64,000 nt of DNA, from IMG/VR virus record IMGVR_UViG_3300023184_000039, positions 1 to 64,000 of that record; one strand, 5' to 3'. Of the stretch, positions 1 through 64,000 are shown piece by piece (positions within the stretch are counted from its first letter, which is position 1; each line of letters begins with the position of its first letter). The stretch comes from a virus. The position numbers and the translations under genes were made by a program. The notes under the pieces are model-generated. The model saw only the letters and a list, made by a program, of their open reading frames with translations. It did no database searches and was not told the DNA's origin.

Positions 1-43
1 TTCTTGCAATGTTCTCTTTACATTGATGAAAGTAGGAAATAGA

Positions 44-469
44 ATGACGGTGGTGGAAGTCCCTCTAGAACTTGAGTTATTCCCGGCTCTGAAGACCGAA
101 GGTTTAAAAAAGATGGAAAAAGATAACAATTTGAAAACTCCCGCGGGGGACAAACCTCCACGTCGGACAAGAAAACCAAGTTTAAACCTAGTAGACCGGG
201 TTGATGCCGCTGAGATTATTAGAATTTTTGAATACTGGAAGATGCTTCACGACAAAAAGAGGGCAAAGCTTGATGACAACCGCTGCGCATATATCGCAAG
301 AGGCATCCTCGAATACGGAACTGAGGCTTGTATGGAGGCTATCAAAGGATGCTCCTTATCTGATTGGCACATGGGAACTAACCCAGGCAGCAAGTTCTAC
401 AACTCCATCGAACTCATCCTCCGAGACTCAGAGCATGTCGAACGGTTTAGGGATATAATCCATGATTAG
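44..469 (+). CDS. HTH/replication-initiation-like phage protein
   Basis: A 141-residue basic protein. The C-terminal half (about residues 50-135) resembles the C-terminal domain of actinophage helix-turn-helix/DnaD-like replication proteins: a helical stretch with YIARGILEYG, a G-x-S-x-x-D-W-H-M-G-x-N turn and a final LILRDSEHVERF helix. This family usually acts in replication initiation or helicase loading. Here that is a family-based inference because no N-terminal winged helix is present in this ORF. I chose the ATG at 44 because AGGAAATAGA gives it a good ribosome-binding site; the in-frame ATG at 26 has none. The start codon lies inside the first copy of a repeated TGACGGTGG element. The 3' end overlaps the next ORF by 8 bases. 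Confidence 0.7.
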   Translation: MTVVEVPLELELFPALKTEGLKKMEKDNNLKTPAGDKPPRRTRKPSLNLVDRVDAAEIIRIFEYWKMLHDKKRAKLDDNRCAYIARGILEYGTEACMEAIKGCSLSDWHMGTNPGSKFYNSIELILRDSEHVERFRDIIHD

Positions 470-638
470 CAATGTATTTATTAATGACGGTGGTGGAAAG
501 GCCGGCACTTCAAAGAATCTCCAGATTATTGATGTGATTCAAGCAATGATGGAGTCTGAGCACTGCTTGTTTAACAATAAAGATGAGAATTTAATGCATC
601 CCGAACCGGTGGAGGACTGCAGTGACGACCAGCTCTGA
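462..638 (+). CDS. Small hypothetical protein
   Basis: A 58-residue ORF whose ATG overlaps the TAG of the upstream gene (CATGATTAG), a typical coupled arrangement. It contains one copy of the TGACGGTGG repeat near its 5' end (residues 8-13, reading NDGGGK), and its 3' end overlaps the next GTG-started gene by 17 bases. The product is acidic at the C-terminus (EDCSDD). No family is recognisable. Support comes from the tight packing and from filling what would otherwise be a gap between two genes. Confidence 0.5.
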   Translation: MISNVFINDGGGKAGTSKNLQIIDVIQAMMESEHCLFNNKDENLMHPEPVEDCSDDQL

Positions 639-831
639 AGACGGCGGCGACGAAATCATAGAAATTGAGAACAATGTTGGCTATACAATGGACGACCTAG
701 CTCGCGACATGGAGTATCTACGAGTTCAGGGTCTTATCGAAGTAGTCGGCATCACCCCAGATGGCGAAGCACTGTGGGGGATAACCCCTAAAGGTTCGGA
801 AGTATTTGATGACGGTGGGGGAAAGCCATGA
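622..831 (+). CDS. Small winged-helix-like protein
   Basis: A 69-residue acidic protein with a GTG start. The segment YTMDDLARDMEYLRVQGLIEVVGI..GEALWGITPKG resembles the recognition helix plus beta-wing of a winged helix-turn-helix (helix, LIEV strand, turn, W-G-I-T-P-x-G strand). It may be a small DNA-binding or accessory protein; the fold is inferred from the pattern only. It ends with FDDGGGKP encoded by the repeated TGACGGTGGGGGAAAG element. That element also serves as ribosome-binding site for the next gene, which overlaps by 4 bases (ATGA). Confidence 0.6.
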   Translation: MTTSSEDGGDEIIEIENNVGYTMDDLARDMEYLRVQGLIEVVGITPDGEALWGITPKGSEVFDDGGGKP

Positions 832-1286
832 CCTCAGACGAAACGCGCGCGCTAGTCAAGAAAGTATACGCAGCCTATAACCAGACTCTCTACAAGAACA
901 CCCAAGAGGATGTCTTTACTGTATGGGAAGACCTACTAGGCCATTATGACATGACGGTGGTGTATGACACCTTCAAAGAGTTAGCCACTCAGAGTGTTTA
1001 CATGCCCTCGCCCGGTCAGTTACGTAGACAAGTCCTCGACAAGTTAAGCGGCGACCGTATCCCAAGTGCTATGGAAGCATGGACCACCATACAGACCATG
1101 ACCCAACATGCCAATGCTGGCACCCCCTCGAAGATTCAGTTACACGAATGCATCCAAAGGACTATCACCAAGCTAGGTGACCAGGCTTACTCCCTGTCTA
1201 CTACCTACGACCGAACGTTCTTCGCCAATGAGTATGCCGTGACGGTGGGGGAATACGAGCGCGAGATGATGCAGAGGTTGGGATGA
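828..1286 (+). CDS. Helicase loader/inhibitor-like (G39P-type) protein
   Basis: A 152-residue protein whose N-terminal 75 residues show the pattern of phage replicative-helicase loader/inhibitor proteins such as SPP1 G39P: VYAAYNQTLYKNTQEDVFTVWEDLL, then YDTFKELATQS, then a MPSPGQLRR turn. The C-terminal part (WTTIQ..LGD..FF..Y..TV.EYERE) matches the second half seen in actinophage homologues. Members bind the replicative helicase or recruit it to the initiator. Assignment is by pattern only. It has a strong purine-rich ribosome-binding site from the TGACGGTGGGGGAAAG repeat, overlaps the upstream stop by 4 bases (ATGA), and carries two further partial copies of the repeat. Confidence 0.6.
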   Translation: MTSDETRALVKKVYAAYNQTLYKNTQEDVFTVWEDLLGHYDMTVVYDTFKELATQSVYMPSPGQLRRQVLDKLSGDRIPSAMEAWTTIQTMTQHANAGTPSKIQLHECIQRTITKLGDQAYSLSTTYDRTFFANEYAVTVGEYEREMMQRLG

Positions 1287-1507
1287 GCCACCCCTTCATG
1301 CCAGTTACAACTACAAAAATTCGGCAGAGTGAAAAAAGGCACACGCAGAAAAGCTTTTTCCCTATTCCTTACTCTTCATTATCGGTGGTTGCCTTCTCTC
1401 TCCTCCTTCTCACCCGTATTCCTCGGAAGTGGCTCTTGACATCCCTCATCTCTCTTGTCCTTGTGTTCCTGTCTCCCCTTCTCCTATTCATTGACGGTGG
1501 GGGATAG
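1283..1507 (+). CDS. Possible small membrane protein
   Basis: A 74-residue ORF coupled to the upstream gene by an ATGA overlap. It has a basic N-terminus and two hydrophobic Leu/Val/Phe-rich segments (about residues 30-44 and 51-69). The coding strand is unusually rich in C and T, unlike its purine-rich neighbours, so it may be a chance ORF across a non-coding stretch. In its favour are the start overlap and the fact that it ends in DGGG from the repeated element, as does the ORF ending at 831. No family is recognisable. Confidence 0.35.
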   Translation: MSHPFMPVTTTKIRQSEKRHTQKSFFPIPYSSLSVVAFSLLLLTRIPRKWLLTSLISLVLVFLSPLLLFIDGGG

Positions 1508-1509
1508 TA

Positions 1510-1728
1510 ATGACTGACGACCCCTTTCCACAACTCAAGACAATCCAGCACTTCGGGGAGTGTGGGAATTGCCGTTGGTTTGATTCCATTACACCTAATC
1601 CCATAGACAACAAAGGAATCTGTAAGCGATATCCCCCCTCGTCCTTCGTGATGTTCAATCGTCTGGAGTTCATGCAACCGGAAGTCTCTACTTACGACTA
1701 CTGTGGAGAGTATTGGGCAAAGGAGTAG
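1510..1728 (+). CDS. Small zinc-binding protein
   Basis: A 72-residue protein with Cys at CGNC (residues about 18-21), GICKRYPP and DYCGEYW. This is the four-Cys arrangement of short actinophage and bacterial proteins that probably fold around one zinc ion. Role unknown. The ribosome-binding site is GGTGGGGGATAG from the sixth copy of the repeat element. It ends just before the next gene's ATG at 1731. Confidence 0.65.
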   Translation: MTDDPFPQLKTIQHFGECGNCRWFDSITPNPIDNKGICKRYPPSSFVMFNRLEFMQPEVSTYDYCGEYWAKE

Positions 1729-1730
1729 CC

Positions 1731-1898
1731 ATGAAAAAGCGAGCAGGTCGAAAAGCAGTTATCCCCACCAAGCCAGTAACTACCCTGACTTTACGCATCT
1801 CCCGTGAGGAGAAGGTAACGCTCATTGAGAAGTCATCCATATACGATATGTCATTGACCGAATACCTGATGATGTTGGTGGCTAGGGATGGGTCGTAG
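1731..1898 (+). CDS. Ribbon-helix-helix-like DNA-binding protein
   Basis: A 55-residue protein with a basic N-terminus (MKKRAGRKA). It then shows a beta-strand TTLTLRISREE and two helices (KVTLIEKSSIYDM, SLTEYLMMLVARD), the typical plan of CopG/Arc-like ribbon-helix-helix repressors. These bind DNA as dimers, usually as transcriptional regulators. I prefer the ATG at 1731, preceded by AAGGAGTAGCC, over the upstream in-frame start at 1713, which lies inside the previous gene. It overlaps the next gene by 11 bases. Confidence 0.6.
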   Translation: MKKRAGRKAVIPTKPVTTLTLRISREEKVTLIEKSSIYDMSLTEYLMMLVARDGS

Positions 1899-2232
1899 TC
1901 CTACTGTTCCTTCTCACCCCTCTAGGTATTACTCTCTCCTACTACGCTTAAAGGGAAGTCAGAAACAGACGATTCTTGAATATGCGCGCGCCCACGGCCT
2001 GAGCATGAACCAATTAATCCTGTATTCCGTACTTCGCTTCATTGATGAGAAGCAGGGGATTCCTCAGCCAGGTCCGTCCCAGTATTCTCTGGTAGAGGAA
2101 AAGTATAAAATTCAATCCCTTTTAGACGGCGAGCAGTTACTCACCCCTTGTGGTAAAACGAGATGCAAGATGGTTCTGGAAGATATTGACGGTTTGCAGT
2201 TCTGCACAACCTGTAACATACGAGTTCTATGA
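1888..2232 (+). CDS. RHH-like protein with C-terminal zinc knuckle
   Basis: A 114-residue protein. The N-terminal part (RYYSLLLRLKGSQKQTILEYAR..GLSMNQLILYSVLRFI) again resembles a strand-helix-helix (RHH/toxin-antitoxin-like) fold. The C-terminus has CGKTRC...QFCTTC, four cysteines spaced as in a zinc ribbon. A regulatory or nucleic-acid-binding role is likely but unproven. It overlaps the upstream RHH-like gene by 11 bases and is the last gene of the rightward block; a tRNA-like sequence starts 2 bases after its stop. Confidence 0.55.
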   Translation: MGRSPTVPSHPSRYYSLLLRLKGSQKQTILEYARAHGLSMNQLILYSVLRFIDEKQGIPQPGPSQYSLVEEKYKIQSLLDGEQLLTPCGKTRCKMVLEDIDGLQFCTTCNIRVL

Positions 2233-2234
2233 AC

Positions 2235-2309
2235 GCCCCTGTATCGGCTCACTCTTATAAGGTGTTGGAACCGTAGGGGTACACGTTGGTTCAATTCCAA
2301 CCAGGGGCA
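2235..2309 (+). tRNA. tRNA-like sequence, atypical (D-arm not recognisable)
   Basis: A perfect 7-bp acceptor stem (GCCCCTG 2235-2241 with CAGGGGC 2302-2308), discriminator A2309, and a perfect T-arm (GTTGG 2285-2289, loop TTCAATT, CCAAC 2297-2301) are present. The centre does not fold canonically. CACT/GGTG around loop CTTATAA (anticodon would be TAT, Ile) leaves only 8 bases for a D-arm and an overlong variable region. CGG (2245-2247) can also pair with CCG (2271-2273). CCA is not encoded. It could be a degenerate or unusual tRNA, or another tRNA-mimic RNA. Confidence 0.45.
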
Positions 2310-2428
2310 CTATTAGTTGAAATGTCTTCGCAGTAAGTCAAGGTTCATTTGGTCTGACACATGAGTATCCGGCAGTAACCGTATTGTCAGTCCCAATAGT
2401 GTCCTCAATAGGAATCTTCTTACCCTCA

Positions 2429-2761
2429 TCAGTCTCCCCACATCTGTGCAAGGGTGGGTCTCACTGGTTTGATGAGGCGGCGCCGCTGTTCTGCAGCAAG
2501 CTGTCTACTTGTCAATCCCGCCCATACACCGTGCATATCGGCAGGTGGAAACTCGAGTGCGTACCTCAAACAAGGTGTTTTCACAGGGCACTCTTTACAT
2601 ATAGAACGGGCTACTGCGATGTATGTAATATCCTTATGTTCTTTGGGGAACATGAGGTTTGTTGAGCCCTTACAATTCGCTCTGTCCATCCATGCTTTAT
2701 TACCTGTTTTAGATTGTATAGCAACGAACTGAACCTGCTGAATTGGTTTTTTCTTAACCAT
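2429..2761 (-). CDS. whiB: WhiB-family Fe-S transcription factor
   Basis: A 110-residue protein with the complete WhiB signature: Cys30, Cys55-x2-Cys58 and Cys64 to ligate a [4Fe-4S] cluster, FP after the first Cys, and the G-V-W-x-G turn at about residues 78-82, followed by a basic tail (QRRRLIKP) for DNA contact. WhiB proteins occur only in Actinobacteria and their phages, where they bind sigma-A region 4 and redirect or block transcription (e.g. mycobacteriophage TM4 WhiB). This is the strongest host indicator in the window. It is the last gene of the leftward unit starting at 7060. An 8-codon leader ORF with a good ribosome-binding site ends across its start codon. Confidence 0.92.
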   Translation of the reverse strand: MVKKKPIQQVQFVAIQSKTGNKAWMDRANCKGSTNLMFPKEHKDITYIAVARSICKECPVKTPCLRYALEFPPADMHGVWAGLTSRQLAAEQRRRLIKPVRPTLAQMWGD

Positions 2762-2780
2762 TAATAATCGGTAATTTCAT
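2754..2780 (-). promoter_or_regulatory. Eight-codon leader ORF overlapping whiB start
   Basis: Reading leftward, AAAGGATGACACAT precedes an ATG at 2780. The frame encodes MKLPIING and stops at TAA 2756-2754. This stop overlaps the whiB ATG (2761-2759) region as AATGGTTAAG. The whiB ATG has no ribosome-binding site of its own, so translation may be coupled through this minicistron. It could also be chance, given its length. Confidence 0.3.
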
Positions 2781-2816
2781 ATGTGTCATCCTTTGTTTGC
2801 GGACAACTTATATGAT

Positions 2817-2843
2817 AAAAAAACCTCGCGCAAGTAGATTGCG
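2817..2843 (-). terminator. Weak intrinsic terminator-like hairpin
   Basis: Leftward after the stop of the proteasome-like gene, CGCAA-TCTAC-TTGCG forms a 5-bp GC-containing stem (2843-2829), followed after CGAGG by a run of seven T (2823-2817). The 5-base gap between stem and T-run weakens the call. Confidence 0.4.
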
Positions 2844-2845
2844 AT

Positions 2846-3469
2846 TTATTTAGTCTTTTTTAAACCAGACTCTTGAATAAATGTGTGATAAGGGAATCCG
2901 GTGTATGGGTCAAACTTGGCAGCAATTGAGAGTGCCTTAAGAGCCATTGTCTTTGCTATTGCTGGGGTGATTTCCTTCTTGGGATACATTGCAGTCAAAC
3001 AGCCCAATGCATATTGCGCGCCCGTCCCTATGGAGTAGACCCCGCTTGCATCTGACATCCACGAGTAATCTCCGTCAATAATGTAGATAACGCCATTGAC
3101 CGCACAAACAATGACCGAACCCTGTTCGGCTGTATGGTCCTTATCCTCTTTGTCTGGTGTTGAATACCCGTGCATGTCAAAGCATTCTCTTAGTGCTGGT
3201 ATGAAACTGACAGTCATAAAGTGGTCAAGTTGCCTACCCTTGACACTCCCGGCAATTGGTGGGGGCTGGAATGCATGGTGCAATATATTGATTGCTCGTA
3301 CATCGCCAGCAGCACCCAGTAAATACTTACCGTTTGTTGCAATCTTGGACGACGACTCTTTGAGGGTATATATCTGTGTTGCTAGACCAGAATCACCCAT
3401 ATCGGAAACACGGGAGTCAACACACAATAAAGCAAAGTTGCCCCCCTGTATTCCGATAATGGTTGTCAT
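2846..3469 (-). CDS. Proteasome beta/HslV-like Ntn-hydrolase
   Basis: A 207-residue protein starting MTTIIGI. After Met removal, Thr1 would be the N-terminal nucleophile of a proteasome beta-type Ntn hydrolase. Asp18 (mature D17) sits in CVDSR, Lys42 in SSKIATNGKYLLGAAGD matches the KI..-x-GxxAG strand of beta subunits, and GTGAQYALG (about residue 145) matches the conserved GSG-x-x-YA-G helix start. Length fits HslV or a propeptide-less beta subunit. It should be a threonine-dependent peptidase, perhaps self-compartmentalising. No ATPase partner is encoded nearby, so host Mpa/ARC or none is possible. The start overlaps the metallophosphoesterase stop (ATGA). Catalytic activity is inferred. 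Confidence 0.75.
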   Translation of the reverse strand: MTTIIGIQGGNFALLCVDSRVSDMGDSGLATQIYTLKESSSKIATNGKYLLGAAGDVRAINILHHAFQPPPIAGSVKGRQLDHFMTVSFIPALRECFDMHGYSTPDKEDKDHTAEQGSVIVCAVNGVIYIIDGDYSWMSDASGVYSIGTGAQYALGCLTAMYPKKEITPAIAKTMALKALSIAAKFDPYTGFPYHTFIQESGLKKTK

Positions 3470-4671
3470 TCTGCTGAGTATTCAATTCCACGGAAGAAGC
3501 CACGGCCGTCGTAAATCCACATTGGCTCGTAGTTAAACCACTCGTTGCCAACACCTGGTGGCTGGTACTGAACGACGCCAATTCCTTGTTGCCAGTTCTC
3601 TGCACCCATCATCATTGGACGACCAAATTCATCGGCTCCAGACTTTGTTGAAGGAACAGCGCCATCAATTCGACAGAGACAACCCGGACTAGCAGCCATA
3701 ACGATACGTGGACCGTTCTTCGATTGCCTTGTTCGGTATGCGTACTCAGAACGATGGATATGTCCGTATATAACCGACACATGAGCATCGTTCAGATACT
3801 TAGTTGTAGTAGTTCCGTTTGAAGTTACCTTGTTTCCATGGATAACCATGAGGTTCTCGTTCAAACTTACGAAAGACTCTGGGTAACCAGGTATATACGA
3901 GATACCAAAATCATCCATTCTGCAGAGATACGGCACGGACATTACTGGCCAGCCTGCTCGAAGTTCGTCGTTTAGTTTTCCCTGAGTGATTCCAAAAGCG
4001 GCTTCGGCATTTGTCTGTATATACCGAGCCATGCGTGCTTCGTGGTTGCCGGCAATCCATGAAATCTTTGCATTAGGTGCAGCCTCTCTCACCTGTTTGC
4101 ACAACAGTGTCGCTCTGTCAATTGCAGCCTGAATCATCATCTTGAACGGAGCAGCCGTTAAGAACTTACCAAACTCGGCGAAGTCAAGGTTGTCGCCAAC
4201 CATTACCACTTGGTCTGGGTTGAGGTCTTTGATTACATCTAATGCAACAGCAATTGCTCGCTCATCATGGATTGGTTCCAACTCTGGTGAGTCAATTGAT
4301 TTACGGTAAAAACCTATCTGTATATCAGGAACAATAACTGCTGTTTCCCATGCCTTGGGTTTTCCTGATTTTGTCTTTGGAATTTGTGGTTTAAATGCAG
4401 GTCCGCGTTCAACAACAGGCCATTCTGGTCCTTGGTCCCAACTAGGGGAAAACTGAATTGCTGTGAGGTCGTGGATTTCGGCATTTCCGTCGTCATCCTT
4501 CATCATGGCTTGATATAGGGAAACACGCTTGATGTCGCCTATTGAGTCAAGATTGATGTTCTTTTTTTCAAGCATGTCTGCAATATTTCCCAGCAATGCT
4601 TTGCGACTAGCCGACCTGTCGGTCTGTATGGCTAACTCTTTTATCTTTGAACCTTTTGGCATCTCTTTCAT
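3466..4671 (-). CDS. Calcineurin-like metallophosphoesterase
   Basis: A 401-residue protein with the metallophosphoesterase motifs in order: VPDIQ (D116), VGDNLDF (159-164), GNHEAR (208-213), a VIHGNKV strand and GHIHRSEY in the C-terminal half. These residues coordinate two metal ions for phosphomonoester or phosphodiester hydrolysis. Phage homologues are common, with substrates (nucleotides, DNA ends, phosphoproteins) seldom known. About 100 N-terminal residues precede the domain and are unassigned. It is coupled by 4-base ATGA overlaps to the genes on both sides. Confidence 0.85.
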   Translation of the reverse strand: MKEMPKGSKIKELAIQTDRSASRKALLGNIADMLEKKNINLDSIGDIKRVSLYQAMMKDDDGNAEIHDLTAIQFSPSWDQGPEWPVVERGPAFKPQIPKTKSGKPKAWETAVIVPDIQIGFYRKSIDSPELEPIHDERAIAVALDVIKDLNPDQVVMVGDNLDFAEFGKFLTAAPFKMMIQAAIDRATLLCKQVREAAPNAKISWIAGNHEARMARYIQTNAEAAFGITQGKLNDELRAGWPVMSVPYLCRMDDFGISYIPGYPESFVSLNENLMVIHGNKVTSNGTTTTKYLNDAHVSVIYGHIHRSEYAYRTRQSKNGPRIVMAASPGCLCRIDGAVPSTKSGADEFGRPMMMGAENWQQGIGVVQYQPPGVGNEWFNYEPMWIYDGRGFFRGIEYSAE

Positions 4672-4946
4672 TTAACCATCCCCCTGCATGTGCAGTTTTT
4701 GTTTTCTAGGTAACACACGCGCTTTTCTGTGAATACTCCTCTGTCTATGGCGAAACCCTCAGCTCTCAGGGCTTTGGTAATTGACAGCGCAGATGCATTA
4801 CTTCCAATCACAGCATCAAGGGCACTCCGGCTCTCTTGATTCAATTCTTCAAAAACATTAGCTAGTGAGCACTTGTGCTTTCGTGCAGAACTGGCAAGGT
4901 TTAGCAATGTTGACGATAAGGACGAATCCGTTTCACTTGTTTTCAT
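4668..4946 (-). CDS. Small hypothetical protein, HTH-like
   Basis: A 92-residue protein. The start at 4946 follows TTGGGGGTAT, a usable ribosome-binding site; a longer in-frame start at 5018 lacks one. The segment LNQESRSALDAVIGSNASALSITKALRAEGFAIDRGVFTEKR resembles a helix-turn-helix followed by a short tail with CTC. Similar small proteins precede phosphoesterases in other actinophages and may be DNA-binding; this is inference. It shares an ATGA overlap with the metallophosphoesterase gene. Confidence 0.6.
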   Translation of the reverse strand: MKTSETDSSLSSTLLNLASSARKHKCSLANVFEELNQESRSALDAVIGSNASALSITKALRAEGFAIDRGVFTEKRVCYLENKNCTCRGMVK

Positions 4947-4992
4947 ATACCCCCAAGGTTGATGGCTATTGGTGACTTGTGTAAACACTAGT

Positions 4993-5008
4993 ATCACATT
5001 GGTGTGAT
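4993..5008. promoter_or_regulatory. Perfect 6-4-6 palindrome upstream of 4946 gene
   Basis: ATCACA-TTGG-TGTGAT is a perfect inverted repeat located 47-62 bases upstream of the start at 4946. On the leftward strand, GATACT overlaps its end and could be a -10 element. The dimension suits a dimeric repressor or activator site. Confidence 0.35.
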
Positions 5009-5050
5009 TTGGGGTCATCTGTGGATTTGTTTCTAAAATATACTTTTTTC

Positions 5051-5079
5051 GTAATCGCCTTTACCACAAAGGCTATTAC
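5051..5079 (-). other. Stable 12-position hairpin in leader region
   Basis: GTAAT-C-GCCTTT (5051-5062) pairs with AAAGGC-T-ATTAC (5068-5079) around a 5-base loop, with one C/T mismatch. Neither strand has a T-run after the stem, so it is not a standard terminator. It lies in the roughly 230-base non-coding stretch between the terminator at 5150 and the start at 4946. It could be a transcript leader structure or a protein-binding site. Confidence 0.35.
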
Positions 5080-5149
5080 AACAACAAAAGTCTCTGTACA
5101 AAATACGATTATTATGACTAATAAAATTAATCAAAAATCACATGATATA

Positions 5150-5178
5150 CAAAACTTAAAACCCTTACGGGATAAGGT
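5150..5178 (-). terminator. Intrinsic terminator after 5179 gene
   Basis: Immediately after the stop codon of the leftward gene ending at 5179, CCTTA-TCCCG-TAAGG (5177-5163) forms a stem followed by GTTTTAAGTTTTG. It would end or attenuate the lysis/zinc-protein transcript before the metallophosphoesterase unit. Confidence 0.5.
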
Positions 5179-5385
5179 TTACCACTTTCCGATTGGACAC
5201 TCTGCAGTTTTTAGTTTTGTTTTGACGGGCATGTAGCAGCCACACTCCATGCAGGCTCGGAATTCTTTGTCAAACAACTCACAACCTAGGCATGCTTGAA
5301 ACCTCAAGGTGGCGACATCTGGGTCAGCCAACTCGTCTGAGCCAATTGCATCTAGGAAATCTTGGTAGTTTGGGTTGTCACTCAT
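5179..5385 (-). CDS. Small zinc-ribbon protein (paralogue of 13126-13356)
   Basis: A 68-residue protein with CLGC (about 33-36), then CMECGC, and a final KTKLKTAECPIGKW: five or six Cys in a zinc-ribbon arrangement. The C-terminal pattern C-x2-C...C-x2-CGC-x-M/M-K...K..L..A.CP.GKW is shared with the protein at 13126-13356. The family is widespread in phages and probably structural or DNA-binding, with no known function. The start at 5385 overlaps the upstream stop (ATGA); a longer in-frame start at 5403 lies inside the previous gene. Confidence 0.7.
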   Translation of the reverse strand: MSDNPNYQDFLDAIGSDELADPDVATLRFQACLGCELFDKEFRACMECGCYMPVKTKLKTAECPIGKW

Positions 5386-5717
5386 TGCGATATTCCCAAC
5401 CATGCACTGAATACATCATCATTGATTGGCATAAACCACAACTGCATTGCATCAATGTCCGATGTAGCCGGTCCTACGTTTGTCCAACAGATGGACATGT
5501 CACTAGTGGCTGGACAAACCCCCACATTGCAATCCAGTCCATATCGAAAGGCAAATTCCTCAACAAGGCATCCATGCTCTGGATGGGAACAAGGACTACT
5601 GGTATTACCCCTAAATGGGCAAGTAACCTCAATTATTTTCAGTTCAGACTTATTTATCTGAAGGTGCAGTATGTGACCATCATTGTGCCACATCATTTCT
5701 GCAGTTGTTTCTGCCAT
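5382..5717 (-). CDS. Hypothetical protein
   Basis: A 111-residue protein without a recognised family. The first half reads as a small beta-rich domain (HILHLQINKSELKIIEVTCPF) with Cys/His clusters (CPF, PCSHPEHGC), then LDCNVGVCPAT and several Trp. Metal binding is possible. It is translationally coupled to the downstream zinc-ribbon gene by ATGA. An upstream TAGGAG-like site lies before the start. Confidence 0.55.
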   Translation of the reverse strand: MAETTAEMMWHNDGHILHLQINKSELKIIEVTCPFRGNTSSPCSHPEHGCLVEEFAFRYGLDCNVGVCPATSDMSICWTNVGPATSDIDAMQLWFMPINDDVFSAWLGISQ

Positions 5718-5757
5718 TGTTTACTCCTAGTTAGATTTAGGAGATACTAGTCGTTTT

Positions 5758-5991
5758 TCAGATGGTTACGGGTTCCGACCAATGTTTAAACGACTTAACA
5801 CACCTGCGAGAGCAGTACATGTTCTCTTTGTACTGCCGAATCATTCCCTTACCAGTAATCTTCCCACACTCTGGGCAAGTGTGGTGAACCGATTTTGATG
5901 CCCCAATATAGAGAACTTGATATCCCTCGTCCACCTTGACGACCGGTGCCATGGTGTTGGTGATGTTCCTTTTTGCAGGTTTCTTTGCCAT
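5758..5991 (-). CDS. Small zinc-finger protein
   Basis: A 77-residue basic protein with HTCPECGKITGKG and NMYCSRRCVKSF, a C-x2-C...C-x3-C zinc finger of the short phage type. Its Lys-rich N-terminus (MAKKPAKRN) suggests nucleic-acid contact. It follows the DUF2746-like gene by a 1-base overlap, in the lysis operon. Function unknown. Confidence 0.65.
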   Translation of the reverse strand: MAKKPAKRNITNTMAPVVKVDEGYQVLYIGASKSVHHTCPECGKITGKGMIRQYKENMYCSRRCVKSFKHWSEPVTI

Positions 5992-6308
5992 TACACGTCT
6001 CCCTTTGCGTGGTCATTGATATGACCGTCCAGTTTTGTCTCAACCCTGTCTAGGGAATCGTTATTTCTGTCAATTGATTTACCGAGTCCTTTTGCCATTT
6101 GGTTAATCATGTTGACAACCGTTGCATGGTCTGCCTTGTTCTGTGCCCATTCGGCTTTGGCTTCTTCGCCGCGCCTTTTTCCAGCCTTATAAACAAACTG
6201 GAGATATGCAACAGCAACGAGACTGCTTGCCGTAATTACCGAAACGATAATGTTTTGCCAGTTGGTCATATCGACCGCTGGGGTTATGAGCGTTTCGGCG
6301 CCGAACAT
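5991..6308 (-). CDS. DUF2746-like membrane protein (candidate holin/spanin partner)
   Basis: A 105-residue protein with one transmembrane helix (about residues 18-42, NIIVSVITASSLVAVAYLQFVY), a short basic stretch (KAGKRRGEE) and a long amphipathic coiled coil (about 50-100). This matches the plan of actinophage DUF2746 proteins placed next to endolysin genes. It overlaps the endolysin stop by one base. A role in lysis is likely from position. A separate r1t-type holin lies at 35913-36128, so this may be an accessory or second holin. Confidence 0.65.
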   Translation of the reverse strand: MFGAETLITPAVDMTNWQNIIVSVITASSLVAVAYLQFVYKAGKRRGEEAKAEWAQNKADHATVVNMINQMAKGLGKSIDRNNDSLDRVETKLDGHINDHAKGDV

Positions 6309-7060
6309 TAACTGATTCCGAGAATTTCTTTAACTTTTGGACCGACAACGGAATCTGCAGGAAGTTTGTTAGCAATTTTGAATGCCTTTATAGCCTCTGT
6401 AGTGCCCTGGTTCATCTGTCCATCAATATTGCCCTTGTAGAACCCTTTGGCCTTCAGAGCCTCTTGTAGGGCTTTGTGGTCGTGGATAGGCGGTGTTGTG
6501 TTTAGGTTGACAACTGGAGCAGCACCACCAGTAAATGCGATTACGGCTGGGGTTGGGTTGTCACCAGTTACTAGACGTAAATGCCATGGCTCGCTTGGAA
6601 CAACTTCCCAACTAAACCCAAAATCTTTGACGTTTGCTATAAGCCAGTTCAATCTTTTTGGTTCTGACGCGCTGGCAATATCTACGGCTAAACCGAGATT
6701 ATGGTTGGACTTACCTGGTGTCGCCAGCATGGCCATACCCTGTTTCAGGTACCAGGTTTTTCCTTCAAACGTCTTCGTGCTTGTTCCTGCAACTGGTTCC
6801 AAAACGTAGCGCTGCTTGAAGCCCGCCAGTTGGCTCTCGTATGTGCGATATAAATCGCCGGAACTCGTGGGTTTAAGTTCGACTCCGTCTGCTTTGGCTT
6901 TTGCGACCATTGCGTTCCAAGCGTCTGCGGCTCGGTGGTGGAGTTTTCCTCCAGATGGGATTGCTCGAAGCAATGATTCTGGCAGTTTTCCAGGTGTAAC
7001 CCCTTTCAGGTCTTTCGGCATAACAATCGGAACAATGTAATCCCATGCAAGTTTGCTCAT
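6308..7060 (-). CDS. Endolysin: M15 D,D-carboxypeptidase + peptidoglycan-binding domain
   Basis: A 250-residue protein. Residues about 30-165 are a peptidase M15 (VanY/D-Ala-D-Ala carboxypeptidase) domain with SNHNLGLAVD (His120, Asp127) and EPWHL (His160) for zinc binding. Residues about 195-250 are a PG_binding_1 domain (LQEALKAKGFYKGNIDG...T..AIKAFK.ANKL). It should cut the stem-peptide crosslink of host peptidoglycan at lysis. I chose the ATG at 7060, preceded by TTGGGAGATTTTGATT, over TTG at 7066. It is the first gene of the leftward lysis/regulatory unit. Confidence 0.88.
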   Translation of the reverse strand: MSKLAWDYIVPIVMPKDLKGVTPGKLPESLLRAIPSGGKLHHRAADAWNAMVAKAKADGVELKPTSSGDLYRTYESQLAGFKQRYVLEPVAGTSTKTFEGKTWYLKQGMAMLATPGKSNHNLGLAVDIASASEPKRLNWLIANVKDFGFSWEVVPSEPWHLRLVTGDNPTPAVIAFTGGAAPVVNLNTTPPIHDHKALQEALKAKGFYKGNIDGQMNQGTTEAIKAFKIANKLPADSVVGPKVKEILGIS

Positions 7061-7133
7061 AATCAAAATCTCCCAAGATGTCCCTATTTGGAACTAGTTT
7101 ATTTTACAACACAAACGGGTTTATTTGTATCTA

Positions 7134-10100
7134 CTAACCCTCGTCTGGCTCTTTCATATGAAGATACATAGATGCAGTAAAGGCCAAGACCGTTCCCCAA
7201 AGAGCGACCTTTTGAGTTAATCCCGAAAGGGTGAAGTACATGACCGTGGCTCCAGCAAGAGTGAATCCAGATGCCATAATTCCGTAAACAAACTTTGTTG
7301 CAAATTTCTTCCAGTCCATAATCCTTACTCCATTTTCATATTTGTAAATAGATATCCGCTTAATCCACTCAGGACCTTCGCCCTCAATGGCTCCGCCTTC
7401 CTCAGCTTCCTCTTCTTCCTCTTTGCGGGCCGCAACGTCTTGTCTTGGACCAGATGGACTAGAACCTGGGGTTGGAATTGCACCAGCCGCCGAAGCAATA
7501 GCAACAGTGCTGGTTACCAAGTTTACAGCAATCACGCTTCTTCTTGTACCAACATTGAGGGTTGACCCCAACGGCATGTATGTGTCGAAGACTCCAGCGA
7601 ACACATTTATCTCTTCTTCAAAGGATTCCTTGACGCCTACCGGAGCATCGGCAAGAGCTTCTGAAATAGCAGCACCAGATTCTGCGGACACTTCTGATAC
7701 TACGATTGCGTTAAAGACTGCAGTTGCTTGTTCTGCATCAATGCTCTCAAGAACCTTGGCACTTGTTGCCAATTCAGTTGCTTGACTTGATTCAACTCCA
7801 TCGTCTTTGCCAATAATCAAGTCAACAACTTGAGCAACCTGGTCGCTTGTGATGCTTGCGTTTTCGAGCACGTTTACAACTTCCGCAAACTTTTCTGCAG
7901 TCAATGGGGTGTCAAGAACCGCACTAAATGTTCCAACCAAAATCTCGTCAGAGACTTTCTCATCAAATATTGCGTTAATTACTGTGCTGAACTCTTCTGT
8001 GCTCAATGGTTCTGCTAGAACTTCTCCAGCAAGAGCTACCGTGTCCGCTGCAGAAAGGTCTCCGTCAAAAACGCTATTGAATACAGCGGAAAGATTTTCG
8101 CCAGACAAATCACCAGAGAGTAGGTCCCCAAGAACAGCGCCAGCATCAGCGACGGATATGTCTTTGTCAAACACTGCATCCATTACTTTTGCTATATCTG
8201 ATGCACTAGCTGGTCCATTGAGGATTGTACCGAGTGCCGAAACCATTGCATCTGGTGACGCTGTATCCGAGAATGCTGCATCAAGAACTTTTGTTAGTTC
8301 AGCATCGCTCAAATCTGCGCCAAGCATCGTGGTCAGTGCGGCAGTGAATACTTCAGGTGAAACATCTTCTGTAAATACTGCATCTAGAATTTTTCCCAGT
8401 TGTTTATCTGTAATGTCCGCACCCAAAACGGAGTCAAGTACAGCCGTCACGTCCTCGGCGGAAGCGTCAGGAGTGAATGCATCATCAAGCACTTTGTCTA
8501 GTTCTTTGTTTGAAATAGGTTCTCCGACGATAAAGTCAGGGATAGATGTATCTACTGGAATTACCTCTTCAACTGCTGGCGGCTCTGTTGTCTCTGATGT
8601 TTCTGGCAGGGTCTCTGGTGTGGTTATTTCTACAGGCAGCGTCTCTGTTGTGGCAGGGATGGTTACTTCTGGCATTGTGGAGTCTGTCTCAGGCAATACG
8701 GGGACGACTATTACCGCTGGGATTGTGGTTATTGTCGTTATTGTTTCTGGCACCGTTGTTGAACTACTTGTAGTAGTTGTACTGCTTGTAGTAGTAGAAC
8801 CAGGGATGGTCGTAGAGGTAGTTGTAGTTGTAGTTGTAGTTGTTGTCGGCGCAACACTGACATTTGCTGATTGCGTAAACAAAGTTGTCTCTTGGTTGAA
8901 TCCAACATTTCCACCAACATTGGATGTTCCATTCCACAGGTAATAAGTAATCCATGTTCCATTTTCGTCAAAAGAGTTATTGGTTACTGTTGCCCATTTT
9001 GGGTCTTTGTGACCATTGTTATAGCCATCATCAAGATAGATAGCCATACTGTTGTTGGTAAATGTGTTTCCATTAATCAAACGGTTATCTGAACCCATAT
9101 TGAATGTTGTCGGAATCGAAGCATTGTGATAGATGGCTATTGAGTTGTGGTCAAATGTTGAGTTCAGGATTTGTGTGCGGTTTAAACCAGTAATGTTTGC
9201 TGCATAACTATTATAAGTAAATGTTGAATCAACAACTTTTGTAAAACGATAGTTGTAGATGCCAGCTCCGTTGTGGTCAAAAATGCAGTTGTTTACATAT
9301 GTTTTATTTCCAAAAACGGAGTCAGGTTCACTTGCCCATGTAGTTGTTCCAGCGGCTAACTGTGGGGTGGAGCCATAGTCACCAGCAATACCATTGTTCA
9401 AATAGTCAAAGGTGCAATTTGTGTATGTTGCAGTAGAGCCACCGTTATTATTCCAAACAGCACTACCGCCGTTCATACCCGTAAAGCGAATATTTGTTGC
9501 CGATACTGTTCCCTGTGAGTTATAAATCAAACCACCATTGGTTGCTTGACCCTGCTTAAGAGTCATGTCTGAAACAGTCAATGTTTTACCAGATTGAACA
9601 TAAAAAATACGATATGCATTGTTCCCATCAATAATTGTATTAGTGCGACCATTTCCGGTTATTGTCACACTTTGAGAAATTTGAGGAAGCGCACTTGTAA
9701 GAACAATTATTCCGTTTACATCAAAAGTAATTGAATCGTACATTCCTCCAGAATTAGCATTTGCTTGAGTTATTGCCCAGCGAAGAGTTCCAGATGAAGT
9801 CGTATCATCAAGACTGGTTACGACAAGTGAAGTAGGAGCAGGTGGAATTGTTGTAGTCGTTGTAGTAGAAGTCGTAGTGCTAGTTGAAGTAGTTGTAGTT
9901 GTCGCGGCAGTAGTTGTAGGGGCAACAGTAGGAGCAGTTTCATTATTTGGCTCAACACCACCGAAGGTCACGCATGAACCACCAGCTTGATTACACGAGA
10001 GTGTCGTTCCTATTTCATCGTCAACCATAAGAACTGGAGACAAGGCTGTGTCGTCGAGGTTGAATGCAACAAAGCCCATCTTGTAGGTTCCTGTTATGGA

Positions 10101-10871
10101 TACCTCGTAAGTTGATGTCTGCCAACCAGTTGAACCGTACGAGTTCGTTGAATAGTCACCAGTCCCAGGGTTAGTAAAACCAAGAAGCGCATAAGACTGG
10201 ACAAAGTTGTTAACTGTTATTACTGGATTTCCAGTCACGGTTACTGGGACTAAAGAAGTGATTGAGCCGTCGTTGTAAGGGATGTAGTCGGTTGCCATGT
10301 AGTTCCATGACATTGTGTAAGTAACTCCAGCGGTTAATTGAACTTCACGAGTAATCCACGCGGCATCAGTTGGGGTTCCACTGCCATAACCAGAAGCGCT
10401 CGCTTGACCAGAAAGCATTGTTGTAATTGCAGATGTTTGAGTTCCAGAAAGACCTAATGCAGCAGTTGCTTGGCTAAACGTTTGCTGACTTTTGGGTTGT
10501 AGGGCAACAGCATAAGTTCCGCCCTTTGGCGATAATGTCCAAGTACCAGAGGCAACAGCAGGTGCATAGTATGGATTGGGTTGACCATTGATGGTTGGGC
10601 TACCCATTGAGCCATGAGACCCATGACTAAACAGTCTTGAGCCATTAAAAACGGTTACACCAGTTCCGTTGCCATTGATTGAAGCACCAAGGTTCCCTGT
10701 TTGTGTCCCTATTGACCAACCAGTAAAGGAATTATCCTCAAACCCCGCCCCAGGTATGGTCGTGGCGGACACCGAAGTCGAAAAACCAAATATTGAGAAA
10801 AGCAAGAAAAATACCGAGGGCACAGCCATGATGGCTGCGGGTTTATTGATTCGGCGACGCCGTACGAACAT
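7134..10871 (-). CDS. Large secreted, membrane-anchored beta-helix surface protein
   Basis: A 1245-residue protein. The order is: basic signal peptide RRRRINK + hydrophobic core (residues 1-38); Gly/Ser/Thr-rich beta domain (about 40-310); Thr-rich linker (about 317-345); right-handed parallel beta-helix (about 350-660, opening with TSSGTLRWAITQAN and many N-x-T repeats); second Thr/Pro linker (about 667-775); an alpha-helical array of about ten repeats of 28-30 residues of type L-D-A-x-F-x-x-x-x-S-x-x-x-x-x-A-x-x-x-x-L (about 780-1090); an E-rich segment; and two transmembrane helices (about 1185-1240). AGGAGG immediately precedes the ATG at 10871. It looks like a host-type cell-surface protein rather than a virion part, so possible roles are adhesion, superinfection exclusion or surface masking. 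Function not known. Confidence 0.75.
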   Translation of the reverse strand: MFVRRRRINKPAAIMAVPSVFFLLFSIFGFSTSVSATTIPGAGFEDNSFTGWSIGTQTGNLGASINGNGTGVTVFNGSRLFSHGSHGSMGSPTINGQPNPYYAPAVASGTWTLSPKGGTYAVALQPKSQQTFSQATAALGLSGTQTSAITTMLSGQASASGYGSGTPTDAAWITREVQLTAGVTYTMSWNYMATDYIPYNDGSITSLVPVTVTGNPVITVNNFVQSYALLGFTNPGTGDYSTNSYGSTGWQTSTYEVSITGTYKMGFVAFNLDDTALSPVLMVDDEIGTTLSCNQAGGSCVTFGGVEPNNETAPTVAPTTTAATTTTTSTSTTTSTTTTTTIPPAPTSLVVTSLDDTTSSGTLRWAITQANANSGGMYDSITFDVNGIIVLTSALPQISQSVTITGNGRTNTIIDGNNAYRIFYVQSGKTLTVSDMTLKQGQATNGGLIYNSQGTVSATNIRFTGMNGGSAVWNNNGGSTATYTNCTFDYLNNGIAGDYGSTPQLAAGTTTWASEPDSVFGNKTYVNNCIFDHNGAGIYNYRFTKVVDSTFTYNSYAANITGLNRTQILNSTFDHNSIAIYHNASIPTTFNMGSDNRLINGNTFTNNSMAIYLDDGYNNGHKDPKWATVTNNSFDENGTWITYYLWNGTSNVGGNVGFNQETTLFTQSANVSVAPTTTTTTTTTTSTTIPGSTTTSSTTTTSSSTTVPETITTITTIPAVIVVPVLPETDSTMPEVTIPATTETLPVEITTPETLPETSETTEPPAVEEVIPVDTSIPDFIVGEPISNKELDKVLDDAFTPDASAEDVTAVLDSVLGADITDKQLGKILDAVFTEDVSPEVFTAALTTMLGADLSDAELTKVLDAAFSDTASPDAMVSALGTILNGPASASDIAKVMDAVFDKDISVADAGAVLGDLLSGDLSGENLSAVFNSVFDGDLSAADTVALAGEVLAEPLSTEEFSTVINAIFDEKVSDEILVGTFSAVLDTPLTAEKFAEVVNVLENASITSDQVAQVVDLIIGKDDGVESSQATELATSAKVLESIDAEQATAVFNAIVVSEVSAESGAAISEALADAPVGVKESFEEEINVFAGVFDTYMPLGSTLNVGTRRSVIAVNLVTSTVAIASAAGAIPTPGSSPSGPRQDVAARKEEEEEAEEGGAIEGEGPEWIKRISIYKYENGVRIMDWKKFATKFVYGIMASGFTLAGATVMYFTLSGLTQKVALWGTVLAFTASMYLHMKEPDEG

Positions 10872-11009
10872 GGAACCTCCTAACAGGACCTCTAATTCTA
10901 GCATTTTTTAAAATTAATATAAAACAAAATGCTTAATCCCTTGGTGTGTTTCCATATCAAGTTACTTATGTGGGATACTATTTACGGTTAAGGGATTCAA
11001 GGAGACTCA
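10872..11009. promoter_or_regulatory. Divergent promoter region with inverted repeat
   Basis: The only 138 bases between the leftward surface-protein gene and the rightward fibre gene. It is AT-rich and contains AATCCCTT (10935-10942) and its complement AAGGGATT (10990-10997). Rightward, GGATACTAT around 10973-10981 could be a -10 element. Leftward, TTTATATTAA near 10910-10925 could serve. Promoter positions are guesses. Confidence 0.35.
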
Positions 11010-12284
11010 ATGGCTGGCGCTGGCATCCGATTATTTACCGCGGGAGAAATCCTCACTGCGGATTTGGTCAATACATACCTCATGGACCAAGTTGTGCCTC
11101 GTTTTGCCTCGACCACAACTAGAAATGCATCTTTTGGTGGTGCTGGTCAACCAACACTTGGTGCCAGTGATGAGGGAAGACTTTGTTATCTTGACTCAAC
11201 AAACGAACTTCAATATTGGAACGGTAGTACATGGGTGTCAATTGGCGACCAAGCAGTAATCGGAATCATTGCAGCAAAAGGTGATTTGATAGTTGGCACG
11301 ACAGCAAACACCATTACAAATTTAAGTGTTGGTGCCAATGGAAAAGTTCTTACAGCAGATAGCGGTACGGGAACTGGTTTGGCATGGAGTTCTCCAACGG
11401 TTGATGATTTGGCTATTACAAGTGCAAAAATAGCCAACCTCACCATTGTTGACGGGAACATCTCTGCCTCAGCCGCCATCTCTCTTTCCAAGCTTGCCAC
11501 TGGAGCCCTGCCAACCGCAATCACGGTCACGTCGGCAAACATATCCGACCTATCTATTGTCAACGCCGACGTCAGTACTTCGGCTGCGATTGCGTACAGC
11601 AAGTTAAACCTAGGCACATCTATTGTTAATGCAGATATTGCAACTGGTGCCGCAATTGCCGCCTCAAAGATTTCTGGAACAGCGATAACCGCTGCCGACA
11701 CCGGCACTGTAACGAGCACAATGATTGCCGACGGAACCATCGTCAATGCTGATGTAAGCGCTTCTGCTGCGATTGCGCACACTAAATTAGCCGCTGCAAC
11801 TGCTGGTCAGGTGCTTTTGGGGACCACAACTACGGGAGTTGTCACCGCAACAACAGTTTCTGGCGATGTAACAATTACCGGCGCTGGGGTTACGGCAATT
11901 AGTTCTGGAGTGATTGTTGATGCCGATGTCAGTGCAACTGCGGCCATTAGCAGAGGCAAAATTGCCGATATGTCAATTGACACCAAGACAGGAAACTACA
12001 CGCTTGTCCTAACCGACGCCAACAAGTTGATAGAAATGAACCTTACAAGTACAGCGAATACTGTATCTGTACCAACAAATGCATCAGTGGCTTTTCCAAT
12101 CGGAACCCAAATCAACATCACCCAGTATGGAACTGGAAAAACTCAAATAGTTGCCGTAACATCTGGAACGACAAGCATTAGGTCAACACCAGGTTCCTAC
12201 CTACGTGACCGGTACTCATCGGCCACCCTTATCAAAAGGGCTACAGATGAGTGGTATCTGATTGGTGATTTGAGTGCATCGTGA
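11010..12284 (+). CDS. Tail fibre protein A
   Basis: A 424-residue protein rich in Ala, Thr, Ser and Ile. The N-terminus (GIRLFTAGEILTADLVNTYLMDQVVPRF...YWNGSTWVSIGD) is the usual start of fibre and capsid-decorating proteins. Residues about 130-320 hold repeats of (S/T)-I-V-N-A-D-(V/I)-S-x-(S/T)-A-A-I-(A/S)-x-(S/T)-K-L, typical of trimeric beta-fibres. The last 90 residues (NKLIEMNL...ATLIKRATDEWYLIGDLSAS) are homologous to the C-terminus of the fibre at 29245-31737. GGAGACTCA precedes the ATG. The next gene overlaps by 4 bases. It is the only fibre on the + strand. Confidence 0.8.
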   Translation: MAGAGIRLFTAGEILTADLVNTYLMDQVVPRFASTTTRNASFGGAGQPTLGASDEGRLCYLDSTNELQYWNGSTWVSIGDQAVIGIIAAKGDLIVGTTANTITNLSVGANGKVLTADSGTGTGLAWSSPTVDDLAITSAKIANLTIVDGNISASAAISLSKLATGALPTAITVTSANISDLSIVNADVSTSAAIAYSKLNLGTSIVNADIATGAAIAASKISGTAITAADTGTVTSTMIADGTIVNADVSASAAIAHTKLAAATAGQVLLGTTTTGVVTATTVSGDVTITGAGVTAISSGVIVDADVSATAAISRGKIADMSIDTKTGNYTLVLTDANKLIEMNLTSTANTVSVPTNASVAFPIGTQINITQYGTGKTQIVAVTSGTTSIRSTPGSYLRDRYSSATLIKRATDEWYLIGDLSAS

Positions 12285-12835
12285 TTCCTGGCAATACTTC
12301 TAGTCAGGGAAAGTTTGTCACTGAGCCGACATCTGTTTCGGCTAGTTCTGGTAATGGTGAAGCAACGGTCTCGTTTACATTGCCAACTCGCGTAGGCAAA
12401 GGTACTGCAACTTATTTGGTAACAGCATCGCCCGGCGGTGCTACTGCTAGTGGGGCTAGTTCACCAATAACCATTACTGGTTTAAGCAATGGGACCGCAT
12501 ATACATTTACGGTCACTACGGTTAGTAACTACGGAGTAACCAAGGTTTCCAGTGCTTCAAGTAGTGTTACTCCAGTTGCGCCACCATTCTTCCCACCATT
12601 CTTCCCACCATTCTTCCCACCATTCTTCCCACCACACTTCCCACCAGTATTTGACCCATGCGCTGGGTATACATGCGTTTCATGGCCAGCGGCTGGAATG
12701 TATTTGTACTCTTTTGTTGATTATTCTGGCAACTCAGTGGCCCAAGGTTGTTTCTTTGGTGGAAATTGGAATGCATTTGGCGATGCAAATTGCGGCTGCC
12801 CAGCCACCTATGCGCAGTTTGTATCCTGTGTATAA
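12281..12835 (+). CDS. FN3 + (F/H)FPP-repeat protein, copy A
   Basis: A 184-residue protein with a GTG start overlapping the fibre stop (GTGA). One fibronectin-III-like domain (about residues 15-97, ending TYLVTA..PGG...SPITITGLSNGTAYTFTV) leads into PVAPPFF and about five four-residue repeats FFPP ending in HFPP (about 99-122). It finishes with a Cys-rich C-terminal domain (CAGYTC, GCFFGG, NCGCPA, final CV). The FN3 and repeat are homologous to the inverted copy at 28510-29241; the Cys-rich end is unique to this copy. Translational coupling suggests it caps or decorates the fibre, probably in adhesion. It is not a known named family. Confidence 0.7.
   Translation: MIPGNTSSQGKFVTEPTSVSASSGNGEATVSFTLPTRVGKGTATYLVTASPGGATASGASSPITITGLSNGTAYTFTVTTVSNYGVTKVSSASSSVTPVAPPFFPPFFPPFFPPFFPPHFPPVFDPCAGYTCVSWPAAGMYLYSFVDYSGNSVAQGCFFGGNWNAFGDANCGCPATYAQFVSCV
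12581..12645 (+). repeat. 12-bp tandem repeat CCACCATTCTTC
   Basis: About five near-identical 12-base units (CCACCATTCTTCC...) encode the FFPP array, with one unit changed to CACTTC (HFPP). An inverted, longer and more diverged array lies at 28523-28686. Confidence 0.85.
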
Positions 12836-12888
12836 CTAGCTGTTAGTGTGCAAACCACGATTACAAACCGAATCAAAAGGATAAAACA

Positions 12889-13116
12889 ATGAGCGAAGCA
12901 ACAGGAACACCATTAACAGAAATGCCAGATTTAACTGGATTCCCAACATTTATTTTTGTCATAGATGGCGAAATTGCCGACGTACAAGTTTTACGTCCAA
13001 CCGATGAACGAAGGGTGGCTGTTCTTTCATCAAGTCCACAGGTTTATGTGCTTGATGGAGGTTTCCCAGCAGATGGAGTTCCGCCGCGAATAGGGTCGCA
13101 CTGGCCGTTGGTCTAA
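12889..13116 (+). CDS. Hypothetical protein
   Basis: A 75-residue acidic protein preceded by AAAAGGATAAAACA (good ribosome-binding site). It contains a short beta-rich core (TFIFVIDGEIADVQVLRP, RRVAVLSSSPQVYVLDGG) and a Pro-rich end. No family is recognised. It sits after the FN3/FFPP gene on the + strand, so it may be part of the fibre transcription unit. Confidence 0.6.
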   Translation: MSEATGTPLTEMPDLTGFPTFIFVIDGEIADVQVLRPTDERRVAVLSSSPQVYVLDGGFPADGVPPRIGSHWPLV

Positions 13117-13125
13117 GATACCGTC

Positions 13126-13356
13126 ATGGCAAATCCATGGCAGGAGTATAAAAAAAAACTCGGTGACACACGCCCATGGGATATGATAAATCCCAACATA
13201 GAACATGCCTTAGCAGATGAAGCAACAAGACGAATGTCTATTTGTGAGGAGTGTCCAAGTCTTCTGAAATTGACACATCAATGCAAAGAGTGTGGATGTT
13301 TTATGAAACTAAAAGTCAAACTTGCCAATGCAAAATGCCCACTTGGAAAATGGTAA
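13126..13356 (+). CDS. Small zinc-ribbon protein (paralogue of 5179-5385)
   Basis: A 76-residue protein with CEEC, CKECGC and KLKVKLANAKCPLGKW: the same Cys spacing and C-P-x-G-K-W ending as the protein at 5179-5385, but on the opposite strand with a different N-terminal half (WQEYKKKLGDTRPWDMINP). The family is common in phages, with no assigned function. It is the last + strand gene before the dioxygenase island and converges on the PhyH gene at 13429. Confidence 0.7.
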   Translation: MANPWQEYKKKLGDTRPWDMINPNIEHALADEATRRMSICEECPSLLKLTHQCKECGCFMKLKVKLANAKCPLGKW

Positions 13357-13428
13357 GGTTGAGGAAACTGATAGAAAATTCACCAGCTGTGGGTGGATAA
13401 GTATTTGGATGGCAATGATGACCATCAA

Positions 13429-14163
13429 CTATCTTTTGTTGCTAAAGCTAAGATACCCAGCTTTGAATCCACCCCCATACTCCTCTCGACCTTCTGTCAC
13501 GTTTGTGTAGTGTCCTATGACTGCTCGCCTTTCCACCCCACCTACCTGAGGGTGTGCCATATGAAACAACCTTCCATCCCAGTAGAGAACATCACCTTTT
13601 TTGGCATCAAACATAAGAGGGACTAGTTCTTTTGATTTTACTTTTTTGTCAATGTATGTTTTGAGAAATTCAAATAACTTCGTGTCATAGTTGATTCCAT
13701 CCGATTCGGAATTAATAAATTCCTTGATTTCTGGTTCTGATTGAACATCAAGATTGTGGGAACCAGGAATGTATGAGAACAACCCAGAATCAATTTTAAT
13801 ATCCTCTAAAGCCACCCATGCCCCCACACATCTAAAAGTAAGTTTTTCACCGTTGCGAAGCTCTGGGGCCATGTCGTAGTGCCAACTGACACCGTCTTGA
13901 TTCCAGGATATGAAAGATGCATGTATTGCTGGTGGTGAGTCAATCAATTCCAATATGTCTTGACAGATTTCGTCACATAATAATATTTCCAGAATTTCAT
14001 CTGCCTGTTTCCACACTTGGTCGCTATACCCATGCGCATGTTCAAGCAGGGATGCATCAAAAAACGACTGGTGATTGGCTAGGTGCCAATCTATATATTT
14101 ATTGATTTTATCGGCAGATATTCGCGCCTTTTTTATAACAAAACCATCTTCCGAAAAGCCCAT
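13429..14163 (-). CDS. PhyH-type 2OG/Fe(II) dioxygenase 1
   Basis: A 244-residue protein of the phytanoyl-CoA dioxygenase superfamily. WHYD (His95, Asp97) and His201 in RLFHMAHP would bind Fe(II), and Arg212/213 in GVERRAVIGHY would bind 2-oxoglutarate. Also present are VGAWVALEDIKIDSGLFSYIPGSH, the classic PhyH core, and AKKGDVLYWDG before the distal His. PhyH enzymes hydroxylate small molecules, lipids or amino acids, so the substrate cannot be read from sequence. It is one of two PhyH and eight P4H-like proteins in this island. It is transcribed leftward from a region shared with the rightward desaturases. Confidence 0.85.
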   Translation of the reverse strand: MGFSEDGFVIKKARISADKINKYIDWHLANHQSFFDASLLEHAHGYSDQVWKQADEILEILLCDEICQDILELIDSPPAIHASFISWNQDGVSWHYDMAPELRNGEKLTFRCVGAWVALEDIKIDSGLFSYIPGSHNLDVQSEPEIKEFINSESDGINYDTKLFEFLKTYIDKKVKSKELVPLMFDAKKGDVLYWDGRLFHMAHPQVGGVERRAVIGHYTNVTEGREEYGGGFKAGYLSFSNKR

Positions 14164-14281
14164 AGGGATGCATTGTATATCACCAATATCCAGTTACTGG
14201 GCAAGTGCGATAATCCCATTGAACAAAAATGCACATACCGAGCGTTCACCCAACAAGCGGCAAATCATATATGCTGGAAAT
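14164..14281. promoter_or_regulatory. Divergent intergenic region (dioxygenase/desaturase)
   Basis: 118 bases between the leftward PhyH gene and the ATG of desaturase 1 at 14282. It must hold both promoters if they are locally expressed. ATTGTATATCACC and TCATATATGC are AT-rich candidates, but I cannot assign -35/-10 pairs with confidence. Confidence 0.3.
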
Positions 14282-15214
14282 ATGCTTAATCCTAGAGATA
14301 TCACCGAAACCGAAAAAATTGTAGTTGAAAAATATTCCAATCAGTTCCCAACTGCTATTTTTTTGGGATGGATTTTGGGGTTGTTCGCCTACGTTGGTTC
14401 AGTATTATCCTGCTTGTTTTTGAATTTTACAATCACTGGTGGGGTAATTGTTGCAATTCTTTCATCATTTCTCATGTTTCCATGTATGCATGGAGCCGCA
14501 CATGGGCATTTCAGAGGGAGGGATGGCAAGCACAAAATGCTTAACAATATCGTTGGGCATAGCGCAGCAAACACTGCACAATTTTCTTTTACGCAATATA
14601 AAAATCTACACATGGACCATCATAAATATACGAACATAAAGGGTTCCGACCCAGATTATGTTCAACTCAAAAGTTATTGGTCCCTTTTTGTGTATACGGT
14701 TTCTTCTTATGTCATCCAGGTATTGCTTGCAATTCCTGTAATTAATAAAATGGTAATGAAGAAAATACCAAGGTTTGCTCGTGAGAGAATCAAAAAATAT
14801 ACAACGAGTTTTTCTGTATGGCAAGTCCGAGTAACCTACATGGCTTTTCTTGCTTCCATCTATGCTGGGTATGGAAAATACATTTTTTGGCTATGGCTAT
14901 TTCCACATTTTATTAATAGGACGAGACTTATTATTCTATTTATGTGGTTGCCACATAGACATGGAGAAACTTCTGCTTTTAGGGATACAAGAATACAAAT
15001 AACTCCAATTTTGGGAAATGCAAAATATCATAGACTATGGAAAGCAACTCTATTTGCTAGAGAAATGGACTACCACTTAGTGCATCATCTATACCCCTCA
15101 ATAATACTTCCAAACCTAGAAAAAGCCTTTATAGAGTTGAGTGATATACTCATGGATAACCAAAGTATAATAGTCAAACGATTCACAGGAGCACCATGGC
15201 ATTCCATAAAATGA
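14282..15214 (+). CDS. Membrane fatty-acid desaturase 1
   Basis: A 310-residue integral membrane di-iron protein. The three His boxes are HGAAH (70-74), HMDHH (110-114) and HLVHH (265-269), the pattern of acyl-lipid desaturases and related hydroxylases. Hydrophobic segments at about 24-66 and 130-215 give the usual four membrane passes. I use the ATG at 14282 with GGAA upstream, because further upstream extension lies antisense to the PhyH gene. It would introduce a double bond or hydroxyl into membrane lipid acyl chains or a carotenoid-like substrate; electron donors must come from the host. A paralogue follows immediately, overlapping by 19 bases. Confidence 0.8.
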   Translation: MLNPRDITETEKIVVEKYSNQFPTAIFLGWILGLFAYVGSVLSCLFLNFTITGGVIVAILSSFLMFPCMHGAAHGHFRGRDGKHKMLNNIVGHSAANTAQFSFTQYKNLHMDHHKYTNIKGSDPDYVQLKSYWSLFVYTVSSYVIQVLLAIPVINKMVMKKIPRFARERIKKYTTSFSVWQVRVTYMAFLASIYAGYGKYIFWLWLFPHFINRTRLIILFMWLPHRHGETSAFRDTRIQITPILGNAKYHRLWKATLFAREMDYHLVHHLYPSIILPNLEKAFIELSDILMDNQSIIVKRFTGAPWHSIK

Positions 15215-16119
15215 CAGAAGAAGAAGTTGGCATAGTTTCAAAGAATATTCCAAATTTTTCGTGGTTTTTGGCCACCACTGGTTTTGGTTTTATTATTGTT
15301 TTCATTGCCTCAACAATAATGACATTCTCTGGTGCCATTCCATTGTGGCTTGGCACACTTCTAAACCTATTGAGTTTTTATTCATTATTTGACACCCTCC
15401 ATGATTGCATGCATGGTCAAGTGCATGGAAAACACAAAAAACTTAAATGGATGAACAAGGCAATCGGGGTTCCTGCTGGTCTTATAGTGCAACAAGATTT
15501 TTACGGTTGGACACAGCAACACATGGCTCACCATAAATCCACAAATGTGAAGGGTTATGACCCAAACTGGAGCAATAACACTAGTGCTTTGGCGATGTGG
15601 AAGCAGACAATAATTGGATATGTGGTAATGCATATTTACTCAATACCTTTTATTGGGAAAAAAATATGTACGAAAATGTTTACACCACGTCAGTATCTAT
15701 ATTTTGTAAAAGTTTTTCCTCAACAATGGGCAATTCAGATTGTAATCAACTGGTCACTATTTTTTACTTTGGTGTTTATGGGATATGGTAAGTACACTTT
15801 TTGGTTATGGATGTTCCCTTCTTTTGTAAATAGGATTAGAATACATTATCTTTTTGTTTGGACTCCGCATAAAAATAACAAAAATACAGAATCGTACATT
15901 GATACAGCCATACACATAAGACCATTGGGAATTGACAGGATTTACTTTAGACAAGTTCTTGATTACCACCTAATACATCACCTATATCCATTGGTTCCAA
16001 GCAACAGACTCAGAAGGGTTTACAAGGATACGGAGCACATCCTAAGAAGAAATGGAACAGAATTCATTTACGGATGGGGTTGGAAAAATAAAACCGGATT
16101 AATCACCCGAAAAAAGTAA
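15196..16119 (+). CDS. Membrane fatty-acid desaturase 2
   Basis: A 307-residue paralogue of the preceding gene, with HDCMH (69-73), HMAHH (109-113) and HLIHH (258-262) and the shared segments GYGKYTFWLW and NVKGYDP. CAGGAGCACC gives a very good ribosome-binding site at 15196. The ATG at 15211 would instead give an ATGA overlap. The shared gene order and family suggest a tandem duplication that diverged. The two may act on successive positions or different lipids, but that is inference. Confidence 0.8.
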   Translation: MAFHKMTEEEVGIVSKNIPNFSWFLATTGFGFIIVFIASTIMTFSGAIPLWLGTLLNLLSFYSLFDTLHDCMHGQVHGKHKKLKWMNKAIGVPAGLIVQQDFYGWTQQHMAHHKSTNVKGYDPNWSNNTSALAMWKQTIIGYVVMHIYSIPFIGKKICTKMFTPRQYLYFVKVFPQQWAIQIVINWSLFFTLVFMGYGKYTFWLWMFPSFVNRIRIHYLFVWTPHKNNKNTESYIDTAIHIRPLGIDRIYFRQVLDYHLIHHLYPLVPSNRLRRVYKDTEHILRRNGTEFIYGWGWKNKTGLITRKK

Positions 16120-16128
16120 CCAGCCTAT

Positions 16129-17139
16129 ATGAGTAGGAATAGATATACAGCCACCACCCCGGTAATTAATGAAAAAACGATGCTGGAAATATCCAAGTAT
16201 GAAGTAATCAAACTGGGTGGGGGTGTACTTTGTTTTCGGGGTGCTGTAGATATTGACCAAGACATCGTGCTTCCGTGGATTGATAAGAATGCACAGAAAG
16301 CCCACGAAGGAAGATGGCGTTGGTTTACTGATGAAGATGGAAATAAGTATGCCTTAAACGAGGATGACAATAAATTTACATCAGAACAAATTGACGAAGT
16401 TCCAGTAAGAGTTCTTCAGCCAGTCGTCAACGACACAGAAGAACACATGGAAGTTATGTTTAGGGGTTGGGAAGACTCCATATACAAGTGCCTGATTCGA
16501 TACACGCAAGAGTATGCAATGGTGCTGGGAACAATTTGGTGGAGACAACGCGGTCATATACTTAGGTATGACAAGGGTGACTTACTCGGAATCCACAACG
16601 ACAATGACTCCAACTATCGTTCAACTGGAGGAGAAAGATTTATCCCACAAGGGCAGATGCAAATGAGACAGACGGTTGCCGCAATGCTTTACCTCAACGA
16701 TTGCATGGAGTCACCAGAACTTGTTACTGACAGAACATACTCTGGCGGTCAATTATTTTTTCCGTATTTAGATATTGAGCATCAGGCAAAAACTGGGGAC
16801 ATTTTAATATTCCCAACAAACTTTATTGCAACGCACGGAGTTCGACCCGTAACCGCAGGTGAGCGATACGGTTATCTGGAATTTTTTTCACAGGGTAGCC
16901 CTGACCCAGGGCACTACGTTGAAGTGTATGAACCAGACAAGGTTCCTAGTTGGTGTCCGGCGCACTGGCTGGATAATTACTTTGATGATTTTGCTAAATA
17001 CTCATATTGGAGTGCAAAAAATATGCCAACACCAAAAAACGAAAAAGTGGACAATCTGAATCCAGTTCTTCAAAATCGCTCCCTTGAAGGGAAAAACGGA
17101 TTAGCCAAACCCTACAAACACGCTCGGCCTGCTAGTTAA
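16129..17139 (+). CDS. P4H-like 2OG/Fe(II) oxygenase 2
   Basis: A 336-residue protein. HND (His156, Asp158), His236 in ATHGVRPVTAGERYGYL and Arg246 form the facial triad and the 2OG anchor. GGQLFFPYLDIEHQAKTGDILIFP is the conserved jelly-roll strand pair of prolyl-4-hydroxylase-like enzymes. It is longer than most of the others in the island, with an N-terminal IKLGGGVLCFRGAVDID and a C-terminal NMPTPK segment that both have counterparts in the 19104-20027 protein. It probably acts on protein or peptide side chains; substrate unknown. It is converging with the next gene: the two stop codons overlap at TTAA. Confidence 0.82.
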   Translation: MSRNRYTATTPVINEKTMLEISKYEVIKLGGGVLCFRGAVDIDQDIVLPWIDKNAQKAHEGRWRWFTDEDGNKYALNEDDNKFTSEQIDEVPVRVLQPVVNDTEEHMEVMFRGWEDSIYKCLIRYTQEYAMVLGTIWWRQRGHILRYDKGDLLGIHNDNDSNYRSTGGERFIPQGQMQMRQTVAAMLYLNDCMESPELVTDRTYSGGQLFFPYLDIEHQAKTGDILIFPTNFIATHGVRPVTAGERYGYLEFFSQGSPDPGHYVEVYEPDKVPSWCPAHWLDNYFDDFAKYSYWSAKNMPTPKNEKVDNLNPVLQNRSLEGKNGLAKPYKHARPAS

Positions 17140-17756
17140 TCTAGGGTGTAAAAGTTCGTAACAGCATATTTTTCCCCATCAATCACGGGTGCCGCGGCAT
17201 GCCACTGAAGGGCATCAAAGAAAATAATTGTTCCAGCCTGGGGTTTTATGGACATGATGTCAGGGCTGTATCCGTCTATCTTCTTTGAATAAAAACACAA
17301 TTCCCCACCCGTATAGTTGTCGTTTATATAAAAAACCGAAGATAAATGAACCACTGGAAGATTGTTTTTTTTCACCCAATCGGTAATTGACCAATCTTGA
17401 TGGGCTGGAAGGCATTGCCCATTCTTGTACCTAGCAACACCGCCACCTTGCAGACCTATCATTTTACGGTCATATGTATCAAAAATAAGTTGCTTGCACA
17501 TTATGTTGATTGTTGAAATAATCGCATTAATTTCACCCGACAAATGACTGACCCTGTGAGTACGTAGGACTCCATTTGGTACTGGTGTCATGCCCATTTC
17601 GGCCACCTGTTCATCCGTTATTCCACCGCTTGGACTGAACTCATCAAAATTTCCATATGACGCATTTATGTAAAAGTCTGATTTTTTGAGATACTCGGTA
17701 ATTTTTACAAGGGTCTCACTATTAATAAAATTGGTTCTTATAACTGTGTCAAACAT
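17136..17756 (-). CDS. P4H-like 2OG/Fe(II) oxygenase 3
   Basis: A 206-residue protein. HQD (His119, Asp121), His186 in LQWHAAAPVIDGEKYAV and Lys196 in the 2OG-anchoring position (Lys rather than Arg, as in true prolyl-4-hydroxylases). YINDNYTGGELCFY and KPQAGTIIFFD are the typical core strands. It overlaps the upstream methyltransferase-like gene by 8 bases (ATGTTTGA), suggesting co-translation. Target unknown; a peptidyl substrate is possible from family resemblance. Confidence 0.82.
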   Translation of the reverse strand: MFDTVIRTNFINSETLVKITEYLKKSDFYINASYGNFDEFSPSGGITDEQVAEMGMTPVPNGVLRTHRVSHLSGEINAIISTINIMCKQLIFDTYDRKMIGLQGGGVARYKNGQCLPAHQDWSITDWVKKNNLPVVHLSSVFYINDNYTGGELCFYSKKIDGYSPDIMSIKPQAGTIIFFDALQWHAAAPVIDGEKYAVTNFYTLD

Positions 17757-18339
17757 CTAATCTTTTTCCGTAAAAATAGTTACGCGCAATCTGATGGTCA
17801 ACAACATTGCAGTCAATCCACCAGTCCTCATGTTGTTCTTTCCAAATTAATGTATACCCAAGTCCATCAAGTATTTCCCTTTGGGCATCTCTTGTTGACT
17901 CAAGTCTCCAGTACATATTTGCATCGTGCTCAAACACAATTACATTGAATCTGTACTGTGTTAGTGGAATAGATATAAGACCAAGTAGGGTTGAGTGAGG
18001 GGTGAGCGGCTTAATGTGCGTGTCGTATCCTGCATCAATATCAACTTGCAAATAGTCAATTTGCTTAGGGAAGTCATTCTCCTTGAAATATGATAAATAG
18101 TCAAAATCTAGGGCATCGCCAAAGCATGGGTTTGTTCGATTTGATTCAAATTCTTTTCGTTTTTCCTCAACAATCTCAAAAGAAACCCCACACCATTTAT
18201 AGTCCTTTTCAAGATGATAGGTATTACTACCAATCTTTGAGTCAAAGGCGCCAAGTTCTACATAGCAACCATTTTCTTTGTAGCCACTCATCTCAATTGC
18301 AAACTTTTCTTGACTACTCACCCCAAGATACTTATTCAT
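17749..18339 (-). CDS. FkbM-like methyltransferase
   Basis: About 196 residues if started at the ATG at 18339, one base after the upstream stop. An in-frame start at 18474 would overlap the upstream gene by 134 bases. The glycine-rich motif I-like segment NGCYVELGAFDSKIGSNTY, the acidic end of strand 2 (VSFEIVEEK) and IDYLQVDIDAGYD match FkbM-type SAM methyltransferases. These O-methylate sugars or other hydroxyls in glycans and lipids. It sits between two dioxygenases in one leftward operon, which suggests decoration of a common substrate. The exact start is uncertain. Confidence 0.68.
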   Translation of the reverse strand: MNKYLGVSSQEKFAIEMSGYKENGCYVELGAFDSKIGSNTYHLEKDYKWCGVSFEIVEEKRKEFESNRTNPCFGDALDFDYLSYFKENDFPKQIDYLQVDIDAGYDTHIKPLTPHSTLLGLISIPLTQYRFNVIVFEHDANMYWRLESTRDAQREILDGLGYTLIWKEQHEDWWIDCNVVDHQIARNYFYGKRLDV

Positions 18340-18340
18340 A

Positions 18341-19114
18341 TCAATTGACAGTGACACTCTTTTGCAGTTGGTGACACTGGGACACGTCAATTCCAACATC
18401 TTTTCTAAATCCATCCACCCATTGGCGTTGGTTGTTTGTGCCATCCTCATTGGGTATGGCGACGGAATCACCATGGGTAAACCACCTAATAAACACCCAC
18501 CTATCTCCGTCCATCACTGGCGAAACTTCATGGCACCCAATGAAGGATGATGGATAAATAAGCATTGAACCATACTTTGGTTTTATTGTCAGACCCCACA
18601 TTCTGAATGCAACTTCACCACCTTCGTACTGGTCGTTTAAAAATAAAACAGATGTAAGCGTGTTTTTTATTGCGGCGAGTGATACTGGTTCAAGGGAGTC
18701 ACCCTGATAAGGAAGCGCCACATCGGAATGAGGGCCAATAGAATGTCCTGGAGAATATCTGAGCAAATGACCAGGTGTTCTGTTGGTTACACATGGGATT
18801 GCGGCTGGAAAAATTTTACAATATTCAAGTAGGCCAACATACGAACATTTATCAAACTCAGAAAACGGCCATTGGTTTTTGGAATTAACATTATACACGT
18901 ATGGCTTTGTGGGAATAATATCATTTTCAATTTCGTATCCACCTTTGTTTATTGATACATCCTTTTTTTCTCCTAGATTATTCAAACCCAAAGAGTAACC
19001 ATGTGGGAGTACCGAGTGACTAATAAAATTCAAAATAGACAAATATGTCCCTGGTTCACCATCCAGGATATCTTCAATGTAAATGATTCCGCCGCCAAGA
19101 TGTTCAGTATTCAC
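18341..19114 (-). CDS. P4H-like 2OG/Fe(II) oxygenase 4
   Basis: A 257-residue protein. HSD (His129, Asp131), His195 in GCHEVSPVMDGDRWVF and Arg205 are present, with FLNDQYEGGEVAFR and KPKYGSMLIYP core strands. Its N-terminal 120 residues differ from the other copies and may set specificity. It overlaps the upstream oxygenase gene by 11 bases and ends one base before the FkbM-like start, so it belongs to a leftward operon running from about 20823 down to 17136. Confidence 0.82.
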   Translation of the reverse strand: MNTEHLGGGIIYIEDILDGEPGTYLSILNFISHSVLPHGYSLGLNNLGEKKDVSINKGGYEIENDIIPTKPYVYNVNSKNQWPFSEFDKCSYVGLLEYCKIFPAAIPCVTNRTPGHLLRYSPGHSIGPHSDVALPYQGDSLEPVSLAAIKNTLTSVLFLNDQYEGGEVAFRMWGLTIKPKYGSMLIYPSSFIGCHEVSPVMDGDRWVFIRWFTHGDSVAIPNEDGTNNQRQWVDGFRKDVGIDVSQCHQLQKSVTVN

Positions 19115-20027
19115 TTTGATTATTTCTCACTATCTGAATTGCTCTCATGTTTTTGGTTGGGTTTTGATTTAGGTATTCAAGAAGGTCTTTTTTGAGTGTG
19201 GGCATATAAACATTGGTTGAGTACTGGGCAACATCTGGAAATTCGGCTGGGTCAATGACGGATTCATCATACTTTTCATTAGGCGAACCATAACAATACC
19301 AACCCAAATATGAGTATCTTGTTCCACTATTTACTGGTTTCACTTCATGGGCAGCCATATAATTTGATGGAAAAAATAGAATATCTCCACGGTTTGGCGA
19401 ATACTCAATATCTAGGTAGGTAAAATAGTGGTTTCCACCCATAAAATGTTCGCCAGAATTGTTGAAGTACACAATGCACGAAACATTATTTCTTTGAGCA
19501 AGTTGGTTTGCTGGATGTGGTTGTCCATATTCATAGTCGGCACTCGTGTCTGAATGTTCACCAAGAAACGATTTGTTTTTGTCAAGATATGCAACAACAT
19601 GCCCTTTTACTTTCCACCAAATACTTTTGTATGCAACTGGGTATTGTTCAATATATCTCAGCAAATAAAAATCTTTTACTTTTTCTATAAAATCAAGAGT
19701 TTTTATTGCTGTTTCATCTTTGTCAAGGTGTGGAGACGAAAAACGTTTAGGCATTTTCTCTACACCAGATGGACCAAATGCATACAAGCTTCTGTTTAGG
19801 TAATGTTTTATTTTGCCATTGTTGTCAAATACTGGTGTGTATGAAGAAGCAAACTCCGACATCACACCATTGGTGCAGAACAAATCACACCATTCCCAGT
19901 CAAGCTCAATTGCATTCCGAAACAAAATAACTCCACTACCAAGAATTTCTGCAGTGACATTATTATTCGCATTAATGTGTTCACCAGAAATATTTTGTTC
20001 AGTTTGACTAATTGTTGCATCATTCAT
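19104..20027 (-). CDS. P4H-like 2OG/Fe(II) oxygenase 5
   Basis: A 307-residue protein with HSD (His158, Asp160), His227 in MAAHEVKPVNSGTRYSYLGWY and Arg237, and TYLDIEYSPNRGDILFFP. It is a paralogue of the 16129-17139 protein: shared GVILFRNA N-terminal strand, the same TYLDIE/YLDIE core, the post-triad YGSPN/QGSPD turn and a C-terminal YMPT segment. The two lie in opposite orientation. TGTGATACTG sits 7-18 bases before the ATG and could be a -10 element giving a nearly leaderless transcript. Confidence 0.82.
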   Translation of the reverse strand: MNDATISQTEQNISGEHINANNNVTAEILGSGVILFRNAIELDWEWCDLFCTNGVMSEFASSYTPVFDNNGKIKHYLNRSLYAFGPSGVEKMPKRFSSPHLDKDETAIKTLDFIEKVKDFYLLRYIEQYPVAYKSIWWKVKGHVVAYLDKNKSFLGEHSDTSADYEYGQPHPANQLAQRNNVSCIVYFNNSGEHFMGGNHYFTYLDIEYSPNRGDILFFPSNYMAAHEVKPVNSGTRYSYLGWYCYGSPNEKYDESVIDPAEFPDVAQYSTNVYMPTLKKDLLEYLNQNPTKNMRAIQIVRNNQSEY

Positions 20028-20067
20028 GTTGCAACAGTATCACAAACAAATCATTCTCATCAATGAC

Positions 20068-20823
20068 TTAATCTTTAATAAATATGGTCTTTCCGTCCTG
20101 CACTGAATGGAAGACAAATCCATTCAGGGATAGTAAATATTTATGCATTTTCCAATAGGATTGATTGACAGTTGCAACACTATAAAGTCTTCTGGAATCA
20201 CTGCTGTTCTTCAATACTAGATACCCTCCATGTTTTAGAGAGTCAGTAAGTTTTTTCAACAATTTTGTATTTTGATGTACTTCCATTGCTTGAATTGATA
20301 TAAGTGAAAATTTCTCTGATTCATTTGCATTGGGGTCAATATCGTCATAAGATAATGCACTGTATGAATGATTCTTTGTCACATCGTACTCATCTCGAAT
20401 AAAGTTTTCATATACATACAACGAGTCATTGTTGATAAGACTCCATTTTGTATCTATATTTTTTGATTGCGCTAAAGCAAGAAATTGTATTTCGTGCATT
20501 ATGGACAAATGACCAGAAATCAAAATGTTACTTCTATCTGCGGCCAGGGTCTCAATGAAGTAAGACCTTGCACTTAATTCACCAACAGTAACAAATCCAA
20601 TATTTTTTGTGGCGAGCACATCGTAAAGCATCATCTCTGGGTCGTGGGGTGGGCGAGCAATAAGCCGCTTGTCAAGATTTAATGTATTTCTATGGTCAAC
20701 AACATTTTGACAAATTTCACCCTCTATTTCAACAAGATTCAAACCACTATATTTTGTTGTTGAATTTGTTGAAATTGCTACAGCAACACCAGCAGTAACA
20801 CTGTTCTTGGAGTTTTCAGCCAT
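20068..20823 (-). CDS. Methyltransferase-like protein (divergent)
   Basis: A 251-residue protein. The C-terminal 90 residues follow the end of a class I SAM-methyltransferase fold: FSLISIQAMEVHQN (post-motif strand), LLKKLTDSLKHGGYLVLKNSSD (helix + GG-turn + strand) and a final strand/hairpin ending in TIFIKD. The glycine-rich SAM motif is not obvious (GFVTVGELSAR is a poor match), so it may be degenerate or a non-catalytic relative. It overlaps the next upstream small gene by 8 bases. Function not assigned. Confidence 0.5.
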   Translation of the reverse strand: MAENSKNSVTAGVAVAISTNSTTKYSGLNLVEIEGEICQNVVDHRNTLNLDKRLIARPPHDPEMMLYDVLATKNIGFVTVGELSARSYFIETLAADRSNILISGHLSIMHEIQFLALAQSKNIDTKWSLINNDSLYVYENFIRDEYDVTKNHSYSALSYDDIDPNANESEKFSLISIQAMEVHQNTKLLKKLTDSLKHGGYLVLKNSSDSRRLYSVATVNQSYWKMHKYLLSLNGFVFHSVQDGKTIFIKD

Positions 20824-21124
20824 TTTTTATACCTCTAGCAATACTTAACGACCAATTTGCCAATCGAATTTCTTGACTTAATCCAAGTCTTGTTTTAAGC
20901 AAATATGCTTTCGCGCTATGTAAATTACTTCCATAAACATTTACATCTCTTGCACCAGTAATTTCATCAATTTCATTTATGACAACATCAATGGCTGGAA
21001 GAGTGGATGAATCAATGTAGGCCCCAGAAGCCATAGCAATAACAATATATTTGTATGTTGATTGCTCTATGTCCGCATCAACATCGTAGATATTGGCATC
21101 TGTTGGCTCCCATGTTTTTATCAT
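20816..21124 (-). CDS. Hypothetical protein
   Basis: A 102-residue acidic protein with no recognised family. It has an N-terminal segment TWEPTDANIYDVDADIEQSTYKYIVIAMASGAY, a helical middle (LPAIDVVINEIDEIT) and a basic C-terminal helix (RLANWSLSIARGIKNG). It is tightly packed with neighbours (8-base overlap downstream, 1-base overlap region upstream). It is one of four small linked genes within the island. Confidence 0.5.
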   Translation of the reverse strand: MIKTWEPTDANIYDVDADIEQSTYKYIVIAMASGAYIDSSTLPAIDVVINEIDEITGARDVNVYGSNLHSAKAYLLKTRLGLSQEIRLANWSLSIARGIKNG

Positions 21125-21315
21125 TACAAATCACCACCGGTAACATGTAGGCAATCAATAGATACATGATTCTTGCCGTCACCCGCAATTTTCCAAGAAC
21201 TTGTTTTTTTGTCAAAAGATACAACCTGTTGATTCAATTGTTCTTTTGAGTCTCTTGGCTGAAGGTAGGGGGCTGATTTTTCCACTTCTGGAATAATTGG
21301 AATATTGATTTCCAT
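21124..21315 (-). CDS. Small hypothetical protein
   Basis: About 63 residues from the ATG at 21315 (GAGATGTAATTTT upstream); an ATG at 21330 would overlap the preceding gene. It starts with a Pro-rich N-terminus (EINIPIIPEVEKSAPYLQP) and a beta-like core (VVSFDKKTSSWKIAGDGKNHVSIDCLHV). No family is recognised. Its single-base overlap with the next gene supports it as part of the operon. Confidence 0.45.
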   Translation of the reverse strand: MEINIPIIPEVEKSAPYLQPRDSKEQLNQQVVSFDKKTSSWKIAGDGKNHVSIDCLHVTGGDL

Positions 21316-21319
21316 AAAA

Positions 21320-21568
21320 TTACATCTCATTCAATTTTGTTAATGCTGCAATTTGTTTTTTTAGGGAAGCATGGTTGTTGTAATCTGTTGCATTGTCATC
21401 CGTCAGGGCAAAAGGAATGTCGTAAGAATCTCCAATTGATGCAATATCAATGCCCAACAATGCACACAATGTATAAATTGAGTATTCAAGAAGGTCTGTG
21501 GCTTCTGCTTTTGCTTCAATTAATCTTTCTGCAGATAACAATGTTGTGCGCACCGTCATATTATTCAC
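21320..21568 (-). CDS. Small hypothetical helical protein
   Basis: An 82-residue mainly helical protein: SAERLIEAKAEATDLLEYSIYTLCALLGID, then an acidic loop and a Lys-rich C-terminal helix (LKKQIAALTKL). No family is recognised. It overlaps the upstream gene by 8 bases. It could be a chaperone-like or structural small protein; nothing in the sequence decides. Confidence 0.45.
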   Translation of the reverse strand: MNNMTVRTTLLSAERLIEAKAEATDLLEYSIYTLCALLGIDIASIGDSYDIPFALTDDNATDYNNHASLKKQIAALTKLNEM

Positions 21569-21806
21569 CTCTCAAATTTGCAATTTGTTCTTCGAGTTTT
21601 TCAACTTGCAAACCCAAACTTTTGATATGTTCATGGTTTGGGAGGGGGGTGGAATCGGCACCAACTGCTGGGGTGAATGTTTTTGGTTCAAATGCATCTG
21701 TATCCATTTCTTCTGTGAGCAAAAGCAAAAATAGGCGATTTTTCAGTGTCGTAAGAGCGTCGTTATATATCGACAACTTTCGTGAGTCCGATAGGTTGAA
21801 TTCCAT
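21561..21806 (-). CDS. Small hypothetical coiled-coil protein
   Basis: 81 residues from the ATG at 21806, which has GGGAGATGCA in front. An earlier ATG at 21818 is inside that ribosome-binding site. A helical N-terminal half (LSDSRKLSIYNDALTTLKNRLFLLLL), a Pro/Asp-rich linker and a C-terminal coiled coil (IKSLGLQVEKLEEQIANLRGE) are visible. It is the first gene after a likely leftward promoter at about 21841-21853. Confidence 0.5.
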   Translation of the reverse strand: MEFNLSDSRKLSIYNDALTTLKNRLFLLLLTEEMDTDAFEPKTFTPAVGADSTPLPNHEHIKSLGLQVEKLEEQIANLRGE

Positions 21807-21840
21807 TGCATCTCCCAATAATGTTAAAAATATTGTGTTC

Positions 21841-21853
21841 CTGTATTATACAG
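21841..21853 (-). promoter_or_regulatory. Likely leftward -10 box within palindrome
   Basis: CTGTAT-T-ATACAG is a perfect palindrome. On the leftward strand it contains TATAAT (21850-21845), preceded directly by TG. It lies about 40 bases upstream of the start at 21806. The -35 match is poor. The palindrome could be an operator covering the -10 box. Confidence 0.45.
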
Positions 21854-21886
21854 TACCACATAGAGAAATTGGGTAGTTGTGGTGTG

Positions 21887-21917
21887 CACCATCCCTACAC
21901 CCATGAGGGAATTGGTG
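21887..21917. other. Strong hairpin downstream of 21924 gene
   Basis: CACCATCCCT (21887-21896) pairs with AGGGAATTGGTG (21906-21917), with a small internal bulge, just after the stop of the leftward oxygenase at 21924. No T-run follows on either strand. It may act as a Rho-dependent stop, a 3'-end stabiliser or a weak terminator. Confidence 0.35.
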
Positions 21918-21923
21918 CTGTGA

Positions 21924-22592
21924 TTACTCGTAGTGAAACAACCCATTGGACAGGGCTACTGGCGGGCACTCTTTGTGCCAAAGGTTGATTACAAGCACGC
22001 TTCTTTTTCCAGATACCACCGGTGTAGTCCCATGGACAGTGTGCCCAGCATCAAACATTATCAACCTATTGGGACTACAAAAGATTCTTTCGCGCTCCTC
22101 AATTGGTGACGGTTCTATTTTCTCAAGACCATCCTGGGTTCCATTTTTGACAATGGTTTTATGTATTTCCAGATAGCCACCTTCCACCCCAGTATTGGTG
22201 TTTGGATAATATACCGAACCCCAGTGTGGTCCGTTCAATATTTTTGTATTTGCATATTCAAAAGTATCCTCATCTAGATGGGGTGGCAAATTCTGACCAA
22301 CTTCAAAAGTCCGAGCCCAGTACTCAAACCCAAGAACATCCTCCTCAGCAAAAGGCATGTTGGGTCGCCAGATAGCCTCAATCAAAATTTTTGCAGTTGT
22401 ATTGGCGCTACCCTTCCACCAACCATCCCAAAACATGTATGGAGCAAATACCTTTGCACCAGGTTCGTGGTATTGATTTAACCTAGAACCAATGCCCTCT
22501 TCGTTCCCCATCGATTGAGGGAACAAATTCCTATCATTCTTAATCAAGGATAGTAATTTTTCATCTTTGATATAATTATCAATAACAAGCAT
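21924..22592 (-). CDS. P4H-like 2OG/Fe(II) oxygenase 6
   Basis: A 222-residue protein. HLD (His105, Asp107), His187 in AGHTVHGTTPVVSGKRSVLVINLW and Arg197 are present. GSVYYPNTNTGVEGGYLEI and NRLIMFDAG are core strands. The N-terminal half is Trp-rich (WDGWWKG, EAIWRP, FEYWAR), unlike the other copies. It has its own upstream non-coding gap (22593-22636), so it may be transcribed separately or with the DUF6065 gene. Confidence 0.8.
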   Translation of the reverse strand: MLVIDNYIKDEKLLSLIKNDRNLFPQSMGNEEGIGSRLNQYHEPGAKVFAPYMFWDGWWKGSANTTAKILIEAIWRPNMPFAEEDVLGFEYWARTFEVGQNLPPHLDEDTFEYANTKILNGPHWGSVYYPNTNTGVEGGYLEIHKTIVKNGTQDGLEKIEPSPIEERERIFCSPNRLIMFDAGHTVHGTTPVVSGKRSVLVINLWHKECPPVALSNGLFHYE

Positions 22593-22636
22593 AATTTCCT
22601 TAACTCATCATAAAAAACTAATATTTTAAACTAAAT

Positions 22637-23338
22637 TTATGTTGGTTCATTTAGCTTTGGGAGACCGGTAAACGATGGTCCAATTTTATTTCCATCAGCA
22701 TCAATTCCAGTCCTAATGCCCCTTGTCCATGTCCAGGGGTTATTCTTGTTGTTGGCCATTTTCATATTACCGTATTTTTGTCTACTTTTCATTAGTTCTG
22801 GTTTATCCCAAAGGTTTTCAACCACGAACTCAGTGTTTTCGTGAACCAAACTATCAAACATTGAAAAAAACATAAACGGCATTCCGGCCTCAAAGGTCAC
22901 TGGTTCTCCAACTTTGGTGATTGCCCAGTTCATCTGAAATTCGTCTGGCCACCAACTACTTGGGATTATCGCAGACAACGGTGATGCTCCATCAACTAGA
23001 TAGTTTGGTGAACCACCAATCCATGTCTCGTATCCATCTTCCGTACCAAAGGCCCATCCAGTCGAAAACGAAACCATTCCGATTATCCCGCCGTAGGCAA
23101 TTTGACGACCCTCATACTCCGCTCCAGAAATTATTGTTGGCACAGTGTTCCCACCGTCCCACTTCGCAACAACATCCTGCTGGAGGATTAACTCCCACCC
23201 ATAGACATTTGCATACGTCATCGGAAGACACTGGTATGCATGCTTGTTGTATGTGTTATCCATCCATTCACGCTTAATCCGTGATTGTTTTATCTCTGGT
23301 GGATTTTGTGTTGTTCTTGTTAATGTAAATTTAGGCAT
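22637..23338 (-). CDS. DUF6065-family protein
   Basis: A 233-residue protein matching my recollection of the DUF6065 pattern: CLPMTYANVYGWEL near residue 37, WDGGN, FGTEDGYETWIGGSPNYLVDGASPLSAIIPSSWWPDEFQMNW, and EAGMPFMFFSMF. The family is found in bacteria and phages, often near 2OG oxygenases, with no known reaction. The many aromatic and acidic residues suggest a small-molecule or peptide-binding beta fold. It overlaps the upstream oxygenase gene by 8 bases, indicating co-translation with oxygenase 7. Confidence 0.7.
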   Translation of the reverse strand: MPKFTLTRTTQNPPEIKQSRIKREWMDNTYNKHAYQCLPMTYANVYGWELILQQDVVAKWDGGNTVPTIISGAEYEGRQIAYGGIIGMVSFSTGWAFGTEDGYETWIGGSPNYLVDGASPLSAIIPSSWWPDEFQMNWAITKVGEPVTFEAGMPFMFFSMFDSLVHENTEFVVENLWDKPELMKSRQKYGNMKMANNKNNPWTWTRGIRTGIDADGNKIGPSFTGLPKLNEPT

Positions 23339-23975
23339 TGTAACCAGAACTGGGCTTTATGTCGTGATTCCTGTCATTGTAGTCAAACATGGTGACCGCA
23401 ACATACTTCGTTCCGCTTGTTACTGGTTTTGATGCATGAGCATAGGTGTATGTTGATGGGAACATAATTATGTCACCAGCTTTTGGCGTGTATGTCAAGT
23501 CCATGAATGGAAACCATAATTCCCCACCATCATAACCATCATTAAGGTATAGAACGGAAGAAACGGTGCAGGTGTAGGAGAATCCATGGTCGGTGTGAAC
23601 CTGAAAATGCTGTCCAGTGTTATAGCGAACATAATTGATTGCCTCCATGTATTCCATGGTTATGTTGTAGCGCGACTGATAGTCGGATAAGCATTTTTGC
23701 AAACAAGTTTTCGTGTCCCCATAGATACTCCTCAGTCCTTCAAACTGAGGAGGGAGATGCTGCATGTGCATCTCACCAATTTTGCAGTCAACACAGTCTC
23801 GGTATTCTGGCATTTTTTGGCTATGCCCAACCAATGCCTCCATCCACATGTATGGGGATGTTTGGCTATTGCCGACTGCTTCCTCAAGTCTTTGGGGAAT
23901 GCTTAATTCCACGGGTATTGCATTCGTGTATACGATTATGGCCAACTTTGGGTCACCTAAAAAGTAATTTTCCAT
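23331..23975 (-). CDS. P4H-like 2OG/Fe(II) oxygenase 7
   Basis: A 214-residue protein. HTD (His127, Asp129), His180 in YAHASKPVTSGTKYVAV and Lys190 as 2OG anchor are present, with LYLNDGYDGGELWFPFMDLTYTPKAGDIIMFPS. This is one of the closest matches here to the prolyl-4-hydroxylase consensus, including Lys in place of Arg. A Cys-containing segment CVDCKIGEMH (61-70) precedes the core. It is coupled to the DUF6065 gene and diverges from the peroxidase-like gene at 24058. Confidence 0.85.
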   Translation of the reverse strand: MENYFLGDPKLAIIVYTNAIPVELSIPQRLEEAVGNSQTSPYMWMEALVGHSQKMPEYRDCVDCKIGEMHMQHLPPQFEGLRSIYGDTKTCLQKCLSDYQSRYNITMEYMEAINYVRYNTGQHFQVHTDHGFSYTCTVSSVLYLNDGYDGGELWFPFMDLTYTPKAGDIIMFPSTYTYAHASKPVTSGTKYVAVTMFDYNDRNHDIKPSSGYNA

Positions 23976-24057
23976 GCCTGGATGTTATCAGGCGTAATTT
24001 TAAAATATGGTTATGTGGTAACATTTTGGGTAATAGTCAAACAATACGGAGAACCAA

Positions 24058-24960
24058 ATGAGCATGATTCAAGAGGGTGTATCGGCGCAAAATGAAGTGA
24101 TTCTGCCGATATCCATATATGACATATCCGTGTCATCGGCTGATGGAAAGAAAAAAGATATCCTTTCTGGTCGACACGGCAAGGTGACTCTTATATTTAA
24201 TGTTGCGGCTGGTTGTGGGAATATCCCCCAACATTCAGTCCTTGAGGAACTACGACAAATCTACAAAGATGAAAAAGACTTTGACATTATTGCCATCACG
24301 GTTGATGACTTTACCTGCCACGGCTACCCAGAATTTCAAAACGGCTTAAAGGCTTACGCTGAGGCAAACAACCTAGACATGACCGAAGGACAGGTGGCCC
24401 AGTATTATGCCGAAACCAATTTTGGAACGACATTTGAATTCACCGAACTGACAAACGGAAGATACGACAAACACAATTACAGCGATGGGTATAGTCCGAC
24501 AAGGGATAAAATCCAAGAGATGCATCCATTGTGGTCCTACTTGACCGGTGCATATAGCGCAGATATGGGTGACAATGGGCTTCCGTATAGCGTTGAAGAA
24601 GTTCCATGGTCAGATGAAAAACCAAACTATCAACCCAACAAAAAGCCTTACGACCCACTAACGGGCAACTTCACCAAGTTTTTAATTGACAGAACTGGAA
24701 CAAAAGCTACACGCTATGCAAGTGGGTTCCTGCTTGGGGAGAGGGATATCAATAATCACACATTTCCTTGGGTCACAGAAAAATACCAACCCAATGGAAA
24801 GCGTGACTGGATGCCGGTAACAGAAGAAGGAAAAGACCTCAATGCACATTTAAAAGTTGAAAGTGATACAGGTGTGTGGCCAGCCAAATGGCAAAGGGAC
24901 GGAATTGACCACTCACTAGAAATAATCAAGACTGACATAGATAGGTATTTACTTTCATGA
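24058..24960 (+). CDS. Glutathione-peroxidase-like thioredoxin-fold protein
   Basis: A 300-residue protein. GKVTLIFNVAAGCGNIPQHSVLEELRQIY (residues 41-69) matches the GPx active-site strand, with Cys53 where Sec/Cys sits, followed by the strand DFDIIAITVDDFTCHGYPEF in place of the usual FPCNQF. Two long insertions (about 95-210) replace the compact GPx loop. FTKFLIDRTGTKATRYASGF matches the late strand region. GPx-like proteins reduce peroxides with thioredoxin or glutathione. Here activity is uncertain because Gln/Trp partners are not clear. GGAGAACCAA precedes the ATG. It overlaps the PhyH gene by 4 bases (ATGA). Confidence 0.65.
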   Translation: MSMIQEGVSAQNEVILPISIYDISVSSADGKKKDILSGRHGKVTLIFNVAAGCGNIPQHSVLEELRQIYKDEKDFDIIAITVDDFTCHGYPEFQNGLKAYAEANNLDMTEGQVAQYYAETNFGTTFEFTELTNGRYDKHNYSDGYSPTRDKIQEMHPLWSYLTGAYSADMGDNGLPYSVEEVPWSDEKPNYQPNKKPYDPLTGNFTKFLIDRTGTKATRYASGFLLGERDINNHTFPWVTEKYQPNGKRDWMPVTEEGKDLNAHLKVESDTGVWPAKWQRDGIDHSLEIIKTDIDRYLLS

Positions 24961-25721
24961 CGTTGACCGAACAACATGTTTCCACAAAAACTGTGTTGAC
25001 CAATGAACAAATATTAGATTTCCAAACTAATGGATTTCTAGTTTTAGAAAAATTCATAACACCAGAATTGATTGATGCCCACATGAGCAACCCGAAACGA
25101 AACCATTCGGAAAAAGTTGACCATAAAGCAGATGGTTCAGTTCTAAATATACTCTGTGGGGATGAAGTTCAGGAAGTACTCAAACAACTGGATTACGGTG
25201 TTGCCCTCCATTCTGCCGTAACGTACGAAACCAGTTCGGAAAAACCGTGGCATCAAGACGTGGTTCTTACATCAAAATTTGGTGGTGCGCAATATGTTGG
25301 AGTTTGGGTTGCTTGTGAGGATATTTCCGAAGATAGTGGGCCGTTTCAATTAATCCCAGGTTCTCACAAGTGGGATATTGATTACAAGAATGTCTATGAT
25401 TTACCAGAAGAAGAATTGGCAGTGGGTTCACAGAAAAGAATAGAACTTGAAGTTGAGAAAAGAAAATTGGACTCAAGAGTGTTTAAGTTTCATGCAAAAA
25501 AGGGAGACATTATAGTCTGGCATGGACAATTATTCCATTCTGCAGCGACACCAACAAACAGAAATTCAACAAGAAAATCCTTAACTGGACATTATTGCAA
25601 TGCATATGCGCACAATCGGCAAAATGAAAGCCCCCCAACAGTGGATTTCATCTTAAAGCAGATGGATTCGTTAACCGAGATGTATGCTCGCAACAATAGT
25701 GGTGGTTACTACTTCCTTTAA
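24957..25721 (+). CDS. PhyH-type 2OG/Fe(II) dioxygenase 8
   Basis: A 254-residue protein. WHQD (His99, Asp101), a distal His in QLFHSAATP and Arg in NSTRKSLTGHYC are present. VGVWVACEDISEDSGPFQLIPGSHKW is the canonical PhyH segment, shared with dioxygenase 1 (13429-14163). It has an N-terminal FQTNGFLVLEKFITPELID typical of PhyH enzymes. It is coupled to the peroxidase-like gene and followed 7 bases later by a dehydrogenase-like gene, a rightward three-gene operon. Substrate unknown. Confidence 0.87.
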   Translation: MTLTEQHVSTKTVLTNEQILDFQTNGFLVLEKFITPELIDAHMSNPKRNHSEKVDHKADGSVLNILCGDEVQEVLKQLDYGVALHSAVTYETSSEKPWHQDVVLTSKFGGAQYVGVWVACEDISEDSGPFQLIPGSHKWDIDYKNVYDLPEEELAVGSQKRIELEVEKRKLDSRVFKFHAKKGDIIVWHGQLFHSAATPTNRNSTRKSLTGHYCNAYAHNRQNESPPTVDFILKQMDSLTEMYARNNSGGYYFL

Positions 25722-25728
25722 ACATCTT

Positions 25729-26289
25729 ATGGCAAATGTTGGAATAGTTTCCCTTGGCTCAATGGGCACATCATTGGCATACTCGTTATCTATTTCTGGG
25801 CATAACCTATTCTGGGCATCAGATGGTCGTTCAGAAAAAACGAAGATGAACAAAACACTGCTTGCAAATAACGATATTTTGGTATCTGATGTAGGTAATA
25901 TTTCGGAACTTTCCAAAAAGTGCGAATTCATATTCTGTGTTGGACGAGTGAATATCGCCGAAGAAACCGTGATTAGTCTGAAGGATGCTGATTACTCTGG
26001 GGTTCTCGTGGATTGCAACACCCTGTGGGACGAAGTTGAGGAGAATAGATACTACGAATTGCTGAATGATTCAAAAATTCAGTATGTAGATTGTGCCCTG
26101 AGGGGATATCCAATTAATATCGGTTCTTTGAGCGACGGACTTAAAAGGGTGATGCTATTGAGCGGCCAAAAATCCGACAATGTAGCCGAGTTGTTTTCCG
26201 ACGGAATATGGAAAACGGTTATCAGTGAGAATAAAGTAAAGAGTTACAATCGATGGATTACCGCAAATGCACCGGATATGGATTTATAA
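25729..26289 (+). CDS. 3-hydroxyacid dehydrogenase-like NAD-binding protein (short)
   Basis: A 186-residue protein. NVGIVSLGSMGTSLAYSLSISGHNLFWAS is the Rossmann GxGxxG-like N-terminus of the 6-phosphogluconate/3-hydroxyisobutyrate dehydrogenase family (here G-S-L-G-S-M-G). EFIFCVGR and VDCNTLW follow in the expected order. The usual C-terminal helical domain (about 110 residues, with the catalytic Lys) is missing or strongly reduced, so it may bind a nucleotide without dehydrogenating. I take the ATG at 25729, 7 bases after the previous stop. It converges with oxygenase 9. Confidence 0.6.
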   Translation: MANVGIVSLGSMGTSLAYSLSISGHNLFWASDGRSEKTKMNKTLLANNDILVSDVGNISELSKKCEFIFCVGRVNIAEETVISLKDADYSGVLVDCNTLWDEVEENRYYELLNDSKIQYVDCALRGYPINIGSLSDGLKRVMLLSGQKSDNVAELFSDGIWKTVISENKVKSYNRWITANAPDMDL

Positions 26290-26296
26290 AAACAAA

Positions 26297-26923
26297 TCAA
26301 TCGTTTTGTATTACCGAGTAAAATGCAGGGGTGGTAAATCTCTCTCCAGACGTAACTATCTTTACTCCATGTAAATAATTTATATCACCTGGGTGGACTA
26401 CTGCTAGTCCTGGTTCTGGCTTTACGGTTATTCCATGCTGTGGGTAGTACAGTTCACCGCCGTCAAAATCATCGTTATAGTAAAAAAGGGAATTTATATC
26501 GTAGTCAGGAAATGGATTTGGCAGTCCGTTATTCATCTGCTTATCTGCGTGCGGCTTTTGTTCAATTCCCGGAAACCATCTGATTATGCACGGAGGCCGA
26601 TTTGACAGCGACACATTAAATAACTCACTTGCCAAAGAATTCATTTTTGCAATGTATGAATCAATCAATTCGTAAATGCCCAAATCAACTGATTTAAGAA
26701 TATCCCCTGGACACTGTCGGTCATTCCAGTAGGAGGCATCGTATGTGCAGGTTCCGTCCTCTGAATATATATTGACCGGGGATGGATTTTTCCATTGCTT
26801 ATTGGTTCTTGCGAATTGCTCTATTCTCTTGGCGTCATCAAGGTCAATAAAGTTTTTGACAATATGTATGTTTTCAGGACCAGTGCCAAAATGTCCAGGC
26901 GCAATCTTCCATGGGGATGTCAT
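26297..26923 (-). CDS. P4H-like 2OG/Fe(II) oxygenase 9
   Basis: A 208-residue protein. HAD (His125, Asp127), His185 in YLHGVKIVTSGERFTTPAF and Arg195 are present, with FYYNDDFDGGELYYPQHGITVKPEPGLAVVHPGD. It has GHFGTGPENIHIVKNFIDLDDAKRI at the N-terminus, the usual first helix/strand of this family. It is likely co-transcribed with oxygenase 10 and the sulfotransferase upstream. Substrate unknown. Confidence 0.82.
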   Translation of the reverse strand: MTSPWKIAPGHFGTGPENIHIVKNFIDLDDAKRIEQFARTNKQWKNPSPVNIYSEDGTCTYDASYWNDRQCPGDILKSVDLGIYELIDSYIAKMNSLASELFNVSLSNRPPCIIRWFPGIEQKPHADKQMNNGLPNPFPDYDINSLFYYNDDFDGGELYYPQHGITVKPEPGLAVVHPGDINYLHGVKIVTSGERFTTPAFYSVIQND

Positions 26924-26935
26924 TGGAGAATGATA

Positions 26936-27784
26936 TCAGATGAAATTCTTGTACTTTTCCACCACGCTTGGGATGATTGTTCCAGTGCCATTTTCATTAA
27001 GATAAACATATGGACGCAGTAGTTTTCCATTCTGTTTACTTATTTCCGTCCATTCTTCAATTCCATATGTGGCAACATTTTTGTGCCATTCTTCTGTTCC
27101 AGCAAATGGATATTTAATAAAATTCCGTGCCATAATTTTATCTCCCCCAGTAACACATTTTACAGAATGAAAATACGGCTTTCCACCTGGGAATAATGGC
27201 GAACCAGACGGGAAAACTAAAATATCTCCAGATTTTGGTTTATATGTAAATACTTTATCCAAAACAAAAAATTGAATTTCTCCACCGTCATAGTCATCTC
27301 CTAGGTAGGTAATACAGGTTATAAGAAATTTTTCCCCAGGAGAACCCATTGATTCTATTTGAAAATCAGAATGATACCCCATTGCTAGATTTCCAAAAAG
27401 TGCATCATTGGAACGTTCTTGAATTATTTTATATCTGGCGAGGCTTGGAGTCGTAACAAAAGAACCATCCGGCAATGGGACGTTGTTTGATGTTACATAA
27501 TTTGACATAGCACAGGATGTTGCCAATCCCAGTGATTCGTGTAGGAAAAACTCATCCACAAATTCACCATTGACCGTAATTGTCTCACCTAGCAATTCTA
27601 CTTTTTCGCTTGAGTATTTACCAAATGAAAGCCAGTCTGTCCACTCTTCATATATATATTTACCTTTATGAATTTGTTCTGAGTTGCGTATTATATTAAG
27701 AAGGTGCTCGTGGTTTGGAAGTAGTTTTCGGTAGACACAAATCAAATCGTGAATGTATTCTTTTTCAAAATTTAACCCAAACAT
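26936..27784 (-). CDS. P4H-like 2OG/Fe(II) oxygenase 10
   Basis: A 282-residue protein. HSD (His138, Asp140), His206 in YFHSVKCVTGGDKIMARNF and Lys216 are present, with YLGDDYDGGEIQFFVLDKVFTYKPKSGDILVFPSG. An insertion (GSPLFPGGKPY) precedes the distal His. N-terminal 120 residues are specific to this copy. The start overlaps the end of the sulfotransferase gene by 13 bases, a strong sign that both act in one pathway. Confidence 0.82.
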   Translation of the reverse strand: MFGLNFEKEYIHDLICVYRKLLPNHEHLLNIIRNSEQIHKGKYIYEEWTDWLSFGKYSSEKVELLGETITVNGEFVDEFFLHESLGLATSCAMSNYVTSNNVPLPDGSFVTTPSLARYKIIQERSNDALFGNLAMGYHSDFQIESMGSPGEKFLITCITYLGDDYDGGEIQFFVLDKVFTYKPKSGDILVFPSGSPLFPGGKPYFHSVKCVTGGDKIMARNFIKYPFAGTEEWHKNVATYGIEEWTEISKQNGKLLRPYVYLNENGTGTIIPSVVEKYKNFI

Positions 27785-28488
27785 AGTTCATTCTCCCTTA
27801 CTGTTTCGTAGAGTTCGTGGTCAATGCTATTCAATTTTAATATTTCAGAAATTTCGGATTTGCTCAATTCAAAACCAATACGAGGAGAAACATTAGAATG
27901 AATATTGGCAACTGGTGAACCTAGAATATTTTCTATTTTTGCAATTATCGCATTTCTGTTTTCTAGAGTAAAAATATCAATATTGTTATCACGTATTGAT
28001 TCAAAAACTTTTTCAATCGGCGGTGATTTTGGCAAATGTAGTAAACCATATTCATCTGTGTAGGTTTTTGTTGACAAATACGAACTTTGCATATTTTCTT
28101 CCCCATCAAATCCAGCAAATTCGTAATCTTTTATTTTTGGGTGTGTTCCATACACAAATTTTAAAAATAGTTTTTTATTGGATAGATTTTCCAAATTATG
28201 ACGATGGTGATATGCAAACAGACTCATAAGTCTAGAAACTGGTTCTCGAATAATTGAAAAAGAATAGTCAAACTGAAGATATTCAAATGGGTCTAAGGCA
28301 AAATGCCCGCAAAGATAGTACTTTGGGTGTTGTTGAAAGAGTAATTTTGGTTTTCCGCTCACACCCCAAAAATCTCTACCACCAGAAACTCGGGGAGCAG
28401 ATTTATTTTTTTGTATTTCTGTAGTTAGGGATGTACCAGAAGTTTTTGGTATGTGAAGAAAGTACACAGCACTGTATTCTTTTTCCAT
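27772..28488 (-). CDS. Sulfotransferase-family protein
   Basis: A 238-residue protein. FLHIPKTSGTSL (residues 10-21) is the 5'-phosphosulfate-binding loop of the sulfotransferase superfamily (K-T-x-G-T-S/T). FSIIREPVSRLMSLFAYH has the R...S pattern of the 3'-phosphate-binding site. These are the two PAPS-binding signatures. It should transfer a sulfate from PAPS to a hydroxyl of a sugar, lipid or protein. PAPS must come from the host; the PAPS-reductase-like gene at 54565 is not a PAPS synthase. It forms an overlapping leftward unit with oxygenases 10 and 9 and sits directly after the FN3/FFPP gene. Confidence 0.78.
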   Translation of the reverse strand: MEKEYSAVYFLHIPKTSGTSLTTEIQKNKSAPRVSGGRDFWGVSGKPKLLFQQHPKYYLCGHFALDPFEYLQFDYSFSIIREPVSRLMSLFAYHHRHNLENLSNKKLFLKFVYGTHPKIKDYEFAGFDGEENMQSSYLSTKTYTDEYGLLHLPKSPPIEKVFESIRDNNIDIFTLENRNAIIAKIENILGSPVANIHSNVSPRIGFELSKSEISEILKLNSIDHELYETVRENELCLG

Positions 28489-28509
28489 GCCACAAACATA
28501 CCATTCTTA

Positions 28510-29241
28510 TTATTTAAAAGATGGCGGAAAGTGTGGTGGGAAAAACGGGGGAAAAAACGGGGGAAAGAATGGAGGAAAGTGTGGAGGGAAGAATGGCGGA
28601 AAGAACGGTGGGAAGTGTGGGGGGAAAAACGGCGGGAAAAACGGCGGGAAGTGTGGTGGGAAGAACGGAGGAAAGAACGGAGGAGCAACTGGGGTAACTG
28701 AGTTTGATGCTGCCGATGTTGCCGTACCGTATGCCGTAGAAGCCGTGACGGTGAATGTATAAGCCTGGCCGTTAGTAAGACCCGTAATACTGATTGGCGA
28801 TGCCCCAGTGCCTGTGAGCCCGCCTGGTGACGACGTGGCAGTATATGTTGCAGACCCTGCTGTTCCGGTGGAGTTGGCAGTGTATGCAACGGTTGCCGTG
28901 GTGTTTCCTGCACTAGCAGAACCAATGGTTGGTGCTGTTGGTCCAACACCCATTACGAGCGATGGGCTTGCAGATGAAGCAGCAGACTCAACACCGCTTG
29001 AAGAAATTGCAACAACAGTGAAGGTTCTTGTTGTTCCTGCCGTCATTCCGGTTACGGTAATTGGGCTAGATGCACCAGTTGCTGTTTGTCCTGAATCGGA
29101 AGTTGCTCTATAGGTAAGGGTACCTTTACCTGTATACGCAGGGGCGGTAAAGAATACATCGGCAGAAGTTCCAGATTTAAGCGTGGGTGTACCAATGGTC
29201 GGTACACCTGGAATTTTCCCGCCTGAATCCTTTGTTGCCAT
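28510..29241 (-). CDS. FN3 + (F/H)FPP-repeat protein, copy B
   Basis: A 243-residue protein. Two fibronectin-III-like domains (about residues 12-95 and 98-182) are followed by PVAPPFF and about 14 four-residue units in the order FFPP, FFPP, HFPP (three times), then FFPP three times, HFPP and a short SFK tail. The second FN3 and the junction (SPISITGLTNGQAYTFTV...SVTPVAPPFFPPFF) are homologous to copy A at 12281-12835. It lacks the Cys-rich end. It lies 3 bases after fibre B, as copy A does after fibre A. Probably a fibre-associated adhesion or decoration protein. Confidence 0.72.
   Translation of the reverse strand: MATKDSGGKIPGVPTIGTPTLKSGTSADVFFTAPAYTGKGTLTYRATSDSGQTATGASSPITVTGMTAGTTRTFTVVAISSSGVESAASSASPSLVMGVGPTAPTIGSASAGNTTATVAYTANSTGTAGSATYTATSSPGGLTGTGASPISITGLTNGQAYTFTVTASTAYGTATSAASNSVTPVAPPFFPPFFPPHFPPFFPPFFPPHFPPFFPPFFPPHFPPFFPPFFPPFFPPHFPPSFK
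28523..28686 (-). repeat. 12-bp tandem repeat array (FFPP/HFPP-coding)
   Basis: About 14 imperfect 12-base units of type GGCGGGAAGAACGG (top strand), encoding FFPP or HFPP on the bottom strand. It is inverted relative to the array at 12581-12645. Wobble positions differ between units, so the repeat has been kept mainly at protein level. Confidence 0.85.
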
Positions 29242-29244
29242 AAG

Positions 29245-31737
29245 TTATGCCGAAATGTCTCCCACCAATACCCATGTATCGGTTGCTCTCTTCACGAGAG
29301 TAGCATATGACCACTGTGTTCTCATCTTGAGCCCTGGGGCAGCGTTGATTGTCACCCCCGCACCAGCGGTGACCGTTGTTTGGCCAGCACCGGTTTGAAG
29401 GATGTTTATCTGCGAGCCAATCGCATAGGCAACAGACGCGTTTGGGGGCACTGTGAGCGTATTTGCCGTAGCGACACCCATTTCCACAATCTTGTTTTTG
29501 TCAGCCAATACAAGCGTATAGGAGGCTGTCTGGGCACTTGTTGAAACGTCGGCCAACTTACCAAGGTCAATTGCGGCAGTTGTTGAAATATCGGCATTAG
29601 CGATAGTTCCGTCAAGAATCATCGTACTTGTTACTGTGCCTGATGGGAGAGTTACCGTACCAGTGAATGTTGGTGATGCCAATTTGGCATAACCCTGACC
29701 CACGACATATGCGGTGGTTGCAATTTGCGTAGTGTTTGTATCAACAGCGGCAGTAGTTGATAGTGGTGTTCCTGTAAAAGTCGGTGAAGCAAGAGGTGCT
29801 TTCAGGCCGATACTTGTTGTCAGTGTTGTGGAAAGGTTTGCATCGTTTCCAAGTGCAGTAGCAATTTCCCCAAGAGTATCCAGCGTTGCGCCAGCAGTTC
29901 CGACGAGTGCTGCGACTTCTGCACGAACAAATGCCGTAGTAGCAACTTGCGTTGTATTCGTTGATGTTGCTGCTGTTGGTGCAGTTGGGGTTCCAGTCAG
30001 TGCTGGTGAAGCAAGTGGAGCAAAACCAGAAATTGAAGCACCAGAAGGAATTGTTACTGTGCCCGTAAAAGTTGGGCTTGCAAGATTCGCTTTCAGGTTA
30101 TCCGCCGTAGTAACAAAAGCGGTAGTAGCCACGGCGGTTGTGCTATTAGCAGCAGTTTGGGTGGTAGCAATGGTTCCTGTTGGAAGTGTTGGGGTTCCCG
30201 TGAAGGTGGGTGAAGCAAGTAATGCATAACCAGCAGCGTTCACCCATGCTGTACCGTTCCACTTAAGTAAATCACCACTGGTTGGAGTTGGTGCGGTTAC
30301 ATCGGAAAGGTCATCAAGTTGGTCAACCGTTGCGACACCCGCCGATACTGCTGCATCAACATATGCCGTAGTAGCAACTTGTGTTGTATTAGTAAGAGCA
30401 GAAGCGGTTGGTGCAGTTGGGGTTCCAGTCAGTGCTGGAGAAGCCAACGGCGCAAAACCCGAAATGGAAGCGCCAGAAGGAATTGTTACAGTTCCTGTGA
30501 ATGTCGGTGAAGCAAGGTTTGCTTTGAGGTCAAGCGCGGTCTGTGTTGCCGTAGAAATTGGCTTGTTTGCATCGGAAACATTATCAACAAGGTTCAAACC
30601 GACCATTGATGCCGTAATACCACTGACGGTTCCAGTGAAGGTCGGGCTGGCGATTGGTGCGGCATCGGTTATTCCAAAACCGCTTAGTGTTGTTGGATTT
30701 GTTCCACCAGTTACGCGGCCATAAGTATCTACTGTTACGGACTTGTATGTGCCAGTACTGGATACACCGCTTGCTAGGTCAATCGAATCTGCATTAACGA
30801 CAATTCTGCCAGATGATGCAGTTGCAACATTGACAGTATTACCACTAAACGAAAGTCCGTCGCCAGCAACAAATGTTGATGTACCAGTAAATTGGGTAAA
30901 TGTGATTGCGTCCGTATTTACGATGTGTGCATCGCCTGTTCCTGTTCCAGACGATGAAACAACAAATCCTTGTCCAGCATTTGTTGCGCCGTTTACAACA
31001 TAAACAGCCTCGCCTGAAGAAATTACGCCTACGCCGGCGCTTGAATCAAAGTCCGAGACTCTAGTGAGAACAAATGGAACGCTTACTGAGCCTTGGTTGG
31101 TTACTACATAGATTCCATTTTGAACACCAGATGCTTGGTTCTTTACAAGTACGCGCTGATTGGTAGTGGTGTTAATGCCATCAATCTGCAATCTTGCATT
31201 TGATGTTCCAGTCAATGTTGCACCAACACCAGCCGTTCCATTGCTGTATGTTGGCGTATACGGAAGAGCTGCAGTTGTGGCTTGATTAACCGAATCATGC
31301 CAGTTGAGACCAGAAGATGTTGCTTCAACATAGGCTCTTGTTGCTATAACCGAAGTGTTGACAGCAACCGTAGGTGATGCTTCTTCTCCAGAGTTGTTGG
31401 AAAGGGTAATTCCAGTTCCAGCCGTAAGTGATGCAACATAACTACCAACAGTGTCTGTCGCAAGGTTTACGGCATCATTAATCCAAGCCGTGCCGTTCCA
31501 ACGAAGGAAGTCTCCGTTGGCAGCACTAGTGATGGTGACATCTTTGAGGTCGTTGAGGTTTCCTTCACTCAATTCTGCCGTGATTGAGTAAGGCAGGGCA
31601 GTCCATGCATTGGTGTTGTTGCCAATCTTGAATTTGCCAGTGTCTGTTTCATAACCTAATTCACCAGTGGTGAGGGTTGGGTTGTTTGATGTCCAGTTGG
31701 CTGCTGTATCTCTTCTAAACCTAATTCGTGTTGACAT
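29245..31737 (-). CDS. Tail fibre protein B (Mtd_N-type N-terminus)
   Basis: An 830-residue protein. The N-terminus STRIRFRRDTAANWTSNNPTLTTGELGYETDTGKFKIGN is the virion-attachment domain seen in major-tropism-determinant-like and many other fibres. Residues about 70-350 are beta-rich. About 370-720 contains multiple LASPTFTGTVTLPSG/LASPALTGTPTAP repeats typical of trimeric tail fibres. The last 95 residues (NKIVEMGV...ATLVKRATDTWVLVGDISA) are homologous to the end of fibre A (11010-12284). I take ATG 31737, one base after the upstream stop; ATG 31755 would overlap it. Confidence 0.82.
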   Translation of the reverse strand: MSTRIRFRRDTAANWTSNNPTLTTGELGYETDTGKFKIGNNTNAWTALPYSITAELSEGNLNDLKDVTITSAANGDFLRWNGTAWINDAVNLATDTVGSYVASLTAGTGITLSNNSGEEASPTVAVNTSVIATRAYVEATSSGLNWHDSVNQATTAALPYTPTYSNGTAGVGATLTGTSNARLQIDGINTTTNQRVLVKNQASGVQNGIYVVTNQGSVSVPFVLTRVSDFDSSAGVGVISSGEAVYVVNGATNAGQGFVVSSSGTGTGDAHIVNTDAITFTQFTGTSTFVAGDGLSFSGNTVNVATASSGRIVVNADSIDLASGVSSTGTYKSVTVDTYGRVTGGTNPTTLSGFGITDAAPIASPTFTGTVSGITASMVGLNLVDNVSDANKPISTATQTALDLKANLASPTFTGTVTIPSGASISGFAPLASPALTGTPTAPTASALTNTTQVATTAYVDAAVSAGVATVDQLDDLSDVTAPTPTSGDLLKWNGTAWVNAAGYALLASPTFTGTPTLPTGTIATTQTAANSTTAVATTAFVTTADNLKANLASPTFTGTVTIPSGASISGFAPLASPALTGTPTAPTAATSTNTTQVATTAFVRAEVAALVGTAGATLDTLGEIATALGNDANLSTTLTTSIGLKAPLASPTFTGTPLSTTAAVDTNTTQIATTAYVVGQGYAKLASPTFTGTVTLPSGTVTSTMILDGTIANADISTTAAIDLGKLADVSTSAQTASYTLVLADKNKIVEMGVATANTLTVPPNASVAYAIGSQINILQTGAGQTTVTAGAGVTINAAPGLKMRTQWSYATLVKRATDTWVLVGDISA
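29971..30534 (-). repeat. Internal direct repeats in fibre B
   Basis: Two roughly 125-base segments (about 29971-30096 and 30408-30534) are similar along their length. Both contain GGTGCAGTTGGGGTTCCAGTCAGTGCTGG and a shared stretch coding for the ASISGFAPLASPALTGTPTAP module. They probably arose by duplication of a fibre module and could recombine to change fibre length. Confidence 0.65.
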
Positions 31738-31738
31738 A

Positions 31739-32161
31739 TTAAGCAGCGCCCCCATCTAGAACGTCACCGGCTCCATCGTAAATAGCGGTAGCACTTCCAC
31801 CATCAAGCGATGTTGGCACGGTTGTTACGGGGTTCCACGTTGAGTTTGACCTAAAGTAAAGTGCATCATTGGTTGTGTCAACGGCTAGAGCGCCGTTAGC
31901 AATTGATGTACTCGGTGCACCTGCGGTCGTAAGTGTTACTACGCCGGCAGCAGCCTGGAATACGTCATCTGTTTTGAGTGTATCAGCAGCGCTTCTATAA
32001 AGCGTTGTGTCTCCAACAGCAGCACCACTACCAAAAGTAAGTTTTCCACCAGCATCAACTTTTAGACGGGGTTCATCTTCAGCGGTTACGCCGACCTCAA
32101 CAGCAGAGGATGCCGCAGTAGCGAACTTGCGTGCTTTTATTTTGTCTAAAAATGCTGGCAT
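31739..32161 (-). CDS. Fibre-associated protein
   Basis: A 140-residue Ala/Thr-rich protein: PAFLDKIKARKFATAASSAVEVGVTAEDEPRLKVDAGGKLTFGSG, then TTLYRSAADTLKTDDVFQAAAGVVTL, then ANGALAVDTTNDALYFRSNSTW. These short beta patterns are those of fibre shaft or attachment segments (TLYRSAADTLKTDD is a common fibre repeat). It lies between fibre C and fibre B. Probably a short fibre or adaptor subunit. Confidence 0.65.
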   Translation of the reverse strand: MPAFLDKIKARKFATAASSAVEVGVTAEDEPRLKVDAGGKLTFGSGAAVGDTTLYRSAADTLKTDDVFQAAAGVVTLTTAGAPSTSIANGALAVDTTNDALYFRSNSTWNPVTTVPTSLDGGSATAIYDGAGDVLDGGAA

Positions 32162-32205
32162 TGGCCTCGACCTTACCGATTATGAACCCCTCAGGGTTGT
32201 TTGGA

Positions 32206-33792
32206 TTATCCTATGATTACGACTCTGTACTGACTTGCTGATGGTGCAACACTGAATGACAGTGTCAAAGTATCCGCGGTTGTCAATTCTACATCAGTGA
32301 ACACCTGAGCGTATGGTGATGCTACTTCAAACAGTTGAACCTGCAAGTCACGGGTGTTGAGGTTGTGGGTAACAACAATTGATGTTGCCGAACCGTTACC
32401 GACGCTTGCAGATACCTTGGTTGTTGCACCGAGGTTGCTTCGGGCACCAGCGGCGGTTGTAGCACCAGTACCACCATTGGCTAGTGGAACCGAAGTGACG
32501 AAGGAAAGGTCACCAGCGCCGTTTGTGGAAAGAACCGCACCAGCGGCACCGTCGGCACCAACTGCAGAGATGATTGACGCTTCTGTCGTTCCAACAATCG
32601 TTGTGAAGTCAAGGACGCCAGAACCATTTGTTGTAATTGCTTGACCAGCGGTTCCGTCACCACCAGCGGCAGCAATTACTGCAGCAGCGGTTACTTGGGC
32701 GGCGGCAGTGTTGGTCGTGACGATGGCGTAATAGTTCGTACCATCATTAGTGGTTTCCCACTTATCGGTGGCTTCGTTCCAACGCAACACAACATTTGTT
32801 GATGTTCCACGCTCAATCTCGATACCAGCATTTGCTGACGGAGTGCCAGCCTCACCCGAGTTAAGGGTGATGATGTTATCTTCAAGCAGAATTTCGTTTG
32901 TATTAACCGTTGTGGTGGTTCCACTAACTGTCAAGTTTCCAGAAACCACCAAGTCATTGAAGGTTACGTTGCTTCCGGTTCCAACAGCCTGACCAATTGC
33001 AATGGTTGGGGTTGCACCCTCACCAGAGTTGTTGGTGATTGTTACACCAGTACCAGCAACAAGCGACTCTACGTAACTTCCACTTGTGTCCGTTCCGAGT
33101 GCTACCGAGTTGGCGGCAATGGTTGTGACGATGTTGATTGCGGCAGAACCATCAAAGTTTGCAGTACCAGTTACATCACCCGAAACCTGAATTGCTCGTG
33201 GTGTGGCAAGAGTTGTTGCAGTTGACGCATTGCCGGACAAAGCGGCGGTGATTGTTCCAGCAGCAAAGTTGCCAGAAGCATCACGGGCAACGATTGTGCT
33301 GTTGCCAGCAGTCGCTGTTGCCGTGGTTGCTGAGTTGGAAACTTTACCAGCAGTTGAAATTGTGGCAAGTTTGCTATCAACGATTCCTGCAGAGGAACTA
33401 ATGTCAGCGTTGACAATGGTGCCATCAAGAATCATCGCCGATGTGACGGTGCCAGAAGGCAGGGTTACGGTACCAGTGAAGGTTGGCGAAGCAAGAGGTG
33501 CTTTGGCATCCAATTGCGTCTGAATTGCAGAAGTTACACCGTCTACATAGTTGAGTTCTGTGGCACTTACATTGGTGCCCGAAAGAATGTTTATTTCGGC
33601 TGCGGTTGCAGTAACGCCACTGAGTGCGGAAGACTCCCACATCGTGCCATTCCATACCTTAAGGGCGTTTTCTACGGTATCAAAGTAAACCTGACCAGCA
33701 ACTGGGCTAGATGGAGCAGTGGCAAGGTTCTGAATTACCGCATTCTGTAATTCATTCTTGTTAAGATTTAAGTTATTTAAATGCTTGGCCAT
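32206..33792 (-). CDS. Tail fibre protein C
   Basis: A 528-residue protein. N-terminal LNNLNLNKNELQNAVIQNLATAPSSPVAGQVYFDTVENALKVWNGT is a common fibre start. Then there are TATAAEINILSGTNVSATELNYVDGVTSAIQTQLDAKAPLASPTFTGT modules and a long Ala/Thr/Gly-rich beta shaft. The C-terminal 100 residues end in VVTHNLNTRDLQVQLFEVASPYAQVFTDVELTTADTLTLSFSVAPSASQYRVVIIG, a small beta tip domain found in many phages. It probably binds a host receptor or links the distal fibre. Confidence 0.82.
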   Translation of the reverse strand: MAKHLNNLNLNKNELQNAVIQNLATAPSSPVAGQVYFDTVENALKVWNGTMWESSALSGVTATAAEINILSGTNVSATELNYVDGVTSAIQTQLDAKAPLASPTFTGTVTLPSGTVTSAMILDGTIVNADISSSAGIVDSKLATISTAGKVSNSATTATATAGNSTIVARDASGNFAAGTITAALSGNASTATTLATPRAIQVSGDVTGTANFDGSAAINIVTTIAANSVALGTDTSGSYVESLVAGTGVTITNNSGEGATPTIAIGQAVGTGSNVTFNDLVVSGNLTVSGTTTTVNTNEILLEDNIITLNSGEAGTPSANAGIEIERGTSTNVVLRWNEATDKWETTNDGTNYYAIVTTNTAAAQVTAAAVIAAAGGDGTAGQAITTNGSGVLDFTTIVGTTEASIISAVGADGAAGAVLSTNGAGDLSFVTSVPLANGGTGATTAAGARSNLGATTKVSASVGNGSATSIVVTHNLNTRDLQVQLFEVASPYAQVFTDVELTTADTLTLSFSVAPSASQYRVVIIG

Positions 33793-33810
33793 GTTTTTTT
33801 GTTCTTTCTT

Positions 33811-34266
33811 TTATGAAATGTATGCTTTTCCGCTAAAGGCACTTGAGAAGTTTATCACTAGTTCGTTATCTGATGAATGAACAATGTCGCCTATGACGAC
33901 ATTTTCTCCGCTGTCAATAACCGAGACACCACCTGGGCGATAACCGAGGTTATGTGTAACCGTCCATGCCGCTGAAGCACTTGCCTGCGTAAAGGTGAAA
34001 GTGGTTGCTTTGTTGACCCATGCCGAACCGTTGTATACCAATCCCTGACCAGAACTGGCACTAGTGATTGTTACGTCGCCAAGGTCATTAAGTGTGGATG
34101 AGGCTGCGGTCGTGAAGTAATAAAGAGCGCTCCATACAGATGTTCCGTCGCCAATTTTAAATTTCCCAGTGTCGGTTTCAAATCCAGCCTCACCAGCGAA
34201 AAGAATTGGGTTGGCAGCAGTCCATTGAGCCGCAGTTGAGCGCCTGAGTTTAATTCTGTATGACAT
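33811..34266 (-). CDS. Short fibre/minor tail protein
   Basis: 151 residues from the ATG at 34266. It has an N-terminal SYRIKLRRSTAAQWTAANPILFAGEAGFETDTGKFKIGD domain, paralogous to that of fibre B. The C-terminal domain (WTVTHNLGYRPGGVSVIDSGENVVIGDIVHSS...FSSAFSGKAYIS) is shared with 34863-35432. It is therefore built from two reused modules. A longer reading to 34416 would run antisense into the divergent gene and has no support. Confidence 0.75.
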   Translation of the reverse strand: MSYRIKLRRSTAAQWTAANPILFAGEAGFETDTGKFKIGDGTSVWSALYYFTTAASSTLNDLGDVTITSASSGQGLVYNGSAWVNKATTFTFTQASASAAWTVTHNLGYRPGGVSVIDSGENVVIGDIVHSSDNELVINFSSAFSGKAYIS

Positions 34267-34351
34267 CGCACCGTCTTTGCTAGTTGTATCCGAATACCAA
34301 CTTCGTTCTATTATGACATATGAGAAGGTTTGTTGTGGTAGGATTTTTACC

Positions 34352-34852
34352 ATGGCAACAAAAAAGAAGGTAACAGTAAAAAAAGCTGTAAATCCCAAGA
34401 AAAAGGCATCTGCCAAAGTCGTTACCCCTGTTTTGCTTGACCACCCAGATGACGATTTCTCAACAAATAGTGCAAAGTTTGCATTTAGTCACTCTGTTCA
34501 CGAAGATGGTGAGCCAGAACGAATATTGCCTATTGTTGAGCAATTGCAAGAAGAACCGATTGCAGAAGAAGTCATTGAGATATCCGTAGAGGAAGATGCC
34601 CCAACTGGTGGTGTTCACCATGTTGTTGCTACCCCCAATATTGAGCCAGCACGAGGTTCAGAATCTACCGAATTTTATGTTGATTATGGAATTTCCTTAG
34701 AATTAGCAAAATCAATTGCCGAAAAATTTGGAATCCACTACAAGCAAGTTGACATTGTACTTAGTGGGTCGGGCGAAGAAATTGAAATAAGTTTTGGCAG
34801 AATTTACCTGAGTGGAGAAGATGTCGCAAGGTTGTCAATAGGTTCGCAATAA
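34352..34852 (+). CDS. Hypothetical protein, Lys-rich N-terminus
   Basis: 166 residues from the ATG at 34352, preceded by TAGGATTTTTACC. The N-terminal 25 residues are very Lys-rich (TKKKVTVKKAVNPKKKASAK), the middle is acidic (EEPIAEEVIEISVEEDA), and the C-terminal 60 residues look globular (YGISLELAKSIAEKFGIHYKQVDIVLSGSGEEIEISFGRIYLSGEDVA). No family is recognised. It is the only rightward gene in the tail block and breaks the fibre operon, which suggests independent acquisition or regulation. Confidence 0.6.
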   Translation: MATKKKVTVKKAVNPKKKASAKVVTPVLLDHPDDDFSTNSAKFAFSHSVHEDGEPERILPIVEQLQEEPIAEEVIEISVEEDAPTGGVHHVVATPNIEPARGSESTEFYVDYGISLELAKSIAEKFGIHYKQVDIVLSGSGEEIEISFGRIYLSGEDVARLSIGSQ

Positions 34853-34862
34853 AGCGCTTCTA

Positions 34863-35432
34863 TTAGGAGACGTAAACCTTCCCAGAAAAAGCAGTTGAAA
34901 AACTCACGGTAAATTGATTGATACTTGTGTGTGTTATATCACCAACCACTATGGACTCGCCACTGTCAATAACCGATATACCACCAGCAAAATAGCCAAG
35001 ATTATGGTTTACTGTCCACACCGATGCTGCTGCTGATTGATAATGAACATACGAACTACCAGCCGCCCCAGTTGCACCCTTGTCACCAGCTAGGTGAATG
35101 TTCCAGCTAGCAAAGAAACTGCTCCCACCAAAGCTGTCGCAGGTCATAGTCATGGTGGTTCCAGAGATTGTGACTATTCCCTCCATGTAGTTGGCTGGGT
35201 TAACGGCAGATGCTCTTACTCTGGCGCCAGTAGCAAATGCACTGGATGCCGTACTCAGTGTAAAAACCTTTGTTCCAGCACCAATGCTAAGACTTGTTGT
35301 GGATGTGACGCCACTATACCCAGCACCATCGGCGCCAGTTTTTGCAGTTCTAACCTGAAGTAAATTCGGCGAGTCCTGATTAATAAAAACTTGGTTGGCA
35401 GTGTCGGTAAGAACGGAAACTATTTCAGGCAT
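34863..35432 (-). CDS. Minor tail/fibre protein
   Basis: A 189-residue beta-rich protein. The first 120 residues (TANQVFINQDSPNLLQVRTAKTGADGAGYSG...) include a short KGATGAAG collagen-like break. The last 60 residues (WTVNHNLGYFAGGISVIDSGESIVVGDITHTS...FSTAFSGKVYVS) are nearly the same as the end of 33811-34266. This shared tip domain recurs in many phage fibres. It probably forms an alternative or partner short fibre. Confidence 0.7.
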   Translation of the reverse strand: MPEIVSVLTDTANQVFINQDSPNLLQVRTAKTGADGAGYSGVTSTTSLSIGAGTKVFTLSTASSAFATGARVRASAVNPANYMEGIVTISGTTMTMTCDSFGGSSFFASWNIHLAGDKGATGAAGSSYVHYQSAAASVWTVNHNLGYFAGGISVIDSGESIVVGDITHTSINQFTVSFSTAFSGKVYVS

Positions 35433-35463
35433 GGTTCAATCCTTTCGGTTAAATAGTTCTTTG

Positions 35464-35844
35464 TCATCGAGTCACCTCTAGCGATAATGTAACGGTCCCT
35501 TGAAGAAGCCTGCTCACAGCACCCGTTGAGGTTTTTATAATCTCAAGGTCGTAAACCCCGCTACTAGTGAGCGATGAGGTCAGCGTGTCTGTTATGTTGA
35601 TGCTTATTGCATTGTTTGCACCATCCATAACGGTTATTCCGTTACCACTGACGGTTGGGCTTGTGAGCGAAAGCATCGCCGTTGGAGAGTCAATTGTTCT
35701 TCGTATCTGCATTCGTGCCGTATACCCAGTCAGATTGAATGGGTCAAATTGGGTTGGGTCAAGAACATCTGGCTCCATCACATCAATAAGTCGATAGAAG
35801 GTTGTCCCCTGCTCTATCAATATGTTGTAAATTCCAGCAATCAT
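35464..35844 (-). CDS. Tail/baseplate protein, BppU-N-like
   Basis: A 126-residue protein with the usual plan of small phage baseplate proteins: YNILIEQGTTFYRLIDVMEP start, NLTGYTARMQIRRTIDSP, GNGITVMDGANNAISINITDT, GVYDLEIIKTSTGAVSRLLQGTVTLSLEVTR. This is an Ig-like beta domain similar to the N-terminal domain of receptor-binding-protein holders. It precedes the short fibre in transcription order. A structural role is likely. Confidence 0.7.
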   Translation of the reverse strand: MIAGIYNILIEQGTTFYRLIDVMEPDVLDPTQFDPFNLTGYTARMQIRRTIDSPTAMLSLTSPTVSGNGITVMDGANNAISINITDTLTSSLTSSGVYDLEIIKTSTGAVSRLLQGTVTLSLEVTR

Positions 35845-35912
35845 GGACAGACTCTCCTAGGTAGATGCCTATTAGAGTTTAGGCTATTGGCTTCAAGTAA
35901 AACGGAACCTCT

Positions 35913-36128
35913 TTAAAGAACTGAACCAGAATCCTTGTTTGGTCCAACCTTCTTGAGACCCATTGCCATAGCAATTGAACCAGCAACAGCAACAACACCA
36001 ATTTTTAGATTTGCCGTATTTGTCAAACCATCAAAATTAGAACCGCCAACCACCCATGCCGCAAGATACGCCTGCACGAATGTTTTAACTGCACGCTCTG
36101 CTGTGTCCTTAATGAATTTTGTGCTCAT
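35913..36128 (-). CDS. r1t-type holin
   Basis: A 71-residue protein: FIKDTAERAVKTFVQAYLAAWVV is the conserved start of phage r1t-type holins, followed by a second hydrophobic segment (LKIGVVAVAGSIAMAMGL) and the K-x-V-G-x-x-x-x-S-G-S-V tail. It would form the membrane lesion that lets the endolysin (6308-7060, 29 kb away) reach the wall. AGGAGAAAAA precedes the ATG. A TTGGGA-TG-TCCCAA palindrome (36143-36156) lies just upstream. Confidence 0.85.
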   Translation of the reverse strand: MSTKFIKDTAERAVKTFVQAYLAAWVVGGSNFDGLTNTANLKIGVVAVAGSIAMAMGLKKVGPNKDSGSVL

Positions 36129-36165
36129 TTTTTCTCCTATATTTGGGATGTCCCAATAATATCAT

Positions 36166-37905
36166 TTATCCCAATACAGATTGGTCAAATACTCCAAAGT
36201 CAACATCACCCAAAATAAATGTAATTGCATCAATGGTTGCATGGGTGATGATAAAACCCTGTGGTCGCATTGGTTCAATGGCTGCTAAAACATTAGGGCT
36301 TGAATAGCCAGCATCTAGAGCACCCGGTGTTTCGGATGTTACCGTACGCACATGAATATGGAATGTTTCAGAATTCCAAAACGGAGTGCTTATTATTTTC
36401 TGAGCACCAACCAGCACTTGTTTTCCAGCACTACGTATAGATTTCAAACTACCCCTAGCGTATCCGTATGCCCTGCTCTCTAACTGCCATTTTTTGAATT
36501 CATTGGCAGTCAATGTTGATACAGCAAAAGACCGCACTGGGCGCACATAGTTTGTGCTTGTCAACTTGGTCGGAGTAGTTGTGGTGCCAGTAGAAAGATG
36601 TTGGGCTTTAGCCGTAGAAGCAGCCGTCTCAGTTGAACTCCAGTAAACACCAGAAGTAAAACCAGTACCTAGGGCAACACGATTTGTGTAAAGTTCGGCC
36701 AGTTCGTCTTGGGATGGCAAAAACCAATCAGACAGACCGCCAGATAGCGATGCAGTTCTACAGTACTTAGCGGCAGATGTAGATGTGCTTGAGTTTCCTT
36801 GGGCAATAATTTCTAAAGTGTTCTTGTACCCAGTTCCAATTGCTGTGCCGTCAGCACCAGTGACTGCGGTGCTTTGAAGTGATGTTTGCGCCCATCTCCT
36901 TTGAACCTCAGCGCCGATGGGAGCCACCTCAAAGTATCTACCCGTAGAGTTTCCGACCGTATTTGGAGTAATAAATATTTTTCCACCAGCGGGTCCGGTG
37001 TCGCCAATTTTGTAAGTTACTACATTGGAATCGCTTGATAACGAAGCAATAAAATCTGCCCCATTTGGAATATAAATTTCATTTCTTAACCTAGTTCCAA
37101 TGAACATGGATGCCCATTGACGATAAGAATCTGGCATTAATGCAGGGGTTGTCATTGTGCTTTTTGAAAATTCGTATTCATCACCTACATTTGATGTACG
37201 ACTTGATGCTGGTAGTTCTGATTCCTCATAGGGAAAAATTTTTAGATATTCTTTTATTACTTCATCTAAATTTGATGTAACAGAATGCCATAATTTAAAA
37301 AATGGATATGTTGGATTTGTTTCTTGGGAATCGTAGTCGCGAAAAAAATCAGGAAAGAGTGCCTTTCCTTCCGTGTAGAGAGAATTGTAAAGAAACGGCT
37401 TGTCCAGCGTCAATGTTGGAAATGTAAGATATATTGGCTTACTGTTGTGATTGTCAATATGCATCCGAATGCTCATTGGATGAGATGTAGAATTTTTATC
37501 TGCATATTCATTTATATTTGAATAGCATGCAGTCCATGTGTTTTGACGCAGTTCGTGAGAGTTTCCAGACACCGAGGTGTATGCAGAATCGCTGTCATAT
37601 AAAAAGGATGTGACGGTTACTGTGCTTGAACATTTAAGCACGCAGTGAAATATCCATTCGGCATCATTGATGAGAACCCCAACATCTTGGTTGGTGAGTT
37701 CCACGACAATTTGACTTGAGTTTCCAGGTGTTATTTTTAATGAATACCTATTAAGTTTATAAAAAACATCTGAAACATAGCTTATTGTTGCATAGGGTGT
37801 AATCATATTCCACGAAGAAGAATATGTACTTAACGGAATAACATTTCCCGAAATATCCGATGAGTACAGTCCGTTTTGGTCAGACAGTACATTGGAAGAA
37901 ATCAT
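36166..37905 (-). CDS. Baseplate tail protein I-like with inserted DUF1566 domain
   Basis: A 579-residue protein. Residues about 1-290 form an N-terminal beta-rich/tail attachment part. About 295-450 (GDTGPAGGKIF..., RWAQTSL, SGGLSDWFLPSQDELAELYTNR, SGVYWSSTE, NYVRPVRSF) is a DUF1566/FGE-like lectin-type domain. The last 130 residues (YGYARGSLKSIRSAGKQVLVGAQKIISTPFWNSETFHIHVRT...P.G) match the tail protein I type that follows gpJ in contractile phages. The order J (37908) then I is standard. The insertion is likely to project and bind ligand. Confidence 0.72.
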   Translation of the reverse strand: MISSNVLSDQNGLYSSDISGNVIPLSTYSSSWNMITPYATISYVSDVFYKLNRYSLKITPGNSSQIVVELTNQDVGVLINDAEWIFHCVLKCSSTVTVTSFLYDSDSAYTSVSGNSHELRQNTWTACYSNINEYADKNSTSHPMSIRMHIDNHNSKPIYLTFPTLTLDKPFLYNSLYTEGKALFPDFFRDYDSQETNPTYPFFKLWHSVTSNLDEVIKEYLKIFPYEESELPASSRTSNVGDEYEFSKSTMTTPALMPDSYRQWASMFIGTRLRNEIYIPNGADFIASLSSDSNVVTYKIGDTGPAGGKIFITPNTVGNSTGRYFEVAPIGAEVQRRWAQTSLQSTAVTGADGTAIGTGYKNTLEIIAQGNSSTSTSAAKYCRTASLSGGLSDWFLPSQDELAELYTNRVALGTGFTSGVYWSSTETAASTAKAQHLSTGTTTTPTKLTSTNYVRPVRSFAVSTLTANEFKKWQLESRAYGYARGSLKSIRSAGKQVLVGAQKIISTPFWNSETFHIHVRTVTSETPGALDAGYSSPNVLAAIEPMRPQGFIITHATIDAITFILGDVDFGVFDQSVLG

Positions 37906-37907
37906 TT

Positions 37908-39104
37908 TTAAAATCCATAATTCGGTATTAGTGTTATTGTTACAAGCGTAGAATCATAATTTGGTAAATCGCCTTTATATAAAATTTCTCTTCCAGCAGC
38001 ATTGGATGCACTTCGCTCCAATGCCGACAGGGTGAGCGAGTCAACATAATCAACACCAGCAGTATTTTGAACTAAAGTTTTTAATTTGTCTGTTCTCAGG
38101 AGCGACTCAAGTTTTGGAAATTTTTGCGGGCTTAGATAAGACTTTAAGTTTGTCCTAATATACGACTCAACCGAATCAACAATATACGATGTTCCAACAT
38201 AAACGGTCATTGATATTGTCGGTCGTATCAAGGTAATACTTTTTATAAAAATTGATAATCCAGCATGCGATTTTGCAACCACATCCCGAAGAATTGCCTG
38301 TTGTTCCAAAACGGTAAGAGCGCGATTAAACCCATAAACAAAAATTGCAATATACCCAGCAACATCTGCACCACCGCGCTCAAGAGTGCCTTCGGCATTT
38401 GTTAAATCATAAACAATACACCTTGATACAGATGCATATGTGGATATAATGTATTTCTCAATTTGTTCGGCGGTAACAAAGTTTTCACTGAGCGACTGGA
38501 GATAGGTTGCCCCGCGAGAAAGATATTCAGAATCGCTTTCTGCATCTGTTCCTTGCACAAAATTACTACTAGCAATAACCGTTCCGATAAGAGATGAAAA
38601 TTGTATGTAATTAAATACATCACCAGAATTAACTTCTGGAACAATTCCCTCTGTTCTGGCAGAAACAAATATTGTTAGCGATGGTGGGTAAGCAGTGTCT
38701 GATGCGGGGATTTCATAGGAAATTGATGTTTCGTAATAGGTTGTGACGACTTCATCAAAAATCAAGGATTCGTGAGCGAATACTGTTCCAGCCGGTATGG
38801 ATGCACCGTCCACGGTGAGCAGTGTTACCACAAGACTAACCGTTGCCCTCTGACCAACATTTCTTCCCACGCCCATAAATGAAAGCATGCCCTCCATCAG
38901 TCTGTTGGGCAATGTATTGATGTGTGTTGTAGCAATTGACGTCATGTATGCCATCGCTTGGAACATTGCATCCTCTACCGTTCCAGTTCTAAGATTAAAA
39001 TCAGGAATTGTCATCTGGGCAACTTCAATTGCATTTGAGTAAATATCCCCAGGCTGTTTATCATAAATTCTGAGGTTTATATATTGTGAAAAATCTGCTG
39101 CCAT
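37908..39104 (-). CDS. Baseplate J-like protein
   Basis: A 398-residue protein of the gpJ/gp6 baseplate-wedge family. There are an N-terminal MAADFSQYINLRIYDKQPGDIY segment, GSIPAGTVF-like turn (DGASIPAGTVFAHESL), VPEVNSGDVF, the conserved G-T-D-A-E-S-D-x-E-Y-L-x-R motif, and VTAEQIEKYI. These are hallmarks of baseplate J proteins. It marks a contractile-tail phage. It shares the single-base overlap with the gp25-like gene downstream in transcription order. Confidence 0.88.
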   Translation of the reverse strand: MAADFSQYINLRIYDKQPGDIYSNAIEVAQMTIPDFNLRTGTVEDAMFQAMAYMTSIATTHINTLPNRLMEGMLSFMGVGRNVGQRATVSLVVTLLTVDGASIPAGTVFAHESLIFDEVVTTYYETSISYEIPASDTAYPPSLTIFVSARTEGIVPEVNSGDVFNYIQFSSLIGTVIASSNFVQGTDAESDSEYLSRGATYLQSLSENFVTAEQIEKYIISTYASVSRCIVYDLTNAEGTLERGGADVAGYIAIFVYGFNRALTVLEQQAILRDVVAKSHAGLSIFIKSITLIRPTISMTVYVGTSYIVDSVESYIRTNLKSYLSPQKFPKLESLLRTDKLKTLVQNTAGVDYVDSLTLSALERSASNAAGREILYKGDLPNYDSTLVTITLIPNYGF

Positions 39105-39400
39105 TAGTTAATCCTAAACTCAATATTAAGGGACATAGAACTTGTTTGAGAGTTTAATGAAAGGTTAACTGCCCCAATGGTAACTTCCGGAACGAACCTA
39201 GATGCATGAACCATGAACACCCCAGAATCAATCAATCTATAGGAAGGGTCAAACACACCATACTTGGGGGTCAGTCGGAACTGACCTGGTTCGGTAAGGG
39301 CGGCAAAACTCAGCAGTTGTTTAAAGTAATCCGATGTCCCTTCGGTTAATTTTGACAAGCCAGTTGATGTGAATTTAATTGGAAATTTAATTGTGTCCAT
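39104..39400 (-). CDS. Baseplate wedge W/gp25-like protein
   Basis: A 98-residue protein of the lysozyme-like gp25/gpW wedge family: IKFPIKFTSTGLSKLTEGTSDYFKQLLSFAALTEPGQFRLTPKYGVFDPSYRLID. The conserved E-P-G-x-R-x-x-P-x-Y-G motif is clear, with Phe before Arg. It connects wedge and sheath in contractile tails. It sits between spike and J genes as in P2-like and Mu-like phages. Confidence 0.82.
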   Translation of the reverse strand: MDTIKFPIKFTSTGLSKLTEGTSDYFKQLLSFAALTEPGQFRLTPKYGVFDPSYRLIDSGVFMVHASRFVPEVTIGAVNLSLNSQTSSMSLNIEFRIN

Positions 39401-39407
39401 GTCTCAC

Positions 39408-39755
39408 CTAGTGCGTGTGGTCTCTTGATTCGAGGAATACAACACGTGCCGTCAGGGCCGCCAATGCGGCCTGTGTTGCAAATACATCTGTTGTTGTATT
39501 AATTCTACCAATTATAACAGCATTAAAAACATCGTTGTCTAAAAATGCAACAACCACGGAATCACCAATGGTTGGTCGGTTTGCGGCTGTTACGCCCAAA
39601 AAATCAAGATTTGGAACAATTGTGGAAAACGAAGGAATATTGACATTTGCCCTTCCAGTGGAACTGACCGAAACAACCTTTCCTAGGTGCAAACCGCCAC
39701 CCTCTCTTGGTGCTTGCGCGCCACCGGTGGGATTAACGTATCTTCGCTGCGTCAC
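39408..39755 (-). CDS. Baseplate spike/gpV-like OB-fold protein
   Basis: A 115-residue protein. An OB-fold domain (GKVVSVSSTGRANVNIPSFSTIVPNLDFLGVTAANRPTIGDSVVVAFLDNDVFNAVIIGRI) is typical of gpV/gp5 central spike proteins, followed by a coiled coil and an HTH end. It is short, so the membrane-piercing tip must be another protein or reduced. It overlaps the next upstream gene by 4 bases. Confidence 0.72.
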   Translation of the reverse strand: MTQRRYVNPTGGAQAPREGGGLHLGKVVSVSSTGRANVNIPSFSTIVPNLDFLGVTAANRPTIGDSVVVAFLDNDVFNAVIIGRINTTTDVFATQAALAALTARVVFLESRDHTH

Positions 39756-40894
39756 AATCTGTCCTTACCTTTCTCTGTTCCTGGGATGCTCCATGGGGCA
39801 CCAGACTCTGGTTTTTCCTGTCCATAAGCAAAATATGGAAGAAGCACATCTGGCCCAACTTCGTCATCCGTGGCTGGATATCTTGTTCCAACTGGTAGCG
39901 GTTTGATGCGGTCTCTCCAATCTTTTGGATTTCTTTCTGGAGTAACAAAAGTTATCGAAACTGGGTCTGGGGATAGTTCCTTAAAATCAACTTGAGTAAT
40001 AAGGTAATAACCAGTAAATGTTGGAATCCCACCAATAAAAACGGTCATACCCGGACGAAGAACCTGACCGCTTGTACGACTAATATTTGCAGTACCATCA
40101 GCTTCCATTGGGTCGTTGTCGCCTTTATGCATATCTGGTATGTGCATCAAGGGAAAATCTTCCCCCATTCTGCCTGGTATCAATGGAATGAAACGTCTTT
40201 CAACTTTTCGTGTTTTTTTAGCCTTGGTTACTGGGTCTATTGTGTGTTTATCCAATATCATTCCATGAGAACCCCACCTATGCATCAACCATTTCATTGA
40301 TGCAAAATATAAAGTACCATCAACCTCAAAACACTCAAAATGCGCAGAGGAGGCAAGGTTTGTTATGACACTCCAAAGTGAGTCTGCTTGTTGCGCTCCA
40401 CTTGCCTGAGTTACGTGTTGAACCTTGTTGGTTTTTTCTCCAACAAACTTTAAACCATATTTTGTTGCTGCTTGATGAACAAACTCAAAACCAGAAGCCT
40501 GTGGAAAACTTCCTGGTTTCTTATCTCGTTTCATTTGCTGAATGGCTTTTGTTCTGCATTTAATCGTCCAAATTGGATTTATTCCCTGGCTTTGAGAAAC
40601 CGATATATCTGCCACCTCCATGAGCAGTGTAACAAAAACAAATTTAGCAGTTCCACCACCGAGGTCCTGTGCATCATCTAGTGATTTTGTTGTATAGGTA
40701 ACATCTCTTCCAATATTGAAATAGTTATTGGCACCAAAAAGAAAATCAGTATCAAATATTTCAAGACTAATTTCTGTGCATAATTTAGTTGAGTAACTTA
40801 CCGAACATGAAAGTATTGACTTATTCATTGTTTCATTTATTTTTGCATCAAGGTCACCAAATGTAACCCTAAATGGGTCGGCTTCAGCAAGCAT
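39752..40894 (-). CDS. Tail hub/gpD-like baseplate protein
   Basis: A 380-residue protein. It has the layout of hub (gpD/gp27-like) proteins: N-terminal beta domain (NKSILSCSVSYSTKLCTEISLEIFDTDFLF...), a segment GSFPQASGFEFVHQAATKYGLKFVGE typical of phage late-control D proteins, and a C-terminal domain around RPGMTVFIGGIPTFTGYYLITQVDF. It forms the centre of the baseplate between tube and spike. Confidence 0.72.
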   Translation of the reverse strand: MLAEADPFRVTFGDLDAKINETMNKSILSCSVSYSTKLCTEISLEIFDTDFLFGANNYFNIGRDVTYTTKSLDDAQDLGGGTAKFVFVTLLMEVADISVSQSQGINPIWTIKCRTKAIQQMKRDKKPGSFPQASGFEFVHQAATKYGLKFVGEKTNKVQHVTQASGAQQADSLWSVITNLASSAHFECFEVDGTLYFASMKWLMHRWGSHGMILDKHTIDPVTKAKKTRKVERRFIPLIPGRMGEDFPLMHIPDMHKGDNDPMEADGTANISRTSGQVLRPGMTVFIGGIPTFTGYYLITQVDFKELSPDPVSITFVTPERNPKDWRDRIKPLPVGTRYPATDDEVGPDVLLPYFAYGQEKPESGAPWSIPGTEKGKDRL

Positions 40895-43548
40895 TATTTT
40901 CCCTCAATAACCAAAGTTGACAAAAGTAAATTTGATGTGTTATTGGTACAAGGAACTTTTGCACAAATACGTGGTGGCGGGCACGATTTCTTGGTACACG
41001 GGGTTATTGGACGCATATAAACAATGTTTGCATTCTCTATGGGAATTTCCTGAAGTGTTATTGAGCAGGTTGCTCGAGATATCTTTGACCCAAGATTTTT
41101 GGACTCATCAGTTCTTTGTATTGATGTTATAGAAAAATCGTTGATGACAAACTCAACCCCACGTCCTTTCGTGAACAAAGGGTATCGCAGTTCTTTTGAC
41201 ATTATTTCGTCCATGTTCAAAAACGAAACAGGGTATGGGGCTAATGCCATTTTGCGAAGCACATTTAACTGTTCGTCAACGGGATAATCCATACCAAACC
41301 CCTCACTCCCTCGTGAAATAGTTGTATCAACAACATCAAAATTAAATGAGATTTTTAACAATTGGTAAGATTGCCAATCAACTATAGGAAAATTTCCGGC
41401 TCGCGCTACCTCTGTCCATGTTGAACCAAGACCAGAGTATTGAACTTCTCTTGGTGTAAACGGAAACTCGTAAATTAGCGGGTCAATTTCAACCTGTTTT
41501 GATACCGACTGTCTTCCGTCGGCAGAATAAACTGTGTCCGTATATCTGTACTGCTGGACCAATTGGGGCCTTGTTGACCGACCAGCGGGTGGGGGCATAT
41601 ACCCAATAAGTCCGCGGGTAATTGTAATTTTTTGAGTTGCTTTTTGATTTGACTTACTGTCAGCTGGTAATTGGGTATTTCCATTTCCATTTGTTCCGCT
41701 ATTCGTACCGCTTGCTACGGGTTTGGCCATAGTTGTGATGAGTGCATTCTTCATAATCTCATCAACCCTTTTTTTTGCTTCTGGAAGAGGGGTTCCTTTT
41801 GCGACTAGGTCTGCAACACGCGCTTTGTTTATTGATAGTATTAATTGCTGTTTTGTTAAATCCCAATTTTGACCTAGGTCTTTTGTAAGGGTTACCAGTA
41901 CATTTTTTGCAAATGCTCCAGTTTGTCTTTCGTCCCATAATAGTGCTGTTGCATTAGCGATGGTTAGTCGAACACCGGGACCTAAACCAAACGGGTCATA
42001 TGTTAAGGGGTCTTGTGTAACATCTGGCTCGGGTGGATTTGAACCACCAATGGTCGTGGTCTGTTGTTGAGACCCAGTAGAACTTGCAAACGGTTGCCAG
42101 GAAGAATCGGGTATTCCATTTAGTCCAATCGGGTTGAATTGAATGTCTTGTGCAATATTTACGCTGTCATACAGGTAAATTTTTCCACTAACTGATGCAA
42201 CGCGAGCTTTTGCATAAACATCAACAATGTCATTAATATAAGTTGCCCATGCTGTTGCTTTTGCTGAATCTTCAAAAATACCCAAATGCTGCCCTTTTCC
42301 AAAAATGACACCAGTGGTGGGTCCATTGAACCTAGTCATTGCTTGGTCAAAAGTTTGGTCGGTAAAATTTGATTTGGTTATTACGGAACCAGGATGACTA
42401 GATGGTTCGGAAACACTTGATGTTGTAAAAACACCAGGAAGAACAATATATTTTCCTTGCAAATATGCAAAATGACCAGCATTGCCACTAGTCATCAATC
42501 CTGCACGGGCATCAATCTTATAAGTTGTGCCGTTATCTTTATAGAAACCATTAGCCAATTTAGCAATGGCATAATAATTATTACTGTTAGTGTCGCTAAC
42601 TGTGACAGGAGAATAATTAATAGGTCCTTCGGGGGGAGATGGAAATGATGATGCCGCCATCCAATTTTGGATGCGTTCGTTATCAGTTTTTTCAACCGAT
42701 ATGGGCGTATCTTTTCCAGCAAATCTAATATAAAATCCTGACCAATACTGTGATGAATTATCTGCAACCAAATTGCCTCGGGTTACTGCCTTCTTGTTTG
42801 GTCCCATTATTGGAAGATTGGAAGAATACAGCGTATATGGAATTGATTTGTTTTTGTCGTAAACCAACAATGGGTCTACGGCATAAGTGGAAACTTCCTT
42901 ACCACCCACAATAGCAACGGCTGGTTCAAGACTTTTTGCACTACCAGAGACAACTACTGGGGAGCTGGAGTCATCTTTCCAGTAATATCCATATTGTTCA
43001 TCAGAGGATATTAGGTAACCATTTCCCGTTGACCCTAGTTCGGTATCACCAACAGCAACTTTATCCGACAACCATAGGAACGAGGTGGGTGACCCAGATG
43101 TATTCACACTTTTTGTAATCCACAAAATTCCTTTTTCTAATGAACTGCTATTTGCAAAAGTGGTAGACAGGGATGTTCCACGTCCAGAATTGGCATGCAC
43201 AATAAGTGAATCGTTTTTTTTCTCTTTGTATGCATAGTAATTAATTGGGTCAAGTTCCCTATACACATCAACCCAAAACGAACTTTGCGAAAGTACATTT
43301 GAAGTGCCAGCCGCAACAACTGTTTGTATAATTTTCTTTTTAAATCCAATTGCCTGAAGGGTGAGTGGCAAGCGACTTGCATCAAGCCCCCATTTTTCGG
43401 TATATGGAGACGTGTATGTTCCGTGAATTCTGGTATTTCCACCATTAATTGAAAGAATGGGTTGGCCTGATAGTGATGGTATTGCAAGTTGAAAAACACT
43501 TCCCTTCATTGGCATGTTGTAACCAGTTGATGGGATTGGGGAAGTCAT
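40894..43548 (-). CDS. Large baseplate/tail protein
   Basis: An 884-residue protein. The N-terminal 600 residues are Ser/Gly/Thr-rich and beta-like, with no clear family. Residues about 640-850 (EFPFTPREVQYSGLGSTWTEVARAGNFPIVDWQSYQLLKISFNFDV..., QLNVLRKMAL) match the C-terminal region of proteins that sit between tape measure and hub genes in actinophages and related injectosomes (LysM/gp53-like). A C-terminal CTKKSCPPPRICAKVPCTN has five Cys. Structural. Confidence 0.68.
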   Translation of the reverse strand: MTSPIPSTGYNMPMKGSVFQLAIPSLSGQPILSINGGNTRIHGTYTSPYTEKWGLDASRLPLTLQAIGFKKKIIQTVVAAGTSNVLSQSSFWVDVYRELDPINYYAYKEKKNDSLIVHANSGRGTSLSTTFANSSSLEKGILWITKSVNTSGSPTSFLWLSDKVAVGDTELGSTGNGYLISSDEQYGYYWKDDSSSPVVVSGSAKSLEPAVAIVGGKEVSTYAVDPLLVYDKNKSIPYTLYSSNLPIMGPNKKAVTRGNLVADNSSQYWSGFYIRFAGKDTPISVEKTDNERIQNWMAASSFPSPPEGPINYSPVTVSDTNSNNYYAIAKLANGFYKDNGTTYKIDARAGLMTSGNAGHFAYLQGKYIVLPGVFTTSSVSEPSSHPGSVITKSNFTDQTFDQAMTRFNGPTTGVIFGKGQHLGIFEDSAKATAWATYINDIVDVYAKARVASVSGKIYLYDSVNIAQDIQFNPIGLNGIPDSSWQPFASSTGSQQQTTTIGGSNPPEPDVTQDPLTYDPFGLGPGVRLTIANATALLWDERQTGAFAKNVLVTLTKDLGQNWDLTKQQLILSINKARVADLVAKGTPLPEAKKRVDEIMKNALITTMAKPVASGTNSGTNGNGNTQLPADSKSNQKATQKITITRGLIGYMPPPAGRSTRPQLVQQYRYTDTVYSADGRQSVSKQVEIDPLIYEFPFTPREVQYSGLGSTWTEVARAGNFPIVDWQSYQLLKISFNFDVVDTTISRGSEGFGMDYPVDEQLNVLRKMALAPYPVSFLNMDEIMSKELRYPLFTKGRGVEFVINDFSITSIQRTDESKNLGSKISRATCSITLQEIPIENANIVYMRPITPCTKKSCPPPRICAKVPCTNNTSNLLLSTLVIEGK

Positions 43549-43550
43549 GA

Positions 43551-46500
43551 CTACGACCTCTGTCTTTCGTTATTGTTCATATCTTTTATCTTCCTCACAA
43601 CCATGCTGGCAATTTCTTGAACATTTGCATTTGCTCCACTGACATTTACTGTGTAGCTATTTGATATTGATGTTCCACCACCGCCACTGGTTCGTGCTGC
43701 CCCAAATGAAATTGGGGACATTGTGTCACCAATAGCACCACTACCGGGTCCAGGAACAACATGGAGATGCCTGTCGCCACCTCTGCCGTGAAACTCGGCA
43801 AACCCACCACCGTCACGAACAAGACCCGCATATGCCCCCAGTTGCTGTCCTGTAAGGTCATAGGCGCGACCCATTACATGGTCAGAACTCGGTGAACCAA
43901 GACCAGTTGTTCTAAATGCCGATGTCATGGTTCGTGAACCACCAAGTTGTGAGTTAATACTTGCATGCCTAGCCATCGTTGTTTCAAGACGAGACGATGT
44001 TGTGTCGCCGATTCCCTTGCCACGAGGGCTTGATGTATCTCCGTGTAGTTTGTCAATAAGTTTTTGAAATGCTTCTGTAGTAAACCATTCTGGACCCTGT
44101 TTATCGCTTGCAAAAAATGCACTGAAGTCTGCGGTAAAATCTTTGAGTGCCGTTGCCATGTCGCCAGTAGAACCTTTTATATCCTCAAGGTTTGTTATCA
44201 TTTGTTCGTCAGTGGCCACTCGTTGTAACCCGACATCAGCGGGCTGAAGTCCATAGGAACTCAATGCCTTGGTTACCGCATCCTGATTAGACATATCCAC
44301 ACCCTGAAACATTGTTCCTTGCTCAATTGCTGAATTTAGGGCTTTTGCATTTGCCTGTTGGGATGCATCACCATTGCTCATTTGTATGAGTTTTGAACTC
44401 ATTAAATCAGCATTTACGCTATAACGATTACCCGCTTTTCCGTTACCTGCCAAAAGGGTATTATTAAGGTTACTTGCGGTTATTGCAGTTGCCCCTTTTG
44501 TTGCATCATCTAGGTACTTGGTAAGTACTTGACCTGCACTTGTTGGAGCAGCATCTGTTCCATAAATTTTTTCCTGCTGACCGTATAGGTAACCCTTCAC
44601 ACCAGTCTTTGCGTCTATTTGTGAAAATGCCGACCCACCCTTGCCAAACATTGATTTTGCACTTAGTATTCCATTAAAGCCTCCACCAGCAAGGGTTGCA
44701 ATATCCGGAATGGCACTTTTGAAAAATTCAAGTATGTCTTTGTCCTTAATACCTGCTGTTGCATTAAGTTTTGAATTAAAAACCGCTCCTTTTTCATCAA
44801 GTATTTGCGGTGCTTCAATATTGTTAATAGCTTTATCAAAGACATCCAAATTATTAACAAGGTTGTCAATTTGCATTCCCTGCATTTGTGCAGTTGTTTT
44901 TACTGCAGCAATACCGAGCCCATCAATAACATCGGTAAAACTTTTCATTGGGTCCATGAGGTTGAAGTCCATGCTTCTGGCAAGATTTTCAACCCCCATT
45001 TCTGACAACCCAGTAATTTTTGTTAATTCCTTAAGCCTCTTTTTATATTGGTCGTCCATCGCACGATTTGCTCGATTTTCAGGACTGTTCATATCCCCCA
45101 ATTTTCCAAGGAATACATCTTTTTGTTTTAATGCATTCTTGTAGTCATCCTCGGTCATTCCTTGTGTGCCATTGCCTTGTTTGTTCTTGTACAAATCTGT
45201 AATAAATTTTGTTTTTTCATCCGTTGTTGCAAATTGTAAAGAGTTTGCCCTATTGGCAAGTTCTTGCTGAGATGCTTGAGTGTTGCTCAAAACATCCTTG
45301 ATTGAGGATTGACCAATCCCATTTTGATTTGCAATTTTTACTCCAGCGATTTTCATCTGTTTTGAATAAACATCTTTGGTGATGTCGGATACGGCTTTTC
45401 TTGCACCGGTTTTCTCATTATTAATTCTGTTGAAATACCCCTTAACCCCACCAGCAATTGCTCCAACGACTGTTCCGATGGCCGTTCCAATACCAGGGGC
45501 AATCATTGTTCCGATTGCCGCACCAGCAGCAGCACCCAAAACGGCACCACCTTTACCGGTTTTTGAATTCAATGCAGCGCCGCCAAATCCAATACCAAGT
45601 CCGAGCAGTGGGTTTGTTGATGCAAGCCCTGCACCCAAAGCCATTGAACCCTGTGCCGATTCGTCCATTTTTGAACTAAGCAAACCCATTCCGAGTGAGG
45701 TTCCGATTCCAGCGGTTGCACTGTTGTTGAAACCCCTTTTGGTTTTTGAGCCAAATATATTTTGACCCATTCTGCTTTGCCGTGAATTTCTAAAACCGGC
45801 TTTCATGTTGGTAATTCCTCTACCAAGTTTTGTCCTATTTACTGGACCCTGATTATCTGGGTCACCAGATTGGGCAGAAAAATAATTGTTATACATCCCA
45901 CCTTGGTAAAATCTATTAACTCTTTTACCAATAAATCCCTTTGGATTAAAAACGCTTGAGGTCGTATTATTGACCCTTAACCTAAATCCTGCATTATCAC
46001 TTGTTCCGTCACTGCCTACTGTTGGGTCAATGTAATTTCTATTACGCATTAGCCTCTGGGTGTATCGTGTTCCAGCCCCTTGCAGTCCTTGACCAAATCT
46101 AGTATCTCTTATTTTTCTATCGTAGAAATTCTTAAACCCAGTATCACCCTGAAATCCAGATTCGCCGTGTCTTTGTGATTCGCCAAAAAATCTAGACACA
46201 CTTTCTCGTCGGGAAATTATTCTTCCGTTAGCCGTTAGGGTCTTTCTTCCATTTACTGGGTTAACTCTTGATTCCTTGGGAACAAACACGCCAGTGCTTG
46301 GCCCGGTTGTTTTTTCACCATTTACCGTGATTGGGTCAGCAAGGTCTCTTGCGGTGTAATTTACTTTTCTCCCCTTGTAGTAGAAATCGTCTCCACGTTT
46401 TCTTCCAGTTTTTGCTTCGTGTGCAGAAAGTGCTGCTTCTTTTTCTGCAGCAATATCTGCTGCGGAACCCCTATGTTTCCAATCCTTTAGGGCATCACCC

Positions 46501-48464
46501 CTATCTTTTCTTCCAAGTTCAGAGCCAGAACCAAGCGCTTCCCGTGTTGCTTCTGATTCCAAAAATGATTCAGATGCCGTTGTGGTTGAGTCGTAGGCAC
46601 TAAGTGGTTTGGTGGTGGTCAGGGTATTTTTGTTTTTCTCTATAATTAATCCTGGGGCATTAGGGTCGCCATAGTGTGCAATACCTTTTCCGTCAATGGT
46701 GACGACCCCAGCGGTAACTGACATATTTGCGGTCTCTCGAATACCGTTTGCATTTTGTTCTTGAATCCATCCACCCTTATGGTTTGCTAATCCACGACCA
46801 GCACCAAAGAGCGCACTAAACAAACCAAAAGAACCCATTCCTGAGCCAGCACCACCAATACCTTTTGTGAATTTCTGAACAAATCCAACAAGGCTCGTGA
46901 ACTGTTCAACCAAAACTGTTACACCAGCAATTACTTTGTTTATAAATGGAAGTGCTTGGAAGAATACTTTACGTACCTCGCCACCGTATTCCATAACCTT
47001 TCCAATCAAAACTCCAACCTTCGTACCAAATTCCTCTACGGCTGGTTTCATGTCAAGAAGTTCTTGTCTGAAAGAACCAAACTTTTCTTTTAATTGCGCC
47101 CATATTGGTGAAAAAACATTTTTGAGCATCTGCTCAATAACCCTTGCTCCGTCAATCATCGGTTTTATTTCATCCATTACATTTTTAAAACCCATTTTGA
47201 ACGAGTGCCACCAGTCGCCCATTTTTTTGAACATTCCGATTGTTCCAGGTAGGTAGTTCCTCATTAACCCTACAAAAAAATTGGAAATCTTGTCAACAAC
47301 AACGGAAATCTTGTCAATAAAACCCCCGTTTTGACCAAACCCCATAATTTGTCCCTGCATTCTTAAAATTGTCTTTGAAACAATCTTAAAAACTTGGTCT
47401 AATTCTTTTTTGACGGGAGCCAAGAACGATTGACCAAAATCACCAAATTGCATTTTTAGGCGATTGAAATAGCCTTTAGCCATATTTAGCAATGTTCCAT
47501 TGACTGCCTCAAACTGACCAGTCACACCGCCCAACTCGGCAAGGTGTCCAGACGTGATTGCATTCATTAGGGCTTCTTTACCCTTTTTTCCCGTACCAAG
47601 CTTTTTGTTTTCAAGATTAAATTTACGCATGGCTTCCACCATTGCTGGACCCATTGCTTTTGCTGCCGAACTTATTGAACCAAAAGTTGAACCAGCTTGC
47701 CCACCAGCTTGTTTGACTCTTGTCAATTCCCCAACCAGTGTTGCTGCAGCCTTTGAACCAGCCTTTATGTCCTGGCCAGCGGCAGCAAAATCCATCAAAC
47801 CTTTAAAAAGATTTGAACTATTAGCATCAAATTTTTTAGACTTATTATATATTTCTCCATACGCAGCACCAAGTTCATTCGCTCCAAGAACTGCTAGGTC
47901 GGTATCGCCAGTAAGTAGTCGCATATTTACGCGAGCACTATTCAGATTGGTTTTAAATTCTGTTCTTTGTGCAAAAGCACTTGTATATGCATACATCGCC
48001 GCCTGTTGTTCCCTCATGGCCGCGGCGGCGGTTCCGAGTGCAATGACTAGCCCAGCGACACCCCCAGCGGCCATATGCATGGTTCCCCTGTATGCCTTCA
48101 TAATAAACCCACCAGCAGCAAATGCCGCATGAGCCGCAAGCATCGCAGCAGATAGACCAGCAATCTCAAGTGCTGCCATCTTGGCGCTTGTGGCAACAAA
48201 CTTAATTAAACTTTTTCCGTAACCAACAATCATTTTGTCTACGCTGTCAAAATGATGTTTCCATTTTCGGCTTGTATTTGTTATTAATTTGCTTTCTTCT
48301 TTTCCGTAGTCCTCAAGTTTTGTTGACCTGCTTGCTAGTGCTTTTTCATTCCGACTATGATTTGTCCCCTCGGTTTTTCCCATTGCCTTGAGTTTGGCGG
48401 TGGTTTTGTCAATAGCAGAATCATCTGAGACAACTTTTATTTTTATTAATACATCTTCAGACAT
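43551..48464 (-). CDS. Tape measure protein with M15-type peptidase domain
   Basis: A 1637-residue protein. It starts with helical residues 1-90 and has hydrophobic helices (about 95-150). A 600-residue coiled/helical stretch includes MIVGYGKSLIKFVATSAKMAALEIAGLSAAM and later FKKMGDWWHSFKMGFKNVM. There is a Gly/Arg/Asn-rich middle (about 780-890), a second hydrophobic part (about 930-1010, GAALNSKTGKGG to IGTAIGTVVGAIAG), and a C-terminal peptidase domain (about 1520-1590) with MTSAFRTTGLGSPSSDHVMGRAYDLTG and FAEFHGRGGDRHLHVV, a zinc-type SxH..G.A.D/HLH pattern. It sets tail length and probably cuts peptidoglycan during DNA injection. Confidence 0.85.
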   Translation of the reverse strand: MSEDVLIKIKVVSDDSAIDKTTAKLKAMGKTEGTNHSRNEKALASRSTKLEDYGKEESKLITNTSRKWKHHFDSVDKMIVGYGKSLIKFVATSAKMAALEIAGLSAAMLAAHAAFAAGGFIMKAYRGTMHMAAGGVAGLVIALGTAAAAMREQQAAMYAYTSAFAQRTEFKTNLNSARVNMRLLTGDTDLAVLGANELGAAYGEIYNKSKKFDANSSNLFKGLMDFAAAGQDIKAGSKAAATLVGELTRVKQAGGQAGSTFGSISSAAKAMGPAMVEAMRKFNLENKKLGTGKKGKEALMNAITSGHLAELGGVTGQFEAVNGTLLNMAKGYFNRLKMQFGDFGQSFLAPVKKELDQVFKIVSKTILRMQGQIMGFGQNGGFIDKISVVVDKISNFFVGLMRNYLPGTIGMFKKMGDWWHSFKMGFKNVMDEIKPMIDGARVIEQMLKNVFSPIWAQLKEKFGSFRQELLDMKPAVEEFGTKVGVLIGKVMEYGGEVRKVFFQALPFINKVIAGVTVLVEQFTSLVGFVQKFTKGIGGAGSGMGSFGLFSALFGAGRGLANHKGGWIQEQNANGIRETANMSVTAGVVTIDGKGIAHYGDPNAPGLIIEKNKNTLTTTKPLSAYDSTTTASESFLESEATREALGSGSELGRKDRGDALKDWKHRGSAADIAAEKEAALSAHEAKTGRKRGDDFYYKGRKVNYTARDLADPITVNGEKTTGPSTGVFVPKESRVNPVNGRKTLTANGRIISRRESVSRFFGESQRHGESGFQGDTGFKNFYDRKIRDTRFGQGLQGAGTRYTQRLMRNRNYIDPTVGSDGTSDNAGFRLRVNNTTSSVFNPKGFIGKRVNRFYQGGMYNNYFSAQSGDPDNQGPVNRTKLGRGITNMKAGFRNSRQSRMGQNIFGSKTKRGFNNSATAGIGTSLGMGLLSSKMDESAQGSMALGAGLASTNPLLGLGIGFGGAALNSKTGKGGAVLGAAAGAAIGTMIAPGIGTAIGTVVGAIAGGVKGYFNRINNEKTGARKAVSDITKDVYSKQMKIAGVKIANQNGIGQSSIKDVLSNTQASQQELANRANSLQFATTDEKTKFITDLYKNKQGNGTQGMTEDDYKNALKQKDVFLGKLGDMNSPENRANRAMDDQYKKRLKELTKITGLSEMGVENLARSMDFNLMDPMKSFTDVIDGLGIAAVKTTAQMQGMQIDNLVNNLDVFDKAINNIEAPQILDEKGAVFNSKLNATAGIKDKDILEFFKSAIPDIATLAGGGFNGILSAKSMFGKGGSAFSQIDAKTGVKGYLYGQQEKIYGTDAAPTSAGQVLTKYLDDATKGATAITASNLNNTLLAGNGKAGNRYSVNADLMSSKLIQMSNGDASQQANAKALNSAIEQGTMFQGVDMSNQDAVTKALSSYGLQPADVGLQRVATDEQMITNLEDIKGSTGDMATALKDFTADFSAFFASDKQGPEWFTTEAFQKLIDKLHGDTSSPRGKGIGDTTSSRLETTMARHASINSQLGGSRTMTSAFRTTGLGSPSSDHVMGRAYDLTGQQLGAYAGLVRDGGGFAEFHGRGGDRHLHVVPGPGSGAIGDTMSPISFGAARTSGGGGTSISNSYTVNVSGANANVQEIASMVVRKIKDMNNNERQRS

Positions 48465-48507
48465 TTACAACCCCATTGGAAAGGAAGACCAGCAATAAAG
48501 TTCTAAA

Positions 48508-48702
48508 TTAGGCTTTTTTTGCTTCAGCCTCGCGGTCGTTCTGTATAACTTTACCACAAGCAAGCCGTATCATCCACTCGTCTTCAGTGCAGTTAAGTAA
48601 CTGAATGGGGTCTGTGCCGAACAATTCTCCCAACCGAGCAGCCGCAACCACTCGGTTGTCGTCAACTAGTTCGTCGAAGACCCCTTCGAGGGGTCCGTTG
48701 CC
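48508..48702 (-). CDS. Tail assembly chaperone T part (-1 frameshift product)
   Basis: A 64-codon open frame in the -1 frame relative to the G gene, lying between it and the tape measure. Its peptide begins with EGVFDELVDDNRVVAAARLGEL and ends REAEAKKA. It has no start codon of its own, consistent with expression only as a G-T fusion (about 237 residues). The overlap with G (48666-48702) contains slippery candidates GGACCCC and GAAGGGG and a hairpin. Acidic, with a Trp-rich short helix. Confidence 0.72.
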   Translation of the reverse strand, partial: GNGPLEGVFDELVDDNRVVAAARLGELFGTDPIQLLNCTEDEWMIRLACGKVIQNDREAEAKKA

Positions 48703-49220
48703 TCAATTGTGTCTGAATATCCAGACGCGTCAAGAATTGCAAGTGCTGCTGATTCAACGTGTGGGTCAAGAGCAAAGAACGAACGAACCGCATCTGGAAT
48801 TGGTCTTGTTTGGCTTGTCATTGACAAAACAGCAGGTGATGCAAAATTTAATTCGTAACCGTCTTCATCATAGACTTCTGTATCGTCAAAAATGATTCCT
48901 TGTGTTGTATTTCCGATTACCCATGCTGCGAATTTTGTTGCATCCATTCCAGCGCGAGTGTCATCGCCAGCGCTTTTACGCCAGTTCTTAATCTGCTGCT
49001 GGGTGATATTTGGGCTGATTCGCAGTTTTACACCCTTGCGCTCTGGGACATCAATGTAGACATCTGGGCGAGAAACTTTTTCCCTAATGGTTGCGGTCAG
49101 TTTTCCAAGAACGGTGGGTTCTAAATCAGCGGCAGTTTTTGCCTTTTGTGCAATGCTCTTTGATTCCTTTGGTTCTACTGGAACCACGGGTGTATCTTCT
49201 GAGTAAATTTCATTTGCCAT
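48666..49220 (-). CDS. Tail assembly chaperone G part
   Basis: A 184-residue protein between tube and tape measure: EVSRPDVYIDVPERKGVKLRISPNITQQQIKNWRKSAGDD...AAWVIGNTTQGIIFDDTEVYDEDGYELNFASPAVLSMTSQTRPIPDAVRSFF. It is an assembly chaperone by position, length and by having a -1 overlapping partner frame at its 3' end. It would bind the tape measure during tail building and not be in the virion. Confidence 0.75.
   Translation of the reverse strand: MANEIYSEDTPVVPVEPKESKSIAQKAKTAADLEPTVLGKLTATIREKVSRPDVYIDVPERKGVKLRISPNITQQQIKNWRKSAGDDTRAGMDATKFAAWVIGNTTQGIIFDDTEVYDEDGYELNFASPAVLSMTSQTRPIPDAVRSFFALDPHVESAALAILDASGYSDTIEATDPSKGSSTN
48679..48695 (-). promoter_or_regulatory. Frameshift-site hairpin
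   Basis: GACCCCT-TCG-AGGGGTC is a perfect 7-bp stem with 3-base loop within the G/T overlap. On the leftward strand it reads GACCCCT-CGA-AGGGGTC. The GAAGGGG heptad is part of the stem, so the structure may pause the ribosome at the slip. The exact slip site cannot be fixed from sequence. Confidence 0.55.
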
Positions 49221-49324
49221 TAGGGTTATTCCTTTGTTGTTGGGTGACTATGCACGAAACTAGCACGATACATACACCATTCAGGGGAACTCCCTATATA
49301 ACAAAACCCTACAATTAAGGGGTA

Positions 49325-49810
49325 TTAGGCGTTTGCGCCACCTGGTGCAGTTGGAGGACTCACATCACTGATTGAGAATGTAAGAGCAAATGTTGCTGGG
49401 GCACCAGAAGATGAATCACCATCTGGTTCAGTCAAACCAACAAGAAGGGCATTGCCGTAAACACGGTCGGTTCCCTTGACCTCAATATTGCAATCATAGG
49501 TCTTAATGTTGACATTGTAGAAGGCTGAGCCAACAAGCGGACGCAATTGACGAATCTTCCTTGCAAGACCATCACGACCGCCCTCGGCTGATTCAATGTC
49601 ATCGTAATGAGCAGTCAGGGTCACATCGCCAATTTCTGATGGAGCACAAAGCACCGTTGGTCTTTTTTGTCCACCCTCGTAAATTTTTTCAACAGACGCA
49701 GTAATTTCGCCACCAGAAACTTGAGCAAATCTAAATAACTCAAATTGTGGATGCGTTGTATCAACTGGTGCGATGTCGGCAAGAATTTGCCTTTGGGCTA
49801 CTTTGGCCAT
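49325..49810 (-). CDS. Tail tube protein
   Basis: A 161-residue protein. It directly follows the sheath gene and precedes the chaperones, the fixed place of the tube in contractile phages. The sequence AQRQILADIAPVDTTHPQFELFRFAQVSGGEITASVEKIYEGGQKRPTVLCAPSEIGDVTLTAHYDD fits the tube-type beta-barrel of other actinophage myoviruses. A roughly 104-base gap after it includes a CCCT/AGGG + TTTT element that could be a weak terminator. Confidence 0.8.
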   Translation of the reverse strand: MAKVAQRQILADIAPVDTTHPQFELFRFAQVSGGEITASVEKIYEGGQKRPTVLCAPSEIGDVTLTAHYDDIESAEGGRDGLARKIRQLRPLVGSAFYNVNIKTYDCNIEVKGTDRVYGNALLVGLTEPDGDSSSGAPATFALTFSISDVSPPTAPGGANA

Positions 49811-49829
49811 TTTGTTGCTCCTCTATTGC

Positions 49830-51299
49830 TTAGATTACTGATGTTGTCAGGTTGGACTTGATGATGTTTACTTCAATTTTGTCGCCAACACTGGAGACAC
49901 GAACACCAACTCTTGCCTTGACGAGTCCAGTTGCCAATTGTGACACTGGGTTTAGGGATGCATCGCACTTAACCGTGTACCCAAAGTCAATGCGCCTACC
50001 ATTGGCATCAAATGCCTCGTATAGGGCACCAGCAATGCGTGCTTGCTCAAGAACTGCAATGAGTTTTGCTTCAACACTGGCGAACGAATTGTTGCGACCG
50101 TCAATAGTCGAGAATACCACAGACTCCAATGCCTTGTAACCATCAACAACAATTCCGTTGACAATATCTTGTGCATTGATGTATCGGAAGTTACTGGAAT
50201 CTGGTGAGAGCGAACGTGCTCCATAGATTCTCACACTGTTTGAAATTACGCGAATGGCATTAACACATTCGTCGTCAAGTAGGTCTCCAGCAGTTTTGTC
50301 AATGTCGGTTACGACACCAGTAATAAAACGGGCAGTTGAATGCAAACCAGCATATGGTTGATGTGCACCCGTTGCATTTACCGCAGCCGAGCGCTTTCCA
50401 CAAGCATAACCATCTGGTGGAATGAGGCGATTCACGCCAGCAACCGATGTTGGTGCATATACCCATGGGTAGTACAATGCGGCATGCTCTGTGTTTGCAA
50501 CATCCGCTGTAATAGCACGAGCAAATGTTTTAATCGTAGAAATGCTTGCATCTGATGCTCCGTGAAGAATCGCAATACGATTAGTTGCATTTGCATGTGT
50601 GACAAGTGCGGTGTTTACTTCAGTACCCGTGCCATCTGGGCATGAAACTGCACCAGTTCCGAACGAGTCGTTGAAAAGGTCCAACGCAGTAGCAATTTGT
50701 GTTTGTGTGGAAGCAGAACCATTTGCACCAGTTGCTAGGGTTCGTGTTGCCGGTGCAGCGATAAGGGCGGCGCTTACACCGATGGTTGCAATGATGTACT
50801 TGCTTGCAACCAAGCTGGAGTTAATCTTGCCGACAATTTGCTCGTTTGTGTCGCAGTTGAATGTGTTGAACAACAGTGTTCCAGCATAATAAATTTTTGC
50901 AGTGACAGAACCAGTTTTTGTTCCAGCAGCAACAACACAAGAAAGGTCGTTGCCCCAAGTACCAGGGCCGTTTGCGGTAAGGGTAAAGGCAACGAGTGGA
51001 ACGCTGGGTGTCGCATCAAGAACCGTAATGGTTGCCGATACAGCAGACGTTTGAGCCGAACGAGCGATATAACATTGAGTGCCACCCTCTTCAAAAAATG
51101 CCTCAACCGTTGGATACATCATTGATGCTGATGTGTATGGGCCATAGATAGCCGAAAATTCCTCAAGGCTCGTTACGAGTCTTGCACCAGACACCGGACC
51201 ACGCGGACAAATCCCAGCAAAGAATGCCTGTGATGCTTCTCGTGCGGTCGGTGTTGACGGACCAGTTCTTACTGCAGTGTTGATTATTACGCCTGGCAT
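49830..51299 (-). CDS. Tail sheath protein
   Basis: A 489-residue protein. N-terminal PGVIINTAVRTGPSTPTAREASQAFFAGICPRGP, TSLEEFSAIYGPY and EAFFEEGGTQCYIAR are the usual sheath start. The C-terminal part (RYINAQDIVNGIVVDGYKALESVVFSTIDGRNN..., YTVKCDASLNPVSQLATGLVKARVGVRV) matches the conserved contractile sheath handshake domain. It should contract to drive the tube into the host. Confidence 0.9.
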   Translation of the reverse strand: MPGVIINTAVRTGPSTPTAREASQAFFAGICPRGPVSGARLVTSLEEFSAIYGPYTSASMMYPTVEAFFEEGGTQCYIARSAQTSAVSATITVLDATPSVPLVAFTLTANGPGTWGNDLSCVVAAGTKTGSVTAKIYYAGTLLFNTFNCDTNEQIVGKINSSLVASKYIIATIGVSAALIAAPATRTLATGANGSASTQTQIATALDLFNDSFGTGAVSCPDGTGTEVNTALVTHANATNRIAILHGASDASISTIKTFARAITADVANTEHAALYYPWVYAPTSVAGVNRLIPPDGYACGKRSAAVNATGAHQPYAGLHSTARFITGVVTDIDKTAGDLLDDECVNAIRVISNSVRIYGARSLSPDSSNFRYINAQDIVNGIVVDGYKALESVVFSTIDGRNNSFASVEAKLIAVLEQARIAGALYEAFDANGRRIDFGYTVKCDASLNPVSQLATGLVKARVGVRVSSVGDKIEVNIIKSNLTTSVI

Positions 51300-51308
51300 G
51301 ACACCTCG

Positions 51309-51722
51309 CTAGTTTTTCGTCAATGACGATTTTTCGTCATTGGTTTCAATAGATTGTACCCAATCTTTGGGTTGTGCTGGTGCAACTTCTACAAATTGAT
51401 TATCTGGCGATGCAATAACAGCTGATGGCTCATCCACTGCTGGATTATTGTCTTTTGCAACAACAGAACCCTTCTTCGTTTTTTCGCACTGAACAGATGA
51501 TGCATCAACCGAGGATGTGAGTATTCCACTCTCCAAAAACGGCTTTGTATAGATTGAGCAGCATAGGTCGTTGGCATCCATGAGGACAGAACCGTGTGCT
51601 GGTATGACATGACCCTCATCGCAGGCAGTGACCGAATGCTCTGAAATATTGTGCACGACGACGAGAGACTTGTCCGCACTTGGCGTTTGTCCCTTTTCAA
51701 ACCACTCAAATTTTTTGCACAT
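51309..51722 (-). CDS. Hypothetical protein upstream of sheath
   Basis: A 137-residue protein. The first 65 residues (VVHNISEHSVTACDEGHVIPAHGSVLMDANDLCCSIYTKPFLESG) resemble a small beta domain found at this place in other actinophages. The rest is Pro/Ser/Glu-rich and probably disordered. It lies 9 bases before the sheath. Possibly a tail-completion or decoration protein; not recognised. Confidence 0.55.
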   Translation of the reverse strand: MCKKFEWFEKGQTPSADKSLVVVHNISEHSVTACDEGHVIPAHGSVLMDANDLCCSIYTKPFLESGILTSSVDASSVQCEKTKKGSVVAKDNNPAVDEPSAVIASPDNQFVEVAPAQPKDWVQSIETNDEKSSLTKN

Positions 51723-51765
51723 GCACTACCTCTTGCTGTTGGATGTTCAATTATACACAATTATT

Positions 51766-52377
51766 TTAATTATCAAGCAAAAGAGGGTCCTGCTGAATCT
51801 TGTTCTGTTTTACTTTCAGGTCAATCTCTGAAACTGTTCCGAGTGACTCCCTAGCAACTATTTCATCAATCGTAATATCGTAAGAAAGGTATGCTCCAGC
51901 CAAAAATCGGTCGCCCTTGAGCGGGGTTAGGTCGGAAAATTCTTCCCTTAATGAGGTTGCATCTATTCTTGCTAGCCATGATTCCCGAGCATCTGATGCT
52001 TTCATTGATGGGTAATCCAGCAGAGCCGAACGAACAACAGTCGTTAATCTGTCGCGCATTTGAGTTACCAATTTTGCCGAATCTGCTCGCGCCCATACAT
52101 ACGTTCTCATGGAATACGTAACCCTAAAAATTGGGTCAAGTCTGTCGTAGTCAATTCCATCAAATTTTGTAGTAGATATCGCTACGGTTATGAGTGTTGG
52201 CCACTCATCAAGGGCAATCGGCTCGTGCGTTAGAAATTTAATGGGTGTTGGCAACTGTATGTCATCCAGTGACCAACCATTCCTGTAAGAAACCATTCGA
52301 TTCGGAATATCCGACATGAGATAGGAGTTCACATAGTCTTTGGCAAATTGCGGGCCATGCATTAGGTCAATGGTCAT
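51766..52377 (-). CDS. Tail terminator/completion-like protein
   Basis: A 203-residue protein between virion-morphogenesis and sheath genes. It contains WPTLITVAISTTKFDGIDYDRLDPIFRVTYSMRTYVWARADS and LVTQMRDRLTTVVRSALLDYPS, the strand-helix pattern of tail terminator (gpU-like) proteins. Positions agree with connector > S-like > terminator > sheath order. A structural role is probable; exact role inferred. Confidence 0.6.
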   Translation of the reverse strand: MTIDLMHGPQFAKDYVNSYLMSDIPNRMVSYRNGWSLDDIQLPTPIKFLTHEPIALDEWPTLITVAISTTKFDGIDYDRLDPIFRVTYSMRTYVWARADSAKLVTQMRDRLTTVVRSALLDYPSMKASDARESWLARIDATSLREEFSDLTPLKGDRFLAGAYLSYDITIDEIVARESLGTVSEIDLKVKQNKIQQDPLLLDN

Positions 52378-52379
52378 AA

Positions 52380-52868
52380 CTAACCAGCCATCATACTAAA
52401 TGGGCCAAATTTTCCATTTGTTTGGTAGGCGGCGGCGGTATTGGCAAGCCTTCTGGCAAATAGTGGCGGCTCAAATACAATTTTTCTTTTTGGCATTTTA
52501 GTGGTTCCGTATTGATGAAATTTTGCATATTCAACAGATGTTCCGAATTGTGCATGATGTGTTCCAATAACATTTGGGCTACCTTGCAGACTAGACAAAC
52601 TTCTAAACAAACGACCAGTTCTTACCATTGTAGGCATACCGGGGAAGTGTGTCATTTTCCACGAACCATAGCCTGCATCAAGGGCATTCCAAACAGAACC
52701 AGATGGAAGTCCGTTCTGTGCGAAGTTTGCAGCATTCCATGCTCTCATCGCAAGTTTGGCTTCTTCAAAAACGGGTGTAAAATTCTTTCCTCTTTTTTTT
52801 ATTTCATCTAAAGATAAAACGACTTTTTTCTCGTGAACTTCAATTTTGACCTTCGTATAGCGAGCCAT
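52380..52868 (-). CDS. Phage virion morphogenesis / tail completion S-like protein
   Basis: A 162-residue protein. YAKFHQYGTTKMPKRKIVFEPP is the typical P-x-R-x-F motif of HK97 gp10/gpS-like tail completion proteins, preceded by a helical first half (EEAKLAMRAWNAANFAQ) and MVRTGRLFRSL. It shares a 1-base overlap with the connector gene. It would help join head and tail. Confidence 0.75.
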   Translation of the reverse strand: MARYTKVKIEVHEKKVVLSLDEIKKRGKNFTPVFEEAKLAMRAWNAANFAQNGLPSGSVWNALDAGYGSWKMTHFPGMPTMVRTGRLFRSLSSLQGSPNVIGTHHAQFGTSVEYAKFHQYGTTKMPKRKIVFEPPLFARRLANTAAAYQTNGKFGPFSMMAG

Positions 52869-53740
52869 TAGGAAATACGGTTTCTTCTAAATTTCTTCAA
52901 TGCCATTAGTTCAGACTCAAGGAATCCCGTGGTTAGTGGAGCAACATCTCTTGGGTTAAGTTCCTTTATACCAACAACATCATCATGCATGTTTTGTATT
53001 TCACGGCTTACTGCCCTCAGAATCATTAATTTAAAAACTGGAAGCGCCACCCCATCAAGCCCAGCGGTGTAGGTGATTGTCAACAGGTCGTCGGCAGCAC
53101 CCATGAAAAAGTCAATTCCAAATTTTCTCACTACGTAATCAGAACCGTTGACCATGGTCTTTCCTAGCGTGATAACGGTTCCCGACGTATTCGCAGTAAG
53201 ACCAATATTGGCATTTGTTTTTGCATAAGAGATTGTTGATTGTGTTCTAGCAGTAACCACAAATTGACCGTTAAATACGGAGTTCGTACAATCCGAAACC
53301 TTTATCGTGTCTCCGACCACAACTGGGTGGAGTCCAGAAACTGTCAATGTTGCAACATTTGACGTCAGTTGGATATGTGTGGTCGTCATTGTCTTGCGAA
53401 GTGGGGTGTAGAGAACTTTACTCACTGAGACAACTGGGGAATTGGTCAGGTATACAGTCCGTGGCGGTTCGACCCACGACTGCTGGGGGACACTGGATGA
53501 ACTGTAATAAGATGTTCCCCATGCCGTTGAGTTTTGGAAAAATGAGCCTTGCGGGACACCAAGATGGTCGGATGGAACTCGCACCATCTCTGTAAATTCC
53601 GAGACCTCTATGGGGCGACGCAGATATGCCTCAAGTTCTCCTTGGACACCATTGATGATGAGTTCGGCCGCATCCATCTGCCTATTGCTCAATGCAATAT
53701 CCATATATGTCTTTACTTCAGATACAGTAACTAAAGCCAT
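52868..53740 (-). CDS. Head-tail connector (gp6-like) with inserted beta domain
   Basis: A 290-residue protein. The start VTVSEVKTYMDIALSNRQMDAAELIINGVQGELEAYLRRPIEV is the helical head-tail connector/adaptor pattern. The later VSVSKVLYTPLRK, YVVRKFGIDFF and LTITYTAGLDGVALPVFKLMILRAVSREIQN give the second half. About 80 residues of beta-rich sequence (TTHIQLTSNVATLTVSGLHPVVVGDTIKVSDCTN...) are inserted between them. Confidence 0.7.
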   Translation of the reverse strand: MALVTVSEVKTYMDIALSNRQMDAAELIINGVQGELEAYLRRPIEVSEFTEMVRVPSDHLGVPQGSFFQNSTAWGTSYYSSSSVPQQSWVEPPRTVYLTNSPVVSVSKVLYTPLRKTMTTTHIQLTSNVATLTVSGLHPVVVGDTIKVSDCTNSVFNGQFVVTARTQSTISYAKTNANIGLTANTSGTVITLGKTMVNGSDYVVRKFGIDFFMGAADDLLTITYTAGLDGVALPVFKLMILRAVSREIQNMHDDVVGIKELNPRDVAPLTTGFLESELMALKKFRRNRIS

Positions 53741-53754
53741 TTAAGCCTCCCCAA

Positions 53755-53970
53755 TTACAATACGCTTGGTGGGCCACCAAGTGTATTTTGTACTGAGCGA
53801 CGTCCTGCCCTAAAGTCCCCACGCCTTGAACGAGCAGATTTCCTAGGTTTCATCAAATCCCTGGTTCCCATTCGGAATTTACCCTTTTGGAAAAATTGCG
53901 AAGCCCTGCCGATGCGCTTGAGTAGACTGGTTCCTTCTTCTCCGCCAATTCCTGGGGTGGGCATGAACAT
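53755..53970 (-). CDS. Small basic hypothetical protein
   Basis: A 71-residue very basic protein (LLKRIGRASQFFQKGKFRMGTRDLMKPRKSARSRRGDFRAGRRS). It is the first gene of the leftward tail module. No family is recognised. Its charge suggests DNA binding or contact with packaged DNA at the connector. Support comes from frame, position and basic composition. Confidence 0.5.
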   Translation of the reverse strand: MFMPTPGIGGEEGTSLLKRIGRASQFFQKGKFRMGTRDLMKPRKSARSRRGDFRAGRRSVQNTLGGPPSVL

Positions 53971-53978
53971 TCTCCAAA

Positions 53979-53994
53979 CTGTAAGTAATTACAG
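53979..53994. promoter_or_regulatory. Palindrome upstream of tail module
   Basis: CTGTAA-GTAA-TTACAG is a perfect 6-4-6 palindrome just upstream of the start at 53970, in the 59-base gap that must contain any promoter for the connector/tail operon. It has the same arm and spacer size as the palindrome at 4993-5008, though a different sequence. Confidence 0.3.
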
Positions 53995-54029
53995 GTTAGA
54001 TTTTACCATCTAATCAACCTACGGGGTTA

Positions 54030-54575
54030 TCACCTATCTGGGTTGGGTGGAACCTCAACGGAAATATCATTAACCACGGCCGCTGAAATCTCAATTGGAA
54101 CCCAAGCACGAGAGTATGTGTGTTGAGAAATTTTCCTTATTTTGATGAGTGTTCCCTCAAGTAGCAATTCTAGTTCGTCGTGTTTCATGCAAAAAATTCT
54201 TTCAAACTCCGAGGTCGTAATGGCTCCAGAAAACGATAATTTTTTTACTATTCCAGAAAGCCTCTTGGCAACAAGGCTCCCCCGACCACGATTCATTTGG
54301 ACATGAAGCACCATGGCTTGAAGCGCGCCGCAGTCCATGTAGACAACAGGAACGACACCACCAAGTTTTAGTTTGATATGCGGGTTTTGCGATGCCAAAT
54401 AGAATCTTTGATGACCGTCAATTATTTCCCCGGTAGATTTCCTAATCAATAACGGCGAAAGTATTCCATTGTCAAATATTGATGCCGATAAGACCAGTAG
54501 GTCTGGCCGGAGTATGTAGTTTGCTGCCCATTCGGATGGTTTAATTTTGGTAATCTCAACCATTTCAACTTTCAT
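54030..54575 (-). CDS. ParB-like nuclease-domain protein (small)
   Basis: A 181-residue protein. ITKIKPSEWAANYILRPDLLVLSASIFDNGILSPLLIRKSTGEIIDGHQRFYLA matches the ParB/Srx fold, with DGHQRF (53-58) at the nucleotide/DNA-binding turn and MNRGRG (94-99) as the basic follow-up motif. ParB-like domains next to a PAPS-reductase-like gene resemble IbrB. It overlaps the upstream PAPS-reductase-like gene by 11 bases. Confidence 0.75.
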   Translation of the reverse strand: MKVEMVEITKIKPSEWAANYILRPDLLVLSASIFDNGILSPLLIRKSTGEIIDGHQRFYLASQNPHIKLKLGGVVPVVYMDCGALQAMVLHVQMNRGRGSLVAKRLSGIVKKLSFSGAITTSEFERIFCMKHDELELLLEGTLIKIRKISQHTYSRAWVPIEISAAVVNDISVEVPPNPDR

Positions 54576-55704
54576 CTAATACAACCTCAATCATTTCTGT
54601 TTGTCTGACTGTGTGCGCTCTTGTCCCTGGGCCTATCGGCGATGCTGATGTCACATTGATTTCATTAAGCAAGAGGTTCCTGATGAGCCAATTAATTGGA
54701 TATGAATGTGGGTCCATGTTGTGTTTACTTCTAAACTGTGAAACAAAAGCTCGCGCACGACGTTGCTTTGTTTCCCCCATTATGAATTCATCTATAAATC
54801 TTCCAGCACCAGAAAAACCTTCAGATGAATACATTGATATCAAACCCTCCACATCAAATTCCGACCACATTCTTCTTTGGGAATCAATTCGTGGATACAC
54901 CTCAACCAACCTGTCATAAAATTCTGGCTCCGTAGCAACGACATCACCTATCCTGCGAATCGCCACAGAATGTAGGGGTATACCAACCCTCGTGTTGCTC
55001 CCAGTGATTGCAGCCAAATCGTAGTACTCGCAATATTCTGCCCCATGTTCTTCCGTAATAAATTTGAGGACATCGTCCATCTGCCAGTCGTAAATAACTT
55101 TTGCAAACCTTAAGGGTATTCCCTTTTTCATTTTGAACGGTATGACAATGTAATTTTCGTGCAACTTCTGCACACACGAGCGATACCGAATCATTGATTC
55201 GTTTGCCCTTACTCCGGTAATAAATGCAACTCGCCCAGTTTTTCCTTGCATTGTGTAGTAGTCAACAGATTCAGGAAGAGCCTTCTCGTGCGTCAATCCA
55301 AAATGGTTTGCATTGATTGCAAAATCCGGCATTGGTCTAATCCACTCACCGGAAAGCCTTCTTCTCTCGCTCCACAGAATTGCCGATTCCCTTCGACCAA
55401 GAATCCATATTTCTGCACCGTACGGGAGGCAGTACCACTCCATGTCAACCCAGTCGTAGTCACGAACCTTCATTACATAGTCAATGACCGTTGGACTCAC
55501 CATTTCCTCGTCACGAAAAATTACCTTTACCGGACCCAGACCGCGTTCTTCGTGAATCTCTTTGGCAAGATATAAAACAGCAGTTGAATCTTTCCCTCCA
55601 GAGAACTGAACACAGACTGTGTCAAATGTGTCGTAAACATGCCTCATTCGTGCGCGAGCCGCATCAACGCATGACATGTCCAGAAACATTCGCTGTCTTG
55701 TCAT
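54565..55704 (-). CDS. PAPS reductase/IbrA/DndC-like PP-loop protein
   Basis: A 379-residue protein. FSGGKDST (34-41) is the PP-loop for ATP pyrophosphate, in the adenine nucleotide alpha-hydrolase fold of PAPS reductases, DndC and phage IbrA. MTGVRANES-like (FITGVRANES) and YDWQMDDVLKFI are seen in this family. Unlike true PAPS reductases, a terminal Cys-Gly-x-H motif is not visible, so sulfonucleotide reduction is not assured. A DNA- or tRNA-modification or regulatory role is more likely. It is sandwiched between two ParB-like genes. Confidence 0.8.
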   Translation of the reverse strand: MTRQRMFLDMSCVDAARARMRHVYDTFDTVCVQFSGGKDSTAVLYLAKEIHEERGLGPVKVIFRDEEMVSPTVIDYVMKVRDYDWVDMEWYCLPYGAEIWILGRRESAILWSERRRLSGEWIRPMPDFAINANHFGLTHEKALPESVDYYTMQGKTGRVAFITGVRANESMIRYRSCVQKLHENYIVIPFKMKKGIPLRFAKVIYDWQMDDVLKFITEEHGAEYCEYYDLAAITGSNTRVGIPLHSVAIRRIGDVVATEPEFYDRLVEVYPRIDSQRRMWSEFDVEGLISMYSSEGFSGAGRFIDEFIMGETKQRRARAFVSQFRSKHNMDPHSYPINWLIRNLLLNEINVTSASPIGPGTRAHTVRQTEMIEVVLDES

Positions 55705-55713
55705 TGTTGTTTA

Positions 55714-56481
55714 CTAAACCTCGCAGTGTTCGTCAATAAAATTCATTAGTCGCTCAGATGTTGTGTTCCCATCAATCCCTGGGTCATTGCGCAACCATCT
55801 TACGAAGTTGTACCAACGCGACTGCTGTTCAATATTGTCAAACACAATCGTGTATTGAACAATTGCATTTGCTGACTTTGAGCCAGTTGCAACAGTGCTT
55901 CCTCGTGCTGCTAATTCCTCGTGAGGAATGTCGTCGTTTGCTTCTAGGTCTCCGTCAGAATTAATATCACCAACAGACTTCTTGGCTTCGTTTGTCGTCC
56001 GTATTATTTCTGGGGGAGTGAATGTTGTGCTTGTGGCAAGAGTGCTTTCCTCAATTGAGGATATTTCATGCATTGCCGCCATATCAAATTCATCCCACCC
56101 AAGACCAGCAAACAGTTCTGAGAACTCATCAGAAATTTCTAAAAGGATTTCAGAAAGGATGGAGTCATCGGTTCTTCCGAGTTCAACAGTCTTGTTGTCG
56201 GCAATAGCAAATGCAAGTGCACGCGATTCATTTCCGTCAAAAAATATGCAAGCAATTTCATCCCACCCAAGTTTTTTTGCGGCAAGAAGTTGGTGATTGC
56301 CAGCAATAACGGTTGCCGTTCCATCGTCGTTCTTCCTTGCAACAATGGGCTTTACTTGACCGAACTCATAGTAGGAAGCAACGATTGCATCCACATCGCC
56401 ATGTCGTGGGTTTCTCTCAAGGGCAACAAGTGAGTCAATCGGAACTCTAAGTTGCGATAGGGATTTGTGAATATTTGTCAT
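55714..56481 (-). CDS. ParB-like nuclease-domain protein (large)
   Basis: A 255-residue protein. Residues 12-95 are a ParB domain: SLVALERNPRHGDVDAIVASYYEFGQVKPIVARK..., AGNHQLLAAKKLGWDEIACIFFDG. It has the NPR and GNHQ turns. The next 160 residues include an acidic linker and a C-terminal domain with QYTIVFDNIEQQSRWYNFVRWLRND, found with phage ParB/IbrB proteins. It ends 9 bases before the PAPS-reductase-like start. A methylase partner is not present. Confidence 0.78.
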   Translation of the reverse strand: MTNIHKSLSQLRVPIDSLVALERNPRHGDVDAIVASYYEFGQVKPIVARKNDDGTATVIAGNHQLLAAKKLGWDEIACIFFDGNESRALAFAIADNKTVELGRTDDSILSEILLEISDEFSELFAGLGWDEFDMAAMHEISSIEESTLATSTTFTPPEIIRTTNEAKKSVGDINSDGDLEANDDIPHEELAARGSTVATGSKSANAIVQYTIVFDNIEQQSRWYNFVRWLRNDPGIDGNTTSERLMNFIDEHCEV

Positions 56482-56813
56482 ACCTGAACCCTAACATTCG
56501 CATTCAATGTCCTCAATGCATCTATTGACGTGCGAAGCGAAAACAACTTCTCCCTCTTCGCTTTAACCAATGCCTCGGCAATTTTGTGTTCAAAATTTTG
56601 GTCTGCAAGCTTGTAGTCTGCCCATGCTTCACGTTCACGAATGGAACCCTTTGCAGATAGATATTCTTTTGCCCACTCTGCTTTCATTCGTGCTTCTTTT
56701 TTTGCACCATCCTCAGCAAGGGTTTCAAATGCCTCGGTGTGTTCTTCTAATTGGTCTAGTAGGTGTAATAGGTCTTGTTCAATTTGAACCTGGCTAATCG
56801 GTGTGTTTCTCAT
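56478..56813 (-). CDS. Hypothetical helical protein
   Basis: A 111-residue mainly helical, charged protein (LLHLLDQLEEHTEAFETLAEDGAKKEARMKAEWAKEYLSAKGSIREREAWADYKLADQNFEHKIAEALVKAKREKLFSLRTSIDAL). This composition and length are typical of a conserved small actinophage recombination-region protein. It overlaps the ParB-like gene by 4 bases. No catalytic residues are seen. Confidence 0.6.
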   Translation of the reverse strand: MRNTPISQVQIEQDLLHLLDQLEEHTEAFETLAEDGAKKEARMKAEWAKEYLSAKGSIREREAWADYKLADQNFEHKIAEALVKAKREKLFSLRTSIDALRTLNANVRVQV

Positions 56814-56816
56814 GGT

Positions 56817-57344
56817 CTAATTGTCCTTCCTTAGAGAATCAAGTATCGTCCAATCTACTTTCTCCAGCGCCGACAAATTCACTTTTGGCCAATCAATTAG
56901 ACTTGTACCCAAATATGTTTTTGCCATTTCTAGAAGTATCCATGCATCGCATTGGTCATCTGCCCCAGGGTTGCGAAATGTGATTCCGGTTTTTGCCGAT
57001 ATTGAAGATACAACCTCATTCTTTGAGGCGTTCCCTCTGCCTGTGGCAAATTTTGCTCGGCAGGTTGGGGGGATTTCAATGAACGGAATATTCATTTTGT
57101 AGAGAACCGTTCTCACAACTCCACCCAATTCACCAATTGAAAATGCTTGACCGCTGCGAGATGCAAAGGAGTAGCCCTCAATTATGACGGCATCAATTTT
57201 TTCCTCTGTTGCCATACTGGACACAACTGAAGATATTAGGTCAAGCCTCTTTACACCTTTTTCCGTAGTTGCAATTATCCCCATTTTGTTATCGCAGCAA
57301 AACCCAGTTGAGACAAGCGACAGGTCAAGGGCCAATAGATTCAC
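56817..57344 (-). CDS. ruvC: RuvC-like Holliday junction resolvase
   Basis: A 175-residue RNase H-fold protein. LLALDLSLVSTGF (Asp7), VIIEGYSFASRSG (Glu56) and PGADDQCDAWIL (Asp129/130 and Asp133) supply the acidic active site. It would resolve branched DNA before packaging. The start is GTG at 57344 with no clear ribosome-binding site, next to a strong hairpin in its leader (57367-57404). Confidence 0.85.
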   Translation of the reverse strand: MNLLALDLSLVSTGFCCDNKMGIIATTEKGVKRLDLISSVVSSMATEEKIDAVIIEGYSFASRSGQAFSIGELGGVVRTVLYKMNIPFIEIPPTCRAKFATGRGNASKNEVVSSISAKTGITFRNPGADDQCDAWILLEMAKTYLGTSLIDWPKVNLSALEKVDWTILDSLRKDN

Positions 57345-57366
57345 AATCAGAGTCTAATGGAATAGA

Positions 57367-57404
57367 CGCAAAAGCCGAGTGAGTCTCCCCACCCGACTTT
57401 TGCG
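57367..57404. other. Long hairpin upstream of ruvC
   Basis: CGCAAAAG-C-CGAGTG (57367-57381) pairs with CACCCG-A-CTTTTGCG (57390-57404), a roughly 14-pair stem with one mismatch, one wobble and a short loop. No T-run follows on the leftward strand. It may be a leader structure that controls ruvC or a processing site; it is not a typical terminator. Confidence 0.55.
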
Positions 57405-57405
57405 C

Positions 57406-57422
57406 CTATAACGGTCCTAAGG
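57406..57422 (+). other. 17-base match to 23S rRNA / I-CeuI site core
   Basis: CTATAACGGTCCTAAGG is identical to a highly conserved stretch of bacterial 23S rRNA (helix 69 region), which forms most of the recognition sequence of the homing endonuclease I-CeuI. The match stops at GG (next bases ATTATAAG rather than TAGCGA). It lies in the 140-base gap between ruvC and an HNH gene. Confidence 0.65.
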
Positions 57423-57484
57423 ATTATAAGTGTACCTTTAGTGAAAAACATAATAAAGCAAGTATTCAAAATACTAGAGATATA

Positions 57485-57790
57485 TCACTGTTCCCAACCA
57501 TGCTTCGCTAATCCCAAATCAAAAGCAAGTTGTGGGTAGTTTCCGATGCGTGTATGGCATTTTCTGCACACGGCAATAACATTCTCTTCGTCCAGAATTG
57601 AGCCACCCTGTGAGCGTCGCTTGAGTTCGTGTACATCGCGTGATGGTTGTTGCACATAGGTGACAAGACCATCGTGTTTGGCAAACACAGGACAGGCAAC
57701 GCAGTAAGGAAACCTTTCCAGAATGTCCTTTACGAAAGGTCTACGCAATTCGTACTCTGCTTCTTTTTTTGCGCTTCTTTTTCTAATCAC
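57485..57790 (-). CDS. HNH endonuclease
   Basis: A 101-residue protein. CVAC (residues about 30-33) and CRKCH form zinc-binding pairs. DVHELKRRSQGGSILDEENVIAVCRKCHTRIGNYP has the HNH order (His of DVHE, Asn of ENV, His of CHTR). It is free-standing, not inside an intron. It may aid terminase-dependent packaging or act as a homing endonuclease. The 3' side holds the I-CeuI-like site. Confidence 0.85.
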   Translation of the reverse strand: MIRKRSAKKEAEYELRRPFVKDILERFPYCVACPVFAKHDGLVTYVQQPSRDVHELKRRSQGGSILDEENVIAVCRKCHTRIGNYPQLAFDLGLAKHGWEQ

Positions 57791-58290
57791 GAGAGGGTCA
57801 TTGATATTTTATCAAAATCCCATTTTTTCTCAAGAGCAGCCCAAAGTGCTTTGTCAATTGGAGTTTCTTCTAAGTCGTATTCTCGCATCAGAACTTTATG
57901 CTCATGGATTGCGCGACGATAGAAATTCACTTCGTCCCAACCGTCGCTTTCGGTGGCTACTCCACTCTCAATCATTTTTGTTACATCGTCAAGTCGACGC
58001 TCAACATGAAACTTGAATCTGTCAATTTTGCTCGCCCTGTTTGCATAGGCCGCTGATGACCTCATTGCCAGACCATCGCCATCACCACCGAGAGATGTGT
58101 AGCGGTCGTGTTCAATCTTTTCTTCTTCTTTTATTTGCCTAATTTGCAACTCTAGGTTTTCAGCAAGGGCCACTAGTGCTTCTTGCCATCGACTCCAGTT
58201 TTGCTCTTCAAGCAGTGTTTCTTTTTGTGACGGGGAGAGTTTGTTCTTGACTTCCTCTGCAACCATTTTTGCAAATGTTTCGTTTATCAT
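57787..58290 (-). CDS. Hypothetical helical protein
   Basis: A 167-residue charged helical protein: an N-terminal EEVKNKLSPSQKETLLEEQNWSRWQEALVALAENLELQIRQIKEEE, then a Gly-rich loop GGDGDGLAMRSSAAYANRASKIDRFKFHVERRLDDVTKMIES. It is typical in length and place of an actinophage recombination-operon protein with unknown role. It overlaps the HNH gene by 4 bases. Confidence 0.6.
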   Translation of the reverse strand: MINETFAKMVAEEVKNKLSPSQKETLLEEQNWSRWQEALVALAENLELQIRQIKEEEKIEHDRYTSLGGDGDGLAMRSSAAYANRASKIDRFKFHVERRLDDVTKMIESGVATESDGWDEVNFYRRAIHEHKVLMREYDLEETPIDKALWAALEKKWDFDKISMTLS

Positions 58291-58301
58291 CTTAATTTCC
58301 T

Positions 58302-59096
58302 TTATTTATTGAATGCCGGACAGATGGTTTTAAATGAGCACCAAGGACAAAGTTTCGTCACTGTTGTTGGGAAATCAACAGTTTGGCAAGCAGAGAGAAT
58401 CTCTCCATAAACTTTTTCTATGTCTGCAATTATTGCATCAATATCTTTTTGCTTTGGTCGCTGAGTGAACTTGACGGCCTCCTTTAGATAGAGAAGTTCC
58501 AATTCTTCAATTGGTTTATCTATCTGCTGTTGTAGCAAAATCCCATAAATAGAAAGTTGGTACCACTTGTCTTTTAGCCATGCTGGATTACGTGGACTTT
58601 TCCCAGTTTTGTAATCGCTGATTTTCATTGCCCCACCATCGGTCAATGAATATCTGTCAACAAAACCCTTTACTGGAACATTTGCTCCGATAATCCCATT
58701 GACCTCATTTTCCACACCAGACGGTGTGATGGTTTGAGGGTTCTCAAGAACCCAAAGGTTCTCAACGCACCACCAAGAGTTCCACCTGAATTGCCGTACC
58801 TGGTCATCCTTTGGGAGAATGTTTCTTACTTGTTCTTCCCAGTTTGATTTAGTCCAAACAAACGATGAGATTGATTTTGCATTTATGAGGTTTCTTTCCT
58901 CAATGGGTCGTTTGTACAAATGCTCTAAAATTTCATGCACAAAAGAACCCATGAGGAGAGCCTCTGATGTTCCCTCTGGGATTTTATCAAGCCTGCTGAA
59001 CTTGTATTTAAGTCTGCATTGCTTCCATGTTGAAATGGAAGATGCAGACAAATACGGTGGAGGTGTTATCGGCTCACTTTGTTGTTGTAGCACCAT
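58302..59096 (-). CDS. Cas4/RecB-family PD-(D/E)XK exonuclease
   Basis: A 264-residue protein. SASSISTWKQCRLKYKFSRLDKIPEG, GSFVHEILEHLY (His of motif I), KGFVDRY (Asp), KISDYKTGKSP (D-x-K) and YQLSIYGILLQQQ (QLxxY) are the RecB-nuclease motifs in order. CPWCSFKTICPAF at the C-terminus plus CRLKYK near the N-terminus suggests a Cas4/AddB-type iron-sulfur cluster. It would resect DNA ends for the Rad52-like protein encoded upstream. Confidence 0.85.
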   Translation of the reverse strand: MVLQQQSEPITPPPYLSASSISTWKQCRLKYKFSRLDKIPEGTSEALLMGSFVHEILEHLYKRPIEERNLINAKSISSFVWTKSNWEEQVRNILPKDDQVRQFRWNSWWCVENLWVLENPQTITPSGVENEVNGIIGANVPVKGFVDRYSLTDGGAMKISDYKTGKSPRNPAWLKDKWYQLSIYGILLQQQIDKPIEELELLYLKEAVKFTQRPKQKDIDAIIADIEKVYGEILSACQTVDFPTTVTKLCPWCSFKTICPAFNK

Positions 59097-59712
59097 TAAA
59101 GGACAACCTTACTGCTTCAGAGTGAAGTGCTGTAAGCATTTCCACAGGGGCGTCGGTTGCTTTTCTTGGCTTGGGCAAGGTTCCTGCAATTTCAATCCAC
59201 TTGCTGTTCAATTGCGATTTCTGTTCATCGCTGAATGTCTTGCTGATTGAGACAATGTTGTTGAATGCGGCATTTGCTTCTTGCGATGCAACTGGGGCAT
59301 CCATGATTTGTTCAATTTCCATTGCATCGTCTGAACGTGCAAGGTACAAACCAACACCGAGTGTCTGCACTGCTTTTTTAAGAGCATCAGATACGGCACC
59401 TTTGACTTCGTCACCGTAGTCAACGGCAAGACCAGTTGCTTTAATTCGTTTGATTTTCTGTCCACCGACACCATCTCGACTGACTTCTTTTCCGTCAATC
59501 ATGGCGGCAACGGTTACATGGGCAACGATTGAATCGCCAATTTCGGTGTAACCCTTAATTGAGAACGACCAGTTTTCAACACCAAGAACTTTGTTCATGC
59601 GATTGATGACTTCGCTCACTGGAATATAGGTGAGGTTTGTTCCACCCTTGTTGAGGGTGCGCTCCATCTCTTGTGGAAACTGCTCTGTTAATTGTGGGTA
59701 TAGTTCATTCAC
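59074..59712 (-). CDS. Rad52/Rad22-like single-strand annealing protein
   Basis: A 212-residue protein. GGTNLTYIPVSEVINRMNKVLGVENWSFSIKGY, DSIVAHVTVAAMIDG and SRDGVGGQKIKRIKATGLAVDYGDEVKGAVSDALKKAVQTLGVGLYL follow the Rad52-type annealing core, with the K..A.SDALK.A...LG pattern very clear. It would anneal complementary strands resected by the adjacent RecB-like exonuclease, which it overlaps by 23 bases. Confidence 0.82.
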   Translation of the reverse strand: MNELYPQLTEQFPQEMERTLNKGGTNLTYIPVSEVINRMNKVLGVENWSFSIKGYTEIGDSIVAHVTVAAMIDGKEVSRDGVGGQKIKRIKATGLAVDYGDEVKGAVSDALKKAVQTLGVGLYLARSDDAMEIEQIMDAPVASQEANAAFNNIVSISKTFSDEQKSQLNSKWIEIAGTLPKPRKATDAPVEMLTALHSEAVRLSFNGATTTK

Positions 59713-60205
59713 TTTCGGTTCCTCCCTTTCGGACGATGATGCTTACTTTTGTTTCTCCTGCAATGCAATAATTATCAGCATTGAGACCTAATTTGCTAAG
59801 TTCGCCAACCTTCCAATAAGAGGGTTGGACGTAGTTGAGCAACTGTGTGATTAGGTCGTGTTGATTAACCATGACCTCACCAGTGTCCATGTCAATGGCT
59901 CGTTGCATAAGTTTTTCAGCAACAACATTGGCTAGGTCTTTATGTTGCCAGCCAGTTCTTTTTGTGTTGTACGACTTTTCAACCTCGCCGTTTTGGAGCA
60001 TGATGTTTGATGCTTCACCCATAACTTGTCCAACCCCAAAGGCGAATGATTCATAGACAACTCGCATTTCAGACTTGACTAGGTTTAGGTCTAGAAGCAG
60101 GCCGCATGCCTCTTCTACCGACGGAGAAGATTCTACATAGGTATCAAATTCGCGTTGAAGTTCTAATAGGGTTTGATGTAAACCTGTAATTCTGTCTTTT
60201 AACAT
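59705..60205 (-). CDS. Conserved hypothetical phage protein
   Basis: A 166-residue protein. Helical N-terminus (RITGLHQTLLELQREFDTYV), central basic part (KSYNTKRTGWQHKDLANVVAEKLMQRAID), and C-terminal YWKVGELSKLGLNADNYCIAGETKVSIIVRKGG. Homologues by pattern lie beside recombination genes in other actinophages. Function unknown. It overlaps the Rad52-like start by 8 bases. Confidence 0.6.
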   Translation of the reverse strand: MLKDRITGLHQTLLELQREFDTYVESSPSVEEACGLLLDLNLVKSEMRVVYESFAFGVGQVMGEASNIMLQNGEVEKSYNTKRTGWQHKDLANVVAEKLMQRAIDMDTGEVMVNQHDLITQLLNYVQPSYWKVGELSKLGLNADNYCIAGETKVSIIVRKGGTESE

Positions 60206-60237
60206 ACGACCTCTTCTAGTATGGTTTTGTAACTTGC

Positions 60238-61542
60238 CTAGCAGACGATACTAACTCTTTTCCTCTGAGGCAACCCCAAGCCTGCCAAATGTGTAAAAGC
60301 TCCAGTGGCAGAGTCAACTTGGTCATCGTGGTCAGCAGCCTCCGGAAAAGATGACAATTCGTCCATCCACCCCGTTAGCCATGCACCCCTTAGTATGCGA
60401 ACATTGCCATTCGCCACGGCTGCGGCAAATGGTCGTGCACGGGTGAGTTTATCGCCAGTTGACCTCATTCCACCAAAGTCATACCCAGCAAGGATATAGC
60501 GAGCATACTGGTCAATTAATGCCTTGCCAGACGACCCTGGTTCTTGCTCCATTCTGATTGGCACTGCCTTCCCGTCCTCGTAGGCAGTCTGGGAGATGAG
60601 TTGCTCAACCTTTTCAGCCTTGACCCGTGCTCGTTTGACATCGAGAACATAGGCTACCCCTTGGTCAAATAACATAAGGGTTCCAACGGTCCAGTCGGGA
60701 TTAGGGTTGGATGAGGATGGCTCGGTTGCCGCAAGGTCCCAGAAGCGAACGGTTCTAGCCGAGGATGTAATTGGTGGAAGTTCGTGTGCATCAATGATAA
60801 TCATGGATGTTCGGTCAAATAGGCTACCGAGGGTAGTTGCCCACCAGTCGCCTTCCTCAAGTCGGCGCCTTTCAACTGGGTCAAGTGCAGAAAGTGCTTG
60901 TCGGTACGATGCGGCATCAATTCCAGGGTTGTCTGTCAGTTTTGATGGTACAAAAATCCGGTTCTCCTGAACCCCCTCAACGATGAATCTCTGCCTAACC
61001 CAATTGGGCGCTGGGTTTGAGGCGCATCGCATTCTTAGTGGAACCTGAGAAAGTGGTCCACCTGCTGGACGACGGAGACGAGAAAACAGGTATCTGTAGT
61101 CAGACTCCCGAATTTCGGTTACCTCATCCATTCCTATGAACTGAAATTCCGAACCTTTATATCGGAGGTAGTCCCCAGCATTATTGAGGTATCCGAAAGA
61201 GATTCTTGCCCCAGACGGGAATGTTGCAATGAAACTATTGTTATTCCAATGGATGTCATCGTAGTTTGAAATCCAACTTTTGAATCTGTCCATCAAGGCT
61301 CCAGGGAGCGACAAGTCGGCGAATGTTCGACGAAAAAGAATTGCCGAATAATTTGGAACATCAACATACTGGAGTGCGGCCATGAGCAGTGCACTTGATT
61401 TACCACCACCAGCAGCACCTCCGAAAAGCGCCTCTAATGCATAACACCTTAGAAACACGCGCTGATTAAGCGATGCTTCTTCTGGGCAAAACGGCGGGGC
61501 CTTCGGTTCCAGATATTCTAGAATTTTTTCCCAGTCGGCCAT
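60238..61542 (-). CDS. terL: Terminase large subunit
   Basis: A 434-residue protein. Walker A FGGAAGGGKSS (40-50), Walker B FQFIGMDE (133-140), then the RNase H nuclease with VRFWDLAATEP (Asp269), the EQEPGSSGK segment and HDDQVDS near residue 405. It powers DNA packaging and cuts concatemers. No small terminase can be recognised next to it. The gene runs leftward while the portal runs rightward, so the head module is split across divergent promoters. Confidence 0.92.
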   Translation of the reverse strand: MADWEKILEYLEPKAPPFCPEEASLNQRVFLRCYALEALFGGAAGGGKSSALLMAALQYVDVPNYSAILFRRTFADLSLPGALMDRFKSWISNYDDIHWNNNSFIATFPSGARISFGYLNNAGDYLRYKGSEFQFIGMDEVTEIRESDYRYLFSRLRRPAGGPLSQVPLRMRCASNPAPNWVRQRFIVEGVQENRIFVPSKLTDNPGIDAASYRQALSALDPVERRRLEEGDWWATTLGSLFDRTSMIIIDAHELPPITSSARTVRFWDLAATEPSSSNPNPDWTVGTLMLFDQGVAYVLDVKRARVKAEKVEQLISQTAYEDGKAVPIRMEQEPGSSGKALIDQYARYILAGYDFGGMRSTGDKLTRARPFAAAVANGNVRILRGAWLTGWMDELSSFPEAADHDDQVDSATGAFTHLAGLGLPQRKRVSIVC

Positions 61543-61609
61543 TATCGCTCCAGTTGAATGTGTTGTTCTAGATTAGACAATATAAATGAACTACAGTGGA
61601 GGAAGCACC

Positions 61610-61792
61610 ATGAAACATATTTTTACCAAACTCAGAGAGTTTTTTACAAATCGCCGTTATGTGGCTAATTTATTAATGATTTCATTTATACTGTTTACGG
61701 CGATAGGTGCTGGTCTCGTATTCCCTCCAGCAGGTTTTATCGTTGCAGGCATCACATGTGGGATTCTCGGATATTTGTTAGGTCTTGAATAA
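61610..61792 (+). CDS. Small two-helix membrane protein
   Basis: 60 residues from the ATG at 61610, with GGAGGAAGCACC in front (an in-frame ATG at 61586 has no such site). A basic start (KHIFTKLREFFTNRR) is followed by two transmembrane helices (about 19-36 and 39-58). It is encoded 2 bases before the portal gene, so it is co-expressed with head genes. Role unknown. Confidence 0.6.
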   Translation: MKHIFTKLREFFTNRRYVANLLMISFILFTAIGAGLVFPPAGFIVAGITCGILGYLLGLE

Positions 61793-61794
61793 TT

Positions 61795-63819
61795 ATGGCA
61801 TGGAACACAACTAATAATAAATCTCTTAATCCAAATAGCGTCAAATCGCTTATTGGTCCAGGAGCCCCCGTTTCCGGAAACCCAGGTTTAACAACTGGTC
61901 ACGGGTACAAGGACTCATGGGATATTGAGCGAGCCTACAAAGAAGGCATGCAGAGGGTCACATGGGTTGCTAGATGTATTGATGTCATTGCAGGAAACCA
62001 AGCGCGCCTGCCAATCATTTTGCGAAAGGATAACTCCCCAGATGGAGAAATCGTTACTGGTAGCAAAGCAAAGAAATCAAGCCTCTTAGAAGTACTAAAC
62101 ACCAAATCAAACATTGGTGAAAATTCTTTTATATTTAGGTACAGGCTTTCCGCACAGTTGCTTCTTGGAACCCGTGGCGTATTTATTGAAAAGGTACGCG
62201 GACGTGATGGGAGCATCGTCGGGTTGAACCTTCTGCCACCACAGCACACTGCACCAATTCCTGATGTTAAAAAATTTGTTTCTGGCTACGAAGTTACTAT
62301 GCCAACTGGCGAAATAGTAGTTATGAAACCAGAAGATGTTTGCTGGATTCGACGCCCACACCCACTTGACCCATATCTTTCACTAACACCAATGGAGTCT
62401 GCTGGTGTTGCTATTGAAATTGAGAATTTTGCAAAATTATATAATAGAAACTTTTTAATGAACGACGGAAGACCCGGTGGAATACTTGTTGTCAAGGGCG
62501 AAATTGCCGACGACGATAAAGAAGAATTAAGAAATAGATTTAGAGGAAACCTGTCTCGCGCAGGATTGACGACAGTACTGTCTGCTGATGATGGTGCCGA
62601 ATACGTTGATACGAGTTCGTCTCCTAGGGATGCTGCGTATATTCAAATGCGACAGATTACCAAAGAGGAAATTCTTGCATCGTTTGGTGTTCCAGAAACA
62701 GTAATTGGCAATGCATCTGGAAGAACATTTAGTAATGCATCAGAGGAGATTCGGGTGTTTTGGATGGAGACAATGCTTCCCCATCTTGAGCCACTTGCCC
62801 GAGCACTTGATGAATTGGACGAAGAGAATTATGTTGATTTTGATTTGTCCGAAGTTCCAGTCCTTCAGTTGTACAAGCAAGAACGAGAAAGATACCTTAA
62901 AGATGAATTGTCGCAGGGTTTGATTTCCGTTAATGAGTACAGAATTTCAAGCGGAAGAAAAGAAGTTGATGCTGACCTTGCTGACTCACTTCTAATGAAT
63001 CCAAACTTGACACCGATTGCAAATACGAAAAAGAAAATGGAAGAACCACCAGTGATGGCGCCAGGGGCACCAGGGGCACCAGGCGCACCAGGTGAACCAC
63101 CACCACCGGGGATGGAAGGTATGCCACCAAGCGAACCACCACCATCGGGTCTAGACCCAAATACAATGGCTGGCGCTCTTGCTGCTGCATCCGCAGGTGG
63201 ACCACCAGCAGATGCTGGATTTCCGGCAAGTGCCCCACCACCGCCAATCGGTGTAACGGCAAATGCTATGGCCCCAGTCCCCGCAGGAGCCGCCTCAGCA
63301 GACACGATGCTTGCCTACAAGACAGAAGAAATGAACAATGCCCTAGAGCGATGGACGCAAATTCTTGACCGTTCGCTAGAGCGAGTTCTTGAGCGCCAAC
63401 AACGAGTCGTTTTGGAAAAAGCTGGTGGTGCAAAATCCAAGAAGGCACTATATGCAGGAACCATGCAGCCAGATTCCATCTACGGTATTGACATTTGGGA
63501 AAAACAAATGGACGAGGACATCAAGCCAGTTGTGACGGCAATAATTAGGGATTCTGCAGAAATGAATAGCCTTGAAATTTCGTCAATGGAGATATTTGAA
63601 AAAGCCACACGTCATATGAACAGAATCAAAATAGTCAATCACAACATTGGCGAGCAGATAAAGTCGGCAATATCAGATTCCCTGAATGTCGCTGGGGAAG
63701 AACCAAGACACGAATTTCTTCGCAATGAACTAGTGCAAGTTTATACAAATGCACTTGGGAAAATTCGCTATCAGGTCGCATCTGATGAGGCTCGTCGTGC
63801 TTGGGAGAACAGTTTTTAA
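61795..63819 (+). CDS. Portal protein (HK97-like) with Gly/Pro-rich segment
   Basis: A 674-residue protein. Residues 30-390 are the HK97-type portal core: VTWVARCIDVIAGNQARLPIILR, LLLGTRGVFIEKVRG, LPPQHTAPIPD, LTPMESAGVAIEIENFAKLYNRNFLMNDGRPGGILVV, EEILASFGVPETVIGNASGRTFSNASEEIRVFW. About 410-500 is Pro/Gly/Ala-rich including a (GAP)n run. The last 150 residues are helical (ALERWTQILDRSLERVLERQQ...) as in portal C-terminal extensions. It forms the ring through which DNA enters. Confidence 0.9.
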   Translation: MAWNTTNNKSLNPNSVKSLIGPGAPVSGNPGLTTGHGYKDSWDIERAYKEGMQRVTWVARCIDVIAGNQARLPIILRKDNSPDGEIVTGSKAKKSSLLEVLNTKSNIGENSFIFRYRLSAQLLLGTRGVFIEKVRGRDGSIVGLNLLPPQHTAPIPDVKKFVSGYEVTMPTGEIVVMKPEDVCWIRRPHPLDPYLSLTPMESAGVAIEIENFAKLYNRNFLMNDGRPGGILVVKGEIADDDKEELRNRFRGNLSRAGLTTVLSADDGAEYVDTSSSPRDAAYIQMRQITKEEILASFGVPETVIGNASGRTFSNASEEIRVFWMETMLPHLEPLARALDELDEENYVDFDLSEVPVLQLYKQERERYLKDELSQGLISVNEYRISSGRKEVDADLADSLLMNPNLTPIANTKKKMEEPPVMAPGAPGAPGAPGEPPPPGMEGMPPSEPPPSGLDPNTMAGALAAASAGGPPADAGFPASAPPPPIGVTANAMAPVPAGAASADTMLAYKTEEMNNALERWTQILDRSLERVLERQQRVVLEKAGGAKSKKALYAGTMQPDSIYGIDIWEKQMDEDIKPVVTAIIRDSAEMNSLEISSMEIFEKATRHMNRIKIVNHNIGEQIKSAISDSLNVAGEEPRHEFLRNELVQVYTNALGKIRYQVASDEARRAWENSF

Positions 63820-63924
63820 TTTCAGTATTTAGATATAGTGAAATGAGCCCGTAAAAGGCATTAGTTGCACTGAAGGCAAGTAAAACTGGATTACTATTTA
63901 TATCAATCCTAACGATTGGTCTTT

Positions 63925-64000
63925 ATGAATAGTGATTTTAAATTCAAATCAAACCCTGGCGTTGTCAACATTGACGAAGCACAGGGCATTGTTGAATGTT
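63925..64000 (+). CDS. Prohead protease, N-terminal fragment (cut by window edge)
   Basis: Starting ATG 63925, the frame reads MNSDFKFKSNPGVVNID followed by EAQGIVEC. The pattern E-A-x-G-I-V-E is the beginning of HK97-type prohead proteases (S78), and this is the expected gene after the portal. No strong ribosome-binding site is seen. Only 25 codons are visible. Confidence 0.55.
   Translation, partial: MNSDFKFKSNPGVVNIDEAQGIVEC

Follow-up and report, generated by a model that had tools for sequence, protein, structure and literature searches.

In a phage genome held in IMG/VR (record IMGVR_UViG_3300023184_000039, 140,645 bases, whose first 64,000 nucleotides are the window analysed here), ten 2OG/Fe(II) oxygenase genes lie between two proteins with repetitive aromatic-proline tails, and this linkage of oxygenases with such tails is found, oriented and reciprocal, across divergent phages. 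In uncultured aquatic phages, batteries of prolyl-hydroxylase-like oxygenases set directly behind tail-fibre proteins with long terminal Pro-Phe repeats suggest that the fibres are chemically modified by the phages themselves. With a probability of roughly 60%, the island is a cassette for fibre maturation whose enzymes hydroxylate the proline-aromatic tails of the phage itself, the linkage being seen directly in gene order and the chemistry being the part that we infer.

All 2OG/Fe(II) oxygenase genes of the record, ten intact ones, are located within 13429-27784, and profile searches of the rest of its 140,645 bases found no further one; each open reading frame was recovered where the sequence-only reading had placed it. 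Seven P4H-like enzymes match PF13640: oxygenase 2 on the plus strand (16129..17139; 1.6e-8) and, on the minus strand, oxygenases 3 (17136..17756; 3.6e-13), 4 (18341..19114; 4.8e-12), 5 (19104..20027; 5.9e-12), 7 (23331..23975; 8.8e-13), 9 (26297..26923; 3.3e-5) and 10 (26936..27784; 6.8e-7). The PhyH enzymes, oxygenases 1 (13429..14163, minus strand; 1.2e-16) and 8 (24957..25721, plus strand; 1.5e-21), match PF05721, so that Pfam supports nine of the ten. Oxygenase 9 scores 25.2 bits against PF13640 in hmmscan, just below the 27-bit cut-off, and exceeds it in the genome search; it also matches phrog_61 (6.5e-15) and has orthologues in relatives with values to 3e-107. Oxygenase 6 (21924..22592, minus strand), likewise P4H-like, has no Pfam match and is assigned through phrog_274 (7.8e-8) and its intact triad. 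The HxD...H iron triad is conserved in all ten enzymes, as is a basic anchor for the 2OG carboxylate (Arg in 1, 2, 4, 5, 6, 8 and 9; Lys in 3, 7 and 10), in agreement with what had been read from the letters, and in oxygenase 7 the Lys does not vary among 24 sequences of this enzyme. Purifying selection on the oxygenases is strong (dN/dS about 0.06; medians 0.055-0.066 in the oxygenase, glutathione-peroxidase-like and DUF6065 families tested), which, together with the triads, bears out the earlier argument for selection and against decay. Contrary to what had been proposed, ten such genes within 15 kb are not exceptional: PF13640 matches exceed the cut-off in 37 of 50 related records, with up to 12 in each and several as tight clusters, and cyanophage S-SCSM1 has 24 2OG oxygenase genes (PMC9602691).

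Beside the oxygenases, a core gene of the cassette is that of a DUF6065 protein with a dUTPase-like fold (22637..23338, minus strand; PF19541 1.4e-42, 146.3 bits against a curated cut-off of 26.6). The recurrent core in 172 loci consists of P4H-like oxygenases, oxygenases 7 and 9 being core genes, plus DUF6065. A glutathione-peroxidase-like protein of thioredoxin fold (24058..24960, plus strand; PF00255 2.6e-7) recurs in the cassette, with homologues in 14 relative loci, and is followed after oxygenase 8 by an NAD-binding, 6PGDH-like reductase (25684..26289, plus strand; PF03446 9.1e-5). Two FA_desaturase-superfamily di-iron enzymes (14300..15214 and 15196..16119, both plus strand; PF00487 2.2e-25 and 2.5e-25), with no match in relatives, are accessory. 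The two genes previously called methyltransferases were assigned as such by no library: the first (17749..18474, minus strand) has no match in Pfam, PHROGs or NCBIfam, and the second (20068..20823, minus strand), without a convincing family match, is a conserved cassette protein with 51 family members near DUF6065 in the 172 loci. Three small proteins are encoded on the minus strand (20816..21124, an open reading frame; 21320..21568 and 21561..21818, with small ORFs at the same position in relatives). The sulfotransferase proposed earlier (27772..28488, minus strand), the first gene after the tail protein and with homologues in 13 relative loci, is better termed sulfotransferase-like, as its PF03567 match (E=0.0094; 16.5 bits against a curated cut-off of 22) is weak and below threshold. 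Its overlap with oxygenase 10 stands, as do those of oxygenase 7 with DUF6065 and of oxygenases 3, 4 and 5 with the gene at 17749..18474, while oxygenases 9 and 10 are separated by a 12-base gap. The suggestion that these genes are modules of one pathway is supported by the triads, the low dN/dS and the gene order conserved across relatives.

Exactly two aromatic-Pro repeat proteins are encoded in the record, one at each edge of the island and beside fibre-type genes, and all its 2OG genes lie between them. The left-flank fn3 protein (12281..12835, plus strand; PF00041 4.4e-7), the second candidate substrate, carries (PP[F/H/V]F)6 and then a Cys-rich C-terminus; its gene overlaps by 4 bases that of a fibre-like protein (11010..12284, plus strand; an ORF with no Pfam match). 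The right-flank fn3 protein (28510..29241, minus strand), also a candidate substrate, has a C-terminal (PP[F/H]F)14 tail, with 28 PPxF prolines, ending ..PPSFK. It adjoins a tail fibre with an Mtd_N N-terminus (29245..31755, minus strand; PF18454 7.6e-13; phrog_454 tail fiber 3e-44; phrog_18179 at the C-terminus), and in other phages relatives of this fibre lie upstream of such a cassette. In the right-flank tail 13 of 14 DNA units are different and only three peptide unit types occur; the repeat is therefore kept at the peptide level. Two fibre loci (L051 and L052) have a variant aromatic-Pro tail, for example PPGFFSPPGFFAPP, at the canonical tail position, and in two others (L174 and L203) PPxF stretches share one ORF with a fibre C-terminal domain. 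Tyrosine sulfation is not supported as a common theme, since the tails of the window lack Tyr despite the adjacent sulfotransferase-like gene. The earlier reading had proposed unspecified candidate peptides as substrates; the two flanking (PPxF)n proteins, unnoticed there, are the likeliest ones.

The structure model of oxygenase 7, the one oxygenase modelled (AF2; pLDDT 91.4, pTM 0.88), has a double-stranded beta-helix fold (Foldseek E 1.3e-10). The best PDB match is the algal P4H 3gze, bound to (Ser-Pro)5, followed by PBCV-1 vCPH, with the P. putida P4H in complex with EF-Tu also among the leading matches. The fold is confidently that of a peptidyl prolyl 4-hydroxylase and hydroxylation of proline within a peptide is predicted, although Foldseek does not separate peptidyl from free-amino-acid hydroxylases and PolD is also among the matches. 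The algal enzyme, which acts on Ser-Pro repeats, shares fold and triad with oxygenase 7 but only 17% identity, and the likeness of their substrates is putative.

Many divergent IMG/VR loci repeat one gene order, in which the fibre is followed by the (PPxF)n-tail protein, the P4H-like oxygenases and DUF6065; among relatives of the fibre it reads fibre, PPxF tail, [sulfo/GPx/ox9], ox9, ox7, DUF6065, ox6 and ox2/ox5. In loci recruited solely by a PPxF DNA pattern, a 2OG gene is present within 5 kb downstream in 38 of 44 and upstream in 1 of 27. Control loci with collagen GPX repeats have none downstream (0 of 29), a comparison in which HMMs built from relatives favour detection in the PPxF loci. 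After dereplication, 30 of 36 PPxF clusters retain a downstream 2OG gene (Fisher 6.5e-13). In the reverse direction, which like the upstream/downstream contrast is less affected by this bias, loci recruited by DUF6065 have an aromatic-Pro tail upstream in 40 of 43 and 2OG genes in all 43 (median of seven where both flanks are readable). Collagen-like repeats were rejected as a general substrate partner on the GPX count. Nor was a Gly-X-Y substrate, as in a collagen-modifying viral system, found nearby: the neighbouring tails are PPxF and the GPX loci lack the cassette. The same gene order in many independent contigs makes an assembly chimera of several phages unlikely.

The most serious competitor, though improbable, is that the oxygenases modify a small molecule, a lipid or a glycan, belonging to the host surface or to a virion decoration, the fibre tail binding the product instead of being the substrate. 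The PhyH, desaturase-superfamily, reductase and sulfotransferase-like genes of the island fit this idea, as do some 2OG genes of cyanophage S-SCSM2R, which sit among glycosyltransferases. Against it, the core of the 172 loci is P4H-like oxygenases and DUF6065, a scan of the commonest unassigned clusters there brought up no glycosyltransferase family, related cassettes lack homologues of the desaturases, and the linkage is to a proline-rich peptide. Less probable still is a linkage without function, with the fibre region as a hypervariable cargo hotspot that gathers oxygenases as unrelated accessory genes. The GC content of the island (0.37-0.42, with mostly 0.43-0.49 around it), its mixed strands and its variable accessory genes are what such a hotspot would show; the strict order, the 5'-3' asymmetry, the result of the reverse search, the variant tails at the same position and the strong purifying selection are not. 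Nevertheless, common descent of the fibre locus could hold neighbours together without direct function, despite the 21 clusters that DUF6065 forms at 60% identity. Host reprogramming, published as a proposal for cyanophage 2OG oxygenases, which would drain 2OG or make succinate and alter nitrogen regulation or energy (PMC3037559), is very improbable here, as it leaves ten different enzymes beside fibre tails unexplained and the nearest terminases (43% identical) belong to Gordonia phages, not cyanophages.

According to the fibre-maturation reading, the infected cell would make proteins of the fibre tip that bear long tails of the type (PP[F/Y/H/W]F)n. While the virion is being assembled, or earlier, the adjoining P4H-like oxygenases would use Fe(II), O2 and 2OG to hydroxylate these tails, most likely on prolines. 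Additional groups may come from other oxygenases and from the sulfotransferase-like protein. A repeat that is very hydrophobic would in this way become a polyproline-like adhesive appendage, soluble and stiff, displayed on the virion. Some observations count against this reading: the number of enzymes, ten to twelve, is large for such a simple repeat, the usual substrates of PhyH enzymes and desaturases are small molecules or lipids, and in multi-2OG cyanophages the surroundings of those enzymes that were examined hold no tail of this kind. A bolder and tentative extension is a phage system, widespread and not described before, whose line of several 2OG enzymes would process a dedicated aromatic-Pro fibre tail until it is a polymer with heavy modification (hydroxyproline, hydroxylated aromatics, perhaps sulfate), like a repeat-core modified peptide or a mussel-type adhesive on the virion; in some lineages, frameshifting or Hint-domain cleavage would adjust how the tail is displayed.

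Megablast of the structural region and tblastn of DUF6065 and the right-flank tail protein gave no match in INPHARED, and oxygenases 7 and 9 gave weak matches only, to cyanophages and marine single-cell viruses; no aromatic-Pro tail was present around these matches in six such records. A single degenerate pattern found no DUF6065 relatives in 84,980 prokaryote genomes, and neither DUF6065 nor the repeat string was found in the open-access literature searched. Like this phage, S-SCSM1 has many divergent PF13640/PF05721 oxygenases in one genome; other cyanophages have up to five 2OG oxygenase genes (PMC9602691; PMC3037559). In the similarly named S-SCSM2R, unlike here, they lie dispersed over the 35 kb examined, with no aromatic-Pro tail there. 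Pelagiphages carry eight non-orthologous 2OG oxygenase genes, several close together as in this phage, but their described partner is ferrochelatase and not a fibre tail (PMC9599517). Mimivirus (L230 and a prolyl hydroxylase; PMC9546862) and PBCV-1 (vCPH) encode both 2OG hydroxylases and repetitive structural substrates, as proposed here, whereas the present system is phage-borne, with PPxF instead of Gly-X-Y and many enzymes per cassette.

The function of the numerous 2OG oxygenases of lake and sea phages has been stated to be uninvestigated (PMC9602691). What is new here is not the number of oxygenases but what the cluster is attached to, namely aromatic-Pro fibre tails. This linkage, reciprocal and oriented, of the enzymes with a repetitive fibre tail provides a concrete candidate substrate for these puzzling phage hydroxylases, and with a candidate so specific the question of function is reduced to one co-expression and mass-spectrometry experiment. 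If the reading is true, phages would be building hydroxylated fibre material, which to our knowledge is so far known only from eukaryotes and their giant viruses.

All ten 2OG/Fe(II) oxygenase genes that the sequence-only reading assigned to the island at 13429-28488 were found in the window (bases 1-64000 of a viral record 140,645 bases long), and a search of the other 76 kb returned no 2OG genes beyond them. Numbered by ascending position, the ten enzymes are intact: HxD, the distal His and the basic anchor are present in 10/10, and the anchor is Lys in oxygenases 3, 7 and 10, as had been described. Seven have a Pfam match to PF13640 and two to PF05721; oxygenase 6 is recognised by PHROGs only. 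The methyltransferases claimed in the same reading received no support from any library searched, and the match for the claimed sulfotransferase scored under its cut-off. Nor is a set of ten exceptional, as had been proposed. PF13640 matches over the cut-off occur in 37 of 50 viral records in which the neighbouring fibre gene has a relative (up to 12 per record), a single published cyanophage carries 24 such genes (PMC9602691), and in pelagiphages there are eight kinds of 2OG genes (PMC9599517). Many 2OG genes per phage are thus already known, and the oxygenase count by itself is not the finding. Elsewhere in the record, a PAPS-reductase-like protein adjoins a ParB-like protein (window 54565-56481), a pair also found in Arthrobacter and Mycobacterium phages, and from about 104 kb a single ORF (19-6606 of the fetched stretch L011) encodes 2195 residues, stretches of which match WYL, exonuclease and GNAT weakly.

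The island is bordered by two fn3 proteins with aromatic-proline (PPxF) tails: the left one (12281-12835, + strand) has six PPxF units followed by a Cys-rich end, and the right one (28510-29241, - strand) has fourteen and ends in PPSFK. In a whole-record scan, these two tails alone gave 20-residue stretches with a high content of Pro and Phe/Tyr/Trp/His, and all 2OG genes of the record fall between them. The repeat is conserved at the peptide level, since in the longer tail the DNA sequence differs in 13 of 14 units and the peptide units are of just three types. The fetched loci contain 167 non-redundant tails, 159 of them complete; 85 of the complete tails terminate in Phe-Lys on otherwise different proteins, possibly a C-terminal recognition or attachment signal.

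The linkage between tails and oxygenases is reciprocal and oriented. In loci selected solely with a DNA pattern for the repeat, a 2OG gene lies within 5 kb downstream in 38/44 (at least 5 kb being readable) and upstream in 1/27; DUF6065 lies downstream in 31/44. After dereplication, 30 of 36 clusters are still positive (Fisher 6.5e-13). Control loci selected with a collagen GPX pattern gave 0/29 downstream and 1/47 upstream, a contrast somewhat inflated because the HMMs were made from these relatives; the upstream/downstream contrast and the reverse test suffer less from this. In the latter, 43 DUF6065-recruited loci extend 5 kb upstream; 40 of them have an aromatic-proline tail there and all 43 have 2OG genes, against no such tail in 120 control loci. 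Tails and 2OG genes also co-occur in fibre loci with 5 kb downstream, which comprise 30 with tail and 2OG gene, 3 with tail only, 5 with 2OG gene only and 8 with neither (p = 5.6e-4). Common descent of the locus may contribute to this linkage, an account against which stands the diversity of DUF6065 (21 clusters at 60% identity).

One gene order recurs on the maps of fibre-related loci, with the fibre followed by the PPxF-tail protein, optional genes (sulfotransferase-like, GPx-like or oxygenase-9), oxygenase 9, oxygenase 7, DUF6065 (window 22637-23338), oxygenase 6, and then the larger oxygenases 2/5. In loci without the canonical repeat, the gene at the same position carries a variant of the tail, PPGFFSPPGFFAPP and PPSFPPDF being examples. 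Further 2OG families recur in these cassettes, namely a PF13759 protein (73/172 loci) and a TauD-type protein (27/172). The enzymes are under selection: in independent close pairs, dN/dS has medians of 0.059-0.066 in oxygenases 2, 5, 6, 7 and 9 and of 0.06 in DUF6065. The predicted structure of oxygenase 7, from 24 sequences (pLDDT 91.4, pTM 0.88), has its best matches among solved structures in an algal P4H with the peptide (Ser-Pro)5, in the viral vCPH and in a P. putida P4H with EF-Tu; H127, D129, H180 and K190 are among its invariant residues. DUF6065 looks like a divergent dUTPase-like fold in its model (TM normalised to target at most 0.76). Viral contigs carry it very often (of 599 stretches matching a pattern for it, 583 were confirmed), and the pattern used found none in 84,980 prokaryote genomes.

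The tail protein directly follows the fibre gene, and in two loci (L174, L203) a single ORF holds both PPxF stretches and the fibre C-terminal domain family phrog_18179, which the fibre protein in the window also carries at its C-terminal end. This adjacency and these shared ORFs support, rather than prove, display of the tail on the virion. In one lineage (35 non-redundant cases, including L014, L029, L050, L143, L184 and L353) the PPxF-tail ORF lacks a start codon and would be joined to an upstream ORF, M..KRK..KPTVAA, if the frame shifted by +1 at an invariant CGGA, which was a search requirement for this set (just 7 start-less tails fall outside it). Bases at the surrounding wobble positions vary, and in the homologue L052 the two parts are fused in frame. 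The site is a candidate programmed frameshift, which would limit tail display. Some PPxF-tail proteins have terminal Hint/intein-like domains (L130:6071-7393, L175:8063-9304, L208:5879-6847), with weak Hint_2, Intein_splicing and PT-HINT matches, all under cut-off; such ends could cleave and expose the tail.

Hydroxylation of the tails leaves unexplained the PhyH and di-iron desaturase-like enzymes of this island. The latter are two tandem FA_desaturase-superfamily proteins (14300-16119), closest to carotene hydroxylase models; no desaturase homologues were found in related cassettes, and they may be separate cargo. A virus that hydroxylates its own structural repeats has a precedent in mimivirus (PMC9546862), where the repeats are collagens, whereas here the candidate substrate is an aromatic-proline fibre tail. 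No report linking multi-2OG phages to such a tail was found in the open-access journal literature searched. Most likely, the oxygenases hydroxylate the PPxF tails, mainly at proline, inside the infected cell. This modification would allow the very hydrophobic repeat to stay soluble and in extended form, and would tune its stickiness, presumably in adhesion by the virion.
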